DNA from: Dicyema japonicum
Taxonomy: Eukaryota; Dicyemida; Rhombozoa; Dicyemidae
DNA: 64,000 bases
Assembly (NCBI GenBank): GCA_011109175.1
Contig: RDEW01000009.1
Span: 301,158 to 365,157 of the forward strand
Direction of reading: 5' to 3'
The notes under the pieces were generated by a model. It was given only the letters and a program-made list of their open reading frames with translations. It searched no databases and had not been told where the DNA came from. The position numbers and the translations under genes are program-made. Position 1 is the first letter of the stretch; each line of letters begins with the position of its first letter. Shown here in pieces: positions 1-64,000 of the stretch.

Positions 1-199
1 CTTGCGGCAATAATTAGGTCGTCCAAGTAAGATAAAAACATTGTGTCCTGATTTTGATAATTGGCAAGTCGTGTAGAAATAAGTTAGACAGAAGAGGAGA
101 TATAAAGGAACCAATTGAACCCCATTTGGGAGTAGTCTTGATTTTGAAGTAGTTTTACCGATTCGGAATTTTCCACAGATAATATTGTGCTCTATGTTA

Positions 200-3100
200 A
201 AAGTTAAAAAATCTATTGAAATACTTGGAATTGATATGTCCTGTGCATTCGATTCGGTACACCGGGGAAAACTTATCTGAAGAGTTTTCTTCACCCCGAC
301 GACGTTAAATAATACGCCTGTTTATGCAGAATACTCATCTTTCTGTCAAAAGTGGCAAATGTACCTCCAACTTTTTTCCGACTTCATATGGAGTTCCATA
401 TGGGGACTCGCTATCCCTGGCCCTCTTCATTGTTTACCTTGAAGCTGCACCAAGAGAGTTCAGGGCCCTGAATGGAAACAAGTTAGTTAGTTAGTTAATA
501 GCACTTCCGCGTTGCCATAAGCACGTAAAATGCCTAGGGGCTCGCTCGTGCCGTACACTCGACTATCCTCCCAGTCAACCCTCTCCATCTAGCTCTGTTT
601 CTCTCGCGTTTACAAATATCCTCAAGATCGTCTCCAGTTTGAGTTGACCGCCAATTTGTGCGTAATCGTTGTTAAGGCAGAGGGGAAGCGTACATCTTGG
701 CCGACCCCGAAATCCAATTCCATGATTTGAATAGTAATCTTTTATGATTTGATTGCAAGGAATCACTTCGTCTATTCTCAGAACATGTCCGAAAAGTCGC
801 CAGCGTGAGGTAATTACTTCTCTGCTCATTAGTTTGCATTTACATAATTTGTAGAGAGTGTCGTTTTTGATAATCTGGCCATTTGATTCCCGCAATTTTT
901 CTCAATTGATATCCATGAAATGTGTCTAGTCTGTCAAGGTCAGTTTTTGAAGTTCCCCATGTTCCCGAGTTATATAATAGGACTGGTTGTATGAACGCGT
1001 TATATAAGCGCATCCGAAGATTTAAGGAGATAAGTTTTCTGCGAGTCCAAATACTCAACATCTTTTTCAGTGCACACGATGCCAACATCTTTCTACGAGC
1101 AATGTCTTCAGCATCACCCAAAAACGAGCCGAGCCTTTTAGTAAACGTCCATTTCTCATCAATCCGTGTCGATAACCGCTGAATCGAAGTTAACTCTGTT
1201 TTTTCTGAATTGATCTTTAAAGACCATTTCTCCAGAACCGTTGTGGCTTTATCTACTGCAGTTCTTAGTACCTCCACATCCTCAGACACAAAATCGATGT
1301 CATCAGCATATATTAATTCCACAAAATGATTATTTAAGTGACCCAATTCTTTTCTAACGTCCCTCAACGCAGCTTCCAAATAGATTGCAAAGAGAACTGG
1401 AAAAAGCGAGTTCCCTTGAGGAGTACCAATCCCAGTCGTGAATTTTTCCGAATAGCCCTTCCCCACTTTTACTATGAGGCTCGTGTAAGCCAGCAAAAAA
1501 CGCACAATCCTCAAACAGTCCTCATCAATTATGTCATTGAGTAGTTGCAGTAGTTTATCTCGGCAGACAAAGTCGAATGGTTTCGATAAGCCGACTCCCA
1601 GAATATACATTGTTTTTCTGTACTTCTGACATATTGCCGTAAGCCACCGATGACTCCATACTATATCAGCGGTCGATCTTCCTGGTCCGAATCCGCTTTG
1701 ACTTAGTGAAAAGTATTGGTCAACTGAATTTGATATTCGATTCAATGTTGTAATCGACAATGTTTTTCGCAAAGTGGTCAAAATCACGATCGGCCTAAGA
1801 TTTTCAATCGGACCTGCAGTTTTGCCATGTTTTTGTAAAAGAAGTAGAACTCCCATCGCGATGTCAATTGAACAATGAGTCCTGAATATCTCGTTGAATA
1901 TAAAAGTCATCTTTTCTGCTAGCTGGGTTGGTGCGTATTTTAACAACTCTACACAAATATTTTCATAGTCAGCTGTCGTTGTTATTCCGGCGAATGAGTG
2001 CTCCGCGAATCTCGGAATCCGTAAACACATTATTAAGTGAACGAGGATGTTCTTCGAATTGTGTGGGGGTAAAATATCTCTCGATTGAACTGCTTGCTAA
2101 AGTGTTGGGCTATAAGTCCAGCAGAACGGTTGCTTCCAATACAAAGTGACGAACTCATCTTGAATTTTTAAATTGGTTTTTGCTGACCGGCGGTTTAGTA
2201 AACGCACAGCCATAAACATTTTTGCACCTGTATGTAATCTTTCCAATTCCAATACTCGTTGGTCCAAAAAGTCCGACCATGATCGGAGCACATTTTTCTT
2301 AATTTCGTGTTGGATTGTATTCCGCAATTTTTTTAATTCGGATTTTCGTTCAGGACCACAAGCTTCAATTTGAAGTCTTATATCTCGTTGACGGATAGAC
2401 AATTCATTGACTGTCGAGTTATATGCTCTTTATATCTTTCTGTCATAGTATTTTCGCGAATCCCAACTGTTTCTTCGGCAGCCGTCATTATGGCTTCAGA
2501 GATTTTTTCCACACGATGTGGGGTAGGCCATCCATAGAAATATTGGAGATACTGGTCCATTCGCTGCTGGTATTCGTGAGGAGTGCAGGATTATTTACTA
2601 ATTCTTCTCCCGCTATCATCTGTGTTTTTCTGACGTGCATGATTCGTATATAATATTCCATAAGCCTGCTAAGATTCAACCGACAGACTACGATCTTTTG
2701 ATCGCAATTTGTCAATGCTCCTCCATACGAACGAGACTCCACTAATAATCTCTTGCGATTGGAAACAAGTGTGACGAGATAATTTATCCGGACGATCTGG
2801 ATTTTGTTTCTGAGGATACTCAAACACTTCAGTACATGCTCAGCGTAATCCCACACATATTTTCGAAATATTTCTTATCCGTAAATCCAGACAAAACGGA
2901 ATTTACAACGCTTACACGTACTAATCTGAGTTCGGACAAGTTGTGAGAAAGCAAAAGAAGGCTTGCTCGCTTCTAGGAGACTCTGAAGATGTTACTCGTA
3001 AGAAGATCTTTCTATGAGTGCATTAAAAAAATATCGTCAATTTGGAACCACAAGAAGAGGATCGGATTATACACCAGGCTTAAAATATACAAAGCTTTTG

Positions 3101-3572
3101 TCATCCCGGTTCTAACCTACAACTCTGGGACTTGAGGAATCTCTAAACGGGAAATTTACCGTCTTGACTCCACAGAGCTCAGCTCAAATCGGTAATCAAG
3201 ATTAACTGGTTTATGAAGATCTCTAATGCAAACCTTTATAATAAATGCAAATCCGGCGTGCTGTCAGACGATATTTTCAAATCAAGATGGAGCCTCTTTG
3301 GCCCCTGATTTAAATGATCAGTCCCCGCAAATGTCGTTATGGACAACTACTTCGCACACACATAAGCCGGATTCCGTAGAAGGCCATTAACGACACTTCG
3401 GCTATCTTGAATGAAAACCTATAGGCGGTTGGTATGACGACCTGGACTACCTAAGAGAACTAGCGCACAACAGAGATCTTCGAGGCTGACAGAGAGGATA
3501 ATTCGGAATACGGCACAAGGGAAACTTAACTAATTTTATGATTTCTCGGGATTACACTCAATAATAATAATA
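200..3572 (+). mobile_element. YADDIDF-type LINE, split by another LINE
   Basis: Reverse transcriptase frames run at about 200-483 (ILGIDMSCAFDSVHRGKL, then a PYGDSLSLALF core and YLEAA) and resume at 2771 with a DDLDFVSED box (the usual YADD is altered) and thumb and tail motifs. The two halves match consecutive parts of the related copy at 40634-41931. The 3' end is an (AAT)n tail near 3560-3572. Many frameshifts and stops make it a dead copy. It is interrupted by the minus-strand LINE at 484-2759, which has a target-site duplication. Clade uncertain (LOA/Jockey-like). Confidence 0.75.
484..2759 (-). mobile_element. YADDIDF-type LINE inserted in a LINE
   Basis: The RT domain is one long frame at 840-2030 (minus) with QSGFGPGRSTADIVWSH, a TPQGNSLFPVLF core and LIYADDIDFVSED. 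It continues to a C-terminal WRLFGHVLR / FRGRPRCTLPL segment at 575-895. Upstream pieces lie at 2097-2560 and 2488-2759. The 11-bp duplication TGGAAACAAGT flanks it at 473-483 and 2760-2770. The sense 3' tail ends in TAACTAACTAACTA. The RT frame is fairly intact, which suggests a comparatively young insertion. Confidence 0.85.
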
Positions 3573-3575
3573 AAG

Positions 3576-3783
3576 CCTTTTCACGAGAGCCATAGTATTT
3601 ATAGCTCCGCATAGGTAGGACACACACTTTTATTTAAGTAAAGAAAAGTTAATTTTAATTAATCGTAGAACCAAGGAATGATCTTCACTTCTTTTTTTCT
3701 TTTTCTTGTGTGTGGGTCCTTTCTAGACAATCCAGTTCAGAGTATCCACTGATGACGGCGTCACTCGTCAAACCGTAAATAAT
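3576..3783 (-). mobile_element. SINE A body, 3' part
   Basis: This matches the SINE A body of the copy at 24420-24745. Shared blocks include GACACACACTT followed by TTATTTAAGTAAAGAA, then ATCGTAGAACCAAGGAATGA, CTTTTTCTTGTGTG and the core CACTGATGACGGCGTCACTC. The tRNA-derived head is missing at this copy. It abuts the (AAT)n tail of the LINE ending near 3572. Confidence 0.8.
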
Positions 3784-3965
3784 CATCAGTGGATACTCGG
3801 AACTGGATTGTCTATTATTATTATTACACTCAATAAAAAGAAACAAAAGTGAAGAGCATTCTTTGATTCTCTCTCGGTTAGTTAGCATAACTGTTCTTTG
3901 CTTTAAAATAAAGTGTGTACCTGTCTGGGAAGAGCGATGGCTAATATGGCTCTTCTTAAAAAGCC
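3784..3965 (+). mobile_element. SINE A body, inverted second copy
   Basis: This is the same body in the opposite orientation: ATCATCAGTGGATACTCGGA, then CTGGATTGTCTA, an ATT-rich insertion, AAGAGCATTCTTTGATTC, and TAACTGTTCTTTGCTTTAAA. With the preceding copy it forms an imperfect palindrome centred near 3782. It is more diverged than the first copy. Confidence 0.65.
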
Positions 3966-5110
3966 TAATTATTACCAATGAATATGTAGAGAATTAGATA
4001 GTTTCGTTGATGGTAAGGGATAATAAATATCCTTTAAAAATTATTGTGATAGAATTCTTGTTTACTAAAAACATTATTTGTAGGATTATTTGAATTTATG
4101 TATAGACACTAACAATATATAGTCGAAAGTCTTTTGTTACATGTAAAATTATTGACCAAATTGGAGTTTATGTAGTTTTCTGCCTTTACTAAGAATAAAA
4201 TAAAGATTTAATTCTTCACGCTAAAATAGAGCATTTTAGTACTTTCTAGGTCAAATTGTTCTAGTTAAGACAATTTGATTTTAATTTAATAGTCTTAAAA
4301 GTTCAAAAAAGGTGGCTCACTTTCCTTGAAAATCGTCAAGGAAATGCGTTTTCAATTCTGAGAATAGCCAGCCTTGACTAAAATCAGCTTTAGTATTTGT
4401 TGACTTGTTCATATGCAGAAAATATAAACAATTAAAATGTCAATGTGGATAGTTATGACTGGAAGAATTAAACACTTCCAAACGAACTGACAACTCAATT
4501 TTTTGATATTAAATGACCGAGAATAATTGTTTCGGAAAGGTTGAGCCTAAACCCCATTGATTATGAATGAAAAGGAAAATGAGGTCACCTATAGTCTAAC
4601 CTTAATGAGATGAAAAGATTCAATTATTTGGCTATGCGGATTGTCTGCTAAAGAAGACTTTCCCACAACATTAAATATATGAATTAAGAAAACATTTGAT
4701 AAGTTATACTCCAAGTGACCAAAGATCCAACTAGATCAAACACGTGGTCATCGGATTATTTCGGGAGCTAAATTCAATCCACATCACGTAATGTTGTGTG
4801 AGAATATGAATTGACACAAGAATTACGAAACAGTGGTTTGTTCGCATATTAAAAAATCGTCTGTTCGACTTCTTAAAGACCTACATGATCGCAAAAACTT
4901 TTGCAGTATCTTATTTCACAGAGACTTATGCTAAATTAATCTAATTTTGTTTCCCTGCCGATTCCTACCTGGTTTCTGATGGAGAGTTGTTAAGAAAATG
5001 TAAATTTTTGGAAATCTTTAATTATTTTCTGATTAAAATAACTATTAACGGTAAAAATCCATAAAATTTTTCAGCGCAGATAAATGAATTCATTAATATA
5101 AATTGATCGA
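3966..5110. other. AT-rich intergenic stretch
   Basis: I see no supportable gene or repeat here. A small hairpin, TTTCCTTGAAAATCGTCAAGG, lies near 4321-4342. The stretch ends in a pyrimidine-rich TTTTTCAG at 5069-5075, upstream of the P5CS start. Confidence 0.4.
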
Positions 5111-5125
5111 AAATAGCGTTTATTA

Positions 5126-7679
5126 ATGAGTTTATTTTCTAAATTCATATTTTCACACAGAATATTAAAGATTTCATCAAGATCACTGTCAAACCATGTG
5201 TGCGTAAGGAAGACATTTAAAGACGCCAATACAATCGTCCTCAAACTGGGATCTACCATAATCACAAATTCTGACGGATGTGGTCTAGCTTTGGGTAGGT
5301 TAGCCTCAATAGTGGAACAGGTAGGCACCCCTGATCCAAATTTTAGGCATCTGAATTACAAAATTCTGGGAAAAAATTAATTATTGTGACTAGCGGATCC
5401 GTTGCTTTTGGGAGACAAAAACTTCTTCAAGAGTCCTTAATGTCACAAAGTGTGCGCCAAACCATAAGTGGACCTGAGAATCAACTTGTAATTTCAGTTT
5501 TTCAAGTCTTAGGAAATGATGAAGCAATCTGGAAACAATGCAAGCGCTGCTGTGGGCCAATGTGGACTAATGTTCCTTTATGAATCAATTTTTCAGCAAT
5601 ATTCAGTCAAAGTAGCTCAGGTAGTCATTATTACTTGTTTCAGGTACTCCTAACAGCTCATGACTTAATGAATGATGGAAGTCGTCAGCATATATCTAAC
5701 ACACTGAGAGAGTTGATGAGCATATCTGTCGTCCCCATCATCAACACTAATGATGTGGTCACTTCTGAGTCAGTCAGAGTTAAAATGAACAACCACGTTA
5801 ATCGTATTCAATTATTAAAGGACTTTGGAGAACTCGATAACGATGTTGTTGCAGCTTTGATCGCCAAGGAAATGTCTGCAGATTTGCTTATTTTAATGTC
5901 AAACGTGGACGGACTTTTCACTGGTTCTCCAGATGATCCAGATTCCAAAATAATTCACTACTTGAATCCTGATGAAGATATCAAAAAATTCGAAATCTCT
6001 GAGAAATCATCAGTTGGAATGGGAGGAATGCAGTCAAAAGTATATTAAACTAATTTAATACAAGATCAAATCTGCTTTATGGGCTGTCCAGCAGGGGACA
6101 AACACAGTGATTTGCAATGGATTTAAGCCCTTAAACATTACACGGATAATACAGGGACACAAAATTGGTACATTACTCACCACAGCAATGGACACTCACT
6201 CAGATATTGAGAGGATATGTTATGATGGTTAAGGCTTGAGAGACTATTTTTAGCTAGAGAGGCCTCACGAAAGCTGGCGAATTTATCTTCAGCTGAAAAG
6301 AGTATGTTGTTGAATGAAATTGGGGATTTACTTAAAGAAAACCAAAACGAAATATTGACACAAAATCGATATGATGTTGCTAATGCCGTCCAAAGCGGTC
6401 TATTCTACATTTTATTAATGCAGGAACAGAAAATTCCCTTATTGGTCGTTTAAAACTAACCCCTGATAAAATAGACATTCTGATCCAGGGATTAAGACAG
6501 GTATCAGAGCAGTTCACGAATTTACCTGGGCAAACTCTTGAGACAAAAAAGCTATCAGAGACACTTTTTCTGGAAAAGATCAATGTTCCAATAGGTCTTC
6601 TCCTAATTATCTTCGAATCCAGACCAGACTGTTTAATTCAGGTAGGCCAGCTATATCTATTCTTAGATATCCTCTTTGGCTATAGCCACAGGGAATGGGG
6701 TCATTTTAAAAGGAGGAAAAGAGGCAAAGTACACAAACGAGTATCTCCATTCACTAGTGATTCAGGTTTTGAAGAAATATGTACCGAGTGAAGCCGTCAC
6801 TTTGGTATTCTGGGATTAATAGTTGTATAGGTAAGTAGTAGAGAAGAGATTGACGAATTAGTGAGGATGAAAGACTACATCGATCTCATTATTCCACGTG
6901 GATCGTATAACCTTGTGGAAACTATTAAGGAAAAGTCAGAAGGTCAAATCCCTGTGTTAGGACATTCTGATGGAATATGCCACGTGTTTGTTGATTCAAG
7001 TGCAGATTTGAATAAATCGCTTACAATTGGTTAGTGAAAAATTTCATATAGCAAAGTCCGAGACTCAAAGTGCAATTATCCATCTGCCTGTAATTCCATG
7101 GAGACTCTTCTTATACACAAGGATCACATCTCCTCTGGATTCCTAAACAAGATGGTCAAAATGTTGAAAGATAACAACGTATTTGAGAATTTTCTTAGTT
7201 TAGGTGGTCATGAATCCTGGAGAGAGACTTGCCTCGCAGTTCCAATTTGGGATGACCAAAACTAAATCTATGATGACGGAATATGGAGACTGGAGTGTAA
7301 TATTGAGGTTGTTGATAATATCGATGACGCAATTAATCATATTCAAACATATGGCAGTAAACATACTGACGTAATCGTTACAGAAAACAGTAAATCCAAT
7401 AATAATTGCAGAAAAAAACTCAGATAAATTCCTTCGAGAAGTTGACTCTGCCTGTGTTTTTTTGAATTGCAGTTCGCGTTTTTCTGATGGGTATCGTATG
7501 GGATTAGGTATATGGTTAAAAATAATTTAGGCGCTGAAATTGGAATAAGCACGGGGAAGTTGCATGCACGTGGACCAGTCGGCGCACAAGGACTGTTATC
7601 AACAAAGTGGATATTACGTGGAGATTCTGAGGCTGTGGAACAATACGAAATCCTAAAGACAAAGAAATACCTTCACTGA
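5126..7679 (+). CDS. ALDH18A1: Delta-1-pyrroline-5-carboxylate synthase (P5CS), 13 exons
   Basis: This bifunctional enzyme makes P5C from glutamate for proline and ornithine synthesis, normally in mitochondria. Exons: 5126-5320, 5347-5487, 5513-5620, 5644-6039, 6065-6227, 6254-6397, 6424-6641, 6667-6804, 6831-7029, 7057-7178, 7204-7389, 7412-7507, 7531-7679. The 12 GT-AG introns are 22-27 nt. Joined, they give about 751 aa (human 795). The glutamate-5-kinase half carries [33 protein letters not shown] and VGMGGMQSK. The reductase half carries [30 protein letters not shown], the catalytic-cysteine segment [12 protein letters not shown] (about Cys579), [17 protein letters not shown] and LHARGPVG. 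An in-frame TAG at 5114 supports the 5126 start, and the N-terminus is presequence-like. One base appears to be missing near 7289 (exon 11), where EYGD shifts into ECNIEVVDN. Confidence 0.93.
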
Positions 7680-7955
7680 TAATAAATATTCTTCTATATT
7701 TGGATAATTTTCCTTTCAATATTTTTCCTTTGCATATCGTAATAATTAAGCGAATTTTAATCCAGATTGCTGGTAATCCCTCATCTTCTCTTAGAAGAAG
7801 ACTGTACCATAAACTCCCTGTTATTACCCATCTCCACTTCAGCTTCAGTCGAAATATCTCTTTTAGAGTCCAGTGGGCTATCCTCACGGCATGCCAGTTC
7901 TACAAGTTGGAAGGTAGCAGAGGCGACTCTTCATCGTGTACCTTCATCCCATGCT
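7680..7955. other. Intergenic, nothing recognised
   Basis: This short stretch lies between the P5CS stop and a LINE fragment. Overlapping frames on both strands look like chance frames, and I see no conserved motif. Confidence 0.4.
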
Positions 7956-7959
7956 TATG

Positions 7960-8540
7960 TTAAATGAGCATACTTTCAAGCGTTTTCTTCAGCACAACCG
8001 ATTGGATGTAAGTCCTCGTTGATTCTTCAATAGATAGTTTATCCATATGATTCTTTAAGCATCTTGAGACAACTCCATCCCATGTCAAAACCACTGTAAT
8101 AATCTTCACTAGACATTCATAGAGTAGCGAAAGTTCGTTTGCAAGCAAGTCAATTTTGTGAAGATTCACAACTTCAACTTGCTTTAGTCGGTCTTTTAGG
8201 TAATGCCCACTTCGATAAAAGTTACTTTCCTTCTTTATTATGTCTTAAACAAGAATATCAGGTTTATTGAATTTGACTTTCGTTTCTGTCATAATCGGTG
8301 TCAACTCTGAATTCGACATTTTGAGTCGTCAATATTGACTGAACCGAATGTCCTTTCAATTTCCTGTTTCTTTTGATTCCATAAACTCGACAAAGATGAA
8401 AATAGATACACTTTACTACTTCATTATGTCTTCGGAGATAATCACTGTTTAGCATTTTACCACACTGAGTGACCAAATGATCGACAGTTTTCCTGCTTTT
8501 TTGCGATGGTTGCATTTTTCCTTTGCATAACATAGATTTA
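7960..8540 (-). mobile_element. R4/Dong-like LINE, C-terminal nuclease remnant
   Basis: Reading from 8533 down gives LRRHNEVVKCIYFHLCRVYG and a HSVQSI / VEFRVDTD segment. After a frame break come HKIDLLANELSLLYE, VVLTWDGVVSRCLKNHM and TYIQSVVLKKTL. This is the C-terminal restriction-like endonuclease region of R2/R4/Dong-type elements. It matches the copies at 42899-43261, 15568-16190 and 58114-58377. The RT is absent and the frame is broken. Confidence 0.75.
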
Positions 8541-8589
8541 CATTAAGTTATTTCTTCCTTAAACTCTCAACGGGTCTGGACGATGTGCC

Positions 8590-9175
8590 GTATACCGAAA
8601 CTCATTTGAAAGTCTACTGGTGTCATCTAATCGATACTGCCGTGCTTTTTTTGTCGGGTACGACTCGGATTGAAAGTATATGTGCCTCATCCATGCCGAT
8701 GCGAGGACAAGATTGACAGTTTTGGCATGCACTCATTCTCCTGCAGGAATATCGCGGGGAGATTTCCCAAACACATGGCCTTGAACGAAGTCGTTAGACG
8801 AGCTTTGGACGCTGCTTGATACCTTTCATGCTCGAACCAGTTAGCCTTTGTAGACATGATGGGAAACGTCCCGATGGAATGATCATCTTTCCCTTTGAAG
8901 TTGGGAAACCATTTGTCTGGGACGTCACCTGCACCGACAAGTTTGCCCTTTGCAACCTACTCCTAAGTGCCTCTGGAGCCTGCTGTGCTGATGAGAAGAC
9001 TGAGAGATTGAAACAAGTCACATATGCGGTTCTACTCGAGGATTTTTTGTTCGTTCCGCTCGCGGTTGAAACGTCCGGTTCGCATGCGCCTTCGACGCTG
9101 GGATTTCTGTGTCATCTAGGGAATCGGATTTCTAAATGCACATGACATCTTCGTGAGCGATGCTGGCTATTTGTG
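8590..9175 (+). mobile_element. YLDD-type LINE, knuckle and PD-(D/E)XK nuclease fragment
   Basis: A CCHC-like knuckle (HPCRCEDKIDSFGMHSFSC) is followed by FPKHMALNEVVRRALDAA. After a break comes LEPVSLCRHDGKRPDGM, then FVWDVTCTDKFALCN, and FVPLAVETSG toward 9080. RPDG...VWDVT fits the PD-(D/E)XK nuclease signature of LINEs with a C-terminal restriction-like endonuclease. The same domain occurs at 32150-32330 and 36350-36510. No RT is left here. Confidence 0.75.
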
Positions 9176-9179
9176 TGAA

Positions 9180-9590
9180 TATCGATCGCCATCCTGAGAT
9201 GGAATATCCACGTAGTTTCAAAATGGATAAAAACTGTTTTCCGTCTGGTGAGAATAAACGAGATGACGAACTCAGGAGACAGTAGAAACCCAAAGTTCTG
9301 AATAAAGAAAGAAGTGTCTGGTTTACGTAGAATCCGGTTTCAACCCAAATGCAGCAGAAGACACACTCTTAGAGGTCGATCTCTCCACACTCCACGGTTG
9401 TTATCTTGCAGTCTCAAAAAGGTTAGGCCATCTTCGAATTTTAGCTTTTTTTCAAGTATTTTAGATTATTTCTTAAACAGCTTACAGTGACAGTAAATTT
9501 AAATTTATTGAACCAGAAATCCACCGTCATAACAAAAAAAAAAATTCCCGATCTCGATCAGCAGTCTTCGTATCATTTTCCTGTTGTCAG
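9180..9590. other. Unassigned, contains a dispersed repeat
   Basis: No gene is recognised. The segment around 9495-9525 (TTTAAATTTATTGAACCAGA, then an A-rich run) recurs near 33343-33375. It is a piece of an unclassified dispersed repeat. Confidence 0.35.
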
Positions 9591-10250
9591 ACTGCGTTCC
9601 AGCACATTTACGATAAGGTCGGTGGTCAGCGCACGAATCCTCCTCAAGAAAATTGCCCCATAGTTTCAAAGCTTCTGAGCAGGATTTCCTTGCAAGAAGA
9701 CTTCTTCAATAGATTTGCTACTATGATTGAACGTTATAGATCTTAGTCAAATTCGTTGCGGAGAGTTTATCCCCAAGCAGCACATGCATAACGAATTGTA
9801 AATTCAATATACTGTTCTTAGAGGACAATCTATTTATACCTTTGAAGTCTCTTAGATTTCCCAGAAAAGCCTTCATAAAGTTAATCTTCCTCGTGCAAGT
9901 CGTTACTACCTTTTCAACATGGATTGAAAAGGTTAAGAAGGTATCGAAGGTGACTCCGAGGATCTTCTGAGTTTTGCTTTGCGAGATAGTTTTTTTCGTC
10001 TAACTTGACGTCATTTGATAGTTTCCCAGTTTTCTGTTTAATATGAAAGGGTTGAAAATGCTCGTTAGTGAAGAAAGCCACAGTGCCCAACTTTTCAACA
10101 GGATCGCTGGGATCCTGTATGTTCCAAATGAATGCTTGTTCTTTGACCGAGAAATCTCCGATGCTACATTTTTCGGTAGAAAGTACAATGATGAATGCCC
10201 TTTTTTCGGTTTGAATTTAGTGTTGGAAAATATATCGAATTTTTTGTAGG
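9590..10250 (-). mobile_element. CR1/Jockey-like LINE, RT C-terminal remnant
   Basis: The minus strand reads SLTSIFNPFILNRKLGNYQM at 10000-10090 and, further downstream, ILGVTFDTFLTFSIHVEKV near 9870-9980. These are the RT palm-to-thumb region (LGVtfD...H) of CR1/Jockey elements. Frames are broken, and no YADD box or endonuclease is retained. Confidence 0.6.
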
Positions 10251-10554
10251 GTTAGTGACTTATTCGCACACAATGCTTCATGCATTTGTTTAGATCCATT
10301 CGGCGATCAAGGCCTCCCTCATTCTTACTGTCAGTATTTTTAATGTTCCGTAAAATCTTCCAAATCTTGGAAAGTGAAACATTTTTTTTCATGATAGTGG
10401 AGATTCGGCCCAGTTTCCTTCTTTGTAAATGTGTTTCATTTTTGGAGATCTCCGGGTTCAGTGTTTGGATCCTATTAATTGGGTCTCTTGTAAAATATTG
10501 TCTTCAGTTAATTTGAAAGTCGATTTTATCTTCATTTTTCTATCATCTTACATG

Positions 10555-11035
10555 AGTTTTAATCCGAGGCTATCTTGCCGGATCACCCTTACCCTTACAT
10601 ACACATATCCAAATTGTTGGAAATACTTGTTTTAAAGATAATTTTCCCACATCTTCCATCACCTTTCTTCCAGCATGGCTTCAGACAAGGTCGCTCAACT
10701 ACGACGCATCTGTCGAAATTTATAGGTGATGGTTTCAACACATCAAAAATTCATATACGAACAGCCTTGCTCTATGTGGATATACAAAATACATTCGATT
10801 CTATCTTTAGTCCCCTGATAACAAAAAAGATTTTTGAGACTTTTATCCTTCCAAATATAAAACTTTGGCTGAGCAACTTCCTTTCCTGGTGACGTGGGAG
10901 AGTACGGTGTGATAACCACTATCAAAAACTCGCCTTCTTCAGAGCGATATGCCACATGGATCTCCACTGTCCTCTGCATTATTTAACCTGTTTTTATTTA
11001 ATACTCCAAATGTCAATGATTCAGACATGCATTTC
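10555..11035 (+). mobile_element. CR1/Jockey-like LINE, RT finger/palm fragment
   Basis: The frame at 10575-10892 contains ISKLLEILVLKIIFPHLP, FQHGFRQGRSTTTHLSKFI and LLYVDIQNTFDSI, then IKLWLSNFLSW. The next frame resembles a degenerate PQGSPLSPALFNLF core. It aligns with 61770-62210. The element is 5' truncated and lacks the YADD box. Confidence 0.7.
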
Positions 11036-11039
11036 CTAA

Positions 11040-11990
11040 CTTATTATTATTACTGCTAGGAACAGATCCCTAGCAACACCTTAACAGGACGCAAGATTGG
11101 CTCAATATTAATTATCTCATGGCTTCTGTGACAAAATCCCATTCACGATATTTATGTCAGATAACAAGTCCAAATGTCAGACTTAAGTGTACATTATGGA
11201 CATCCATATAGCTCCGTCAGTGGGATATAAAAATCAGATCCTGCTTTTTCATACCAAAAGCTAATATTCGTTTCTCCCCTGTCTCTAATATTTTTGACAA
11301 GCTTTTTTACTAAAATCTGCATCTGGGCTGACCTGAAGAACAAGTTTAGTAGCTGCTCTCTTTATTTGTTTCCAATACCAATGTGGTGGTGTTTTTTTTC
11401 TACTGAGAAAAAATCATCTGTCACATCAGTAAATAAGGGAACTACCCTGGGAGAATAACATTATAGTTTGTTTCCAATCTTCATCTTGTGGAGACGTAAC
11501 AAAGTTTGATAGGACCATTTTTCTTCAGTTCAATATCTTTTTTTTGTAAATACCCATTGTATCCAAACAAGACTCCCAAGTAGTAATCGTACACCAGATT
11601 TTCCTCTAATACTCTCACACAGATTTTTCTCGTTATGTGATATAGAATCGTAGATGCTTTTTCTTAGTATATAAATTTCATTTAAACAAAGGGATTCCGG
11701 ATGTTGAATATATTAAAGGCAATTAAAGGCTCTTCCATTCAAGTTATTTTTCCAACAATTGAATATGCTTGTGATGATCTTGTAGCAGTCAAGGATTGAG
11801 ATCATCATTGAGATCTCTAAACCCAATAAACTAAATTCAATCAGATGAAGAACTACTTGTTTGCATCCCACACTATTACAACAACCCTTCCTACTCTCTT
11901 TTAAGAAAATTTCACGAGATACTATGGTTCCTGTTTCCTTTGTTTCTTCAAAGAAGGACTTTATGGTTTTGTGATTGTGGGAACCATACA
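11040..11990 (-). other. Unidentified coding-looking segments
   Basis: Minus-strand open stretches include 11713-11991 (92 codons, rich in Cys and hydrophobic residues) and about 11440-11640, where a frame reads ITRKICVRVLEENLVYDYYL then GVLFGYNGYLQKKDIELKK. A 25-nt GT-AG segment near 11650-11690 could be an intron, but I could not build a consistent gene model. It may be a decayed LINE or an unrecognised host gene. Confidence 0.3.
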
Positions 11991-12055
11991 AATTAATTGT
12001 TGACTATTAACCTTTTCTCGGTGTCTCCAGGATCAATAAATTAAATTAATTCAAC
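11990..12055 (+). repeat. SINE B 3'-end fragment
   Basis: TTAATTGTTGACTATTAACC, then TTTTCTCGGTGTCTCCAGGA and TCAATAAATTAAA resemble the 3' end of SINE B at 49320-49370 and 53205-53260, which has CTTTCTCGTGTCTCCGGGGT followed by TAATAAA. Confidence 0.5.
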
Positions 12056-12374
12056 AGTCCCGTACTCATTGGTGCAGGTTGTACAACAAAGGTGAATAAA
12101 TTCTCTAAATTATTCAAAAGAAATCAATCAATTTAAGTTAAAATGGTGTCATTGAAGAAAGTTATATGGCATATTATTATTACACCAGGATCACTGGGTC
12201 AAAGAGAAAAAAATAAAGTTCTCATCTAGAAATATAAGTTCTCATAAAAATAGTAAATTAAATTTTTAGAAATAAAAACATAATTTTAATAATCAGAACA
12301 AATCAGACAAGACATTAACAAGTTCATTATAGGACAAACTGTGAATTATTCTAGGGTTAGCAAGGTCAATGAAC

Positions 12375-13753
12375 TCAAACATAGACTCTGATAAGCTCTA
12401 TAAAATCAAACGAAGTGTATACTTTAATATTAACAACAACCACGTGTCTACATATTCCAAATCTAGTCATATTCACTAAGCCGGTATCCAATGGAAACAT
12501 GATCCCTATCATCAGGACAATTTCTCCCACCAACGAAGCACTGATTCTTGACCTTGTCCAAACTGAATAATCGGTCCCTCATTCTCTCAAACATATAGCC
12601 TTTCTAAAATCACAAAAAACACACCTTTTGAGTTAACAAACAGAGTTTAAAGGCTGCAACATGTTTGGCCATACAATATTAGTTCCTTTATCAGCTTCCA
12701 CACAGGTCGCCATCAACCTGCCAATACCAATTCCATATGAGCCCATTACGACGTCTCGAGATTCTGGTCTTAGCAAACAGGAGTATTTAGTCCCCAAAAG
12801 AAAGCAGTGGGCGACCTCAAAGTAAGTCGTCGGATACCTCAATGCAGTTTATAGCGGTGGTCTCTGAATTGCAATGATAGCAGTTTTGGACATCAGAATA
12901 GTGAGACGCTGACTGACAACTTTATTATATTTTGTTAAATTACTTGATGCACAGTGATATTTTCTCCTCACCGACTAATGCAGGGACCAGAAATTCATGA
13001 GATGTGGATCCGCCCATCAATCCACTGTCAGCAGACACTGAAGTAAGATCTTAAGAATACAGCAATAGTGGGAGAGCTTTAGATCTGTCAAAATTCTCCC
13101 GTAAGACTGTTTGACAGTTTCGTAAAACTCTTCAGCGTGTTTTAAGTCAGAGTCGAAAGAATACAAGTCAGCATCACCATATAATAGCACCTTTCATTTC
13201 AAATTCACGACTTCGGAGTAGACCATGCTTTGGACGAACCTCATCTCTAAATTTTCGGGAGATCTAAATAAGGAAACAGCTTACTTGGTAGATTTTTGGA
13301 AAATATTCTTTGACAGGACCCCTCAATCCAACCATGTTAGCCACGTGTTCTTCATGTGTCTCTTATATAGATAATAACATCAACTGGACTCAAGCAGAAG
13401 TCGTGGTTTGAGCGGTCAGTAAATCGAAATAATTCGTTGGCCATCAAATCCCACCTCTTCACGGATGACCACAGTTCTTTGGAAGCAATTGTAGGGAGGG
13501 AGACCTCGGAGGCTCCGATTGAGTCCATCTCAGCTCTGATCATTTTCTTTAATTTGCTCATAACTCTTAATCCTAAAGGTAGGTAATAAAATATTCCAGG
13601 AGAGGCCTGATCAATGTAACCGTGAGACATAAGCAACTATCAATATCAAGAATAGACAACCTTGTGACTCTTTGATAATGTATTAATGGTTTCTTTAGAG
13701 CTATTAGCCATTAATGCAGTCATTAACGTAGACTTTACATTATTTAGTGGCAT
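12375..13753 (-). CDS. PARS2: Prolyl-tRNA synthetase, mitochondrial/bacterial type
   Basis: This class II synthetase charges tRNA-Pro, probably in mitochondria. From ATG 13753, motifs include YIDQASPGIFYYLPLGLRVM, KELWSSVKRWDLM, then across an intron SP/THEEHVANM, ISRKFRDEVRPKHGLLRSRE, LMGGSTSHEF, a CINC...CYHC cysteine quartet, EVAHCFLLGTKYS, MGSYGIGIGRLMA and WPNM. Introns I can place: 13637-13660, 13360-13384, 13264-13284, 13038-13060, 12920-12943, 12816-12837 and 12604-12624 (21-25 nt). Three anomalies remain: a junction near 13168-13185 without a usable AG, a one-base shortfall near 12650 (CCTTTAAA), and a stop near 12463 beyond which homology continues (FGICRHVVVVN) to about 12375. Either the gene is decaying or the consensus has indels. 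Confidence 0.88.
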
Positions 13754-13899
13754 TGTGCATGGATTTATTTATTTATTATTATTATGATAAATTAATTAAT
13801 ATCATTTATTTTATTAACTTATTTTATCTAAGTCAGTGTTACCTACTCGTAATTTTTTGATTTTCGGAATACTTTACTTGGAATTCAGTCGAGATAAAA

Positions 13900-14965
13900 T
13901 AGAATGGACACAACCCACGCCACCAGTATTGACAAGAATCAAACACCACGTGATTTCAAACATCAGGCAGATATCATAATGGACCACTACGCAAAAGTGA
14001 TCACATCAACATGAACAAATTGAATAACGTCCATGCAAATTGAATAACGTTCAAACTCCTAAGGAAAACCGATTTCAATCAGTAGGACTGATGTCGAAAA
14101 AATATCAAAAACACTCCTGCTAAAGGGCTTGATGGAGTCTGCATTTAAAGTACATTCGAATGCAGGGATTTAAGGCAACAACTACGAATTCCTGCAATAT
14201 GGAAAAAATCCAAAATAATCAAAATCCTGAAGCACAAAAAAGATCCTTCGGATCCGGGATTTTTCAGACCGATTTCACTATTATCTGTGGTATCGAAAAT
14301 TGTTCAACGTGTTGTATTAAAACTAATATCGGAGTATTTTCCCAGATTTTCAACTATTATAATCCTCCCAAACGGACTATCCTTGTATCGATCGACCTAA
14401 CCAAGGCGTTTGATAGAACATCAAGGCAGGTTCTAAGTAACAAAATTCTTGCATCTTGAATTCCTCCATGTCTTCAGAATTGCTCTCTGGAAGAATTGGT
14501 CGAGTTAAAATTATATTCACGTACAACTTCCGCCAACTAAATTTTCAACAAATTTTATCAATTTATGGACAAAAGCTCCCCGTTACGAAACATCCCAAAA
14601 TACTTGGAGTCATTTCGACCAACTACTAACTTACTCGAAACATGTGGAGGAACAACGTACAAAGGCATCTCACAAGATCGACATAGTAAAATCTGTGTCA
14701 TACCATTCCTTCGACCAAAGCAAAGAAGCCCTAACCTTCATCTATATACAGTTCATTCGAACCACAATTAACTATGCAAGTCTTTTTTTTCCACCTCTGT
14801 CTCCTTACTTCTATCGATAAACTACAAAAAAGTCCAAAACATCGCGCTCAGAACGATTACTGGATATCTCAGATCAACCCCATTGATCATCTACACTGGG
14901 AATCAAAAATCCTTCCAATTGGAGACCATTTGGAAATGCGAGCTCTGCAGTCCCTCTCCTAAGCC
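13900..14965 (+). mobile_element. CR1/Jockey-like LINE, decayed
   Basis: The RT palm reads TILVSIDLTKAFDRTSRQVL at 14365-14430. The C-terminal part at 14830-14950 reads VQNIALRTITGYL then HWESKILPIGDH. These are typical CR1/Jockey RT signatures. Multiple frameshifts are present and there is no endonuclease. The upstream 13750-13900 stretch is AT-rich with no feature. Confidence 0.7.
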
Positions 14966-15164
14966 TACAGCCTAGACCAAGGGTCAGCAACATTTTAAGC
15001 CAAAGAGCCAATTATTGGTTTTTTGACATTGGTAGTTAATCAAAACGCAATTTAAAAGTTTATATCGCTTTTTTATGACTTTTTTTTCACAAAAATTTAT
15101 ACATACTTTATAATCCTTCACAATAAATTATACAACCTCAGCTGTCAATCAATTTTTGATGAAA

Positions 15165-16190
15165 TTTTGTTAATTTTTATGATTTTGGAAAATAAGAAAT
15201 GGGCTAGAGAACAAGCAATAATAAACCAGTGCATCGACCAGCAGAACGGAAATAATTTGGCCACTGTGTGGATGAATGTTAAGAAGGCCTTCGATTCAGT
15301 TGATCATGACTTTTTGTATCGAGTACTCGACTCAATAACTCTGGGCTCCCCTACTGGATTGTAGATTTGTGAAAAACAAATCTCGAAATGGAAAATTTAG
15401 TTGAAGTTTAATCACAGAAATTGGGAAATCAAGATAAAGAGAGGGATAATGCTGGGTGACTCTCACCGCAAATCTTTGTGCTTGTAATGGACATTATTAG
15501 CATGATATCAAATGCTAAATACTCAGCCAGGAAAAGTATCGACCATTTGGCAACAAGGGTTTAGTCGATGTTGAACAACGATTGCCTGCGAATGCATAAT
15601 GAGGTGGTCAAATGCATACAGCTGCACCTTTATCGTCAATATGGAATTAAAAAGACTAAGAGACTCAAAACACACTCCGTGCAGTCTATTGTTGCAAACG
15701 AGTCTGTAGAGATTCGAATGGATACAACAAAAGCCACAAACACTAAGGTACAAAATAACAAACACATATTTTTGTTCGATAAGATGAAAAATACAATAAC
15801 CCTAATAAAAGTAAGAATCAAATCCCCACAATCTATGAAGCATGTCTAAGTCGAGAAGTTACACAAGTATGATCTCTTAGTAAGAGAACTCGGATTAATA
15901 CAAAAAGCAAAAGATTTATATAGTGCCAGTAGTTTAGACTTGTGATGGAATCATCAGCAAGTACTAGAACATTTAGAAGCCTTGAAGCTGGATGGCCTGT
16001 GAAAGCAATACAGACTGTCACGATTAAAAAGACAGCTGCAAATATTTTTAATGGATATTGAGATGAAGTGGGAATTGTGGACGATGATGAGAAGGATGCT
16101 AAGATTTATCCCTACCAACATAAATATGGGTTAGAGACAAAGAGATATGGAATGATCGACGAAGGATGTGCTGTTGAAGGATGCTGTATG
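15165..16190 (+). mobile_element. R4/Dong-like LINE, internally deleted
   Basis: An RT palm fragment (ATVWMNVKKAFDSVDHDFLY, 15256-15320) is followed directly by the C-terminal region. That region has LRMHNEVVKCIQLHLYRQYG at 15580, HSVQSIVANESVEIRMDTT, VEKLHKYDLL at 15855 and IQTVTIKKTAANIF near 16010. It then shows an acidic tail to a stop near 16190. Most of the RT, including the FxDD box, is missing. It matches copies at 7960-8540 and 42705-43925. Confidence 0.72.
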
Positions 16191-16431
16191 TAGAAAATTA
16201 ACTTTAGTTTTTGTAGAGAATTACGTTTATTATTTAATTTTTGTATTGTTTCTTTTAAATTTTTTTGAGTATTTTTGAATATTAAAATGGCTTTCCTAAT
16301 GGGTGTCATCCAAAAATATTTCTCTTCATTTCACAGAAAGACAATTATGATAGCTCCCCGGAAAATGTTCTCTTCATCACTGTGCCTGGATGAGGGCCAC
16401 TTAAACATATCAAGATGACGGAATTTGTTAG

Positions 16432-16766
16432 TTAGGGAGTTTGAATGGCCATGCTGTTTCCTTTGACAATGGTCATATCGTAACTATCGAGATACGCCCT
16501 GGAAATCACTAGTCTCACGTGGATCCTTGCTGACTCTTTCGATCATTGAGCTGATCAAACGGACTAGATCGTCAGTATTATTAATATTAACCGGTTTTTT
16601 TGCAAAAACGGTTGAATTGACAATCATCTTCTCCAGACATCACTTCAATAAGTATCAACCATTGTAAGATCCCTTCCATGAAAAAGGATTGATTTTTTTG
16701 AAATCGGCTATGCACTGGTGTTCCTGAAACAGGCAGATCAAATGACGCATTTGTCCATGTCGGTGG
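16432..16766 (-). CDS. Unidentified coding segment, possibly spliced
   Basis: One minus-strand frame from 16766 is open for about 58 codons and includes FMEGILQWLILIEVMSGEDD then CQFNRFCKK. A 28-nt GT-AG segment (16591-16564) would join it to RLISSMIERVSKDPR. A further stretch reads YLDSYDMTIVKGNSMAIQTP before a stop at 16432, but its phase does not agree with the preceding exon. I recognise no family with confidence. The composition looks coding, and the flanks 16190-16430 and 16770-17200 show nothing clear. Confidence 0.25.
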
Positions 16767-17199
16767 TTAAATCCATTATACAGTGATAAGGACAACTGCG
16801 AAATAGTTTATTGCAACAAAGATCGAAAAACTAGTTATTTTAGCACATTGATTGCAACATTATTAGGTTGATTAGGAAATTAGTTATTTATTATACCTGT
16901 AACACATTTACCAGATAATCCCCAAAACACTATATATTACTAACTTAAAAGACAGTATTATTTAATAAGAGAAAAGTAAGGCGATTAAGAGACCCAGTCA
17001 TTTCACAATGGTTTTCTCATCTAAACTATATGTTTTTCTATTATCTCTTGATGACTGTATGCTCATGTGAAATAAATAAGTGGGTCTTTTCCTAATAAGA
17101 ACTGCAAGGGCAGGTTCACTAAAGGAACCGAAAACTGATATCAAGTAGACAATTTATCTAAGTAACTAATTGGTGGGAAGGTTAAAGTTATAGCGTATT

Positions 17200-17440
17200 T
17201 TTTTGACGAAATATCTACTTAGTTTCATAATGGAGGGAAGATCTTGTCTTTCTTTTCGCTTGCACGGGCGAGATGACAGATACAGAAAAAAATCAGATCA
17301 ACCAAAGGATATATCGGGTTCGTGTAGGATCTATGTTCAGATCCTGTCCAGACCAAAAATTGAAAGATCACGTATCAGAAATTGCATACAATGATGATTG
17401 TAATATGTTTTTAATAAATGTTAATTACAGCCCATGATTA
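17200..17440 (+). CDS. Small hypothetical ORF
   Basis: An ATG at 17273 opens 54 codons to TGA 17437 (begins MTDTEKNQINQRIYRV). An overlapping frame runs 17203-17394. Neither matches a family I know. The remaining sequence to 18000 is AT-rich and featureless. An inverted repeat (AAGAGACCCAGTCATT and AATAAGTGGGTCTTTT) flanks 16996-17090. Confidence 0.15.
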
Positions 17441-18005
17441 CGTAAAATTCGAGCCACTAGTCTACTCAAATTTTATTTTTAATATTTTTGTAATCATAAA
17501 AAATGGTTGATCGATTTTTAAATTATGTATTTATTATGACAACAGTTACGAAACATTTAAATAAATACTCACTTAACGGTAAGCAATGACTTATTGTTAA
17601 CTTCAATCAATCCAACTAATGTTGTGGAATTTCAAAGGTAAACAAAGAATCTACTGATAATCGAACATTTTTTTAAACATATTCGAAAATTAATTAAAAA
17701 TATTTCGCTTACATATTCAAAAATATTTATTTTTGTTGTCTTTACGATCTTTCTCACTAACATATTCTTTTTATTGATTTTGAAAATAATGCTCATTCAA
17801 TATTTTATTAACAAATCTCGCCTTAAGGGACCTGCATGAGGTTGACAGAAAACAGTACTCTTAATGCGAGACAATTCCTAAAGTAAACTTAAGGACATAA
17901 ACAAATTAATGAATACAAAAATGAAAAAAATTCAAGAAAAAAAAGTTAGATAAAAGACGTGATCACACCGCCTTGTTTGGATTCCTTAAGATTTAAAGAC
18001 ATTAC

Positions 18006-18322
18006 TTACTCAACAAAATAGCCTAAAGAAGTGCAGAAATTCATGATCTCATAGTCAGAATTTCCCTAAGAATAAAAGGCCAACAAAACCCTTCGACGGA
18101 CATTAGAACAGATAGCAAATGTGTCATGCTTGCCTCTGTAGACTCCGTTCTCGTCCAACTATAGAATAATAAAAAACATATACCTTAGCAATGCTGAATT
18201 GAATGGATCCGAAATCTTTAGGCCCAATTAGCGTATTTGTAGATGAGCTACACTTATTTATATCAAAAATACCATTTTCTAGGAATATATAGGTCAACTG
18301 CGTCTTTCTCACTAACTTCCAT
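18006..18322 (-). CDS. RPS21: 40S ribosomal protein S21, 4 exons
   Basis: This is a small-subunit ribosomal protein (eS21). Exons on the minus strand are 18322-18273, 18247-18184, 18158-18090 and 18065-18006. Introns of 25, 25 and 24 nt are all GT-AG. Joined, they give 80 aa (human 83) beginning MEVSEKDAVDLYIPRK, then CSSTNTLIGPKDFGSIQF, then HDTFAICSNVRR and GNSDYEIMNFCTSLGYFVE. It aligns to eS21 along its full length without frameshift. Unspliced it appears only as a meaningless 67-codon frame, so it would be missed by ORF-based annotation. Confidence 0.93.
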
Positions 18323-18419
18323 AACAAACACGTGATTTTTGAATTATTAAATTTTAATTATATATTTATGCTATTTTAAACAAATTTATTATTAAAAGGG
18401 AAAAAAAACTTGCCAATTT

Positions 18420-19015
18420 ATATCCTATGCGGGTAATATTGTCATCTCTTCAAAGGACAATAATCATCAAGCAGCCACTTGAGTCATGAAAGATACTCTT
18501 ATTTCGTGGCTGTGTCGATACTTTGCTGGATACCCTGAGTACTTGGTTCTGACAACTACAGATTAAAGTTTCTCCAACAGAATACTTCTGACTTTACTAC
18601 GTGTAAAGAGACTACGACATAAAACCAAGAATTCTCCTTGATAACACGATTACCCCAGGCAATATCACACCAGATATCCTGGGAGTCATTTTTGATCAGG
18701 GACTCTTTTTCGAAAATATCCGGAATACCAAATAAGAGCTGGGATGAAAATAATGACGATTATAAAATTGTTTCAAATACTCTTGGAAGCAACATCGAAT
18801 GTCTCTTCACCATCTACCGCCAGTTGATCTAGCTAACATTGATCTACACAAGCATCGTAGTCAATGGCCATTTCTCATTTCCCATGAACAAGTCACCACG
18901 ATCAAATTATCGGTCCTAATTTGAATCTATGACTTTTGGAGCACTTCTTCTCGAATGACAACGAAATTTGTGAGAACGGCCAACCTGCCAACTAGCACCT
19001 GTACAACTACTGCTC
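18420..19015 (+). mobile_element. CR1/Jockey-like LINE, degraded RT
   Basis: The catalytic region reads FISYAGNIVISSKDNN near 18425-18470 (the YADD aspartates have become GN). It is followed near 18660-18740 by ITPDILGVIFDQGLFFENIR. This parallels the copy at 62270-62690 (LLSYEDDIIIAAKD ... ILGVTLDQGLSFAK). It is inactive, with several stops. Confidence 0.65.
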
Positions 19016-19018
19016 CTT

Positions 19019-19860
19019 TCAGGACTCCCTCAGTAGGAGAATGTGTGAGATCTTAAAGTCAACCATCTTTTGAGCACCATTAGCACGAGATGGAGACAGA
19101 TTCATATTCATTAAGTCGTTGTCAAAAAGTGTTACGAGCGACTCAAGGCTCGCATCGTATTTAGCTGTGCGTTCTATATTCCCACAGTTATTTACTTGGT
19201 TGAAGGATTCTTTCTGTTCTTTGCCTTCTTCAATTCCTAGAGACGTCATTGGATTATCTAACTTGGGAGTTGCCCAATAGATGTCCGGATCCAAATAGGA
19301 TCCTCTAATCCCTACTTCAGTAGAGAGGTTCAATCCTTTGATGTTGGAAAATGATATCTTACCCTGACTGATAGAACTGGATATAATCTATTTCAAGTAT
19401 ACCCGGAGTTATTAAAAAAGTAAACCGCTCTTGTGATGAGAGTGCATTCCCACCTACAATTTTGCAGAAACACGTTCAATCAGGCATCCTTCTTCTCGGT
19501 TGTCCCTCATGCGATAGCACCCTGGAAGGAAAGCGATTTAGGAGCTAGAATCCCCAGGTTTTGGTCACGACGAGGTTGAAAACAAACTGTCCTCCTAAAG
19601 GTTCGTATTTTTTGTCTTAAGGTTTCAGTTCCTCAGAGACCGATTCTGGGAAACGAAGCTAGTACAAGCTCAGGTACACTTAATGTCTCCATCCCATCAA
19701 GGTGGATATAAACTCTTGTCCCCTTCTTATTGGACTCAGGAGACATCGGAAAGTTTTGAAATAAAGAAGCATCGGATGCACCAATGTTTGTGTTCTCGAA
19801 TCCCGTCTGACCCAAATTGAAGATCTTGGTTAAGAACCGTCTTCTGAAGGAGAACAAAGG
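19019..19860 (-). CDS. Unidentified, possibly spliced gene or decayed element
   Basis: A frame from 19857 gives 74 codons (MFSFRRRFLTKIFNLG ... LDGMETLSVPELVLASFPRI). Removing a 25-nt GT-AG segment near 19640 would extend it with DKKYEPLGGQFVFNL. Further down, 19019-19333 is a 104-codon polar frame. I could not connect the parts in phase and recognise no family. Confidence 0.25.
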
Positions 19861-20440
19861 GATTATTAATTCTAGAATGCTCTAATAATCATGACAGAAG
19901 TATTAACTTCTAAGTATTAGTAACAGAAGTATTAGCTCTAATAATCATGACAAAAATTACAGAAATTTGAATTAAGTCGCTAAAATAATACATTTTGTCG
20001 ACAAAAACAAAAAATACTGAGTTCGAGACCGCAGCCCTGATTGTATGACTATTTCCCCTCTTGCCTGCTAGGGAAATAATCTCGAATAGCCAGCTTTTGC
20101 TGAAATATTTTATTTCGCCGAATTCTAAGCTAAATTGAAAAAAATATAGAATTTACTTCAGCTTCTCCTTTTTATGTACCTAACCTTCATCGAATTCCTT
20201 CAATTTTGAGCCTAAGAATTTGAACCCTGATATTCATGCATCCGAAACTTCCTTGTCATAACTTGGAGTCTCCAAAGTATGCTCACAAGAAGGAGAAAGA
20301 CAGGGCTTTCATCCATCATGAGGTTAAGTACACTGCAATAGAAAAACTTCTTTGATCAGTAAAAAGGGTTTCTAAGGCTTAGGATGAACTTTTCTGAGAG
20401 ACCGGAAACTTCTTAGACTGATATGTTTTATGTTATGTTG
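19861..20440. other. Unassigned
   Basis: The stretch contains short imperfect tandem copies of TCATGACAGAAGTATTAACT / TAGTAACAGAAGTATTAGCT around 19889-19950. I saw no gene. Confidence 0.3.
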
Positions 20441-20444
20441 TTCA

Positions 20445-21530
20445 ATTAAGTCGTGTCCGACTCTTGGAGATCTCATGAACGAGTTTCCTCCACTCTCCTC
20501 GATCCGTTGCAATTTGGAGTAGCCTTGATGTAGGCATTCCCGTGATGTCTTCCACCGTAGATAGCCACCGAGTCCTCGGTCGGCCAGGTCTTCTCTTCCC
20601 AGTAATATTGCTCAGCATAATGGTTCTTTCCAGTGAATCAGAGCGGACAACATGCCCAAAGAACGCCAATCTGTGTTTTACGATTCTTCCTTCTAGCGAA
20701 ATGTCCGTCTCCACCCGTTTGAATACATCGATGTTTGTTATTTTGGAAGTCCAACGGATTCTTAGTAACCTCCTCCAGCACCACAGTTCAAAAGCATCAA
20801 TTTTTCGTCTATCGCCTTTTTCAATATCCATGATTCTGCGCCGTATAGAAAAACCGGGAACACGATTGCATTAACCAGTCTGCATTTGGTCCTTAAGGAA
20901 ATATCTTTGCTTTTCCAAATTCTATTCATTCTCTGGAAGGTGTCTCGTCCCATGGCAATTTGCCTTTTGATTTCCAAGCCTCCGTCACTATTCCGATTAA
21001 TTAGACATCCCAGAAAGACAACATTATCGCAACTCTCTATTTTCTCATTCCCAATTTTTAGTTCCATTATTCCATTATTAGCAGTCGTCATAATTTTGGT
21101 CTTCTTGATATTTAGCAATAAACCAAAGACGGCGCTCTCTTCTCTGAATCTTAGAATCAACTCCCTGAGGCCATCCTCTGTTTCAGCCAGTAAGGTTGTA
21201 TCGTCAGCATAGCGCAAATTATTGATGTTCCTGCCTCCAATTTTAATCTCGTTATTTGATACAGTATCCAATTTAGTCATGATCATTTCGGCATAAATAT
21301 TGAATAGGATGGGAGATAATAAGCATCCTTGTCTTACTCCTTTACCAATTTCGAACCAATCGGTATCTCCATACACTGTTCTAACAGTAGCTTCTTGATC
21401 CTTATAAAGAGATTTTATAAGCAATATCAGATGGGTATCGAATCTAAATTCTTTTAAAGCGGACCACAGCTCGTCATGTATAACGGAATCAAAAGCTTTC
21501 CAATAGTCAATAAAGCACTCTCGTCTATAT
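20445..21530 (-). mobile_element. RTE-like LINE, RT to C-terminus
   Basis: From 21530 down: ECFIDYWKAFDSVIHDELW; ATVRTVYGDTDWFEIGKGVR followed by QGCLLSPILFNIYAEMI; NNLRYADDTTLLAETEDGLR; then FPVFLYGAESW. The C-terminal frame at 20442-20831 has LWCWRRLLRIRWT, HRLAFFGHVVR and GKRRPGRPRTRWL. The YADD box is intact. The two frames differ by one base in an A-run at about 20824, so the RT could be uninterrupted in reality. It is the best-preserved LINE RT in the window, truncated at the 5' side. Confidence 0.82.
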
Positions 21531-21544
21531 TCCCAGAGACTTTA

Positions 21545-22620
21545 GCAGCTTTACGAGCCTCAGCAATGTTTAGGGTGTTGGCAGAGAGCCACTCAGAGCA
21601 CTTGGCCGGGGTTTTGTATTTGACATGTTTTATTGCAGCGTTCCTCTTAGACTGTGGTAACCTTAAATATTATTATAATAAAAACCAACGAATTAAGGTT
21701 AATTTAATCAAAAACTTTCACATCGAGCCTTGATGGACCAGGAAAAGCAACAAGATCCCGAACTACTTTTAGCGAGAGACGGATGATATCCACATCGTAA
21801 ACGTGAAGTTCCGCTCTGCCAGCACTCCGAAGCAGTTTTGAAGCGTTAATCTCTGGAGGTGTGCCCTCCAGTATCTTGTTCTCTTCGAGGGTTCGTATGG
21901 AACGTGTAGACACGAAGTCATGATACTTTCGGTGAGGTTTGGTCTTTTGCCAGAGGTGGGATTTTCCTGAGGTAGCTTTTGTAGGAAGGAAAGTGATATT
22001 CATGGAGCCCAGTTTGGGGAGGCATAATTCAGTGTCGTCCTGATGAATTGCTTGTACAGCTTTATCGGAGCGGCTAATTTATACACAGAAAAGTCTTCCA
22101 AGGACTTTTCTATTTCTGGCTTAAAATTATCCCAATTCGTCTTCCTGTAGTTTTCGAAGGTCCGCCTGATGATAGGTGATCGGAGGGTAGGTAGGTCACA
22201 CCTGACATTCCAGCTAATCAATTATGTGATGGAAGGTGGATATGTTTGGATTCCCGGGACGGGTTCCACATCTTTCGTGTTGATTGAGAAGGTGTTTGAG
22301 TTTTGAGATGACTTGTTCTCCTCTGACATCTGATAAGTGAGTCAAATACCATAGTGGGTCCTTAGCATTAAGGTCTCCACAAATCATAACGTTATTGAAG
22401 TCGAGTAGGAATTCCGGGTTGGATATTAGTGAGATTGTAGGGAGTGGATATGATGTTAATGGTAATGAAAATCCCATTAATGTTCAGTTGTAGGATTCTA
22501 ATTTTGTTCAGTCTGGAGTTGGGTTCGACATCTTCCGACGCCAGGAGGATCTTATTGGAGCGAAGTCTTTGTGACCGCTCGATGGTCGCTATCGGGAACT
22601 CCTTTGTGAGAACTGAGGGA
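21545..22620 (-). mobile_element. Jockey/CR1-like LINE, endonuclease and RT end
   Basis: An AP-endonuclease segment lies near 22214-22477 (VMICGDLNAKDPLWYL). RT C-terminal segments follow at 22000-22221 (YKLAAPIKLYKQFIRTTLNY, then ASPNWAP) and 21704-22003. The main RT catalytic core is missing between them. It abuts the RTE-like LINE near 21540. Confidence 0.6.
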
Positions 22621-22624
22621 AAGT

Positions 22625-23395
22625 AAGTGGTTCTTTTGTCTGAGTAAAAGACACAAGCACATCAATCTGACACCTTGAGGTGAACCAGAACGTCATTTAA
22701 TTGCACGTGAATTACCTTTGGTAAGCGCAGGACAGACAGTCACAACTAATTAATCCAAGGAAGGAATCCAAGGGAAAACGTATGCTTGTGCCGACCGAAT
22801 CCAAACTCCAATAATCAATTCATTAAAGGCTTCCGAAGAGAAGTGGAGAAATAAGTTCGCCCGTTTCCATTTTCATCACACATCTTACAGTCGCAGACAT
22901 CACTTCATTCTTAGGCGGAAGAGTTTTTATTATGGTAATTTCACAAGTGGTGTTGTTCAGAGAGAGGGCAGGAAGATCTCTTTCAACAACTGTGTTGTGC
23001 CAGAAGACTCGTCGCCTCAGGTGTGAGACCTGTTTGACGAGAATTGACCTTCGCTTAAAAGTCAATCTTTCTTATTCGAACCCACGACTGTCAGATCCGA
23101 TGTCATCAGACGTTACGTTCATCCATCACTAACAATGCTCGTAGAAACACAACCGCAGCCATGCCGCCAAGGATATTAATCAACAGTCACGGGGGCCCTC
23201 AAAGGTTCTCCTCACAGTTGATGCCAACTCCGTTCGAGAAACTTGCGAGGGAACGGGAGTCCGATTGCCATCTCATAAATACAGTACAGTGTCCCGTACG
23301 TACAGGAAGTGCGTCGGTTCTCGATAGAACACTGTGAAAGGATGAGGTGGATGCTAAAGGATCACCTGACGGCCACATATCTTTTTAATATGTCG
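22625..23395. other. Unassigned, GC-richer than neighbours
   Basis: An 80-codon minus frame (22823-23065) includes LVKQVSHLRRRVFWHN. It may be a 5' region of a LINE. I could not assign it. Confidence 0.25.
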
Positions 23396-23399
23396 GATT

Positions 23400-23600
23400 C
23401 TTGGTTTTAAATAATTCTTGTGTGTATGTCCTTTTGACTATCCAGTTCCGCAGTGAATCTCCACTGATGACGGCGTCACTCGTCAAGCCCTTTTCGCATC
23501 GTAGTTGCGTGGAACCTTCCACCAGATGAACAGCAACGAGAATCGGACTTGTGACCTAAGCCACTTTTGCCCGACACCTAACCACTGTGCCACCCGGGTT
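23400..23600 (-). mobile_element. SINE A, 5' half with tRNA-derived head
   Basis: Read on the minus strand it starts with CCCGGGTGGCACAGTGGTTA (A-box-like TGGCACAGTGG), then a B-box-like GATTCTCG region, the TGGTGGAAGGTTCCACGC block and GACGAGTGACGCCGTCATCA. It aligns with the head of the 24420-24745 copy and is truncated before the 3' body. Confidence 0.82.
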
Positions 23601-24206
23601 TTAAATAAAAAAGTAAAAATAAATCCCCCACAGGCGAATTTTTATAAAACGAGATTTGTTATTTTTTAACATATGTCACTTTAAATTTAAACTCTTGTAT
23701 TTATATTTTTATCATTCTCGAAAACTTTGCTTTAAAAAAATTAACATTTCTCCATGGTTGATGACTATTTTTCAGAGAATATAAATTTTTTATTCAAAAA
23801 CTTATTATCTTAAATAGCATACAGTCTAAATTTCCTGACGTTCTTTAATTTTTTTCGAGCAGTGTATATTCATACTTAATGACCGTTTTCACTACACGTT
23901 AATTCTCGTAGATAACTTTATGTTTTGTATCGAATCAAAAGTATCAACCATATTACATAGAAAATTTGGTGATTAATTTACATTTATTTGAACAATTAAT
24001 AACTGGAAAATTTAGTCATTAATAAATTTCTCGGATTAACCACATACAATTAATATATCAAAATTAGTGCTCTTTGTTGTTTCTTAAATTAGCTTATTTT
24101 GTGTGGAATGTATAAATTAGTTTACTAGACGTACATTTGCTTTCTGTAGCACTGTATATTTTATTTTTTGACTATTTTATAAATATTTCCGATAAAATTA
24201 CTAATA

Positions 24207-24386
24207 ATGAAAATAGCTTTTTTTGATTTCCAGCATCATGACGATTTAGTACTTCAGAGCTTAAATCAACTTATTTTAAAATGGTTGGACACAATTAATA
24301 GCATCTACAGCATTGTAGATATTGGTTACGGAAAACCTCTTCACTGTCGCATCAAGGTGGGTATAGTTTCGTCTCTATTTGTTTGA
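24207..24386 (+). CDS. Hypothetical 59-aa ORF
   Basis: ATG 24207 to TGA 24386 encodes MKIAFFDFQHHDDLVLQSLN ... ILKWLDTINSIYSIVDIGYG. An acceptor-like TTTGATTTCCAG precedes the HHDD segment, and a donor-like AAGGTGGGT follows RIK at about 24357. It may therefore be an exon of a larger, unrecognised gene. The surrounding 23600-24200 is AT-rich and featureless. Confidence 0.25.
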   Translation: MKIAFFDFQHHDDLVLQSLNQLILKWLDTINSIYSIVDIGYGKPLHCRIKVGIVSSLFV

Positions 24387-24419
24387 TTGTGTCATTATTG
24401 AAAGTTCAAATAAAGAACA

Positions 24420-24745
24420 ATAATAATAAAGCTGTTCACGAGAGTCATTTTATTTATAGCTTCACATAGGCAGGACACACACTTTATTTAAGTAAAGAAC
24501 AGTTAATTTTAATAATCGTAGAACCAAGGAATGACCTTCACTACTTTTTTTCTTTTTCTTGTGTGAGTGTCCTTTCTAGACAATCCAGTTTTGCAGTGAG
24601 TATCCACTGATGACGGCGTCACTCGTCAAACCCTTTCTGCATCGTATATGCGTGGAACCTTCCACCAGGTGAACAGCAGCGAGATTCGAATTCGTAGCCT
24701 AAGCCACTTAAGCCGACACTTAACCACTATGCCACCCGGCTGAAC
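24420..24745 (-). mobile_element. SINE A, near full length
   Basis: On the minus strand: the head GCCGGGTGGCATAGTGGTTA has a perfect A box (TGGCATAGTGG). A B-box-like AATTCGAATCT lies about 45 nt on. Then come TGGTGGAAGGTTCCACGC, the GACGAGTGACGCCGTCATCA core, a body ending ACTTAAATAAAGTGTGTGTC, and a 3' end TTATAGC..GTGAACAGCTTTAT(TAT)n. It is the best reference copy of this family here. Confidence 0.88.
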
Positions 24746-24749
24746 AAGT

Positions 24750-25960
24750 ATCCCATATATTCTACAACTATAGATTTAATATAAAAAATAATATCAACAG
24801 AAATTATGGAAAGTTCAATTGTCCAATTTTGAAAAAACTAATTGAATTCTTCATCAGGCCTTTCCGACATAGATGATTGTTTGTTGAATTCATCATTGAC
24901 TTTAATGGATTTAATGACTTCTAATTCCAAGATATAACTATTTTTAAATGTTGTATTTTATTATAAAAACACGTAAAATCTTTAGCTAATAGGCAATAGG
25001 CCATAAAACATGTAAAGTCTTTCGAAAAGATCCTTCGTCCGATATTGGAGAGAAGGACCACGTCATCTCTCGCATGACCCCAGAAGTTTTTTTACTGAGT
25101 TGAATAATAGAAAAAAATCGGGTATGAATATTGATTTTTATTGATTTAACTAATATGATGTGAATATGATGTAACTCATAGAGGTCTGAATTCACATTAC
25201 TATTAAGATGAGAGCTGTTGGCATCAACATCAATAAGAGACTCGTTACTATCCACATCTCTATTGATTTCAAGAAAAAATTTGTAGTATAATATACTCTT
25301 TCAATTCACTATAGGAAGATTTAATAATATCACCGTCATCATTGATTTCACATAGATTTGTTAAAAATTCCATTAATATGAGAGTATTCACTAACATCAC
25401 TGTCCTTATCGATTTTACTCATGAAATTTAACATAAATTATCCATTAGTTTCTCTCACATGTAAAGAGTCAATAGTCTACGTATTCATAGTCAGTTAATT
25501 CGAAGTAATATTTAACCATTCTTCCACTTTATAGAATCATTAAACTCTATAACTTCATCATTATTCACATTCTCAAATACAAGTCCATGAATATATATTC
25601 CAAAGCAATTTGAAATTATTATCAAATTCCCATCAAATCCACTAACATAAAATCTTCGAAAATTGGAGGAATCTCAAAACCAAAAGGAACGGTTGAATCT
25701 GAGTCAGTCTATTATTCCAAATAATAACATTTATTTCCCATTTTTGACAAAAAATATTTTTTATTGACATTTATAAACTGCTATGCATGATTATATTGTT
25801 TCTAAAATAACACAAAATTGTGTGTATATATCTATTCATTACTTGTGATATTTTTCCTCTTTCTCCCAATTCACTCTTATGTAACATCATAAGAGACACC
25901 CATCTTCCATCTGTCTACTACTCTGAGGATTTGATGTTTTAGGGAATCCGTGTTTATACT
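24750..25960 (-). other. AT-rich region with unidentified coding segments
   Basis: A minus-strand frame near 24990-25075 reads RDDVVLLSNIGRRIFSKDFT then CFMAYCLLAKDF. Across a 35-nt GT-AG segment it could continue with ILELEVIKSIKVNDEF to a stop near 24858. Further upstream (25150-25560) are acidic, Ser/Asn-rich frames such as DVDSNESLIDVDANSSHLNS. No family is recognised and no consistent splice model was found. 25640-25960 shows nothing. Confidence 0.3.
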
Positions 25961-26064
25961 AAATAGACATGAATTCAATTTCTTATCTTGTCATTAACCC
26001 GGATATACATTATTTAGCATTTTTATTATTTTCCGTGTTATTTTTAATTAATTGGATTATAAGA

Positions 26065-26340
26065 TCATATCGTGTGTATGCTGGGTGGCAAGTACTGTCG
26101 AACAGGTCTCTCATAGAAGGTGAAAGGCCTGTAGTAGCCTGGTATGTTCATTCGCGAGTGTCGTTAGAGTCAGCTTACTTGTGAGTGCAAGACAAATTTG
26201 ATGGAAAGCTTCACCTAAGACTAAATAAATGCACGAGTTCGATAGCGGACAAGTACCGTAAGGGAAAGTTGAAAAAAACTTTGAGAAATGGGTTAAAAGT
26301 GCGTGAAACCGTTTAGTAGGAAGCGGATAGAGTCCTGATG
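26065..26340 (+). rRNA. 28S rRNA fragment (D1/D2 boundary), divergent
   Basis: The conserved large-subunit block ACAAGTACCGTAAGGGAAAG, then TTGAAAAAAACTTTGAGAAA and GTGCGTGAAACCGTTTAGTA, is preceded by the recognisable CTTCACCTAAGACTAAATAA (28S: CCATCTAAGGCTAAATA) and AGGTGAAAGGCCTGTAGTAG (28S: GTGTGAGGCCGGTAGCGG). Both ends stop abruptly: neither the 5' terminus nor the D2 core is present. It is an isolated, probably non-functional insertion of rDNA. The 71-codon frame at 25969-26184 overlapping it is not a gene. Confidence 0.85.
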
Positions 26341-26559
26341 TTGTTCGATATTCTTAACATTGGACCACCTGAACTCGACGCAAACCCGATAAATATCTCG
26401 GAGTGAATTAATTTGGTATTACGCTTACTGATAATTGGCAGTTTTCTGCATGCTAGTGAAGCACTCATAATTTGAAATTTAGAACGAAGGAGGAAACCGG
26501 ACAGATCAAAAATAAGCAAATTTGAAAAAAATTCACTCCATAAACAAATAAAGTTTTTT

Positions 26560-26670
26560 AATAAAAGCTCTTTTTCCATTATATCATTTGTATGATAATT
26601 TTTACTAAGGATAGTTGATTTCTCTGGGGCTAATAGTTGAAGCTACATACTTCACAATTATAATAAAGAT
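26560..26670 (+). pseudogene. Duplicate of the tetraspan-like gene exon 1/2 region
   Basis: This matches 38864-38962 almost base for base: TTCCATTATATCATTTGTAT, then GATAATTTTTACTAAGGATA and TCTCTGGGGCTAATAGTTG. It includes the exon-1 end (FSIISF), the same 25-nt intron and the exon-2 start (SLGLIVEATYFTI). Similarity ends after about 100 bp and the frame then closes at about 26700. Confidence 0.65.
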
Positions 26671-27595
26671 GGAACAAAAACGTATTGCCTAATATGTAAT
26701 ATTACTTTTCAAATGAAACAACGAAGGCATCAATACTATTGCAGCATTTGCGATGCAAACATTTGTCTAAACTTGACAAACGTATTGAATACTTCGAAAA
26801 ACTAAGGGAGAACAATTTCAACACTCATATAGAATTAATAGACATAAAAAATAATGCATACAGTCCGACCTCGATTCGGAGAAAATCTCACCTTGGTTAT
26901 AGGAACATTCTCAGATTTTTGAACACTTGGTTGTATTGGCGTAGAAATAGAAAAGACCCTTTCAGATAAAAACTTCGACGTGGAACAAATTTGATTAATT
27001 ATGAATTGGGCGATTTTTGTCTATAAAGTCAAAAATACTTGTTTAAAACTTAATAAATGGAATTTTTGATCAAAAATATTATATAAATCAAAAGTTATAG
27101 TCAAAAAAGTAAAAATTTATTTTTTAGGTCAAAAATTTCATTGATTTTTATTTTTTATTAATTAATTTTCATGTTTTTAACTAAAATACTAACACGTCAA
27201 AAACTGTTACGCGAGGAATGTCTCTGAAAAGGTTAAGACTGTTATTAGAAAATACCATGACGAATTTTCTATCAACTCACGAATTTTCTAACAACAGCAT
27301 TCTATTGAATTTTTTGTCTAAGAAACATTTCAAACTAACAGATTTAACATTTTTCAAAGGTGTCACTCAAAAAATACCTGATTTCCCCATTCCATCTATC
27401 GACTCTAGAATACATTCGAAAATCGATTTGAACCAGAACTGGGATTGCATCTTAAACCGAAGTCCATAGATATTTTCTTTTAAATAGTCTTTTAATAAAA
27501 AATAACTCAAAAATATTTTTACTTAAGTTTGTTATGAAAACGAATTTATTAAATAAAATCGGGTACATTTTTTTGGAAATAATGTGTTAAGTCGT

Positions 27596-27740
27596 GACTG
27601 CGAAAATCCAGTCACTCGACCGACTCGTGCTTGTGTGAGGACTAGGGAGGAGAATCGGGCCAAGATGAGGTCCTTGCTAGACCGTGCTAAGATCGCGTGA
27701 TTAGTTAGTTTGCGTAACCGTGGTCTCTGGTATTATTATT
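27596..27740 (+). repeat. SINE C copy
   Basis: Blocks GGCCAAGATGAGGTCCTTGC, GATCGCGTGATTAGTTAGTT and CCGTGGTCTCTGG(TATT)n recur in diverged form at 56290-56430. The head has no clear tRNA boxes, so SINE is inferred from size, dispersion and simple-repeat tail. Confidence 0.5.
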
Positions 27741-27981
27741 ATTATAAATGCTATTTTTAATTTTTAAGTGTAAAAAATAAATGCAATTTTAAGTGCTGAA
27801 AAAATAATTTGTTTTTTAATTTTTCTTTTTGAATGTTAATCATAAATAAAAATCGAATCATTTACCATCAATAACAAAAAATTATTGAAGTGAACATTAA
27901 TAGATTATTTGTTTTTTATGTGTACTCCGTGGAGCCGATAATAATATAATTATTTACCACGCTAGTTTAAATTCTCTCGTT

Positions 27982-28130
27982 ATGCCAAAACCAAAGAGTT
28001 CAATGTTAAAAAAAGCTAGAAGAACAGTCTCTGAATTCAAAGATGAATTTTGAGTTAGGAATGATGGGAATATATTTTGTCTGCTTTGCTTATCTATAGT
28101 CAACTGTTCTTTTTCCTCTATTTGGCTGAT
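27982..28130 (+). pseudogene. BED-type zinc finger N-terminus (hAT-like), broken
   Basis: From ATG 27982: MPKPKSSMLKKARRTVSEF, KDEF, stop, then VRNDGNIFCLLCLSIVNCS. The NIFCLLC...NC arrangement resembles the N-terminal zinc finger of CGBP1/hAT-derived proteins, similar to EDGALHCRLCLCNIKCEK at about 42480-42540. The histidine half is not seen. Confidence 0.35.
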
Positions 28131-28329
28131 TGTTACTAATATTATATTACGACCATGGCGTCATTTATTCGACTACCCTGCAAGAAAGCTTTTTGGCATG
28201 GTTTAAAAATGGGACTCTACTAATAAATAGAATTTTATAGAGGGTGCCCCAAGCCGGGGTTGTACTGTATATCAAAACTAATCTTCCCTTGATGAGAAAT
28301 TATTACAAAATACGGCCCTCAAAGCGAAA

Positions 28330-28860
28330 TGAGTTAAGTAGGTTAGGGTGTATGTGACAAATGTGTTATGGATAAGGGTTACTGGTTCTATTTGCATCTT
28401 CCAACACTGATTTAATTTGCTTTAGTGTTTTCCAAAATTGATGAGATGAACTTTTCCCGTTGAGGCGATTGACCAGGTGACGCCACCTCTGATCCCGGTG
28501 GTCTTTATGCTCTGGTTAATACCTTTATTTAGTTGTCTGGGAAAGTGTTGGAGTAGAGGATGAGAGCTAAGTCAGCTCGATTTGCGGAGAGGAGAGCTCG
28601 AAGTTCCAGAATCTTCCTTCTAATTCTATTTTTATTTAGTTATTAAATTATTAAGTCTCCAAGTTTGTTTCAATGTCGCCACATAGAAGAATCAATAGTC
28701 CAGAACAATGGTTGCACAAGACTTTGTCAGAAGCACATAGGTTACGAGAACTCCCAAGTAGTGGCTCTTTTTGTTCCTTTCCGAAATCGGTGACACCTTT
28801 TCGGGTGAGTCACAAAACACCACGTTAAACACATGCTCTGAACATTATAGTTCAATGATT
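28330..28860 (-). mobile_element. Internally deleted copy of the endonuclease LINE at 58545-60305
   Basis: 28375-28545 matches about 58975-59160 and 28545-28830 matches about 59985-60300. The intervening roughly 830 bp (most of the endonuclease) is absent. The N-terminal end retains SGLLILLCGDIETN, a 2A-like motif precursor. Confidence 0.75.
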
Positions 28861-29030
28861 AAACACGAGGAGACTACAAGATACTTAAATGATACACTTA
28901 AACTATAAATAAAGCGGAATTTCCCCTAAAGCTAAAAGTAACAAATTAAATGATGATTATCATACACTTCATTGTTTTATTAATTAAAATATAGATAAGT
29001 AGTAACATGAAACCTAAAAGAAACAAAATA

Positions 29031-30518
29031 TTAGAATCGTTGATCATCCATTCTATTATTAAGTCTATCAAATAGTTGGTCGATAACTTCAATATGATCA
29101 TCTTCACAATATCTCTGATCGTCAAACCGAGATAATGACACCAATTTATCAAATATATCATCCAAATGACCCTCCCCTGTCGATAATTCTTCACTCTCAA
29201 GCAATCCCATCGTTGGTCGTCTTTCCCAATTTCCCTGTCCCACTGATATAACGTCTAACTCACTAGTATGATCACTCGTAATGTCCACTAAATAACCATA
29301 AAATCCTCACCCATTGGTTCATATCTCTGGTCGTTCAAACGGAAGGCATTCAATCTGTCAATTATAGCATCCAATGAGTCTAATGACTCATCCTCTCTCC
29401 GGTCACCAACTCCCAACAGATCAATGGTTTTTTTATAATAATGAGCACCGAATATCTTAAGTTCTTCGTCCCCAATCTACATATAATTCCAACCCACCTT
29501 GTCAGATACATCCACCAGTTTTCTACTATGATAAAGTAACTGAAAGTGGTCTCCTCGGGCATTCAAACAGATAATCAGTCCTGCAGTTGCCTCCGCCAGT
29601 TCCTTATCGCTTTGTAATATTGTTGAAAAGTCCACAAGCATTTTATAATACTTAATTGCCTCCATATACTCTCCCACTCTCTAAATGAGTCCCCCAACAC
29701 ACGACATGCCCTCGCAAATACGTGGGGACTCTTCTTAGTGAGTGCTTCAATTCCTTTCACAGACTCAATAGCTTTACTGGGCATCCCCAATTGGAGCAGA
29801 CAAGTCCCCCTATTGACCATAGCATTGGCCATCCCCACCTCATCCCTACAGAATCGTGCCTCTTTGAGTCTCTTTTATCATCCAATAGACCAACCAGTGT
29901 GTGATAGTCGAATGCCTTGTCGTAATCTCCTCTTACATAATGACAATTCCCCAATACATTGAAGATCCTCCCCTTCTCAAGGGCACTGCATGGGCTTTCG
30001 TAATACTTACTAAAACTCAGATATAGCTATACAAGAAATAGTCAATGGCACAATCCACGTGCTTTACTATATCTTTCCGAGATATTGAGTTTTTTGCCCG
30101 TTCGTAGTGAATACAGCCCAGCATGTACAATGCACGACCCTGCATGTAAATGAGAACTATACTTTGCCTTCAAATCTTTCCGAGACAATCTCAAGGTATT
30201 CTTCGGCAGTCGAATACTCCCGCATTTTCATAAGGACTGTACCAATGTTAAGACATGCTCGTACTTCTCCTTTACTGTCTCTGTTGTTTCTATTATTAAA
30301 GCATTTCCTGACTTGCTTTCAGTGAGTTCTTTGTTAAAATATACCAACGCCTCATCACATTTTCCCATCAAAAGTTTGACCTCCCCCAACTGTCTGTAAA
30401 CGTAGACTGCCAACTGTGGACTCACAGTATCCTTGATTACGGTTAATTTGTCGACCGCCTCTTCTAATTTGTTATTCTGAATAAGGGTTTGTGCTTCCAA
30501 AATAGCACGTAGTGACAT
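29031..30518 (-). CDS. GPSM2: Pins/LGN/AGS3: TPR-GoLoco spindle orientation protein, 7 exons
   Basis: This scaffold binds G-alpha(i)-GDP through GoLoco motifs and NuMA/Inscuteable through TPRs, orienting mitotic spindles at the cell cortex. Exons (minus): 30518-30313, 30289-30163, 30139-30033, 30009-29895, 29871-29498, 29476-29311, 29287-29031. Introns of 23, 23, 23, 23, 21 and 23 nt are GT-AG. The result is about 450 aa (human LGN 684). N-terminal TPRs read VYRQLGEVKLLMGKCDEALV, VRACLNIGTVLMKMREYSTA, VLGNCHYVRGDYDKAFDYH and RGTCLLQLGMPSKAIE. Three C-terminal GoLoco motifs end in FRLNDQR, SRFDDQR and NRMDDQR. One base is missing near 29676 (FRE/VGEYMEAIKYY), probably a G-run error. The TGA upstream of 30518 fixes the start. 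Confidence 0.92.
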
Positions 30519-30519
30519 A

Positions 30520-31115
30520 ATTATATTTGGCTCTATTCATTTATTTGTTTAAATATTTAATTATTATAATTATAAGTAATTTTATTTATAAAATGCAAAT
30601 TAATGGGTCCTTTTTTTACATCTCTGCCGCCAGAGGTGTTTTCTGAGAGATTAGAAACGCAATCTCGTCAAGGCTTGGAGATCCTCGGGATTGCAATCGT
30701 TTGCAGAAATGCCCTTTGTATTTTTACAGTCAATGGTTGATTTTGTTTTTTATAATAAATATATCTACTGAAAAAAACTAATTAAGAATTGGATATACAG
30801 AGGTTTAGAGTGGGGCTTGATAATTCTATGCTCGACTATGATTAGATTTATTATCTTAAAAGTATAAATACATTTTTAAATTTTAATTTTCAACTGTGTA
30901 CCACGTTTAATTATTGACTAATTTCGATCGATTTATGTCTCAATTGATCAGAGAACCATTTAATTAACAAAATCGATAGTCTCTGTTTTCTTATACTGAA
31001 GTTAGCACTGAATATAAAAAATAATAACGTTAATAAAAGTTAAACTTGTGATTTAAACTATGAAAGATATACATTTCTCTCCAATCTCTTCCTTATCCAG
31101 GAAACAAACGAAACA
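30520..31115. other. AT-rich intergenic
   Basis: I see no gene, RNA or repeat that I can support between the Pins start and the LINE beginning near 31118. Confidence 0.4.
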
Positions 31116-31117
31116 TA

Positions 31118-32600
31118 ATGAATTTTAACAGTCATAACATACACGCGATACTTGGACAGTCACTTAATGTCAATGAGGTCGAAACCAGAAAAACATACAC
31201 CAAAGATGTCCCCAACGAACTAAAGGAGAGAGTAAACCGGAAACTTTTGGAGGGCGATGTGCGGGCAGCCTTACGGGTTATCACGTCCGATGACACAGTA
31301 TTGCTTTGTACCCCCGAGGTCCTGAGCCCCTTAATACTGAAGCATCCAGATGCACCGACTGACTATGAAAAGTTTTTGAATCCCGAAGGACTAGCAGCGG
31401 CGGAAGCTTGGAAGGGTTACGTCCTGGACATATTAAGGACCTTACGTCCACTTGCACATCGGAAGCAAAACGCTGTCTTGTCAAATCGATTACGGACCTT
31501 ATCAGAAAAATGGTTAACAGCGACATCCCAGAAAATGCCAGAGAATTGCTCTTCTCCGCAATGCTACTTGCTTTCAAAAAACCCAATGGGGGAATCCGCC
31601 CCATTACGGTCGGGAACTATTTCAGGAGACTTGCAGCAAAGGTAGCTTCTGTGTCGGTCTAAGATCGGCGCTGGAGGTTGCGTACCCAGCATATCTGTCG
31701 TCTCTCTCAAGCTGCAGCCATTTGATACGGCAAATTCTTCATCACACTATTGGACTTCGCTGGAATGAGTCATTTGACGAAGCTTGTCGAAAATGGAACG
31801 GGTCCAGACTCAAAATCCCCGAAGACACAACGAAGCAAAGTAATTGGGATAACATTGTCTGCTCCAAAAATTTTGGAAGACCTCAAAAAAGAAGCAAATC
31901 AACATCGTCTAGCTTGTTTGGTGTCAGCTTCAAGTGGAGGGAGTTGAGCATGGTTTAATGCCATACCTTGCCCAAACCTAGGGACTTTTTTGGACGACGA
32001 TTCTTTGAGGATTGGAATCGGACAAAGGCTATGACTAGACGTTTGCCAGGAGCACCGATGCTGATGCAGGAAAATAGTCGATCGAAGGGATTGCACCCGC
32101 TGTCCTGCAGAAGAAGTGCTGGAAACGGACCACGTCACGCTGCTCTGAACGATGTGATCGCCACAGCTCTGAAGGCTACAGGCTTCTCATCTCAGCTTGA
32201 ACCAGTGGTTCTCGATCGAGGAGATGGAAAGAGACCTGACGGGATGACCCTTTTCCCTTACACGTCTGAAAGATCTTTGGTCTGGGACGCAACTTGTGTT
32301 GACACATTTTCAAGCACGAATCTTTTCAAATCGGTTCAGACACTGGATCAGCTGCTTCGACGCGGAAAACTAAAAATCAAAAAATATTCTTCCTCGGGGA
32401 CGTTACCGATTTACTCCTGTTGCGGTTTAGTCATCGGGAGCCGTTGGTCCAATGACGGCTGAGTTCTTGCGCGAACTCGGAGGAATGCTTGCCAGAAAGA
32501 AAAGGGATCAACGAGAAGCGTTATGGCTGAGACAAAAGATTGGAATGGCCATACTCCGAGGGAATCCATGCAGCCGGCTTTCTCAACTAACATTTGTTTA
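31118..32600 (+). mobile_element. YLDD-type LINE with C-terminal PD-(D/E)XK, RT core deleted
   Basis: The N-terminal RT region (VNRKLLEGDVRAALRVITSD; after a frameshift MEGLRPGHIKDLTS, ELLFSAMLLAFKKPNGGIRP, ITVGNYFRRLAAKVAS) runs to about 31650. It jumps directly to the post-RT part (FAGMSHLTKLVENGTG, ANQHRLACLVSASSGGS). Next come a knuckle-like stretch near 32070-32110 and RHAALNDVIATALK, then DGKRPDGMTLFPYT and SLVWDATCVDTF (nuclease). The catalytic YLDD region present in related copies is missing. Confidence 0.78.
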
Positions 32601-33119
32601 ATAATAATAATATTAACATTTGTTTCTTTGGTTAATAAATTTTTTACTACTAAAAAAATTATTTAATGATCAAGGCAATAATTGATTTCGTGTGGGGAAT
32701 AATTATAAACATTAATCATGCCTTAAAATGTGATAATTTAAAAGGTCCCTTATATCATCCTGTCTAAGCACATCAACTTGCCAAAAACCTTTTAATATTT
32801 TCTATTAGGTTTTGATAATACACTAATGTTTGAAAAAGCTTTGATGAATAAAACAGATCTGCAATAAAAGATTATAAACAAATTTATAATACAAACTGGG
32901 TTGATAGCTAAAAGAGATCCATCGCATTGATGACTTCGTCAGTCGAATACTCGACACAAATGATAAAGTTCTTAAAATTATGTATGAATTTCATGTTGGC
33001 TAGCAGCCCTTACAGGAGCATGTCGAAAGGGAAATGTACATATTTATGAGGAATTTATTAGTAAATTTTATAGTGATGGATATGAGTTCTGTGAGAATAT
33101 CGGGGTATATTTGTACTAG

Positions 33120-33302
33120 TGTGGATTGTGTAGCATAGAAAAAGTAAGAGACCAAGGGTGATCAGACATCCCCATTTAGGAATTAAAAAAAACAAAGATC
33201 AAAAAGGAATCTTTCGACAAAGTAGGTAACGGTGTTGTATTAAAACCCACAACTAACTGTGATGTGAGCAATAGCACTAACCACTACGCTACCTGGTGGT
33301 GA
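33120..33302 (-). repeat. tRNA-derived SINE-like repeat
   Basis: Minus strand from 33302: TCACCACCAGGTAGCGTAGT, then GGTTAGTGCTATTG. TAGCGTAGTGG is a perfect RNA polymerase III A box. A weak B box (GGGTTTTAATAC) lies about 45 nt on. The body differs from SINE A. The preceding 32650-33120 is AT-rich with no supported gene. Confidence 0.5.
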
Positions 33303-33566
33303 ACCACGATGCCATTCAAGGATAGACAAATACCGCTTATTAAATTTAAATTTATTGAACCAGAAAACCATCGTTATAGGCAGAATGAAAAAAATCAGGT
33401 GATCCCAGCCTCCCTCTACAGTCTTCGCATGCTCGAATTTGAAGAAAGTGCCATCCTGGGAGAACTCCTCTGGATGGCTGACATAATGAGCGTTGAAATG
33501 ATCTTAAATTAATATTTCATAATAATCAATTATTTAAAATAATAATATTAAAACCACATAATTATA

Positions 33567-34163
33567 ATGGATTCTTATGGTAATGGTTCAGTCGACACAA
33601 CATATGAGGACATTGAAGACTGTCAGAGAGAATTAGACATTCTGAATGAAAAGGCAAGTCAGGAGATAATCAAAACAGACTATGAATATTATCTTAAAAA
33701 GAAACCGCTAAATATTCAAAGGGACAAGCTACTTAGACAAATACCGCTTTTTTGGCAGCGGACAGTAATCACTGATTTGATCCCCAGCTTAAACAAAATC
33801 CCCAAATATGTGGTCAAATCACTCCCGAGGATATGGAAATTCTGTCCTATTGTGTCTCTTTGTTTGTGGATGAACACCTGGAGGAGAATTCAGGGTACTC
33901 AATCACATTTGTAACACATTAACGCATAATTTAGACGTTTCTTCCTCACAGATTTTTCTCCAATTCATCCCTAGTTCGTACATTTCCACCGTCGAATCCT
34001 CCTTATAAGATAGACTGGACCATTCCGACCAACAAATCGTTTTTTGACTCTTTTATGAATGAGGACGACATTGGTGTGGTTATCAGAGAAGATATATGGT
34101 CGGATGTACTGGAATACTATCTGGTTTGTTTCATCATTTATTTAGATGGAAAGTTGTTATTAG
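33567..34163 (+). CDS. SET: SET/NAP-family histone chaperone, 3 exons
   Basis: Nucleosome assembly (NAP/SET) proteins bind histones and remodel chromatin. Exon 1 (33567-33910) encodes ELDILNEKASQEIIKTDYEY and LLRQIPLFWQRTVIT. Near 33817 a one-base shortfall in an A-run must be bridged to reach PEDMEILSYCVSLFVDEHLE. Exon 2 (33935-34123) encodes YKIDWTIPTNKSFFDSFM then EDDIGVVIREDIWSDVLEYY, the conserved SET C-terminal block. Introns are 24 nt (33911-33934) and 22 nt (34124-34145). The protein ends six residues later, giving about 183 aa. The long acidic tail typical of SET is absent whether or not the last intron is removed. Confidence 0.85.
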
Positions 34164-34224
34164 TTAATTGTTATGTTAGATAATTGTTTTTTACTTAATC
34201 ATGGTCACAAACTACAGTTACAAT

Positions 34225-34486
34225 TTTCAGTTCCACCTACTATGGTGGATGTGTCTTATGTTTATAAGTAATCTTTTAGTTCCCATGGATATTGTTCTGT
34301 AGTTGTATTAGCACATCGTCTTTTTATATTGGGTTTATTAAGTTTGATGCAATGATTGATATTTTTATATCATCTCTAAGTTGTACTGGTATCTTAACTT
34401 TAATCCTGGCTTATATTGGAGTAAACTGTTATGAATTATTATGTAACCCCTGCAATAAAACACCAAGGAGGAGTATAACCATCTAA
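34225..34486 (+). CDS. Hypothetical membrane-segment ORF
   Basis: A frame to TAA 34486 encodes a strong hydrophobic stretch (IDIFISSLSCTGILTLILAY), then IGVNCYELLCNPCNK and a basic end PRRSITI. A 20-nt GT-AG segment (34261-34280) may join an upstream MVDVSY piece. It resembles a terminal transmembrane helix with a palmitoylation-like Cys cluster, but no family can be assigned. Confidence 0.35.
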
Positions 34487-34489
34487 TTA

Positions 34490-35960
34490 TATGATCCTCG
34501 TATACCTCAACAAAATCGAGAGATTTTTTGCTGTGTTCCTAATACCCACAGCTTTTCTAAATCCAGGGCGCTCCCTTTATCAACATTTAGAGAGGCCTGG
34601 GTTTTTATTCAATTTACTCGTTTCGAAAGCTTCTAACGCTGGTTGATGTAAACGATCAGATTCAGACCCATTGTTCTGGATTGCCGCGTGGTCAAGAACT
34701 CTTGATGGATGTAATAAAAATAACTGATTTTGATTAATCAATGGAATAGAAAGTACAGATTGTAATTAAGAATGGTCGATTTAGTTGATACTAATGGTGT
34801 CACGGCCGTGTGGTGCCATGTGTCGCCATGTGATCAATTGACTAGAGATTACTCTTCCTTTTCTATGGAGTCATTAGATCCACCTTACTCAGGAGACGCC
34901 CAATGCCTGTCCGATGTTCAAAGGATCCATCTATTCATTCTACCGGGAGACAATTCCGTTCCCTGGCGACGAGTTCTGGACTCGACCTTAACTTCCCAGA
35001 CAACGTCCTCTGGATCATTGTGCTTGGCTGAAGGTAGTTTGGTTTTACCCTTTGACTCTGGAATACATTAATGTTATGGATAAGCAATGTCATTGCTAAT
35101 CATCCAATCTATCTACAATGGAAGTCGATTGAAGAACTATGTCTGAAGAAGAACCGTTAATTTTCAGATCGTGACACAGATGAATATACTGGATTCACTA
35201 ATTTTTGACAGAATCAGTGAAATCCAAAGCCATTCTTTCGTATCGACGGGAGACTGTCGAGGATAGGTTCGTAAAGGCGTGTAACGAGCTGATTTTGTTC
35301 TGATAGAAAGTTTTCGAGCTAGAGTTTGGGATTATGATGGATACTAATCTTTTTTATTAAATGAGTCTTAGAAACAAAGTCAAACGCCTTTTTAAAAATG
35401 TTGAAATCATCGCCGTGGGGATATATGGCCTAGAGCATTTAAACAGTCTATAATAGATTGGAATAAAGTTGGTAAGTGAATTGCGTTAGAAACCATGTTG
35501 GAAAAATGACGCCGGCAAGCCATGAATTATTATTATTTTAATAGCAATGTCCATGGAAACAGAAAAGTTAATTAATTGGAGATTCCAACTTTTCCATGCA
35601 TCTCAGGATACGCTGTATGTCGTTTCTATTTCTCCCTGTTCTCGCAAACGCCACGAATAGTCGTCATTAAAACTATCTTCTCTACCATAATTGGGAGTGC
35701 AGTCAACGAGATCGTACGATATGGGAAGACGTGGTTTTTCTAATTCCCAAGTTTTAGAGAAGGAAGGAATAACTGATTTTTTAGATGTTGGGGAGAGTGT
35801 CCGTATTGACAATGTGATTGTATATGACGTCAGTATCAATTTTTCCAGAGACTCCAAGTGTTCCAGATTTGTTGAAGACACCTCATCAGGTCACAGTCAC
35901 GAGAGTTCTGTAGGGGGCAAATGGTCTTCCCCATTTTTTTGGCAGTGAAAATGTCTTCGT
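34490..35960 (-). mobile_element. Strongly decayed LINE RT remnant
   Basis: Around 35150-35420 the minus strand reads FKKAFDFVSKTHLIKKISI then LENFLSEQNQLVTRLYEPI, an RT palm (KKAFDxV...L). The rest, including 34772-35071 (+) and 35603-35881 (-), consists of frames I cannot assign. Boundaries are uncertain. Confidence 0.4.
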
Positions 35961-36089
35961 ATATATTGGCATTGGCCTGAATGGGCGAGTGTTGATCCTA
36001 AAAAAACTTGGGTAATCCTTTTAGTTATCGATACATAGAAATTGATAAGTTTTTTTAATTTTTTGGAACAAACTACAAGTCAAAACATA

Positions 36090-38030
36090 AGTTAGTTAGT
36101 TGCCGCCCTCACTGCGTGAGTGTTCCCTCTCAGAATTGCGAGCGAAATTCACTCAAATAGCCAGCGGCGTTCACGGAGATCTCTAGTGCATGAGGAGATC
36201 CGGTTTCCAAGACGTCCGAAAAACTCGAGTGTAGAGGGGGAGTAGGATCCGGAAGTCTCCATAGCAAGGGGAACAAATTTGACATTATCGGGAAGGTAGA
36301 CGTATTTCGTGTTTGGCCTTCTCCGCTTTGACGGCTGCAGAGAGGCCCTTGAAGGCACTCGTGAAGATTGTTCGGGCGAACGTGTCTGTACATGTCACGT
36401 CCCAAACAAGTGATTTCCCGGCTCAAAGGAAATATGGTCATCCCGTCCGGTCGTTTCCCGTCACTTCTGCATAACTCGACCGGTTCAATAATGGCCGAGT
36501 ATCCAGCACCATCCATAGCCCGCTTGACAATCTCATTAAGAGCCTTGTGCCTTGGAGATCTGCCAGCGCTCCTCTTGCAGGCGAAAAAGTGCAGGCCATA
36601 GCAGTCTATCAGGATGCCACATCGGCACGGGTGAGGTACACATATTTTTAGTCCCAGCCACTTCTAACGCATTTGTCATCCAGAAAAGTCCCCAGAACTC
36701 CATTGGGGATGGCGTTTAGCCAAGCTCCGCTCTCAGGGGAAGCCCCCGAAAACAAATAAGCGCATCAGTGCTGATTGGCAGATTCCAGTAGGAGTCCAAA
36801 TAATTTCCAACATAATAAATTGTCCAGGTTTCGCTGGCAGTCTTGTGAAGGAAGCAGGTGAAGGTTGGTGGCATTCCATGCTTCTCGTGCGTGATTATGT
36901 CTTTGTCAATTGAGAATTCGGGTAGGGAATGTAGAATCTTCCTGACCAAAGGTTCGCAGGCCGTGAGTGAAACAGATGTACAGGAAGTGAGACGTCCAAA
37001 GTACGACGGATTCCAAGACCCCCAAATCTAACTGGGAGTGTAGCTTGCTTCCATGTAGCATCGTCGAATTTAACATTAAATATTTGCTCCGTCGAGCTGA
37101 AGAAAGACAAATCAAAATGCTCAAGCTGCTCCAGTTGAAATAATACGGGCTGTTCTGAGTAAATAGGCGATTCTCTGAATGTTAAGACTTCTTTTCATGA
37201 GGAATAGTGCTGAGTGTGAGTCAAGTGCTGTAATCTGTCCGCGATTCGCATAGGAGTTGTTTTTTGTCAAGGAGGACATGCTTAATTGCATTCCTAGTGA
37301 TCGGGGATCCAAGAAAAATCAATTCGTTTTCAGGGTCGAAATCCCACCAGGAAACAAGGAGTAAAATTTTGGAAAATTGAAAGAAGTCATCGTCAGCAAG
37401 ACCACAGTTTGTTATTTCACATTTCGTTGTATTCAACTCAAGACCCACTTCGGACAACGCGGGGATGAGTACTTCTAACTCCTGGAAGACCGTTTCGGGA
37501 CCTCCTAAGACAGCGTCATCGAGGTACCAGATGTTGAGTGGGCATGAGAGAGCTTAGTAATCCTCTCAATTCCGAGGGAGAACAGCTGTGGTCCGAGGGG
37601 TCGCCCTGTTGATCACATGAGGACGATGGAACCATGAAATCCCGGTGCAATAGTGACGTAGGCTTTCCCTATGAATAATTGACCAGTTCAAATATATATG
37701 GACATCTTTCTTTGCAGGCCTTCAGAATGCAGTCTCTTCTTAAACTGTTAAAAGCGTTCTTGATGTCCAGCTTTACCATGATGTGCCATTTTAAGTCTTG
37801 AATCCTACGGTTCCTGAATGTCCTGACGGAGTGAACGGCTGCCTCACATCCAAGGCAAACTCCGACTCCAACTTACTGGGAAGTATGAATTTTGACAAGA
37901 TTGGCGTAGAAAATCTTGAAGCAATCTTGGCTGCTAGTCTCCTGAAGGTGAATCCGACCGCGATCGGGCGGATCCACCTCCCTTCTTGTCGACTGCAATC
38001 AGACTAGTCGAAAACAAAATATGACGTATC
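36090..38030 (-). mobile_element. YLDD-type LINE with C-terminal nuclease
   Basis: From 37540 down: NIWYLDDAVLGGPETVFQEL (catalytic YLDD), VGLELNTTKCEI, NELIFLGSPI, QATLPVRFGGLGIRR-like thumb at 36980-37060, CRCGILIDCYGLHFFACKRS knuckle near 36580-36640, HKALNEIVKRAMDGAG, and DGKRPDGMTIFP with a frameshifted VWDVT equivalent near 36390. The 3' end is a (CTAA)n tail at about 36090-36102. Several frameshifts are present. Confidence 0.8.
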
Positions 38031-38264
38031 AAATCAGGCAAATGTCCAGTTAATATCCTGTTTATAAGAGAAGTGAGTGAGAAGGAGAGACGACATGCTT
38101 GGTATCCAATAGTCGGTGAAATAAGGTCTTTAAGATGGCCAGGCCATAAGCCATCGAGACCTCCACTGCTACTTGGTGAAAAGTTCCATAACGCCGTGAT
38201 GACAACAATAGGTGAAATTCAAGAATAGGAGGAAAATCTGAATAGGCGAAAGTCAAAAATAGGA

Positions 38265-38629
38265 GAAGAATCTTAATAGACAAAAATACTCAATAGGCGA
38301 AAATCAACACAACACGTTTTTTTATTAGTGTGCCGCGAGAATTATTTTCTGAAAATCCTCTGATCTAGTTCATCCATAATTCTCTATAACATTTGATTAG
38401 AAAAGGTCACAAAACTGCAACATACTAGATGAAAAATTAAATTTGTTTAATGGAGAATTGTGTACAGGTAAGGAATTAAAATATAGGAAAAATAATCCAT
38501 TTCCTCCTATAACCCAATTTGAAACAAAATCTCAGATCTAAACTAGGAAAGACAGGAGAGATGAATAGCGGATCCGTTGTTTCTATTTGAAAAAGAAAGG
38601 AGTTTCAAAAGATAAGACAATTTAGATTG
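38265..38629 (+). repeat. 365-bp direct repeat, copy 1
   Basis: This starts GAAGAATCTTAATAGACAAA and ends GACAATTTAGATTG. It is about 95% identical by eye to 39911-40275, which has exactly the same length. Just upstream (38207-38265) are diverged short tandem units of the AATAGGCGAAAATC type. It has no TG...CA ends, so an LTR is not supported. Confidence 0.85.
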
Positions 38630-38828
38630 CTATAATTGATTGTTTACTATGTTTTCCTTTGCTCATTATTATAAATTTTATTTTTTAATGTTAAATTAAA
38701 ATTTTTTTAAATAAAAGTAATCTTTAGGGTAATTAAGTTTATTTTAAATAATTAAAAATATTGTTATTATATCTTATTATTGCATGGTAAACCAAAAAAT
38801 GAATAAATTGAAAAAAATATTTTAATTA

Positions 38829-39295
38829 ATGCACCCTAAAATTCGTGTTGCCGTAAACATAACTTTTTCCATTATATCATTTGTATGATAATTTTTACTA
38901 AGGATAGTTGCTTTCTCTGGGGCTAATAGTTGGAACTACGTATTGCACAATTCGAATAAAGATTTTATTTGATGATGATGAACAAGTTCCATATTGGGTT
39001 ATCATTTTCATTTCATCTGGATCTTTTCTCGCTTTTTACCATATTGTCTTGGGGACTTTTGGAATTCTAAGTATTAGTTTAAAAAAATCGTCCGATTCGA
39101 ATAACGGTTTTAAATTATCACTAATAAGTTTAGTATTGGATATTACTTTTCTTCTTTGTGATTGTTAATGTTAGTATTATCGTGTGCTTGGTAATATTCA
39201 ATGAACAAATTCTTGATTTTTTAAAGATTGTGGTCAAAAAAATCGAAGATATTAATGAGGTCAAACATTCAATAGAAACTGATGTATTATACTGA
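38829..39295 (+). CDS. Tetraspan-like membrane protein (partial or frameshifted)
   Basis: Exon 1 (38829-38882) encodes MHPKIRVAVNITFSIISF. A 25-nt GT-AG intron (38883-38907) follows. Exon 2 continues LLSLGLIVGTTYCTIRIKI, a short loop, VPYWVIIFISSGSFLAFYHI, then LGTFGILSI, a polar loop, and FKLSLISLVLDITFLLC. An indel near 39160 is needed to read on through IVNVSIIVCLVIFNEQIL to TGA 39295. Three membrane segments with a short first loop resemble the N-terminal part of tetraspanins. No CCG motif or fourth helix is seen. Confidence 0.5.
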
Positions 39296-39299
39296 TTAT

Positions 39300-39905
39300 T
39301 TCTAGTTAAGCTGTACTTTTGATACTTCTGCTGAAAAACTACTGGTACTTAATATAAATGATTTAGACATGTAATGATATCATCATTACAATTTACACCA
39401 ATATTAAAATAGCAATGATTTCAATTTCATCTAGCACTTCATTTATTTCGGTTTATCCTAATTGTACAATTCAGGTTATTTGCATGATATTCAATTTTCC
39501 TAAAAAATAAACCAGGGATTAGAATATACTAACGCCTTAACTAAACATTAGAATATACTAACCCCTTAACTTAAAAAAATTAATAGAACATTAAAATTGG
39601 GACAGAAATAATCAATAGGTCTAATTAAGTAATTATTAGTAATAAATAGGGCGATTTATTTTTTAACCTAGAAAATAAAAAATTTAATCTAAAAAAATTA
39701 ACTTTATTAACCTAAAAACTAAAAAAATTAACCCAAAAATTTAACTTTATAACTAAACAATAAAAACACTAAAACATTTTGTTACACATACAAATTACAT
39801 AATTTTCTAAATTTTCTGATAGAAAATTTAGGTTGGATTTTAGAAAATTCTTTATCTCAGAAGAACATCGTTCAACCGAGAACGAAGTTAGCTGACAATT
39901 CAGGA
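39300..39905. other. AT-rich, internal repeats only
   Basis: A short duplication of ACATTAGAATATACTAAC lies at about 39515-39560, and runs of AAAAAATTAACC occur at 39680-39740. There is no gene. Confidence 0.4.
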
Positions 39906-39910
39906 GTAAT

Positions 39911-40275
39911 GAAGAATCTTAATAGACAAAAATACTCAATAGGCGAAAATCAACACAACACGTTTTTTTTCATCAGTGTGCCGCGAGAATTATTGTCTGA
40001 AAATTCTCTGATCTAGTTCATCCATAATTCTCTATAACATTTGATGAGAAAAGGTCACAAAACTGCAACATACTAGATGAAAAATTAAATTTGTTTAATA
40101 GAGAATTGTGTACAGGTAAGGAATCAATATATAGGAAGAATAATCCATTTCCTCCTATAACCCAATTTGAAGCAATAACTCAGATCTGAACTAGGAAAGA
40201 CAGGAGAGATGAATAGCGGATCCGTTATTTCTATTTGAAAAAAAGGAGTTTCAGAAGATAAGACAATTTAGATTG
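39911..40275 (+). repeat. 365-bp direct repeat, copy 2
   Basis: Second copy of the 38265-38629 unit in the same orientation, with differences mostly substitutions and 1-3 nt indels. The pair brackets the tetraspan-like gene. Confidence 0.85.
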
Positions 40276-40284
40276 ATTTATTTT

Positions 40285-42580
40285 ATTTATATTTGAGATA
40301 TCATTTTTTGAACCCTTTTATTTATTTATTCGTTAATAAATTTGTTGTCAGTCCCAAATTCTAACGATTCTAAACCTTGTTCAATTGTGAAATGTGTACT
40401 TTCAAATTTTTTAATAATATCTGCAATAGCGACATTACTCGGAAACCTAGAATGTTCGAATAGCTTCGGATAAGGTCACATAGACTGCTAACTAACACGT
40501 GGTTTTGAGACTTTTTTTTAGCTGTTCGAACTAGATATCCAACATCCGCGAATGATTCAAAAATATTTTGAACTCCGATCAGATTTTCGAATAGTAAATA
40601 GCGGCCTTAAGCTATGTCCAGCATCCGAAATTATTATTTTATTATTAAAAAGTACTTTCACAGAACCAAAGAACGTTATATTAACTAAGGTCCCGTTTGT
40701 GCCACACGTTTCACTATCTGCTTCACTAGGCGTCTCCATCGCCCTCTGCTTTGCGCATCTGTTCTTAGATCTTCTAGGTCTTCTGCAGATTTAAGATTTC
40801 TTCTAATCCCATTAAGATCCTTGTTCAGAGCCACGGGTAAAGTGACTCTGGGTCTTCCTCTGAATGATGGTTTGTTCTCATTGTTAAAGTAATTGTCCAT
40901 TATTATATTTGCAGGGGCGTTTATGTCCATTCTGAGCACGTGCCCAAACAGTCTCCACCTTGATTCAATAATGTCGATGTTTATTGGCCTCGATTGTGCC
41001 ACAGAGTATAAATTCTTATTTGAAATCTTCTTGGGCCAACCTAGGCCCATTAAATTGCGTAATTGTTTGCGATGAAATATATCCATTTTCTTGTGCTCTA
41101 TCTCTGTGACCCCCTATGTACCCGAGTTGTACATTAGCACCGATTTTATACATGCGTTGTATAGTCTTATTCTTAGATTTGTTTTTATTAGTTTTCGTCG
41201 ACTGTATAGTCTTCTTCTTAGATTTGTTTTTATTAGCCACATCTTCTGCATTTTTTTATACATGGCAGTGGCTAGAACTATTCTATACATCATCTCCTCA
41301 CTATCACCAAGTAAGGATCCCAATTTCCTTTTTTTCCTCCAATTTTCATCAATATATTTTGATTCCCTTGTGATTCTTATGTGTTCAGTCTTTTCCTGAT
41401 TAACTCGCAGAGACCAATTCTTAGATTCTCCAGGGATTTTCTCTAAAACAAGTCCAAGATCATTTTCTGACACAAAATCTATGTCATCTGTATATATAAT
41501 CTTCATCGGCTTGCATCCTTCACATTTTGTTCTAAGAGCTCTCAATGCCGCTTCCAGGTATACGACGAATAGAACCGGAGATAGAGAGTCTCCCTGAGGT
41601 ATTCCAACTATTGTCCCAAAATGCTTCGATGTTGTGTTTCCAACTCGTACAGTTAATTCAGTGTTCGATAATAGGAAACAGACAAGCTTTATGTTATCCT
41701 CATCAAGAATACTCCCAGCAACGTCCAACAGTGTTTTTCTGTTGACAGTGTAAAACGCACTGGACATGTCCACTCCCAAAATCTTAAAATCACTCCTGTA
41801 TTGTTGACACATGGCACATATCTACCTGTGGGACCAAACAGCATTTGCGGTCGAGCGTCCCTTTCTGAACCCACTCTGTCTCGGCGACAAAAATTCATAA
41901 ACATCAGAAGACATCCGACTAAGGTTATCAGATCCGAAATTAACGAAAGGAAATTTTTCTTTTGAACTAAATTATTCCGAAGTGCATCGTCGACTATCTG
42001 AGTAATGATGTTCTTGTTAGGAGCAGATTCTATTGCCTTAAACGATATCAGATATGTTGTTTCAAGAGAATTTAACGATCCAATCATCACAGCAACGTAT
42101 CTTTGGCCCCGGATTTTTGTTTCATCCGTAATATGAAAACTTTTTGATTGCTACAAAATAAAGTAAACTTTTATACACAAGTTTTTGTTGAATTAACAAT
42201 TTTTGATCCATTATGATTTGATCAACACAGCTTCTAGCTTTTGATGGTGAGGGAACTCGTACAGAGCCGTAAAACAATTCTCTAAGCCACGGCATAGATA
42301 GTTTGTTTAGTAGAATATCAAATTTTATAAATGCTCTGGTTACTTGTAGAGCCCGATCATCATTTTCAATGTGTGTTTGATGCGATTCGGTTAGATAATT
42401 CACAAAAAATAATTGTTATTTCGCAAAACTTAATGAACTTTGATGTTTTGTGAGACTAGATAGGAATTTACAAAATGCCTTTTTTCGCATTTTATATTAC
42501 ACAAACAGAGTCGACAATGTAGCGCACCATCCTCAAGAATCATAAATTCTTTAGGATAATCTTTTACAATGGCCTTATTT
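40285..42580 (-). mobile_element. hAT-like transposase remnant, split by a LINE
   Basis: The N-terminal half (42580-41932) reads KEFMILEDGALHCRLCLCNI (zinc finger), RALQVTRAFIKFDILLNKLS, MPWLRELFYGSVRVPSPSKA, ITDETKIRGQRYVAVMIGSL and FLSLISD. The frame resumes at 40622 as ISDAGHSLRPLFTIRKSD and continues ESFADVGYLVRTAKKKSQN. This order (zinc finger, DET with the first catalytic Asp, SDA with the second) fits CGBP1-type hAT elements. The break is the LINE 40634-41931 with an 11-bp target duplication. Frameshifts make it inactive. Confidence 0.75.
40634..41931 (-). mobile_element. YADDIDF-type LINE, 5'-truncated, with TSD
   Basis: It begins within the RT fingers (SPRQSGFRKGRSTANAVWSH). It continues FKILGVDMSSAFYTVNRKTL, IPQGDSLSPVLFVVYLEAAL, IIYTDDIDFVSEND (YADD altered to YTDD), LGSLLGDSEEMMYR, and the C-terminal WRLFGHVLRMD and FRGRPRVTLPVA. 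The 3' end is a TTATTTTATTATT-type tail on the + strand. ATCCGAAATTA at 40623-40633 and 41932-41942 is the target-site duplication. It is inserted in the hAT element. Confidence 0.88.
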
Positions 42581-42704
42581 TTATTTATTTATTTAACGCC
42601 CAAGACCACGGTAAAACCAAAACTTAACTTAATATGGTACGATTTTGCTATCTTAGGTATTATGTCAACCAAAAATTTTAGTGGCAAAATATATTATTAA
42701 TAGT

Positions 42705-43925
42705 TAATTTAAAAAATTAAATAACACCCACTTTATTTAACCAACAATAAAAAGTTAATATTTAATAATCAACAACCTTCCTCGCTTGCCTGTTCGCCAG
42801 CTTCCTCAGGCAGGTTCGATTCTGGTTGCTGAAACAGATCCGAGAGCGCCTTGTCCAATTGAACCCTCTGCCCATATGGCATCTCCGGGCTCTGCCTCCT
42901 ACTGTAGATAGGTCTGGAGCTTCCTATCTACCCCCAACTGCTTCAGATAACCCTTGCGGTATTTTGCTCCAATTCCTTCCCACGTCATTACTAAAGGAAT
43001 AACGAGGACCTTGCAACCAAGCATCTTCCCCATCTCGTTTGCAAGCAAGTCATACTTCCTTTTTTTCTCCACCTCCACAGTCTGCAAACGGTCTCGAGAC
43101 GTGATGCTAACCTCTATGATAAGGACTTGGCCAGACTCCTTATCGTGTACCACAATGTCCGGTTTATTGTGCTTGACTAGCACCGAGGTACGGATAGCAC
43201 TGTCTACCTTAATTTGGACCCTGGTGTTCTCTACTACAGATTGCACCTTATGAGTCCGCAACTTTCTGGTGTGGCGAATACCATACTTATTGCATAGTAG
43301 AAGATGAAGACTCCTTACTACCTCGTTATGTCTTTACACATAGTCGTGGCAGAGCATGGATCCGGACCGAGTGGCTAAATGATCAACAGACATACTCCTT
43401 GACTAACAATAGGGACATGTATTTGTTGATCGACCCCAAAAAATATTGCGGTCTTGCATATACATGTACAGCGCCTCCGATCGAGGTGAGTTGTCACTAT
43501 ATTTTAGCCATATTGTCGACGACTTAAGATCGACATGTGGGTTATCCAATGCTCTGAAGAGGACTTTATGAAAGCTTTTTAAGTTGATCTTTTCCATCAA
43601 ATTATTATATTGGCATTATAAGGGACTTTGGAGATTCGGTAACACCCAGATACTTATATCCTTCGTGTTCCTCTAAGACTCTTACTAACTCGCTACATAC
43701 TTGCGTGTTAGTCGCAGACTTTGAATAATTCAAATCTAGTCGTATACTCTCAAAGAATTCCCTGGCACAGACCCCCATGGAGTAAAGCTCCTCGGCTGTT
43801 CGAGCATACATCTTCAGGTCATCGATAAAAAGAAGGTGATTTGTACTGAAACAAACCCCCTCACAATGAACTGGTATTTGCTCAAACCGGTCATTGAGGA
43901 AGCGACTCAATGGCTCCAAACAGAA
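42705..43925 (-). mobile_element. R4/Dong-like LINE with FxDD RT and C-terminal nuclease
   Basis: RT palm: FSTNHLLFIDDLKMYARTAE at 43780-43855, YKYLGVTESP at 43645. The C-terminal domain at 42899-43261 has THKVQSVVENTRVQIKVD, HNKPDIVVHDKESGQVLIIE (PD-(D/E)XK-like PD...IIEV), KKRKYDLLANEMGKMLGCKV and VTWEGIGAKYRKGYLKQL. The coding end QPESNLPEEAGEQA lies near 42800. The 3' UTR includes AATAAAGTGGGTGTTAT. 43262-43600 is poorly preserved. The 53896-54084 fragment is a second copy of its 3' end. Confidence 0.82.
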
Positions 43926-44039
43926 TATTGGTCAATTTAAAAAATTAATAAATTAAATTAAAAATTATAAGGTTTAGAATAAAAGATTTTTTTGGACTAC
44001 GTCTGAAAAAAGACACGTTTCGTCGCAATTGAAAATGTT

Positions 44040-46650
44040 TGTTTTTCATATTCGTTAATTTTAGTTAGTTAGTAAGTTATTATAAAGAAAAAGCACTGTA
44101 AATTAAGTGATGGGGAAGTAATATAAAACGGTAGGGCATGCCAACCGACTTCTACCCCTACAGTCTCTCCAAAAAAATCCGTAAACACAGGGTCATCTCT
44201 GAAGATATGTGCGATTTTTGAAAATATGTGCGAAAGTTTATAGACTTTAGTGCGATTTTTGAAACCTCGAATAAGATTTTCGATAGTTCCGCCTACCTTG
44301 CACATTTTTCCTTGCAACCATAGGGGAATTGGCATACGAGGACTTATCCCGTGTGCAAAATTTCGCGTTTTCTTAATTTTCTTGAGGATAGAGTCTATCT
44401 TTTTCGAATCGTACCATCCTTCTAAACCGTATAGCATTGCAGGTAGTATTGAAGTGTTGAAGACATAAACAAAGGTCTCCGACTCGAGCTTTAATTTTCT
44501 AACGCAATAAAGAGCGTTCGTAGCTTTTTTCTTTCGTATTTTAGCATGTTCCATAAAATTACCTCTCTCGTCAATTAGGAGGCTAAGGTATTTCATAGTC
44601 TTCTTCCGAGGTATGTCTTTTAACAAGCTCTTTAGGAGAGCCATCCTCCTGCTTCCAGTTATCCTCAGCATACCAGACTTTTCACGTGTTACCAAAAGGA
44701 GTTTTCATTGCACCACTTTTCAATCTGGTCCATGTACATTTTCAAACGTTTCTCAGATACGATAAGGTTTAAAGAAGCATCATAAATTATGACGTCATCA
44801 GCGTATATCAAAATTTATGTATATGGGTTTTCTGGGGAAGGCAATTCACTCATTACAGTGTTAAATAATAGAGGACTGAGAACTGAACCCTGAAGTACAC
44901 CTCTTCTCAACCAAATTTCACGAGATTCATAGTTTAAAAAATTAACAATTGACCGTCTATCCGAGAGCAAACTTTGTATCCAAAAATAGAGTTTTTTTTC
45001 AATGCCACAATTCGCAAGACAAATAAATAGACCAAGATGCCACACATTGTCAAAAGCTTGAATATCTAAAGGCAGACTGCGATCAAACACTTTTTAGTTT
45101 CCAAAGTTCTCAAAATTGACGCCTTAACACTGTACAAGCAATCTCCACAATACCGATTTTATAGAAAACACCACTGATGCTCCTTTAGTATATCATTACG
45201 TTCTATATTTTCAGAAAGTCTGTTGAATACAATTCTTTCCATAACCCTTGAGATCGATAGATTAAGGCTTATGGGCCTATAACTGGTTGTTAAGTACCCA
45301 GGTTTCCCAGATTTACGTATCATCCTGACCTCCGTCAATTTCCAATGCGAAGGTATATGACCCAACCTGATACTGCACGTATAGAGATATCCCAGATATT
45401 CATAGAGTACCTTGGGTGCTTCCCTGAATAAACGAATAGCGATCTTGTCCTTTCCAGGAGCATTGTCTTTAGTGCATTTTACCGCATTTTCAACTTCCCA
45501 GCATTTATAGGGCTGTGACGTAGAGGTAAAGAACTAACTACTTTTTCCAACTTTTCTTTTAGAGAACTGAGGGCCAAAGAAGACAGTCGCACATCAGGGT
45601 TAACCTGTTGTATTTCCGAGAGTTCATCCCCAAACAGGTAGGAATTTCTTCTAAAGATACAGGAGACCTATCATTACATTGCAACAGTGGAATTTCTTTT
45701 CTGAATTTACGTCCGGTTACTTTATTATAGACTTTTAAAAGTTTGGGTTTTTTCGATACAATTCGCTGCACTGAGCTATCCAAAAATTATTTTTCTTAAC
45801 TTTTTCTAATCTGTGTGTTTCTTGCTTGATCATCATAATTTCTAGCTCCACGAGCCTACTGTCATGGGGATCAGGACATCGACGTAATTTGTTTTTCAAG
45901 CATTGTTTCCTTTTCAAACAGGCTTGACCTCTAAAGGAGCTAGGTTGAGTTTATAAAGGATTGGTAGATGATCACTACCAATATCACCAAGCGTAATCGG
46001 TCGTTCGCAAAAATTGATGAACAGATTCCGATATTAACGCTATTCCCAAATAATTTCAGCCATTTTAAGAATAGTGATTCTGATTCGAGGACATCAAAAC
46101 AGAAAACCTGGAAGACATATACACATTTTTCAAAACAAGGCCGTCTCTGTTCGTCCCCAGACAACTAAACGAGGTATCTTTGTAGTTTAAGTCCCAAAAA
46201 AGATCGGGAACGGTGCATTTTCATTATGAAAAAAAATCTTTATAAGATAAGGATACGAAGATAATTTTTTAGAATACATTTCTCCAATTTTCATCCACAT
46301 ATTTTTCATTCGTACTTCCAGGGAAACAAACTTACACAATTCTTGGGATATGATCTTCAAGTTCCGAACCCTTAGATGTAGTCTGTAGAACAACGATGTA
46401 CCCGTTCCTGCAACCGAGCAAGACTTTTATTAAAAATAAAGAGAACAATATTTCTCAAGGTGAATATTATCCTCACTTTTTAACTTCGTTTTATTAACAA
46501 TTAATACATCAACGGGATTAGTCGATATCATATGCACAATCTCAGAACGCCTTCTCTTTAAGTATCGGCGTTCACTGCAATGAAAGTATGAATAGACTTC
46601 ATACTTGTAGAACCTCAGCTTCTCCAATAAAAGAGCCAACAGTTTCCTGA
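44040..46650 (-). mobile_element. AP-endonuclease/RT LINE, near full length but broken
   Basis: From 46639: an endonuclease start VDVLIVNKTKLKSEDNIHLE; linker frames at 45559-46164; RT fingers KSGKPGYLTTSYRPISLNLS (45159-45365); palm AFDNVWHLGLFICLANCGIE and GVLQGSVLSPLLFN (44815-45090); and a C-terminal region LKLESETFVYVFNTSILPAM then LYGLEGWY (44069-44695). The YADD box lies in a break near 44790-44800 (IYADDVII in the minus frame). The tail has TTAGTTAGTTAG-like sequence at 44062. Clade uncertain. Confidence 0.75.
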
Positions 46651-46849
46651 CGTCAAATCATTATTCGGCACATATATAAACCAGCTTGTCAACAGCATCT
46701 ATCAATCCCTAGTCTGCAATTGGGCCTTCCACCAGATTGGAGCACCAACAGTATTCCCTTTGCTCATGTAATTGGTAACAATGTTTGTATTCTTAGAGAT
46801 TCGGTTAGTATCCACGGTCGATATTTTCGCGTCTATTTAGGTTGAAAAA

Positions 46850-47739
46850 TCGCGTTTTATGGGGTGTGTAGATATTCCCCAAACACTTTCAACAGCCTCA
46901 GCTTTAATCCACTTAACGGTCGAAACACCTTCTTAGTCATGTCTTTTGTTCTTCTTTCTTTGAAGACAGCCTTTGCTGAAGAACAATATTCGTCAATTTT
47001 GATATTAAATTGAATTAAAAAACTCATCAACCATGGAACTGTCACTTTGAAACTTTTTCTCCAGACAAAGTTTTGAACTTAAGTTCATGTCTTAATTAGA
47101 ATTTTTTTAACCATCCGTTTGAAGCCTTAAAATTTTGAAGTGAAATTCTAGATGCGAATTTCAGCCCTAATAAAATGATCTTAAGAATTACAATAATACC
47201 CATTTTTGGATTAAGGTCCGGAAATGAGAACATTTTGTTTTCTTAGGTGTTTAAATACATCCAACACTTTTGAATCCAAAAGCTTATGCTTTTCATTATT
47301 GACTGACTCTGAGGTCTTGCATTTGAATAAATTTGTCCATTTTTATGAATGGAACAATGTTTCTCTTGATTCTAGAGATTGTTCCGATACTTGTGTGAAA
47401 CATTCTAGCGAGTTTTCGAATTGAATGCTCCTTTTTTGAAAGAAGTTCAGCAATTTCAACTTTTGTATCGTAGTTTAAGCCCATAAAAGGTGTAGATAAC
47501 TTTAAGACAAGCAAAAAAATGAACAAAAATCTGCACGTGATTTAAAAATTAATTGTAGTAAAATATAAAAACTGTAAAATTTAATTTTAAATTAAAATAA
47601 ATATTAATGTTCCAAAACGAGGTTTCTGTAAGGATTTATTAATTTTCTAATAAAATTTTCGAAGTGTTCCAAATCCCGAGGGTGTATCAAAAACAGAAGT
47701 GTTCCACCCTCGAGTCCGTTCCAAAAAGAGGTTATACTG
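46850..47739 (-). mobile_element. pogo/Tigger-like element, N-terminal half
   Basis: The right terminus, read inward from 47739, is CAGTATAACCTCTTTTTGGA, flanked by TA. The minus-strand HTH reads LNYDTKVEIAELLSKKEHSI then RKLARMFHTSIGTISRIKRN. NFKASNGWLKKF (CENP-B-like DNA-binding region) lies near 47105-47150. The DDE part is lost near 46850. Confidence 0.7.
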
Positions 47740-47869
47740 TATCTAGAAAATGCGGGGAATCTATGGAGAATGAGACCGTCCCGTTTTTTACCAATTCTGT
47801 TTGATCTTCGAAAACCCAGAACGAAAGCCAGAACCCAGAAAACAGTGATCACTTAGTTAGTAGTTAACT

Positions 47870-48570
47870 TTTAACTTTTTCTAATTCGGTGATCTTGGGG
47901 CAAAAAAGGAAAAAAAAGCTGTTCACGTACATATGTCGAACCAAACATAACAATGATTTTTGTCGCAAACTTATGAAAAGAAAGCAGATATTCCAACCTC
48001 AAAATATTTATCTTTAAGTACAAAATCTGATTGGATTTCCAATAGTTCCATTTGTAAGCTTTCATCTGCATTGGAAACATTAAAAGAGAATTGTGCTGTG
48101 AATAATAAATGTTGTTCAAAAGACGAGAAATCATTAAATTTTTTTTCGAAATTCCTTTAACAACGATTCTAGCTGTTTTTCATACTTGAAAAAATTCATT
48201 GCAGTATGTGCACCAACAGTACTCCTTAGCTCTTTGAACGTAGGAAAATGAACTTAATCTTCATTAATAGCTGAGACTTCCATAATTTCAAATTCAAAAG
48301 ACATTTCAATAATTTGTGCGACAACAGTGTCTCTGGTTAACAAATAATTTTCTCTGTTTTTACAAGGCATTGCTTGATGCAATCACCATCGAAATATGAT
48401 TTTCCATTCATTGCAAAAATTCTGCTGATTTCATAGCTTTCATTAACTGATGCAGTATTTCGATTATGAATTTTATCTGAATTGAGTCTTTAACGCAGTT
48501 AAATTTTTTCGCAATTCATTTAGCTTTGAAACATGTATTGGACCTTCTTAGTTAATAAGTAACTTAATAC
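47870..48570 (-). mobile_element. hAT-type (SCAND3/GTF2I-repeat-like) C-terminal remnant
   Basis: Minus-strand pieces include AHTAMNFFKYEKQLESLLKE near 48170-48250, DESLQMELLEIQSDFVLKD near 48005-48070, and FGSTYVREQLFFPFLPQDHR near 47885-47945. The LQMELIxLQ ... FGSTYxCEQLFS order is the hallmark of the C-terminal dimerisation region of this transposase-derived group. Frames are shifted between pieces. Confidence 0.7.
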
Positions 48571-48825
48571 CTTCGAAATACAGTACGACCCCGCCCAATA
48601 AAACCCCGGCCTTGGGGCACCCTCTATTTAAGGGAGATTTTTTTAATAAATATTATTTTGAATGATTTTTTACATTTTTTGACCAATAGGAAGCCTAAAT
48701 TTAAAATACAAAATTCCACTTATTGGGGGCACTTTTTCAATCGATAATATTAAAATTTTAAAATATTTTTAAGCATGAAGCTTAGTGAAACAGAAGATTT
48801 CCAATTCTTTAATAAAAAGAAAATA

Positions 48826-50986
48826 CAGTAAACTCTCCCAAATTTGCCATTTTTGGTTCCAGCATTTTTTGCGGCAAATTTGGGAATTGGCAAATTTTAG
48901 AATTTAATCGATAATTTTAAAATTGTTATTGGGTGACTTCTCATTGATGAAAATAACTAAATTTTATTTTATTAGAGAAAAAAATTATTTAAAAAATGAA
49001 GTATTAAATTTTATCGAAATAAATTAAATTCCCATTTGCTTCTTTTTTATATTTCTAAATCTTCTACTGCGTAATTAATTGGTTTAAGTTTTCTGCTTGC
49101 TTGTCTGTTCCTCCTCTCTCTTTCTAATAGAGTGGCGTCATGTGATCCACCTGTCTAGGTGACGCCCAGTGCAAGGCCGGCATGAAAAAGGATCATTTGC
49201 TCTTCCCCACTCCACTGGAGGGGTTTCCACAACTGCATGTAATGGACGTCTTACCCTTTATGCTGATTCCGGATGGACTCTGTTTCTGTAGAAGTAGAAA
49301 CTGGATACACTTAATTAGTTGTTTACTTTAACTTCTTTCTCGTGTCTCCGGGGTTAATAAATAAATAAATAGATGTAATAAGGACGACGTCCTTTCGTAT
49401 TCAACGTTCTCAAGAAGATCCTTTTCAATTTCGCTTAACTTGGAAGCTATTTTATTCTTTTTAGGGGTTTCAATTCAGTAGTTTCTTCATGGATGATTAT
49501 TTCATTATCATCAATTAATGATGTTATTTTTTTCTTCATCTATTGCATTTTTTCCGAATAATTTTTAGACATAAATTATTCGATTTCAATCGGATTGTGA
49601 AAATCCGTATTAGATAATATTTTTTTATGTTCACATTACTAAAGGTGTGCTAGTACCCGATTTTTTAGAATTTGAAAACAATTTTTGATTGTTTTAGGGG
49701 ATCCATCTTCCCAGGCCATTTTTTATAAAATAGAACATTGTTTTAAGGTTCAAATTTTTATATGATTCATATACTGACATGATTCTTTTTCCAATAATCC
49801 ACTAAGAAACTCCAATTTGTGTCTATTAAAGTGGACTTGAATGTTTTAATAATTCCCAAATCCATTGGCTGAATTATTCCTGTAGCATTTTAAGGAAAGA
49901 ACATTATTATAATATTTTCCAAATTAGATGGTAAATAATGAGAAGGACAATTATCTATAAGGACAAAATTGATTTCTTCTCTGCCTCAAAAGGTTATCGA
50001 AATTTATCATCCAGTTAATAAAAATAAATCCGGTCATCCATATTCTTTTGGGAACTGTAATACGAAACAGAACACCGATCATCATATTTTTTTAAAACAT
50101 CTTGGCATTTTTGATTTTCCAATCAATAAAGGCTTTAATTTATGATTTCCAGACATAATTGTGAATAACATCACAGATATTTTATCTTTGAAGTTCTTGT
50201 ATCCTCCGAACAGAGTCTTGCAGATACTTCTGGATAGAATAACTTTGTAAAGGTCCCAGTTTCATCCAGGTTATAAATCTGATCACAGGTATATGACTTT
50301 GAAACTTTTTTGAAATTCTTTGAGAAACCCTTCAATATCGACACTTTCTTAGTGCACATTTTCCCATGTAATTTCCTCATAAGAAATCCATGTCTTTTCT
50401 TAAATTTGGATAAAAATCAAAAAGAGTTTTTGAAATAGTCGTGAGGAAGTTGATTAACGAAGAATTCTGTTTTACTAAATATTAATGAATCGTTCAACAA
50501 TGCACCTTAAAATTTAAAAACAGTATATTACCTTTTGATTCTATCGAATCCATCCGCTCAACAAGCTTTTCATCAAGTTGCGGGAACTTTAACTTTTTGA
50601 CTGTTTTTGTTGAGGAATTTTTAGTTTTTTTAATTGTTCCAAACTAGACTCACGGCTCTTTAAGATAGCGTTAACTGTCCTCCGGCAAATGTTCACTTTA
50701 AACAAAAAGAAAATTTATTGGCGATTCTTTGGCATGATAATAAAATTTTGTCGCCCTTATAACGCAGTATTTGCACTTTTTGTTTGATAGTGAGTTTTTT
50801 TTTATCGACCACTAGAATCACAACGAGACATGCTACTTGAATAAAGTTTTATTGTTTTAATTTTCAGTATTTTAATAACTTTAAAAAATTCTGGCAAATT
50901 TCGGAATTGGCAAATTTCCACTAAAATTAGAATATTTATTTAAAAAATGGCAAATCTGAGAATTGGCAAATTAAAAGAGTTTACTG
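48826..50986 (-). mobile_element. Nested pogo/Tigger-like element 1
   Basis: The termini CAGTAAACTCTCCCAAATTT and inward CAGTAAACTCTTTTAATTTG are flanked by TA. Minus-strand transposase fragments read YTCDQIYNLDETGTFTKLFY (first Asp, 50230-50290), FVLIDNCPSHYLPSNLENI-like near 49910-49970, and IIQPMDLGIIKTFKST-like near 49840-49890, so the D..D..D order is recognisable. It contains many stops and a SINE B insertion at 49115-49385. Confidence 0.78.
49115..49385 (+). mobile_element. SINE B, longest copy
   Basis: Sequence blocks AGAGTGGCGTCATGTGATCC, CTTCCCCACTCCACTGGAGG, TTTATGCTGATTCCGGATGG and TCTCGTGTCTCCGGGG(TTAATAAATAAATA) recur at 53104-53268, and the 3' end recurs at 11990-12055. The first 90 bp resemble a structured small-RNA head with no clean A/B boxes. 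It ends in a simple A/T tail. Confidence 0.7.
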
Positions 50987-51997
50987 TATGTCAGAAAGAA
51001 AAATTTGTCAATTATACAATATTGGAAAAGGAACTGTCTCACGAATTAAAAAAGATATCGGAAAAAATTTTTCAAAAAGACAAATATGCTCTGATAAACT
51101 CTCATCTAAGAACTTCGAATCAGATCTTTCTATTCGAATTGATCGATTAGTTTTCGAAGTCTTTAAAAATTTGAGAGAGGATGGTATTTTTTTCAGGATT
51201 TCTCCACACAACTATTGCAAAAAAATGCAGCTAATCTTGACTTCAATGATTTCAAAGCATCAAATGGATGGTTGGATCGATTTAAAAAACGCCATGAATT
51301 ATTCAAGTAATTTCGGGTGAAAGAACTCATGTGACAGAAATAAAGTCGAAGATTTTTTTAACGATTACGACAATTTATTTGATAAATACGTGAAAAAAGA
51401 TTTTTAACTGAGACGAAACCTCTCTTTTGTAAAAAAAATTCATGTAATTCATTTGTCTCTTCAAATGATGATTGTTTTGGTAAAACGAAAAGCAAAGAAC
51501 GAGTTTCAGTTCTTTTATGCTGCAGTCTTGAAGGTGAGAAATTAAAGCCCTTTGTTATCGGGAAATTTAAATTACCAAGATGCTTAAAAATATAAAACTG
51601 AAGATTATAGGGTATATTTTATTAGGTTACTTTTAGGTTTTGTACACAGCGTCAGAATTGCTTGGATGATGACTGATATTTTTGATAAATGGTTATAAAA
51701 AAATAAACTTTGAAATGGTACAAAAAACAGAAAAATTTTGATTCTTATGGGTAATGAACCGAATTTCTAAGAATTTAGGAATTTCTTAAATTTCCTAAAA
51801 ATCTTTATTCAATACTTGCCCTGAAAGGCTCAATAATACTATGAATTCAGAATAAAAATTTTAAAGATTCTAAGAAATAAGTATAATACTGGGTTCAAAA
51901 TAACTGATTACAGTCCGACCCCGAATTGGGGCACCAAGTGCTCCAAAAAGCGGGGGTGCCCAAAAACAGGGGTTTAATAAAACAAAGATTTTAAACA

Positions 51998-53567
51998 TCA
52001 AAAATCAATTTTAGAAAAATAATCAGTTAATTTATCTTCAGTTATCCTTTTACTTCTTACATTTTTCATAAAATTAAGTCGAAAATCGTAAAATTCTTTG
52101 AGCATTTCAGAAATTTTCTTCTCTAACTGATCATGAGAATCTTTCGTTTCTTTTAGAATTGTTTCCATGTTATCGCTTTTTAAACCTTCGTTGTAAATAT
52201 TATCAACGAATTCGTCACTTTCCCCATTCAATGTTTCGTTTACGGCATTGTTGATCATTTCTTCTGTAATGGTATCTTTAATTTTTACGGAATCACGAAT
52301 CTTTTCAATTTGATTCCAACAATTAAATATTAAACTTGGATCAAGTTTTTCCCAGCTTTTAGAAATTAGCAGAATTACATGACTAAGGTTAATTTTGTTT
52401 ATCAACCGTTTGAATTCATCATCATCCTCCTCAAAATACAAATACTGAATCAGATAATTTGAGTAATAATCTTTAAAGGTCTTGATAATTCCCATATCCA
52501 ATGGTTGCAAATACGGTGTTGTATTTTTTGGCAAAAAAAAAATAACAAACTCAATATTTGAGCATTCAATAGTTTTATGACATCCCGCATTATCAAGCAA
52601 TATTAATACTTTTCTGTTGATTGTATAAAATCTTTCATTTATCCTAGTCAACCAGCTCATAAAAATATTTTCAGTCATCCATGCATTTTTAGAGGATGAA
52701 TATGAAATTCCAAAATCTTTCACATTGAAATTTTTGAGACATCGAGAATTTTTTAAATTTTCCAACAATCAATGGCTCAAGTTTTTCCCCATGGAATTGC
52801 AACAAAGAAGTACAGTGACTCTTTCTTTTCCCTGTTTAAAGCCAAAAGTATCGTCATTTACTCTGACAAACGACTTTCGTGGAGTCCTTTTTATATAAAG
52901 AGCAGTTTCATCACAATTAAAAACATTTTGTCTTCCATATTGAATAATTTTCTCGTCAAGAATTTTAAAAAACTCATTGATGTAAGTCAAGTCACATGAA
53001 TTTTTTCTCACAAATTGATTTAAATTTCAGTTCATGTCGCTTTTTAAATCTGTCAAGCCAGCCGTTTGAAGCTTTGAAAGTATCAAATCCAACTTTTGAA
53101 GCCTCCCCACTCCACTGGAAAGGTTTCCACAACTGCAACTATGGACGTCTTACCCTTTATGCTGATTCCGGATGGACTCTCTGTAGAAGTGGAAACTGGA
53201 TACATTTAATTAGTTGTTTACTTTAACTTCTTTCTCGATGTATCCGGGTTATTAAATTAAATTTAAATTTTTGAAGCCGTATATAAGGCAATTTTCTTTA
53301 TGAAAGGACCTGATATTGGAACCTTATCTTCGCTTAGTTTCTGAAATTTTTCAAAAACTTGATCATCGAATTTAGATTTCTCACAATAAGGCATAGGATC
53401 CTCATCCGTGTTTACAGTTCCTTGTTCAAGAAAAGGTACAATTGTTTTTTTATTCGCGAAATCATGCCTTTACTAGTTTTGTACTTTTTAATTATCTGTC
53501 TTTCAGATAATTTGTTCTTCAATATCAATTTAGCAATCGTTAATCTTGTTTCGTAGTTGATAACCAT
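51998..53567 (-). CDS. pogo/Tigger-like DDE transposase, interrupted
   Basis: From ATG 53567: the HTH (YETRLTIAKLILKNKLSERQ, then TSKGMISRIKKQ), SINE B insertion at 53104-53268, KASNGWLDRFKKRHELKFKS near 53030-53090, then RQNVFNCDETALYIKRTPRK (first Asp), ERVTVLLCCNSMG, VLILLDNAGCHKTIE (second Asp), NTTPYLQPLDMGIIKTFKDY (third Asp) and an acidic C-terminus to 51998. All three catalytic aspartates are present. Apart from the SINE and two compensating homopolymer-length shifts near 52745-52780, the frame is open. It is the least decayed transposase in the window. Confidence 0.88.
53104..53268 (+). mobile_element. SINE B insertion with target-site duplication
   Basis: This matches the 3' two-thirds of the 49115-49385 copy. 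It is bounded by TTTTGAAGCC at 53094-53103 and again at 53269-53278 and ends in an A/T tail. The insertion disrupts the transposase of the nested element. Confidence 0.88.
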
Positions 53568-53895
53568 TCACAACAAAAAATGTAACTAAACGTGTAAATT
53601 AAAATTATATAATTATTAATAAAATATAATTTTATTTACTTATAATTTCATTCCCTAAAATTTTATAGTGCCCCAAAATTTCCATATTTTTTATCGATTT
53701 TCCATTTTACTCTGCCAAAATGTTGGCCAAAAAAAAATGCCCCAAAATGCGGGGGTGCCCCACCCCTGGGGTCTGCCCCAATTCGGGGTCGGACTGTATT
53801 TCTCATAAAATAAATTAAATCCTCTTTTTTATCGAAACAACATATTTTGTTATTAAAAAATACAAATAATAGTTTTAAAATGTAATAATTATATA

Positions 53896-54084
53896 ACACC
53901 CCACTTTATTTAACAAACAATAAAAAAAGTTAATATATTTAATCAACAACCTTCCTCGCCTGCCTGTTCGCCAGCCTCCTCAGGCAGGTTCGATTCTGGT
54001 TGCTGAAACAACTCCGAGAGCGCTTTGTCTAATTGAACCCTCTGCCCATATGGCATCTCAGGGCTCTGCCTCCTATACTCTATA
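53896..54084 (-). mobile_element. 5'-truncated R4/Dong-like LINE fragment with TSD
   Basis: This 189-bp fragment is nearly identical to 42712-42900: the coding end (MPYGQRVQLDKALSELFQQP, ESNLPEEAGEQAGEEGC) plus the 3' UTR ending AATAAAGTGGGGTGTTAT. The 9-bp duplication AATTATATA occurs at 53887-53895 and 54085-54093. Confidence 0.88.
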
Positions 54085-54189
54085 AATTATATATACCCTT
54101 TATATTGGGGCACTTTTCTATTGGGGCGGAGTCGTACTGTAATTGTATGATCGATCGATGATTAGATTATTATTATCAGCACTGCCGAG

Positions 54190-54335
54190 AACACATAAAA
54201 AAACAAAAGTCAATTAAGGTTCCCTTGTGCCGCGCCGGCCACTTTTTGCACCAATCGCATCCAAAGGCCTCTCTCCGTTTCGCAAGATCTCTTAGTTCAT
54301 CGAGGTCATCCATTGTTTTCAACTCCCTGCCTGAT
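54190..54335 (-). mobile_element. YADDIDF-type LINE 3'-end fragment
   Basis: The minus strand reads MDDLDELRDLAKRREAFGCD, ending in a GGCACAAGGGAACCTTAATT 3' region. This parallels the C-termini and 3' ends at 3420-3540 (+) and 40680-40780 (-). 54340-54865 is AT-rich with no gene. Confidence 0.65.
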
Positions 54336-54869
54336 GATTAGATTGGTAATGCCTTTTTACATTGTATTCTTTCGGTATAGCGATAAACTGGTTACATATC
54401 AAACAATGTATTTTTCCATCAACAGTTGTACAAAAATAGGGAAGTTACAATTAATCTTGAATCATGTTCATCGTTAAACACTGTTTCTTAGTTCCACAAG
54501 AAGCACGTGACATTGAAAAACAAGATTTACAAATACTATTAAGAAAAATTTAATTAAATGTAAAAAAATAACAAAATGATTTTTGTGTTTTATAGCCATT
54601 AAATCAATCCAGAGTAAAGTTTCTCAAGGTCCGCATGTTTGACACCCCTGAGTTAGACTGAATTATCGAACGTTGTTAATGATACTACTACTTGTTTTTT
54701 AAGACTTAACAATGCTAAAAAAGCCACATTTAAGTGAGTACTAGACCAAATCAATAAGACACTAAAAACCAAAGATTCTCATATAAAAAATCCTAAACTA
54801 ATGGTATAATATAATAAAACAAAACATAAATCAAAGAACGAAAACGAAACAAAAAAACGAAAGTGATAA

Positions 54870-55142
54870 TTAATCGTTAGCGGAATTAATTTCAGCCTGA
54901 GTGTGATCAATCATTTCATTGATATTCTGTTCCATCACATCAATTCTATCTCCCATTTGTTCGACTAACATGCACAAAAATATTACTTTTTGCAAGTATA
55001 TCATCGGACATCGTCAAGAATTTAGCCTGTAGATTCGCCAAGAGTTCTTGGATCTGACATATCATATCAATCTTACTTCTTCAGCATCTTCAGTAGCTTT
55101 ACGGGCTTCATAATCAATGTCGGACTGATTAGTAACGTTCAT
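54870..55142 (-). CDS. HSBP1: Heat shock factor-binding protein 1, 3 exons
   Basis: This is a small coiled-coil nuclear protein that binds trimeric HSF1 and restrains the heat-shock response. Exons (minus): 55142-55077, 55053-54987, 54964-54870. Introns of 23 and 22 nt are GT-AG. The product is 75 aa (human 76): an acidic N-terminus (MNVTNQSDIDYEARKATEDA), then IQELLANLQAKFLTMSDDIL, MGDRIDVMEQNINEMIDH and a short tail. The KFxTMSDxI block and the heptad-spaced RIDxxExNIxxM segment match HSBP1 across its conserved core. It is intact, and no exon exceeds 95 nt, so it is invisible as an ORF. Confidence 0.9.
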
Positions 55143-55810
55143 CAATACTACACTATTATTTAGTTATTTAAATTATTTTTAATATTTTGAGATGTTATTA
55201 AATTATTTATTAATATTGTAATTTTTGTTATATGATGATTATAAATGGATAATTTTTTAAAATATTCGAATTGGTTTTTAAGATTTTTGGAAAATTTCTT
55301 GTTCAAGTACTGATATCTTTATTAATTTTATGTACACTATTTAATCAGCCTCTAAAGTCGAGATTCAAGTAAACATGTTTTTTAGCGAATCTTTTCTCAT
55401 TTACCTGAGACAACAAAAACTCAACTAACTAAGAAACAGGAGTCTTCTTACAATCATATATTTAATATATTTATATTCTAAAAACATTAAGTACAATAAA
55501 AGGCAACTCTCTAATAATCCTTCTAGAGAAGAATGGGGCGGGTACAAGAATACGATGCTAATTTTATACACAGAGAAAATATTTAATGTTTAAGCGCAGA
55601 TTAAGTGTATCGAGTTTGCACGATCGTCAACAGTGACAACTTCCATCAAGGTCACGTTTGAGTCTATCCAGAACCGGAAAAAAATGAAGAAAAACAGCCA
55701 GTTGATAGTAACTATGACATCACCTAATGATCAGCATTTTAATTATTTTCTTAGGTGAAAAGTCTGCCTGGACAGGTTGACATGATACCAAATCAGTATC
55801 AGAATAACAA
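55143..55810. other. AT-rich intergenic
   Basis: I found no gene or repeat upstream of HSBP1. Confidence 0.4.
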
Positions 55811-55814
55811 AGAA

Positions 55815-55890
55815 AATAATATTTGAATCGAACATGTAGTGGCATGCTAGTACATGACACCAGACCGCTAAACTATCTGATCAGATATTT
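55815..55890 (-). repeat. tRNA-like element (SINE head or tRNA pseudogene)
   Basis: The minus strand contains a perfect A box TAGTTTAGCGG and, about 30 nt on, TGTTCGATTCA (B-box-like). The intervening TGTCATGTACTAGCATGCC could form an anticodon-type arm. No convincing acceptor stem is seen, so a functional tRNA is unlikely. An (ATT)n run follows at 55888-55912. Confidence 0.45.
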
Positions 55891-56289
55891 ATTATTATTA
55901 TTATTATTATTAACCCACTGTAACGGAACACAATCCTTCCAATGTCACAAAAGTTCATCAATAACTAGGAAAAAGTAGAACATATCTATTTTTTGCTGTT
56001 GTGTGAATCCCTCAGATAGAATGCGGAAGAGCAAATGAATTTTTTTCGCACCAAAGGTGGATCACGTCACTATATTGGAAACGGGACGAAGAGGAACAAA
56101 TCTTTAATTGAATAGGCACATAGCTTCCAAATAATCTTTGAGGAATTATTATAAATGAATTATCCATATTTTAATACAAGTAATTTACCGATAAAGTTAG
56201 ACATTCACAATATAAACAAAAATGTTTACAATATTCTAAAATAAGTCGAAAATATAAAGGTAATTTTAAAGCATTCAGGCCTGAAAAAT

Positions 56290-56430
56290 TCAGACAGCCG
56301 TTTTGTACGTTCATGCGCGGGCACGAAGGAAGAACGACGGGCAAAGATGAGGTCTTTGTTAAAATGCATCGGTATCACGTGATAATTAGTTTTTGTTTTA
56401 CTGGTGGTCTTGGGTTAAATAAATTAAAAA
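56290..56430 (+). repeat. SINE C copy, diverged
   Basis: GGCAAAGATGAGGTCTTTGT, ATCACGTGATAATTAGTTTT and GGTGGTCTTGGGTTAAATAA align in order with 27650-27735. The 55915-56290 stretch before it shows nothing. Confidence 0.5.
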
Positions 56431-56449
56431 AAGCAGAAGATATCAAATT

Positions 56450-58010
56450 GTGAAAACTCTGAAGATTGTTATCAGGAACTCCTCAGTTTGCCATGTGTGT
56501 GGCAAAAGCAACGAAGGAAGTGGAGTGTTTTCTGTTCTACGTGCAATGAATTCTTCCATATTAGCTGAGAAAGACTAACTAAAGTCGCAGTGAAATGCCT
56601 TTCTCAATAGAACCGCCGCAGTTGTCTGACTCACGGGAAAATCAAGCCCTCTCTTCATTGTGCACGTACGGAGGCCTCTATGCCTCCCATGCAACAGGAA
56701 GTAAATCAGAAACATTATCTTCTTAAATTCTTCAAATCGCGGAAATCCAAGAAAACACCCCATACCTTCTGAAGGTAAACAAAAGTTCAACATTTCTTCG
56801 AAAATTAAGAACATTCAAACTATTTATGAACACAAATTTAACATTCAGGCCCACAATTATGTAAACCCACAGCCAAACCACCGCCCAATCCTGATAAACT
56901 CAAAGGGTGAATCGAAAACTTCCCGAAGATGATATCTGAGCAGCTTTACTGGTGGTTGCTTCGGACGATACAGTTTATTCCTCGTCTCCGACTGTTCTTG
57001 AGACGCTAAGAAGGTGACATCCAAACCTTCCGGAAGACCTATGCATATCTAATACTCTTGAAACCGCTCTGAAGATATCTATCGACGAAAAAGATGTGCG
57101 ACTCGGGATTGCATCGTTTGCTTCCAGTAGCTGCGAAAGACTGGATGGACTGCGTTCGGGCTATATCAGGGATCTGACGTCTGGTCCTACAGCAAAGCCT
57201 CGACATAATTTCGTCAAGTCGATCACTAATCTTATCTACCTTATAATCAATGAGGATATCCATCACATGCACGAGACCTTCTCTTTTCTGTCAACTTAAT
57301 GGATATTCCATCACATGCACGAGACCTTCTCTTTTCTGCCAACTTAATGGATATTCCATCACATGCACGAGACCTCTCTTTTCTGCCGTCCCATTACAGA
57401 TGGCAGCTATTTCCGAAGATTGGCTGCGAAAATAGCTTCCAGGCTTGTCTCTCTGAGAATCAGTCAAGAATTATCCCCAATCAAACTACGGGTAGGCTTA
57501 CGTAACGGATGCGAAGTCTCAGTGCACGAGGTGTTTCTTCTCACAAGAAAACCAAAATAATCCATGTCTGGAATTGAAGCAGGACATTACTAAGGTCTTC
57601 AATTCGTTAAGGAGAGACCCGTATGATTCAAGTATGCATTAAGCGAGCACATGAGTTTATTCCCATTGTCAATCTTTCACACGATCAAACTCCTCTCTGG
57701 TTTTTCGGGGATGAGATCACCAAGTCACAGTCAGGAGTACAACAAGGAGACACATTAGGACCACTCCTCTTTGGATTGACGATCGATCAAGTCGTTCGCT
57801 CCGTCGATACTGAATTCAACCTCTAGTATCTCGATGACGGAACAATTGGAGGGACATGGAGGAATGTCTATAACAGTCTATCCACTGGGTACCTGCCTTA
57901 CATGATCTCGGCTTTGAGGTCAACATAAAAAAAATTGGAGCTCTTCAATATTATATACCTGGAAAACAATTTCCTCCACGTGGCAAGAATATTTAACAGT
58001 CTATCACCGT
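56450..58010 (+). mobile_element. YLDD-type LINE with N-terminal PHD-like finger
   Basis: The N-terminal CHVCGKSNEGSGVF, then STCNEFFHIS and a stop in place of the next Cys, resembles a PHD-type zinc finger (56490-56565). RT follows: ALLVVASDDTVYSSSPTVLE near 56955, then IASFASSSCERLDGLRSGYI (57105), a 48-bp tandem duplication (57261-57388), FRRLAAKIASRLV, QSGVQQGDTLGPLLFGLTID (57730) and YLDDGTIGGTW (57826). It stops at about 58010 before the knuckle/nuclease part. Confidence 0.78.
57261..57388 (+). repeat. 48-bp tandem repeat inside the LINE RT
   Basis: Units 57261-57308, 57309-57356 and a partial unit from 57357 each start CATCACATGCACGAGACCTT. The first two differ at one base. The unit is 16 codons, so the expansion is frame-neutral in the RT (DIPSHARDLLFSANLM repeated). 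Confidence 0.92.
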
Positions 58011-58079
58011 GCATATCCATCGCCTCTTGAGATAAGATGATTAGTCACTCTTGTAACCTTATCATCATAGTTATCAACT

Positions 58080-58400
58080 CTTAGCCCATGTATATGCTCG
58101 ATTATCGTGCTCTCTAAAGTTTTTTTGTGTACGCCCTTGTAGAGACATCCACGTTGAGTCTTTCCATATAGGACTTGTAGCATTTTGTTACTACTCCATC
58201 ACATGTCAAAACAATCGGAATTATTGTCACATTGACCTTGTGCACTTGTGCTAGTTCTCCTGCCAGAAGGTCGTATTTGTGGAGTTTTTCTACTTCAACA
58301 TGTTTTAGCAGATCTTGGAAAGTGATCCCTACTTCTATTAGAATTATTTCGTTTTTGGATATATCGTGTACGAACATACCAGGTTTGTTATTTTTAACTT
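58080..58400 (-). mobile_element. R4/Dong-like LINE nuclease-domain fragment
   Basis: MFVHDISKNEIILIEVGITF, HVEVEKLHKYDLLAGELAQV, VLTCDGVVTKCYKSYMERL and VSTRAYTKKL parallel 42899-43200 and 7960-8170. RT absent. A SINE A head-like CGCCACCCGGC lies at 58409-58419 next to it. Confidence 0.75.
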
Positions 58401-58544
58401 ATGCACTGCGCCACCCGGCCACTAAATTAAAAATGAATTATTTATTTAGAACCCCGGTATCACCGAAAAAGAAGGACAGAAAAACGTCAGACAGTCAGGT
58501 AATCTCAGTTCCCGCAACGTCTGTGGTCTCCCATTGATACCATT

Positions 58545-60305
58545 ATAGTTCGCATGTGTTGTGGGGTGGCATTAAATCCAAATGGTGGTGGACCTTCCAG
58601 GACGAAAGCCATGTTGAAAAGCCGCTTTAGGGAGGTCCGGAGTAATGGCAGATATTATCAGTTTTCAAGAAGTTTTGATAATGTTCTGGTTCTCATTCCG
58701 GTTTTCTAGTCTTCAAAACTGGTTTGATGACAGAGTTCTTCCAATCTTGAGAATAATATCGTAGTTAATAAACAGGTTAATTTTTGCGTGAGGTAGCCAA
58801 TTACGTATTTACTTAGGTTTTTCAGGTGATTTGACATCTGAGACCTGCTTGTCTGAGAATAGTTTTTGGTAAGGTTCATTTTTCGGTTTACGGGCACGTA
58901 CTTTGATATTTAGTTGTTTAGAAAATTTCTGGAAGCTGATCAGCGTAATGTTTCATAAGTAGGCTAGGGTGCATATGACAAATGTGTTCTTGAGAAGAGT
59001 TACCGGTTCCATTTGCATCTTCCAACTCTGATTTAATTTTTTTAATGTTTTCCAAAATTGATGAGATGAACTTTTCCCGTTAAGGCGATTGATCAGATGA
59101 CACAACATATGATCCTGATGATCTTTTATGCTCTGGTTGATAGTTTTATTTAGTTGTCTGGTGAATTTCAACTCCGTCGGATGGCATCTTATCATTTGAT
59201 TTCTTGGTTTATGAGTGTAAATGTCTGGGAATTGAGAGTAGGTATAAAATTCGTGTATGATGGGAGAGAAATAAATATGTTGTCAGCCCTTTGAATGGCC
59301 ACACTGATGATTTTTGCGGCTTCATCTATCGAACTTATATGGGATGATAGTCCTTTAACCAATTCCAGGTCAACGAAGCCAGAGAAGCCGGACCAGTCAA
59401 AATTCTTGAAACTTTTCACTTCGGTCTTCAATGTCCGGCGTCTCCGAAATCCTCTTAACATAAGAAGGATGGGATTATGGTCGCTGGAGAAACCATAATT
59501 CACATCCCATGTAGTAATTCCTGCTAAAGAGGGTGAACATAAGGTTAAATCAGAAGTGCAGCTATCAGTGCTTCTTAAAGGGGTTCTTGTGTGTAATTTA
59601 GGGTCATTCAGGATAATCATATCAATAAGACCATTTGCGATGATCTCGCCTCGGCTGCCAGAGAATTGTGAAGCAACTCAAACAGGATGTTGGACATTTA
59701 GGTCGCCGCATATTAGAACGTTCTTTAGTACTGAGAGGCGAGGTATGTTTGGAGTGTAGGATTTTGGACATGATCCTTGTGGTGGAATATATAGGTTAAT
59801 CAAATTGAAAAAGACGGGTACAGCTCCATTTTGATGATGATATGCTCCATTGTATCGTCTGAGTCCAAAAGTTCTGAGGTCCGTCCACTCACATCAATGA
59901 AAGGTATCCCGTTCTTTATAATTGTGAGTAGTCCTCCACCTGATCTTCCTCTGACGGTCCTTACGGATAATTGTGTATCCCGGAAAAGAAAGTGTTCGCG
60001 TGGAGGATGAGAGCTTGGATTCCTGGATGAGATCAAGGTCAGCTTGATTTGCGGAGAGGAGAGCTCGAAGTTCCAGAATCTTCCTTTTAATTCATTTGTA
60101 TTTAGTTGTAGAATTTTTTACTCTCCACGTGGTTAGGGTTTGTTTCAATGTGTCCACATAGCAGAATCAATAGTCCAGAACAATGATGACACAAGACGGA
60201 GTCGGAGGGAACCTTCAAGTGGTGCGGAAAAGTTGATGGATTTTTTCGTTCCTTTCCGGAATGGGTGACACATTTTTGGATGAGCCACAAGACCACGTTA
60301 AGTAT
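58545..60305 (-). mobile_element. CR1/Jockey-like LINE: 2A-like N-terminus, endonuclease, RT start
   Basis: From 60296: a hydrophobic SGLLILLCGHIETNPNHVE, which resembles the 2A-like GDIExNPGP motif of CR1-type elements. Then come endonuclease frames 59800-60036 (RTVRGRSGGGLLTIIKNGIP) and 59192-59620 (STDSCTSDLTLCSPSLAG, then YGFSSDHNPILL, the conserved SDH). A linker HQFWKTLKKLNQSWK leads to the RT start AAFQHGFRPGRSTTIWI near 58570-58625, where it ends. The copy at 28330-28860 derives from the same family. Confidence 0.8.
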
Positions 60306-60469
60306 ATAATCCTTAGAGCAGTGGTTCTTAACGGTGGCGCTGGAACATATTAGGGGAGATTTTTAATTTTTTTTAATTATTGTAAATATTTGCATTAGGT
60401 TTTGTAATTCATTTATCACCTGCTTTTCTAATTAATTATAATTTTCGTGTGTACTTTTCCCTATCCTAC

Positions 60470-60550
60470 AAGGATGGACTGACAAAGACGGACTGTCTCT
60501 GTGTGGGGACATGGAATCGAACCCCGGGCATCTAAAGATCACGCAAATAA
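60470..60550 (-). repeat. tRNA-derived repeat fragment with perfect B box
   Basis: The minus strand reads CCCGGGGTTCGATTCCATGT, containing GGTTCGATTCC, an exact polymerase III B box. No A box is found at the proper distance, so it is a truncated head of an unclassified SINE. 60310-60470 shows nothing. Confidence 0.45.
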
Positions 60551-60559
60551 TTATAAACG

Positions 60560-62870
60560 GGATCAAATGTAAGATTATGAAGGTATCGAAATTCTGGCCA
60601 CAAAAATCCAACTCCCAAGGTTACGTCTTACTCTGATCAATTCATATCTACCTCCTTCATCATCAGCCACTTGCCCAAAACTTTCGTCGATCAGCTCACT
60701 AAAGAACGTTCTTCTTTGCGTTGACCTAAATACAAAACACTCGCTCTGGCTGAGATGTCAGATGTTAAACAGGCGGGGAGATATACTAATCGAAGACTTG
60801 TAAACCTTTTGTATCCTAAACGATCAATCTTTCACACAAGAACCCCCTCAAACAAAATAATAATCTGTCATCCCCTGACGTTTCAATCGCGTCTCCCAAT
60901 CTTGCTTTTCAATTTCATGGAGCGTGAAATACGAAACTATGAGTTATCACAATTCGATCATTTTACAAATTAAAACAAAATCAAATTATCGAAGGTCACT
61001 CTCTACTTTGATAAATTATATTATTGCTGACTATCCAAGATTTGCGAGCGATATTGACATGCAGATTAAGTTATCAACAATACATGCTGCCTCATCTCTA
61101 AACAACATTATAAAGGAGTTCTTTTCGTTCATTCAAGAAGCTAGAAAATTATTTATACAATGGGAAGACAACCGACAAACAGGCGATTCAATTCAACAGC
61201 CAAACATTTAGTCAAAGAAAGAAACTATTTAAAGAAAAAGAATACCGTCGAGGAGGATTAATAAGAATTCGTACTCTAAACAGGAGATTAACAAATATAT
61301 CAGTAATACAAACGAGAAACGCAGGACAGAACTATAAAAAGTCCTAACAGAAAATCCGTCAGTACAGAAGGTCTGGAACAAAATCAAGTCTATCAAAGCG
61401 TTTTTTGATGAACCGCAAAATGGGATATCATTACAACCAAACACCTTAATGAAATACTAAGCTTCCATAGCACATAAAATACTATGCTTCCATACTACTC
61501 CAAAGAACACCAAGTACTCTTAAACAGAATAAAACCGAAAAGATCATACGTGTGGACCATATTTTCGACAAAGGACGTCCAGTGGGCAATATCAAAAGCC
61601 CTATGTCCAGACAATATTTCTACAACAGAACTAAAGCATCTAGGACCACTTGCTTTAGATTTAATTGCTTACATATTCACAATATCAATAAATATGAACA
61701 TTATTCCGGATGTCTGGAAGAGATCATACATCAAACCGATCTTGAAGCCTGGAAAATCCGAAAATGACCCCTCTTCCTACAGACCAATCTCGATCCTATG
61801 TTCACTTTCCCGAATACTCGAAAGATAGTTCTTGAAAATATCAAAGACTACATCTTGCTCTCTCCTTTCTAACATGGATTCCGGGCTAAACAATCCACAG
61901 CATCATACTTAACGTCCCTGTGCCAGTTCATTGCGGAGGGACTCAATTCCACTAAACCACACCAACGAACAGTCTTGGTCTCTGTTAATATAACAAATGC
62001 TTTCGACAGTCTCAAGTAAACTCCTTACTGAGAAAATTTACGATACATGCATCCACCCAAACATAAAACAATGGATTGCCAACTTCTTAAGTGGGAGACG
62101 TGGACAAATGATTTGCAATAACATAAAGTCAAAATTCCATCTCCTACCAAATGGAGTCCCTCAAGGATCTCCACTATTGCCAGCCCTTTTTAACCTGTAC
62201 ATCAATGACATTCCGAAACCGCACTACGAAAATTGTCTTCTACTATCATACGAGGACGACATCATTATCGCTGCAAAGGACAAAAAGTACCAAACTGCTA
62301 CCACGATGACTCAGAATATGCTTAACAATTTAACTTTTTGGCTCAATAAACTCCTTGAAGCTTTCCCTACAAAATCCTATAATTATTATTATGGCACTTT
62401 AACGAAAGCCCCGCATGTGCAACACTCAAAGAAACAATATTTATAGTTAGTCTTTTCCTATAAATTCCTATACTACCCTATTTACAATGTCCAAGAGGCA
62501 CTATTCATTGAAACCTAACATTTCTCTCAATAACACAGTAATTTCCATCAATTACATACCAAATATTCTTGGAGTGACACTCGACCAGGGACTCTCTTTC
62601 GCAAAAGCATGTGGATATCCGGGTAACGACAGCACTGAATATGATGACGATATTAAAAGTCGTTACCAAAGTTCTCAGAAGTGACGCTGGATGCTTTCAG
62701 ATGATCTACAAACAATTTGTCTAGCCTACGTTGCTCTATGCAAGTGAGGCTTGGTCTTTGTTTGTTTTAAGAACATCGACAATCAAATATTCAAAAGGCC
62801 GCAAAGACTATTATCGGCCCAACATTCTCCCCTATATCTACATAAGATCTTTTCATCCAAAAACAAAGAA
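60560..62870 (+). mobile_element. CR1/Jockey-like LINE, linker and RT
   Basis: Linker frames lie at 60755-61211. RT: DVWKRSYIKPILKPGKSEND then SSYRPISILCSLSRILER (61700-61828), a GFRAKQSTAS-like region near 61870, TVLVSVNITNAFDSL (61970), LPNGVPQGSPLLPALFNLYI (62150), LLLSYEDDIIIAAKDKKYQT (YADD altered to YEDD, 62240) and ILGVTLDQGLSFAK (62550). A tail with YASEAW-like residues lies near 62730. It is broken at about 61830-61990 and after 62450. Confidence 0.78.
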
Positions 62871-62954
62871 TTCTCATCAGAGAGCAAGGATCACTTAGTT
62901 AGTTAAGAACTTTATTCTTATAACCCAGTGATTCTGAGACAATAATAATAATAA

Positions 62955-63480
62955 ATTTATTTACTGATATATTTATAAATATTTTCTAATTGAAAAGATT
63001 CTCTACCAGAAAGAAAATCCTTCATCCACAAAAGTGCCTTACTTCCAACATTTAAATTCGATAGAGTCTTTAACAATCTAGCTAGCCAAGCGCTATCAAA
63101 AGCCTTTGATATGTCAAAACATACGGCTGTAAGACATTCTTTATTTTTTTAGCAATACATATAAAGTTCCATAATACTGAAAAACAATCTCCAGTCCTTC
63201 TATTAGGGCAAAAACCTCACTGATCATCGAGAAAAAAATTTTTACCTTCAATATACTTTGATAATCTGTTGAAAATAATTTTTTCTATGATTTTTGAGAT
63301 ACTACATATCAGGCTTATTGGCCTATAGTTTTCTGGATTTAAACTAAATTTTCCCTTCTTCGGGATCATCCGTACAAACGACTTTTTCCACGTTAAAGGA
63401 ACTTCTTTCACGTTGAGAACACCACGAGGAATTAAATAATGGCATTCCAGCATTTTTGAGAACTGTTAATGAGACAAAAT
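62955..63480 (-). mobile_element. LINE RT finger/palm fragment
   Basis: VKEVPLTWKKSFVRMIPKKG, then NPENYRPISLICSISKIIEK and IIFNRLSKYIEGKNFF (63217-63453), followed by FDIAFDSAWLARLLKTLSN and LWMKDFLSGRESF toward 63000. It resembles the element at 44040-46650 and has no catalytic box. TTAGTTAGTTAAGAA at 62888-62902 may be another element tail. Confidence 0.7.
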
Positions 63481-63520
63481 CCCGTCCTAGTGCTTTCTTC
63501 TTGCATCCATTATTAATAAA

Positions 63521-63745
63521 TAATTAAGCACTACCGCGTTGCCATAAGCACGTAAGATGCCTAGGGTTTCGCTCGTGCAGAACACACACTTTATTTAAGT
63601 AAAGAACAGTTATTATAACTAATCGTAGAGGGAGAAGCAAGGAATGCTCTTCACTTCTTTGTTTTTTCTTTTCTTGCGTGTATGTCCTTTTAACTATCCA
63701 GTTCCTTAGTGAATCTCCACTGATGACGGCGTCACTCGTTGCATC
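63521..63745 (-). mobile_element. SINE A copy with a LINE-shared 3' end
   Basis: The body (GACACACACTT-like, TTTAAGTAAAGAACAGTTAT, AATGCTCTTCACTTC, CACTGATGACGGCGTCACTC) equals the 24420-24745 copy. Its 3' terminal 51 bp (63528-63578) match 501-551 of the LINE at 484-2759 at 47 of 51 positions instead of carrying the tail seen at 24430. The tRNA head is missing. Confidence 0.88.
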
Positions 63746-64000
63746 CATTAATAGGAAAAATTATCTCCTCCATAGTAATCGTTCAACGCAAAGGCCCCTC
63801 CATAAGCGAGGATGGCTCCTTATCAAGAAAAACAGTTTGTATGTCTCCGGGAATAATTAACAGAGGATCCGATTCTTGTACCTCTGCAAGTTGTTGTCAT
63901 AAGACATCTGGAACTTTTTCTTTCTGGATCCGAGAGCCGTCATGAGTCTTGAGATTTATCTCTTTACCTTTCCTTCCAAAGAAAATTCAAAACCGAAAAA
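63746..64000. other. Unassigned window end
   Basis: TTTGTATGTCTCCGGGAATA at 63836-63855 is weakly like the SINE B 3' end. Nothing else was recognised before the sequence ends. Confidence 0.3.

Follow-up and report, generated by a model that had tools for sequence, protein, structure and literature searches.

Ultra-short GT-AG introns in Dicyema japonicum genes and a likely branch site close to their 3' end

How can genes be interrupted by introns of little more than 20 nt, and what would a spliceosome recognise in them? The question is raised by a window of 64,000 nt from Dicyema japonicum (the whole stretch, GC about 36.5%), in which the original prediction placed GT-AG introns of 21-27 nt in seven genes. 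Six of these genes were identified by protein matches; the seventh, a tetraspan-like gene, was not located. The six genes are the following:

5198..7673, + strand: P5CS (delta-1-pyrroline-5-carboxylate synthase), 12 introns averaging 24.9 nt (range 22-27), from spliced alignment and a gene-finder model
12299..13672, - strand: ProRS (prolyl-tRNA synthetase; best PDB matches bacterial-type), PDB 5ucm, E 7.4e-39
17966..18331, - strand: RPS21 (eS21), PF01249, E 1.3e-26
29043..30533, - strand: Pins/GPSM2 TPR protein, PDB PINS 5a7d, E 8.6e-19
33606..34256, + strand: SET/NAP histone chaperone, PF00956, E 2.1e-12
54873..55145, - strand: HSBP1, PF06825, E 1.2e-13

For P5CS the final list has 12 introns, the number given in the original prediction. 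An earlier model of this gene (5159-7673), with three intron placements differing from that list, matched Drosophila P5CS (PDB 7f5t) with an E-value of 4.5e-187. The introns, all GT-AG on the + strand, are:

5321..5346: intron 1, 26 nt, homology and finder
5488..5512: intron 2, 25 nt, hand-placed and finder (by homology, 23 nt and a frame shift)
5621..5643: intron 3, 23 nt, homology and finder
6040..6064: intron 4, 25 nt, homology and finder
6228..6253: intron 5, 26 nt, homology and finder
6398..6423: intron 6, 26 nt, finder; the alignment by homology alone has to be slid by 21
6642..6666: intron 7, 25 nt, homology and finder
6805..6830: intron 8, 26 nt, homology and finder
7030..7056: intron 9, 27 nt, homology and finder
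7179..7203: intron 10, 25 nt, homology and finder
7390..7411: intron 11, 22 nt, homology and finder
7508..7530: intron 12, 23 nt, homology and finder

When P5CS was aligned without any splice-site preference, 10 of the 12 had a GT-AG reading within 12 nt, the remaining two being the slid intron 6 and the hand-placed intron 2. The finder proposed one further in-frame candidate of 24 nt (5797-5820) in a poorly conserved stretch. A one-base frame shift lies near 7289, and we rejected a 50-nt finder intron (7308-7357) that would remove conserved coding sequence and merely bridges this shift.

The introns of the other genes have more varied backing, as given below (all lengths in nt):

13637-13660 (24), 13360-13384 (25), 13264-13284 (21), 13038-13060 (23), - strand: ProRS introns, homology-supported
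13169-13190 (22), - strand: ProRS gap with a GT start and a TG end, homology
18248-18272 (25), 18159-18183 (25), 18066-18089 (24), - strand: RPS21 introns, recovered without splice preference
30290-30312, 30140-30162, 30010-30032, 29872-29894, 29681-29700, 29477-29497, 29288-29310 (20-23), - strand: predicted Pins/GPSM2 introns, finder only
33765-33787 (23), 33911-33934 (24), + strand: SET/NAP introns in the aligned part (for the first, the alignment backs a net 23 nt only)
55054-55076 (23), 54965-54986 (22), - strand: HSBP1 introns, finder only

The original prediction fared unevenly in these genes. Its counts of three introns in RPS21 and two in SET were recovered in the alignments, the finder adding a fourth to RPS21 and, past the aligned part of SET/NAP, three more; its two introns in HSBP1 agree with the finder. 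Ultra-short introns were likewise predicted in Pins, seven by the finder instead of six. The seven introns proposed for ProRS, whose Pfam match is below the Pfam cut-off, were not reproduced, with 12 found by the finder and five by homology (one of them slid by 13). No intron of ordinary size was needed in the aligned parts, as had been claimed, the finder maximum being 60 or 120 nt; near the ends of the RPS21 alignment there are two further gaps (107 and 54 nt) that lack GT-AG.

Splice-site-free alignments to known proteins were made for four genes, P5CS inside the window and ISWI, BRG1, and BLM outside it. The models of the latter three match human proteins with 1198, 995, and 587 bits, respectively, and ISWI is 56-61% identical to varied animals among the matches listed (120 of 7993), with no dicyemid sequence in the comparison. 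The alignments contain 52 gaps, 37 of them of 21-27 nt; of the other 15, five measure 14-19 nt and ten 34-297 nt, and many of these odd-sized gaps lie close to an end of the BRG1 or BLM alignment. A GT-AG reading within 12 nt was available for 33 of the 41 gaps of 15-32 nt and lacking for eight, against 16 for the next dinucleotide pair and three for the median pair.

The same preference was seen with a finder scoring only GT and AG: for lengths of 16-32 nt, GT-AG totalled 1902 against at most 1643 for each of 17 decoy dinucleotide pairs, and it was alone among the 18 in peaking at 22-25 nt. When 10-200 nt were allowed, 44 of 120 introns measured 22-27 nt. A low-penalty run of this finder was set aside for over-prediction (1456 introns, with A at -7 down to 36%).

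A catalogue drawn up from 285 kb beyond the window (maximum intron 60 nt) lists 339 introns in 34 genes; it omits the window's own genes, models scoring below 60, and models with fewer than three introns; four loci nested in others were removed from the locus set. The mean length is 23.3 nt and 328 introns are 30 nt or less, the shortest, possibly misplaced, being three of 20 nt, one of 19, and one of 17. Introns that are in frame and without stops are invisible to the gene finder, and lengths divisible by three are thus undercounted. In a wider run (maximum 120 nt), 360 of 393 introns were 32 nt or less. Protein continuity and these sequence signals, from which we infer excision, confirm that the ultra-short GT-AG introns of the host genes are real.

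Beyond GT, the 5' splice site is weak, with GTRAG in 15 of 323 introns and G at +5 in 82 (motif counts took in introns of 20-28 or 20-27 nt). The 3' part is more informative. An A occupies position -7 in 82% of 21-nt (n = 22), 71% of 22-nt (n = 84), and 56% of 23-nt introns (n = 87), the peak moving to -8 in those of 24-25 nt. This A usually has a T two bases upstream (113/171 at -7, 63/78 when the A is only at -8, and 34/42 when only at -9, against 237/505 for other As). In the 323 introns, TNA was observed 113 times at -7, 76 at -8, and 51 at -9, against 36.4, 37.6, and 37.1 after shuffling, and stayed at chance level or lower at most remaining positions. Such enrichment agrees with the yUnAy-type branch site of U2-type introns.

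The catalogue finder uses an 8-base 3' matrix that covers position -7. With the finder scoring GT and AG only (near-duplicates removed, from 319 to 309 and from 89 to 87; models with fewer than two introns omitted), A was at -7 in 48 of 87 introns against 20.8 +/- 3.9 shuffled, and TNA at -7/-8 in 46 against 17.5 +/- 3.7. For homology-placed introns, A was at -7 or -8 in 26 of 35 (16.1 expected, p 0.0006), and at -7 alone in 16 of 35 (9.3 expected, p 0.010), a weaker signal than in the catalogue. Many introns thus likely carry a branch A whose position shortly before the 3' end hardly varies, a statistical rather than a mapped assignment, which would put the donor-to-branch distance mostly at 15-18 nt. 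Human introns fail when this distance falls below roughly 44-52 nt, according to the accessible part of PMC11291888. The extreme constraint on the spliceosome put forward in the original prediction is supported by the tightly bunched lengths and by the nearly constant spacing between the likely branch A and the end of the intron.

Several other explanations have to be weighed. It is very unlikely that the segments arose by insertion or misassembly in genes that are decaying, bridged because any GT-AG gap of 20-30 nt gives a false continuity. GT and AG are indeed common, the finder bridged stops over retroelement stretches with gaps of many sizes, and P5CS has its frame shift; however, the rule-free gaps bunch at 21-27 nt, their GT-AG readings far exceed those of other pairs, and ISWI, BRG1, and BLM are conserved genes. 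The introns could also be real with their branch site unplaced, the A at -7 being an effect of composition or a by-product of the 3' matrix. The matrix position, the modest p-value at -7 alone, and the 41 introns without signature in PMC2483917 speak for this possibility, which we consider improbable since the signal survives scoring of GT and AG alone and the upstream T, at -9, lies outside the matrix.

Removal by the minor (U12-type) spliceosome would account for a branch site near the 3' end, as is usual in minor introns, and genes for U11 and U12 snRNAs, with a weak U6atac candidate, are present in the genome; CCTTRAY occurs in four of the 393 introns. However, no intron among these 393 started with GTATCC or contained CCTTAAC (the finder barred AT starts), the introns did not show the U12-type combination of an RTATCCTT donor with a TCCTTAAC branch site, and the paired pattern TATCCTT...CTTAAC was not enriched (49 matches, whereas the reversed control gave 99). 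As both the 5' and the branch sequences are of the U2 kind, this explanation is extremely unlikely. Self-splicing or tRNA-type removal by an endonuclease, with no spliceosome, has only small size in its favour and is barely conceivable given the GT-AG ends and the branch motif; group I and group II introns need more length than this.

We consider it highly probable that a dicyemid-like animal has here U2-type spliceosomal introns reduced nearly to the smallest size that its spliceosome can handle: most are GT...AG, they cluster at 21-26 nt, TNA is enriched, and the A lies mostly at -7 to -9. Recognition would rely on geometry more than on U1 pairing, with GU, the branch A about 16 nt on, and AG about 7 further. 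The floor near 21 nt may represent two minimum spans, about 15 nt from donor to branch and about 6 from branch to acceptor, at which the stretches held by U6 and by U2 would abut with no spare linker. In the human pre-catalytic complex a gap has been described that introns of this length are too short to bridge, so the adaptation is likely to be an assembly step that has been altered or bypassed.

The recognition sequences of U1 and U2 look ordinary. U2 gave 25 genome matches, 22 of them over the cut-off, with GUAGUA intact in the three copies shown; U1 gave 11, all short of the cut-off (top score 69.0, threshold 69.5), with ACUUACCUG intact in the three copies read. Splicing nevertheless appears to manage with a donor-to-branch span of about 16 nt. 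An ISY1 gene is present in the genome; in Stentor, the portions of Cwc25 and ISY1 that face the active site lack conservation (PMC9505925). Searches for Cwc25 (PF10197 profile and protein query) returned nothing and U4atac gave no match at E 0.001, results that do not imply absence, as the control genomes were prokaryotes.

Since U11, U12, and a weak U6atac candidate are present, minor-class splicing may persist, but the searches brought no minor intron to light. We suggest tentatively, as a rather doubtful possibility, that a working minor spliceosome is kept and that, introns being capped near 27 nt genome-wide, U12-type introns have been compressed to less than 30 nt. The best-looking U12-type candidates (L068, L071, and L054) were dropped after inspection by eye: either an open frame was not seen on both flanks, or the candidate lay antisense to one. 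Further RTATCCTT sites exist in the examined loci, a few of which were inspected. The accessible part of a minor-intron survey (PMC10639083) excludes introns below 30 bp and gives a shortest average just under 42 bp; sub-30-nt U12-type introns, if true, would be shorter than any minor intron known, and both classes would work at 15-18 nt from donor to branch, roughly one third of what human introns need. The presence of U11, U12, and a possible U6atac extends the question of minimum size to minor introns.

Dicyemids are animals in which introns so small are in print (PMC2222250, PMC2483917, PMC6543705), which agrees with the lineage clue of the original prediction, as does the GC content of the window (about 36.5%, against 36.7% for D. 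japonicum). Their shortness has been published since 2007 and is thus not new in itself; what is new here is the placed branch-site signal. The sources compared are PMC2222250 (2007), PMC2483917 (2008), and PMC6543705 and PMC6736024 (2019), with Ogino 2010 as cited there, in their accessible parts. Among the matches listed, no title after 2020 was that of a dicyemid genome assembly, and only PMC2483917 held the word dicyemid in the literature on U12, the minor spliceosome, branch points, or snRNAs. Like the introns described here, those reported for Dicyema are spliceosomal, about 20-35 nt, uniform in length, several per gene, and weak at the 5' boundary; ours are narrowly distributed in length and have a very weak 5' splice site beyond GT. 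The means differ, about 23.3 nt here against 26.2 and 24.93 reported (median 27; 38.2 for all D. japonicum introns). A second difference concerns the branch site: the accessible part of PMC2483917 reports no branch-point signature in 41 introns, a published statement on which the present signal bears.

Outside animals, Paramecium (20-35 nt) and the Bigelowiella nucleomorph (18-21 nt) have similarly degenerate signals, and a branch signature is not reported for them in the accessible parts of PMC2222250 and PMC2483917. The 15-16 nt introns of Stentor coeruleus (PMC9505925, accessible part) also have a branch A whose place near the 3' end is almost constant (position 10 of 15, i.e., -6), no strong branch consensus, and conserved U1 and U2 recognition sequences. 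This ciliate differs by its shorter introns, by the stringent conservation of their first three letters, GUA, and by indications of the major spliceosome only, whereas we found U11, U12, and a U6atac candidate too. The placed branch site offers a measure for testing why introns do not shrink much below 21 nt, and it turns dicyemids into a naturally occurring animal model for finding the assembly step that fixes minimum intron size.

The window (C181:301158-365157 of the 64.67-Mb, 191-contig assembly) has a GC content of about 36.5%; the part of PMC6736024 available to us gives 67.5 Mb and a GC content of 36.7% for D. japonicum. Its sole Rfam match was a partial eukaryotic LSU rRNA at 26008-26545 (+), covering model positions 24-664 of 3401 with 116 bits. 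Partly decayed reverse-transcriptase frames of retroelement type, recognised by eye, and the remnant of a DDE transposase, slightly below the Pfam cut-off, account for 490-2856, 20457-22066, 40688-42132, and 52085-52501 (all on the minus strand). At about 3727-3811 lies an inverted repeat (about 30 bases, a single mismatch, short spacer) that resembles a small mobile element.

Ultra-short introns are already known in dicyemids, since the available parts of the published reports give lengths of 26.2 +/- 1.9 nt (n = 16; PMC2222250), 24.93 nt (n = 41; PMC2483917), and a median of 27 nt (PMC6543705). In the window, the first P5CS model matched Drosophila P5CS with an E-value of 4.5e-187. We aligned proteins to DNA with an aligner written for this analysis, which permitted gaps of 8-300 nt and gave no weight to splice sites. 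The P5CS gaps thus obtained were 26, 23, 23, 51, 25, 26, 26, 25, 26, 27, 25, 22, and 23 nt long, plus two frame shifts. Twelve introns remain, the same number as in the original prediction, and for 10 a GT-AG pair lay within 12 nt of the gap; one 23-nt gap with a frame shift represents the 25-nt intron at 5488-5512. The 51-nt gap, in a poorly conserved stretch and without a close GT-AG reading, overlaps an in-frame 24-nt GT-AG candidate at 5797-5820 (+) that bears the putative branch motif TNA at -7 (counted from the intron 3' end) and may be coding or a thirteenth intron. A one-base frame shift within a conserved stretch near 7289 could be a sequencing error, a polymorphism, or real.

Among the other window genes, the counts proposed for RPS21, SET, and HSBP1 (3, 2, and 2) were recovered in the parts aligning or matching Pfam, and our self-trained gene finder added one candidate in RPS21 and three in SET. 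For Pins, the finder predicts seven introns instead of six. For ProRS, seven introns were claimed and homology supports five, including a 22-nt gap at 13169-13190 (-) that starts with GT and ends with TG instead of AG; the 12 introns of the finder represent over-filling. The tetraspan-like gene said to have one intron was not found in the window.

When only the terminal dinucleotides were scored at 16-32 nt, GT-AG gave 1902 versus 1249-1643 for 17 decoy pairs, and a peak at 22-25 nt was present in GT-AG alone. This peak still stood out with 10-200 nt permitted, 76 of 120 then falling outside 22-27 nt. The splice-rule-free alignment of four genes contained 52 gaps; 37 measured 21-27 nt, 5 were shorter (14-19 nt), and 10 were longer (34-297 nt). 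A GT-AG reading within 12 nt was possible for 33 of the 41 gaps of 15-32 nt, versus a median of 3 over 256 pairs; TA-GG reached 16, which is what a one-base shift of GT-AG would give.

Outside the window, the finder was run over 285 kb, made up of thirty regions surrounding Helicase_C matches plus further loci. The final catalogue, with lengths capped at 60 nt, comprised 339 predicted introns in 34 genes, with a mean length of 23.3 nt; 328 were no longer than 30 nt. An earlier run capped at 120 nt gave 393 predicted introns, of which 33 exceeded 32 nt (37-116 nt), so that some longer introns may exist. Models scored 1198 (ISWI), 995 (BRG1), and 587 bits (BLM) against human proteins, and ISWI was 56-61% identical to those of varied animals among 120 matches listed of 7993. 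By reading, we take other products to resemble FANCM, INO80, an ATRX/RAD54L2-type helicase, a condensin subunit, and RPAP1.

In the introns of the 120-nt run, A peaked at -7, with T at the next two positions (-6 and -5). A occupied -7 in 82% of 21-nt (n = 22), 71% of 22-nt (n = 84), and 56% of 23-nt introns (n = 87); in longer introns, it peaked at -8 for 24 nt (47%) and 25 nt (46%) and at -9 for 26 nt (56%, n = 18). T stood two bases 5' of the A in 113/171 cases with A at -7, 63/78 with A only at -8, and 34/42 with A only at -9, versus 237/505 for other As. Counting every TNA in 323 introns, we obtained 113 at -7 (36.4 in shuffles), 76 at -8 (37.6), 51 at -9 (37.1), and 47 at -10 (37.2), the remaining positions holding 19-42 (24-37). 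Judged by its sequence, this putative branch signal is the yUnAy form of the U2-type branch site. The 5' site was almost bare (G at +5 in 82/323, GTRAG in 15/323).

Because the 3' matrix of the catalogue spans -8 to -1, the search was redone with only GT and AG scored and flat lengths. The signal persisted: of 87 introns, 48 had A at -7 versus 20.8 +/- 3.9 (maximum 35 in 3000 shuffles), and 46 had TNA at -7 or -8 versus 17.5 +/- 3.7. Of 35 homology-placed introns (one positioned by hand, another after sliding by 21), 26 had A at -7 or -8 versus 16.1 (p 0.0006); for -7 alone, the count was 16 versus 9.3 (p 0.010). The available text of PMC2483917 reports a branch-point signature as absent from 41 dicyemid introns; in contrast, our larger sample, which probably comes from a different species, shows one.

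U2 snRNA had 25 matches, 22 above the cut-off, with GUAGUA kept in the three shown; six lie within about 111 kb (C115:851074-962467). U1 had 11 matches, the best (69.0 bits) 0.5 below the cut-off, with ACUUACCUG kept in the three read. Minor-spliceosome snRNAs were matched at three loci:

L049, 1501-1629 (-): U12 snRNA, single match
L092, 11-130 (-): U11 snRNA, single match
L088, 162-259 (-): U6atac candidate snRNA, single match

U12 (85.4 bits) has an intact branch-binding stretch and departs from the family at a single position within the first 28 letters, and U11 (67.6 bits) has AAAAAGGG intact. The U6atac candidate (37 bits, cut-off 33) keeps AAAGGAGAG, but its alignment shows GGC at the site of the family's AGC triad; it may thus be altered or decayed. 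U4atac gave no match in the genome search at E 0.001, which does not imply absence, the control genomes being prokaryotic, and no U12-type intron to accompany these snRNAs was found in the loci searched. The three matches are on contigs C1, C68, and C34 (1.2-2.5 Mb). Host contamination is an unlikely source, because C1 and C68 also bear short-intron genes and C34 bears U2. Among the matches listed from the dicyemid intron and minor-spliceosome literature, as far as they were read, no description of dicyemid minor snRNAs came up; the main text of the pan-eukaryotic survey PMC10639083, from which introns below 30 bp were left out, has no match to "dicyem-".

With one A from -6 to -10 assigned per intron, it fell at +15 to +18 from the donor in 259/313 introns. 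The floor of about 21 nt could be the sum of two minimum spans: about 15 nt, in which the stretches held by U6 and U2 would adjoin without a linker, and about 6 nt from branch to acceptor. As length increases from 21 to 27 nt, the mean donor-to-branch position moves from 15.1 to 19.7, and the mean position of the branch counted back from the intron end rises from 6.9 to 8.3; the first span thus takes about three quarters of the slack, with n = 7 for 27 nt and the -6 to -10 limit capping the second span. According to the available parts of the respective papers, human introns are spliced poorly or not at all once the donor-to-branch distance drops below about 44-52 nt (PMC11291888), and Stentor splices introns of 15 nt in which the 10th nucleotide is the branch A (PMC9505925). 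At about 16, the donor-to-branch distance in D. japonicum would be intermediate between Stentor and human.
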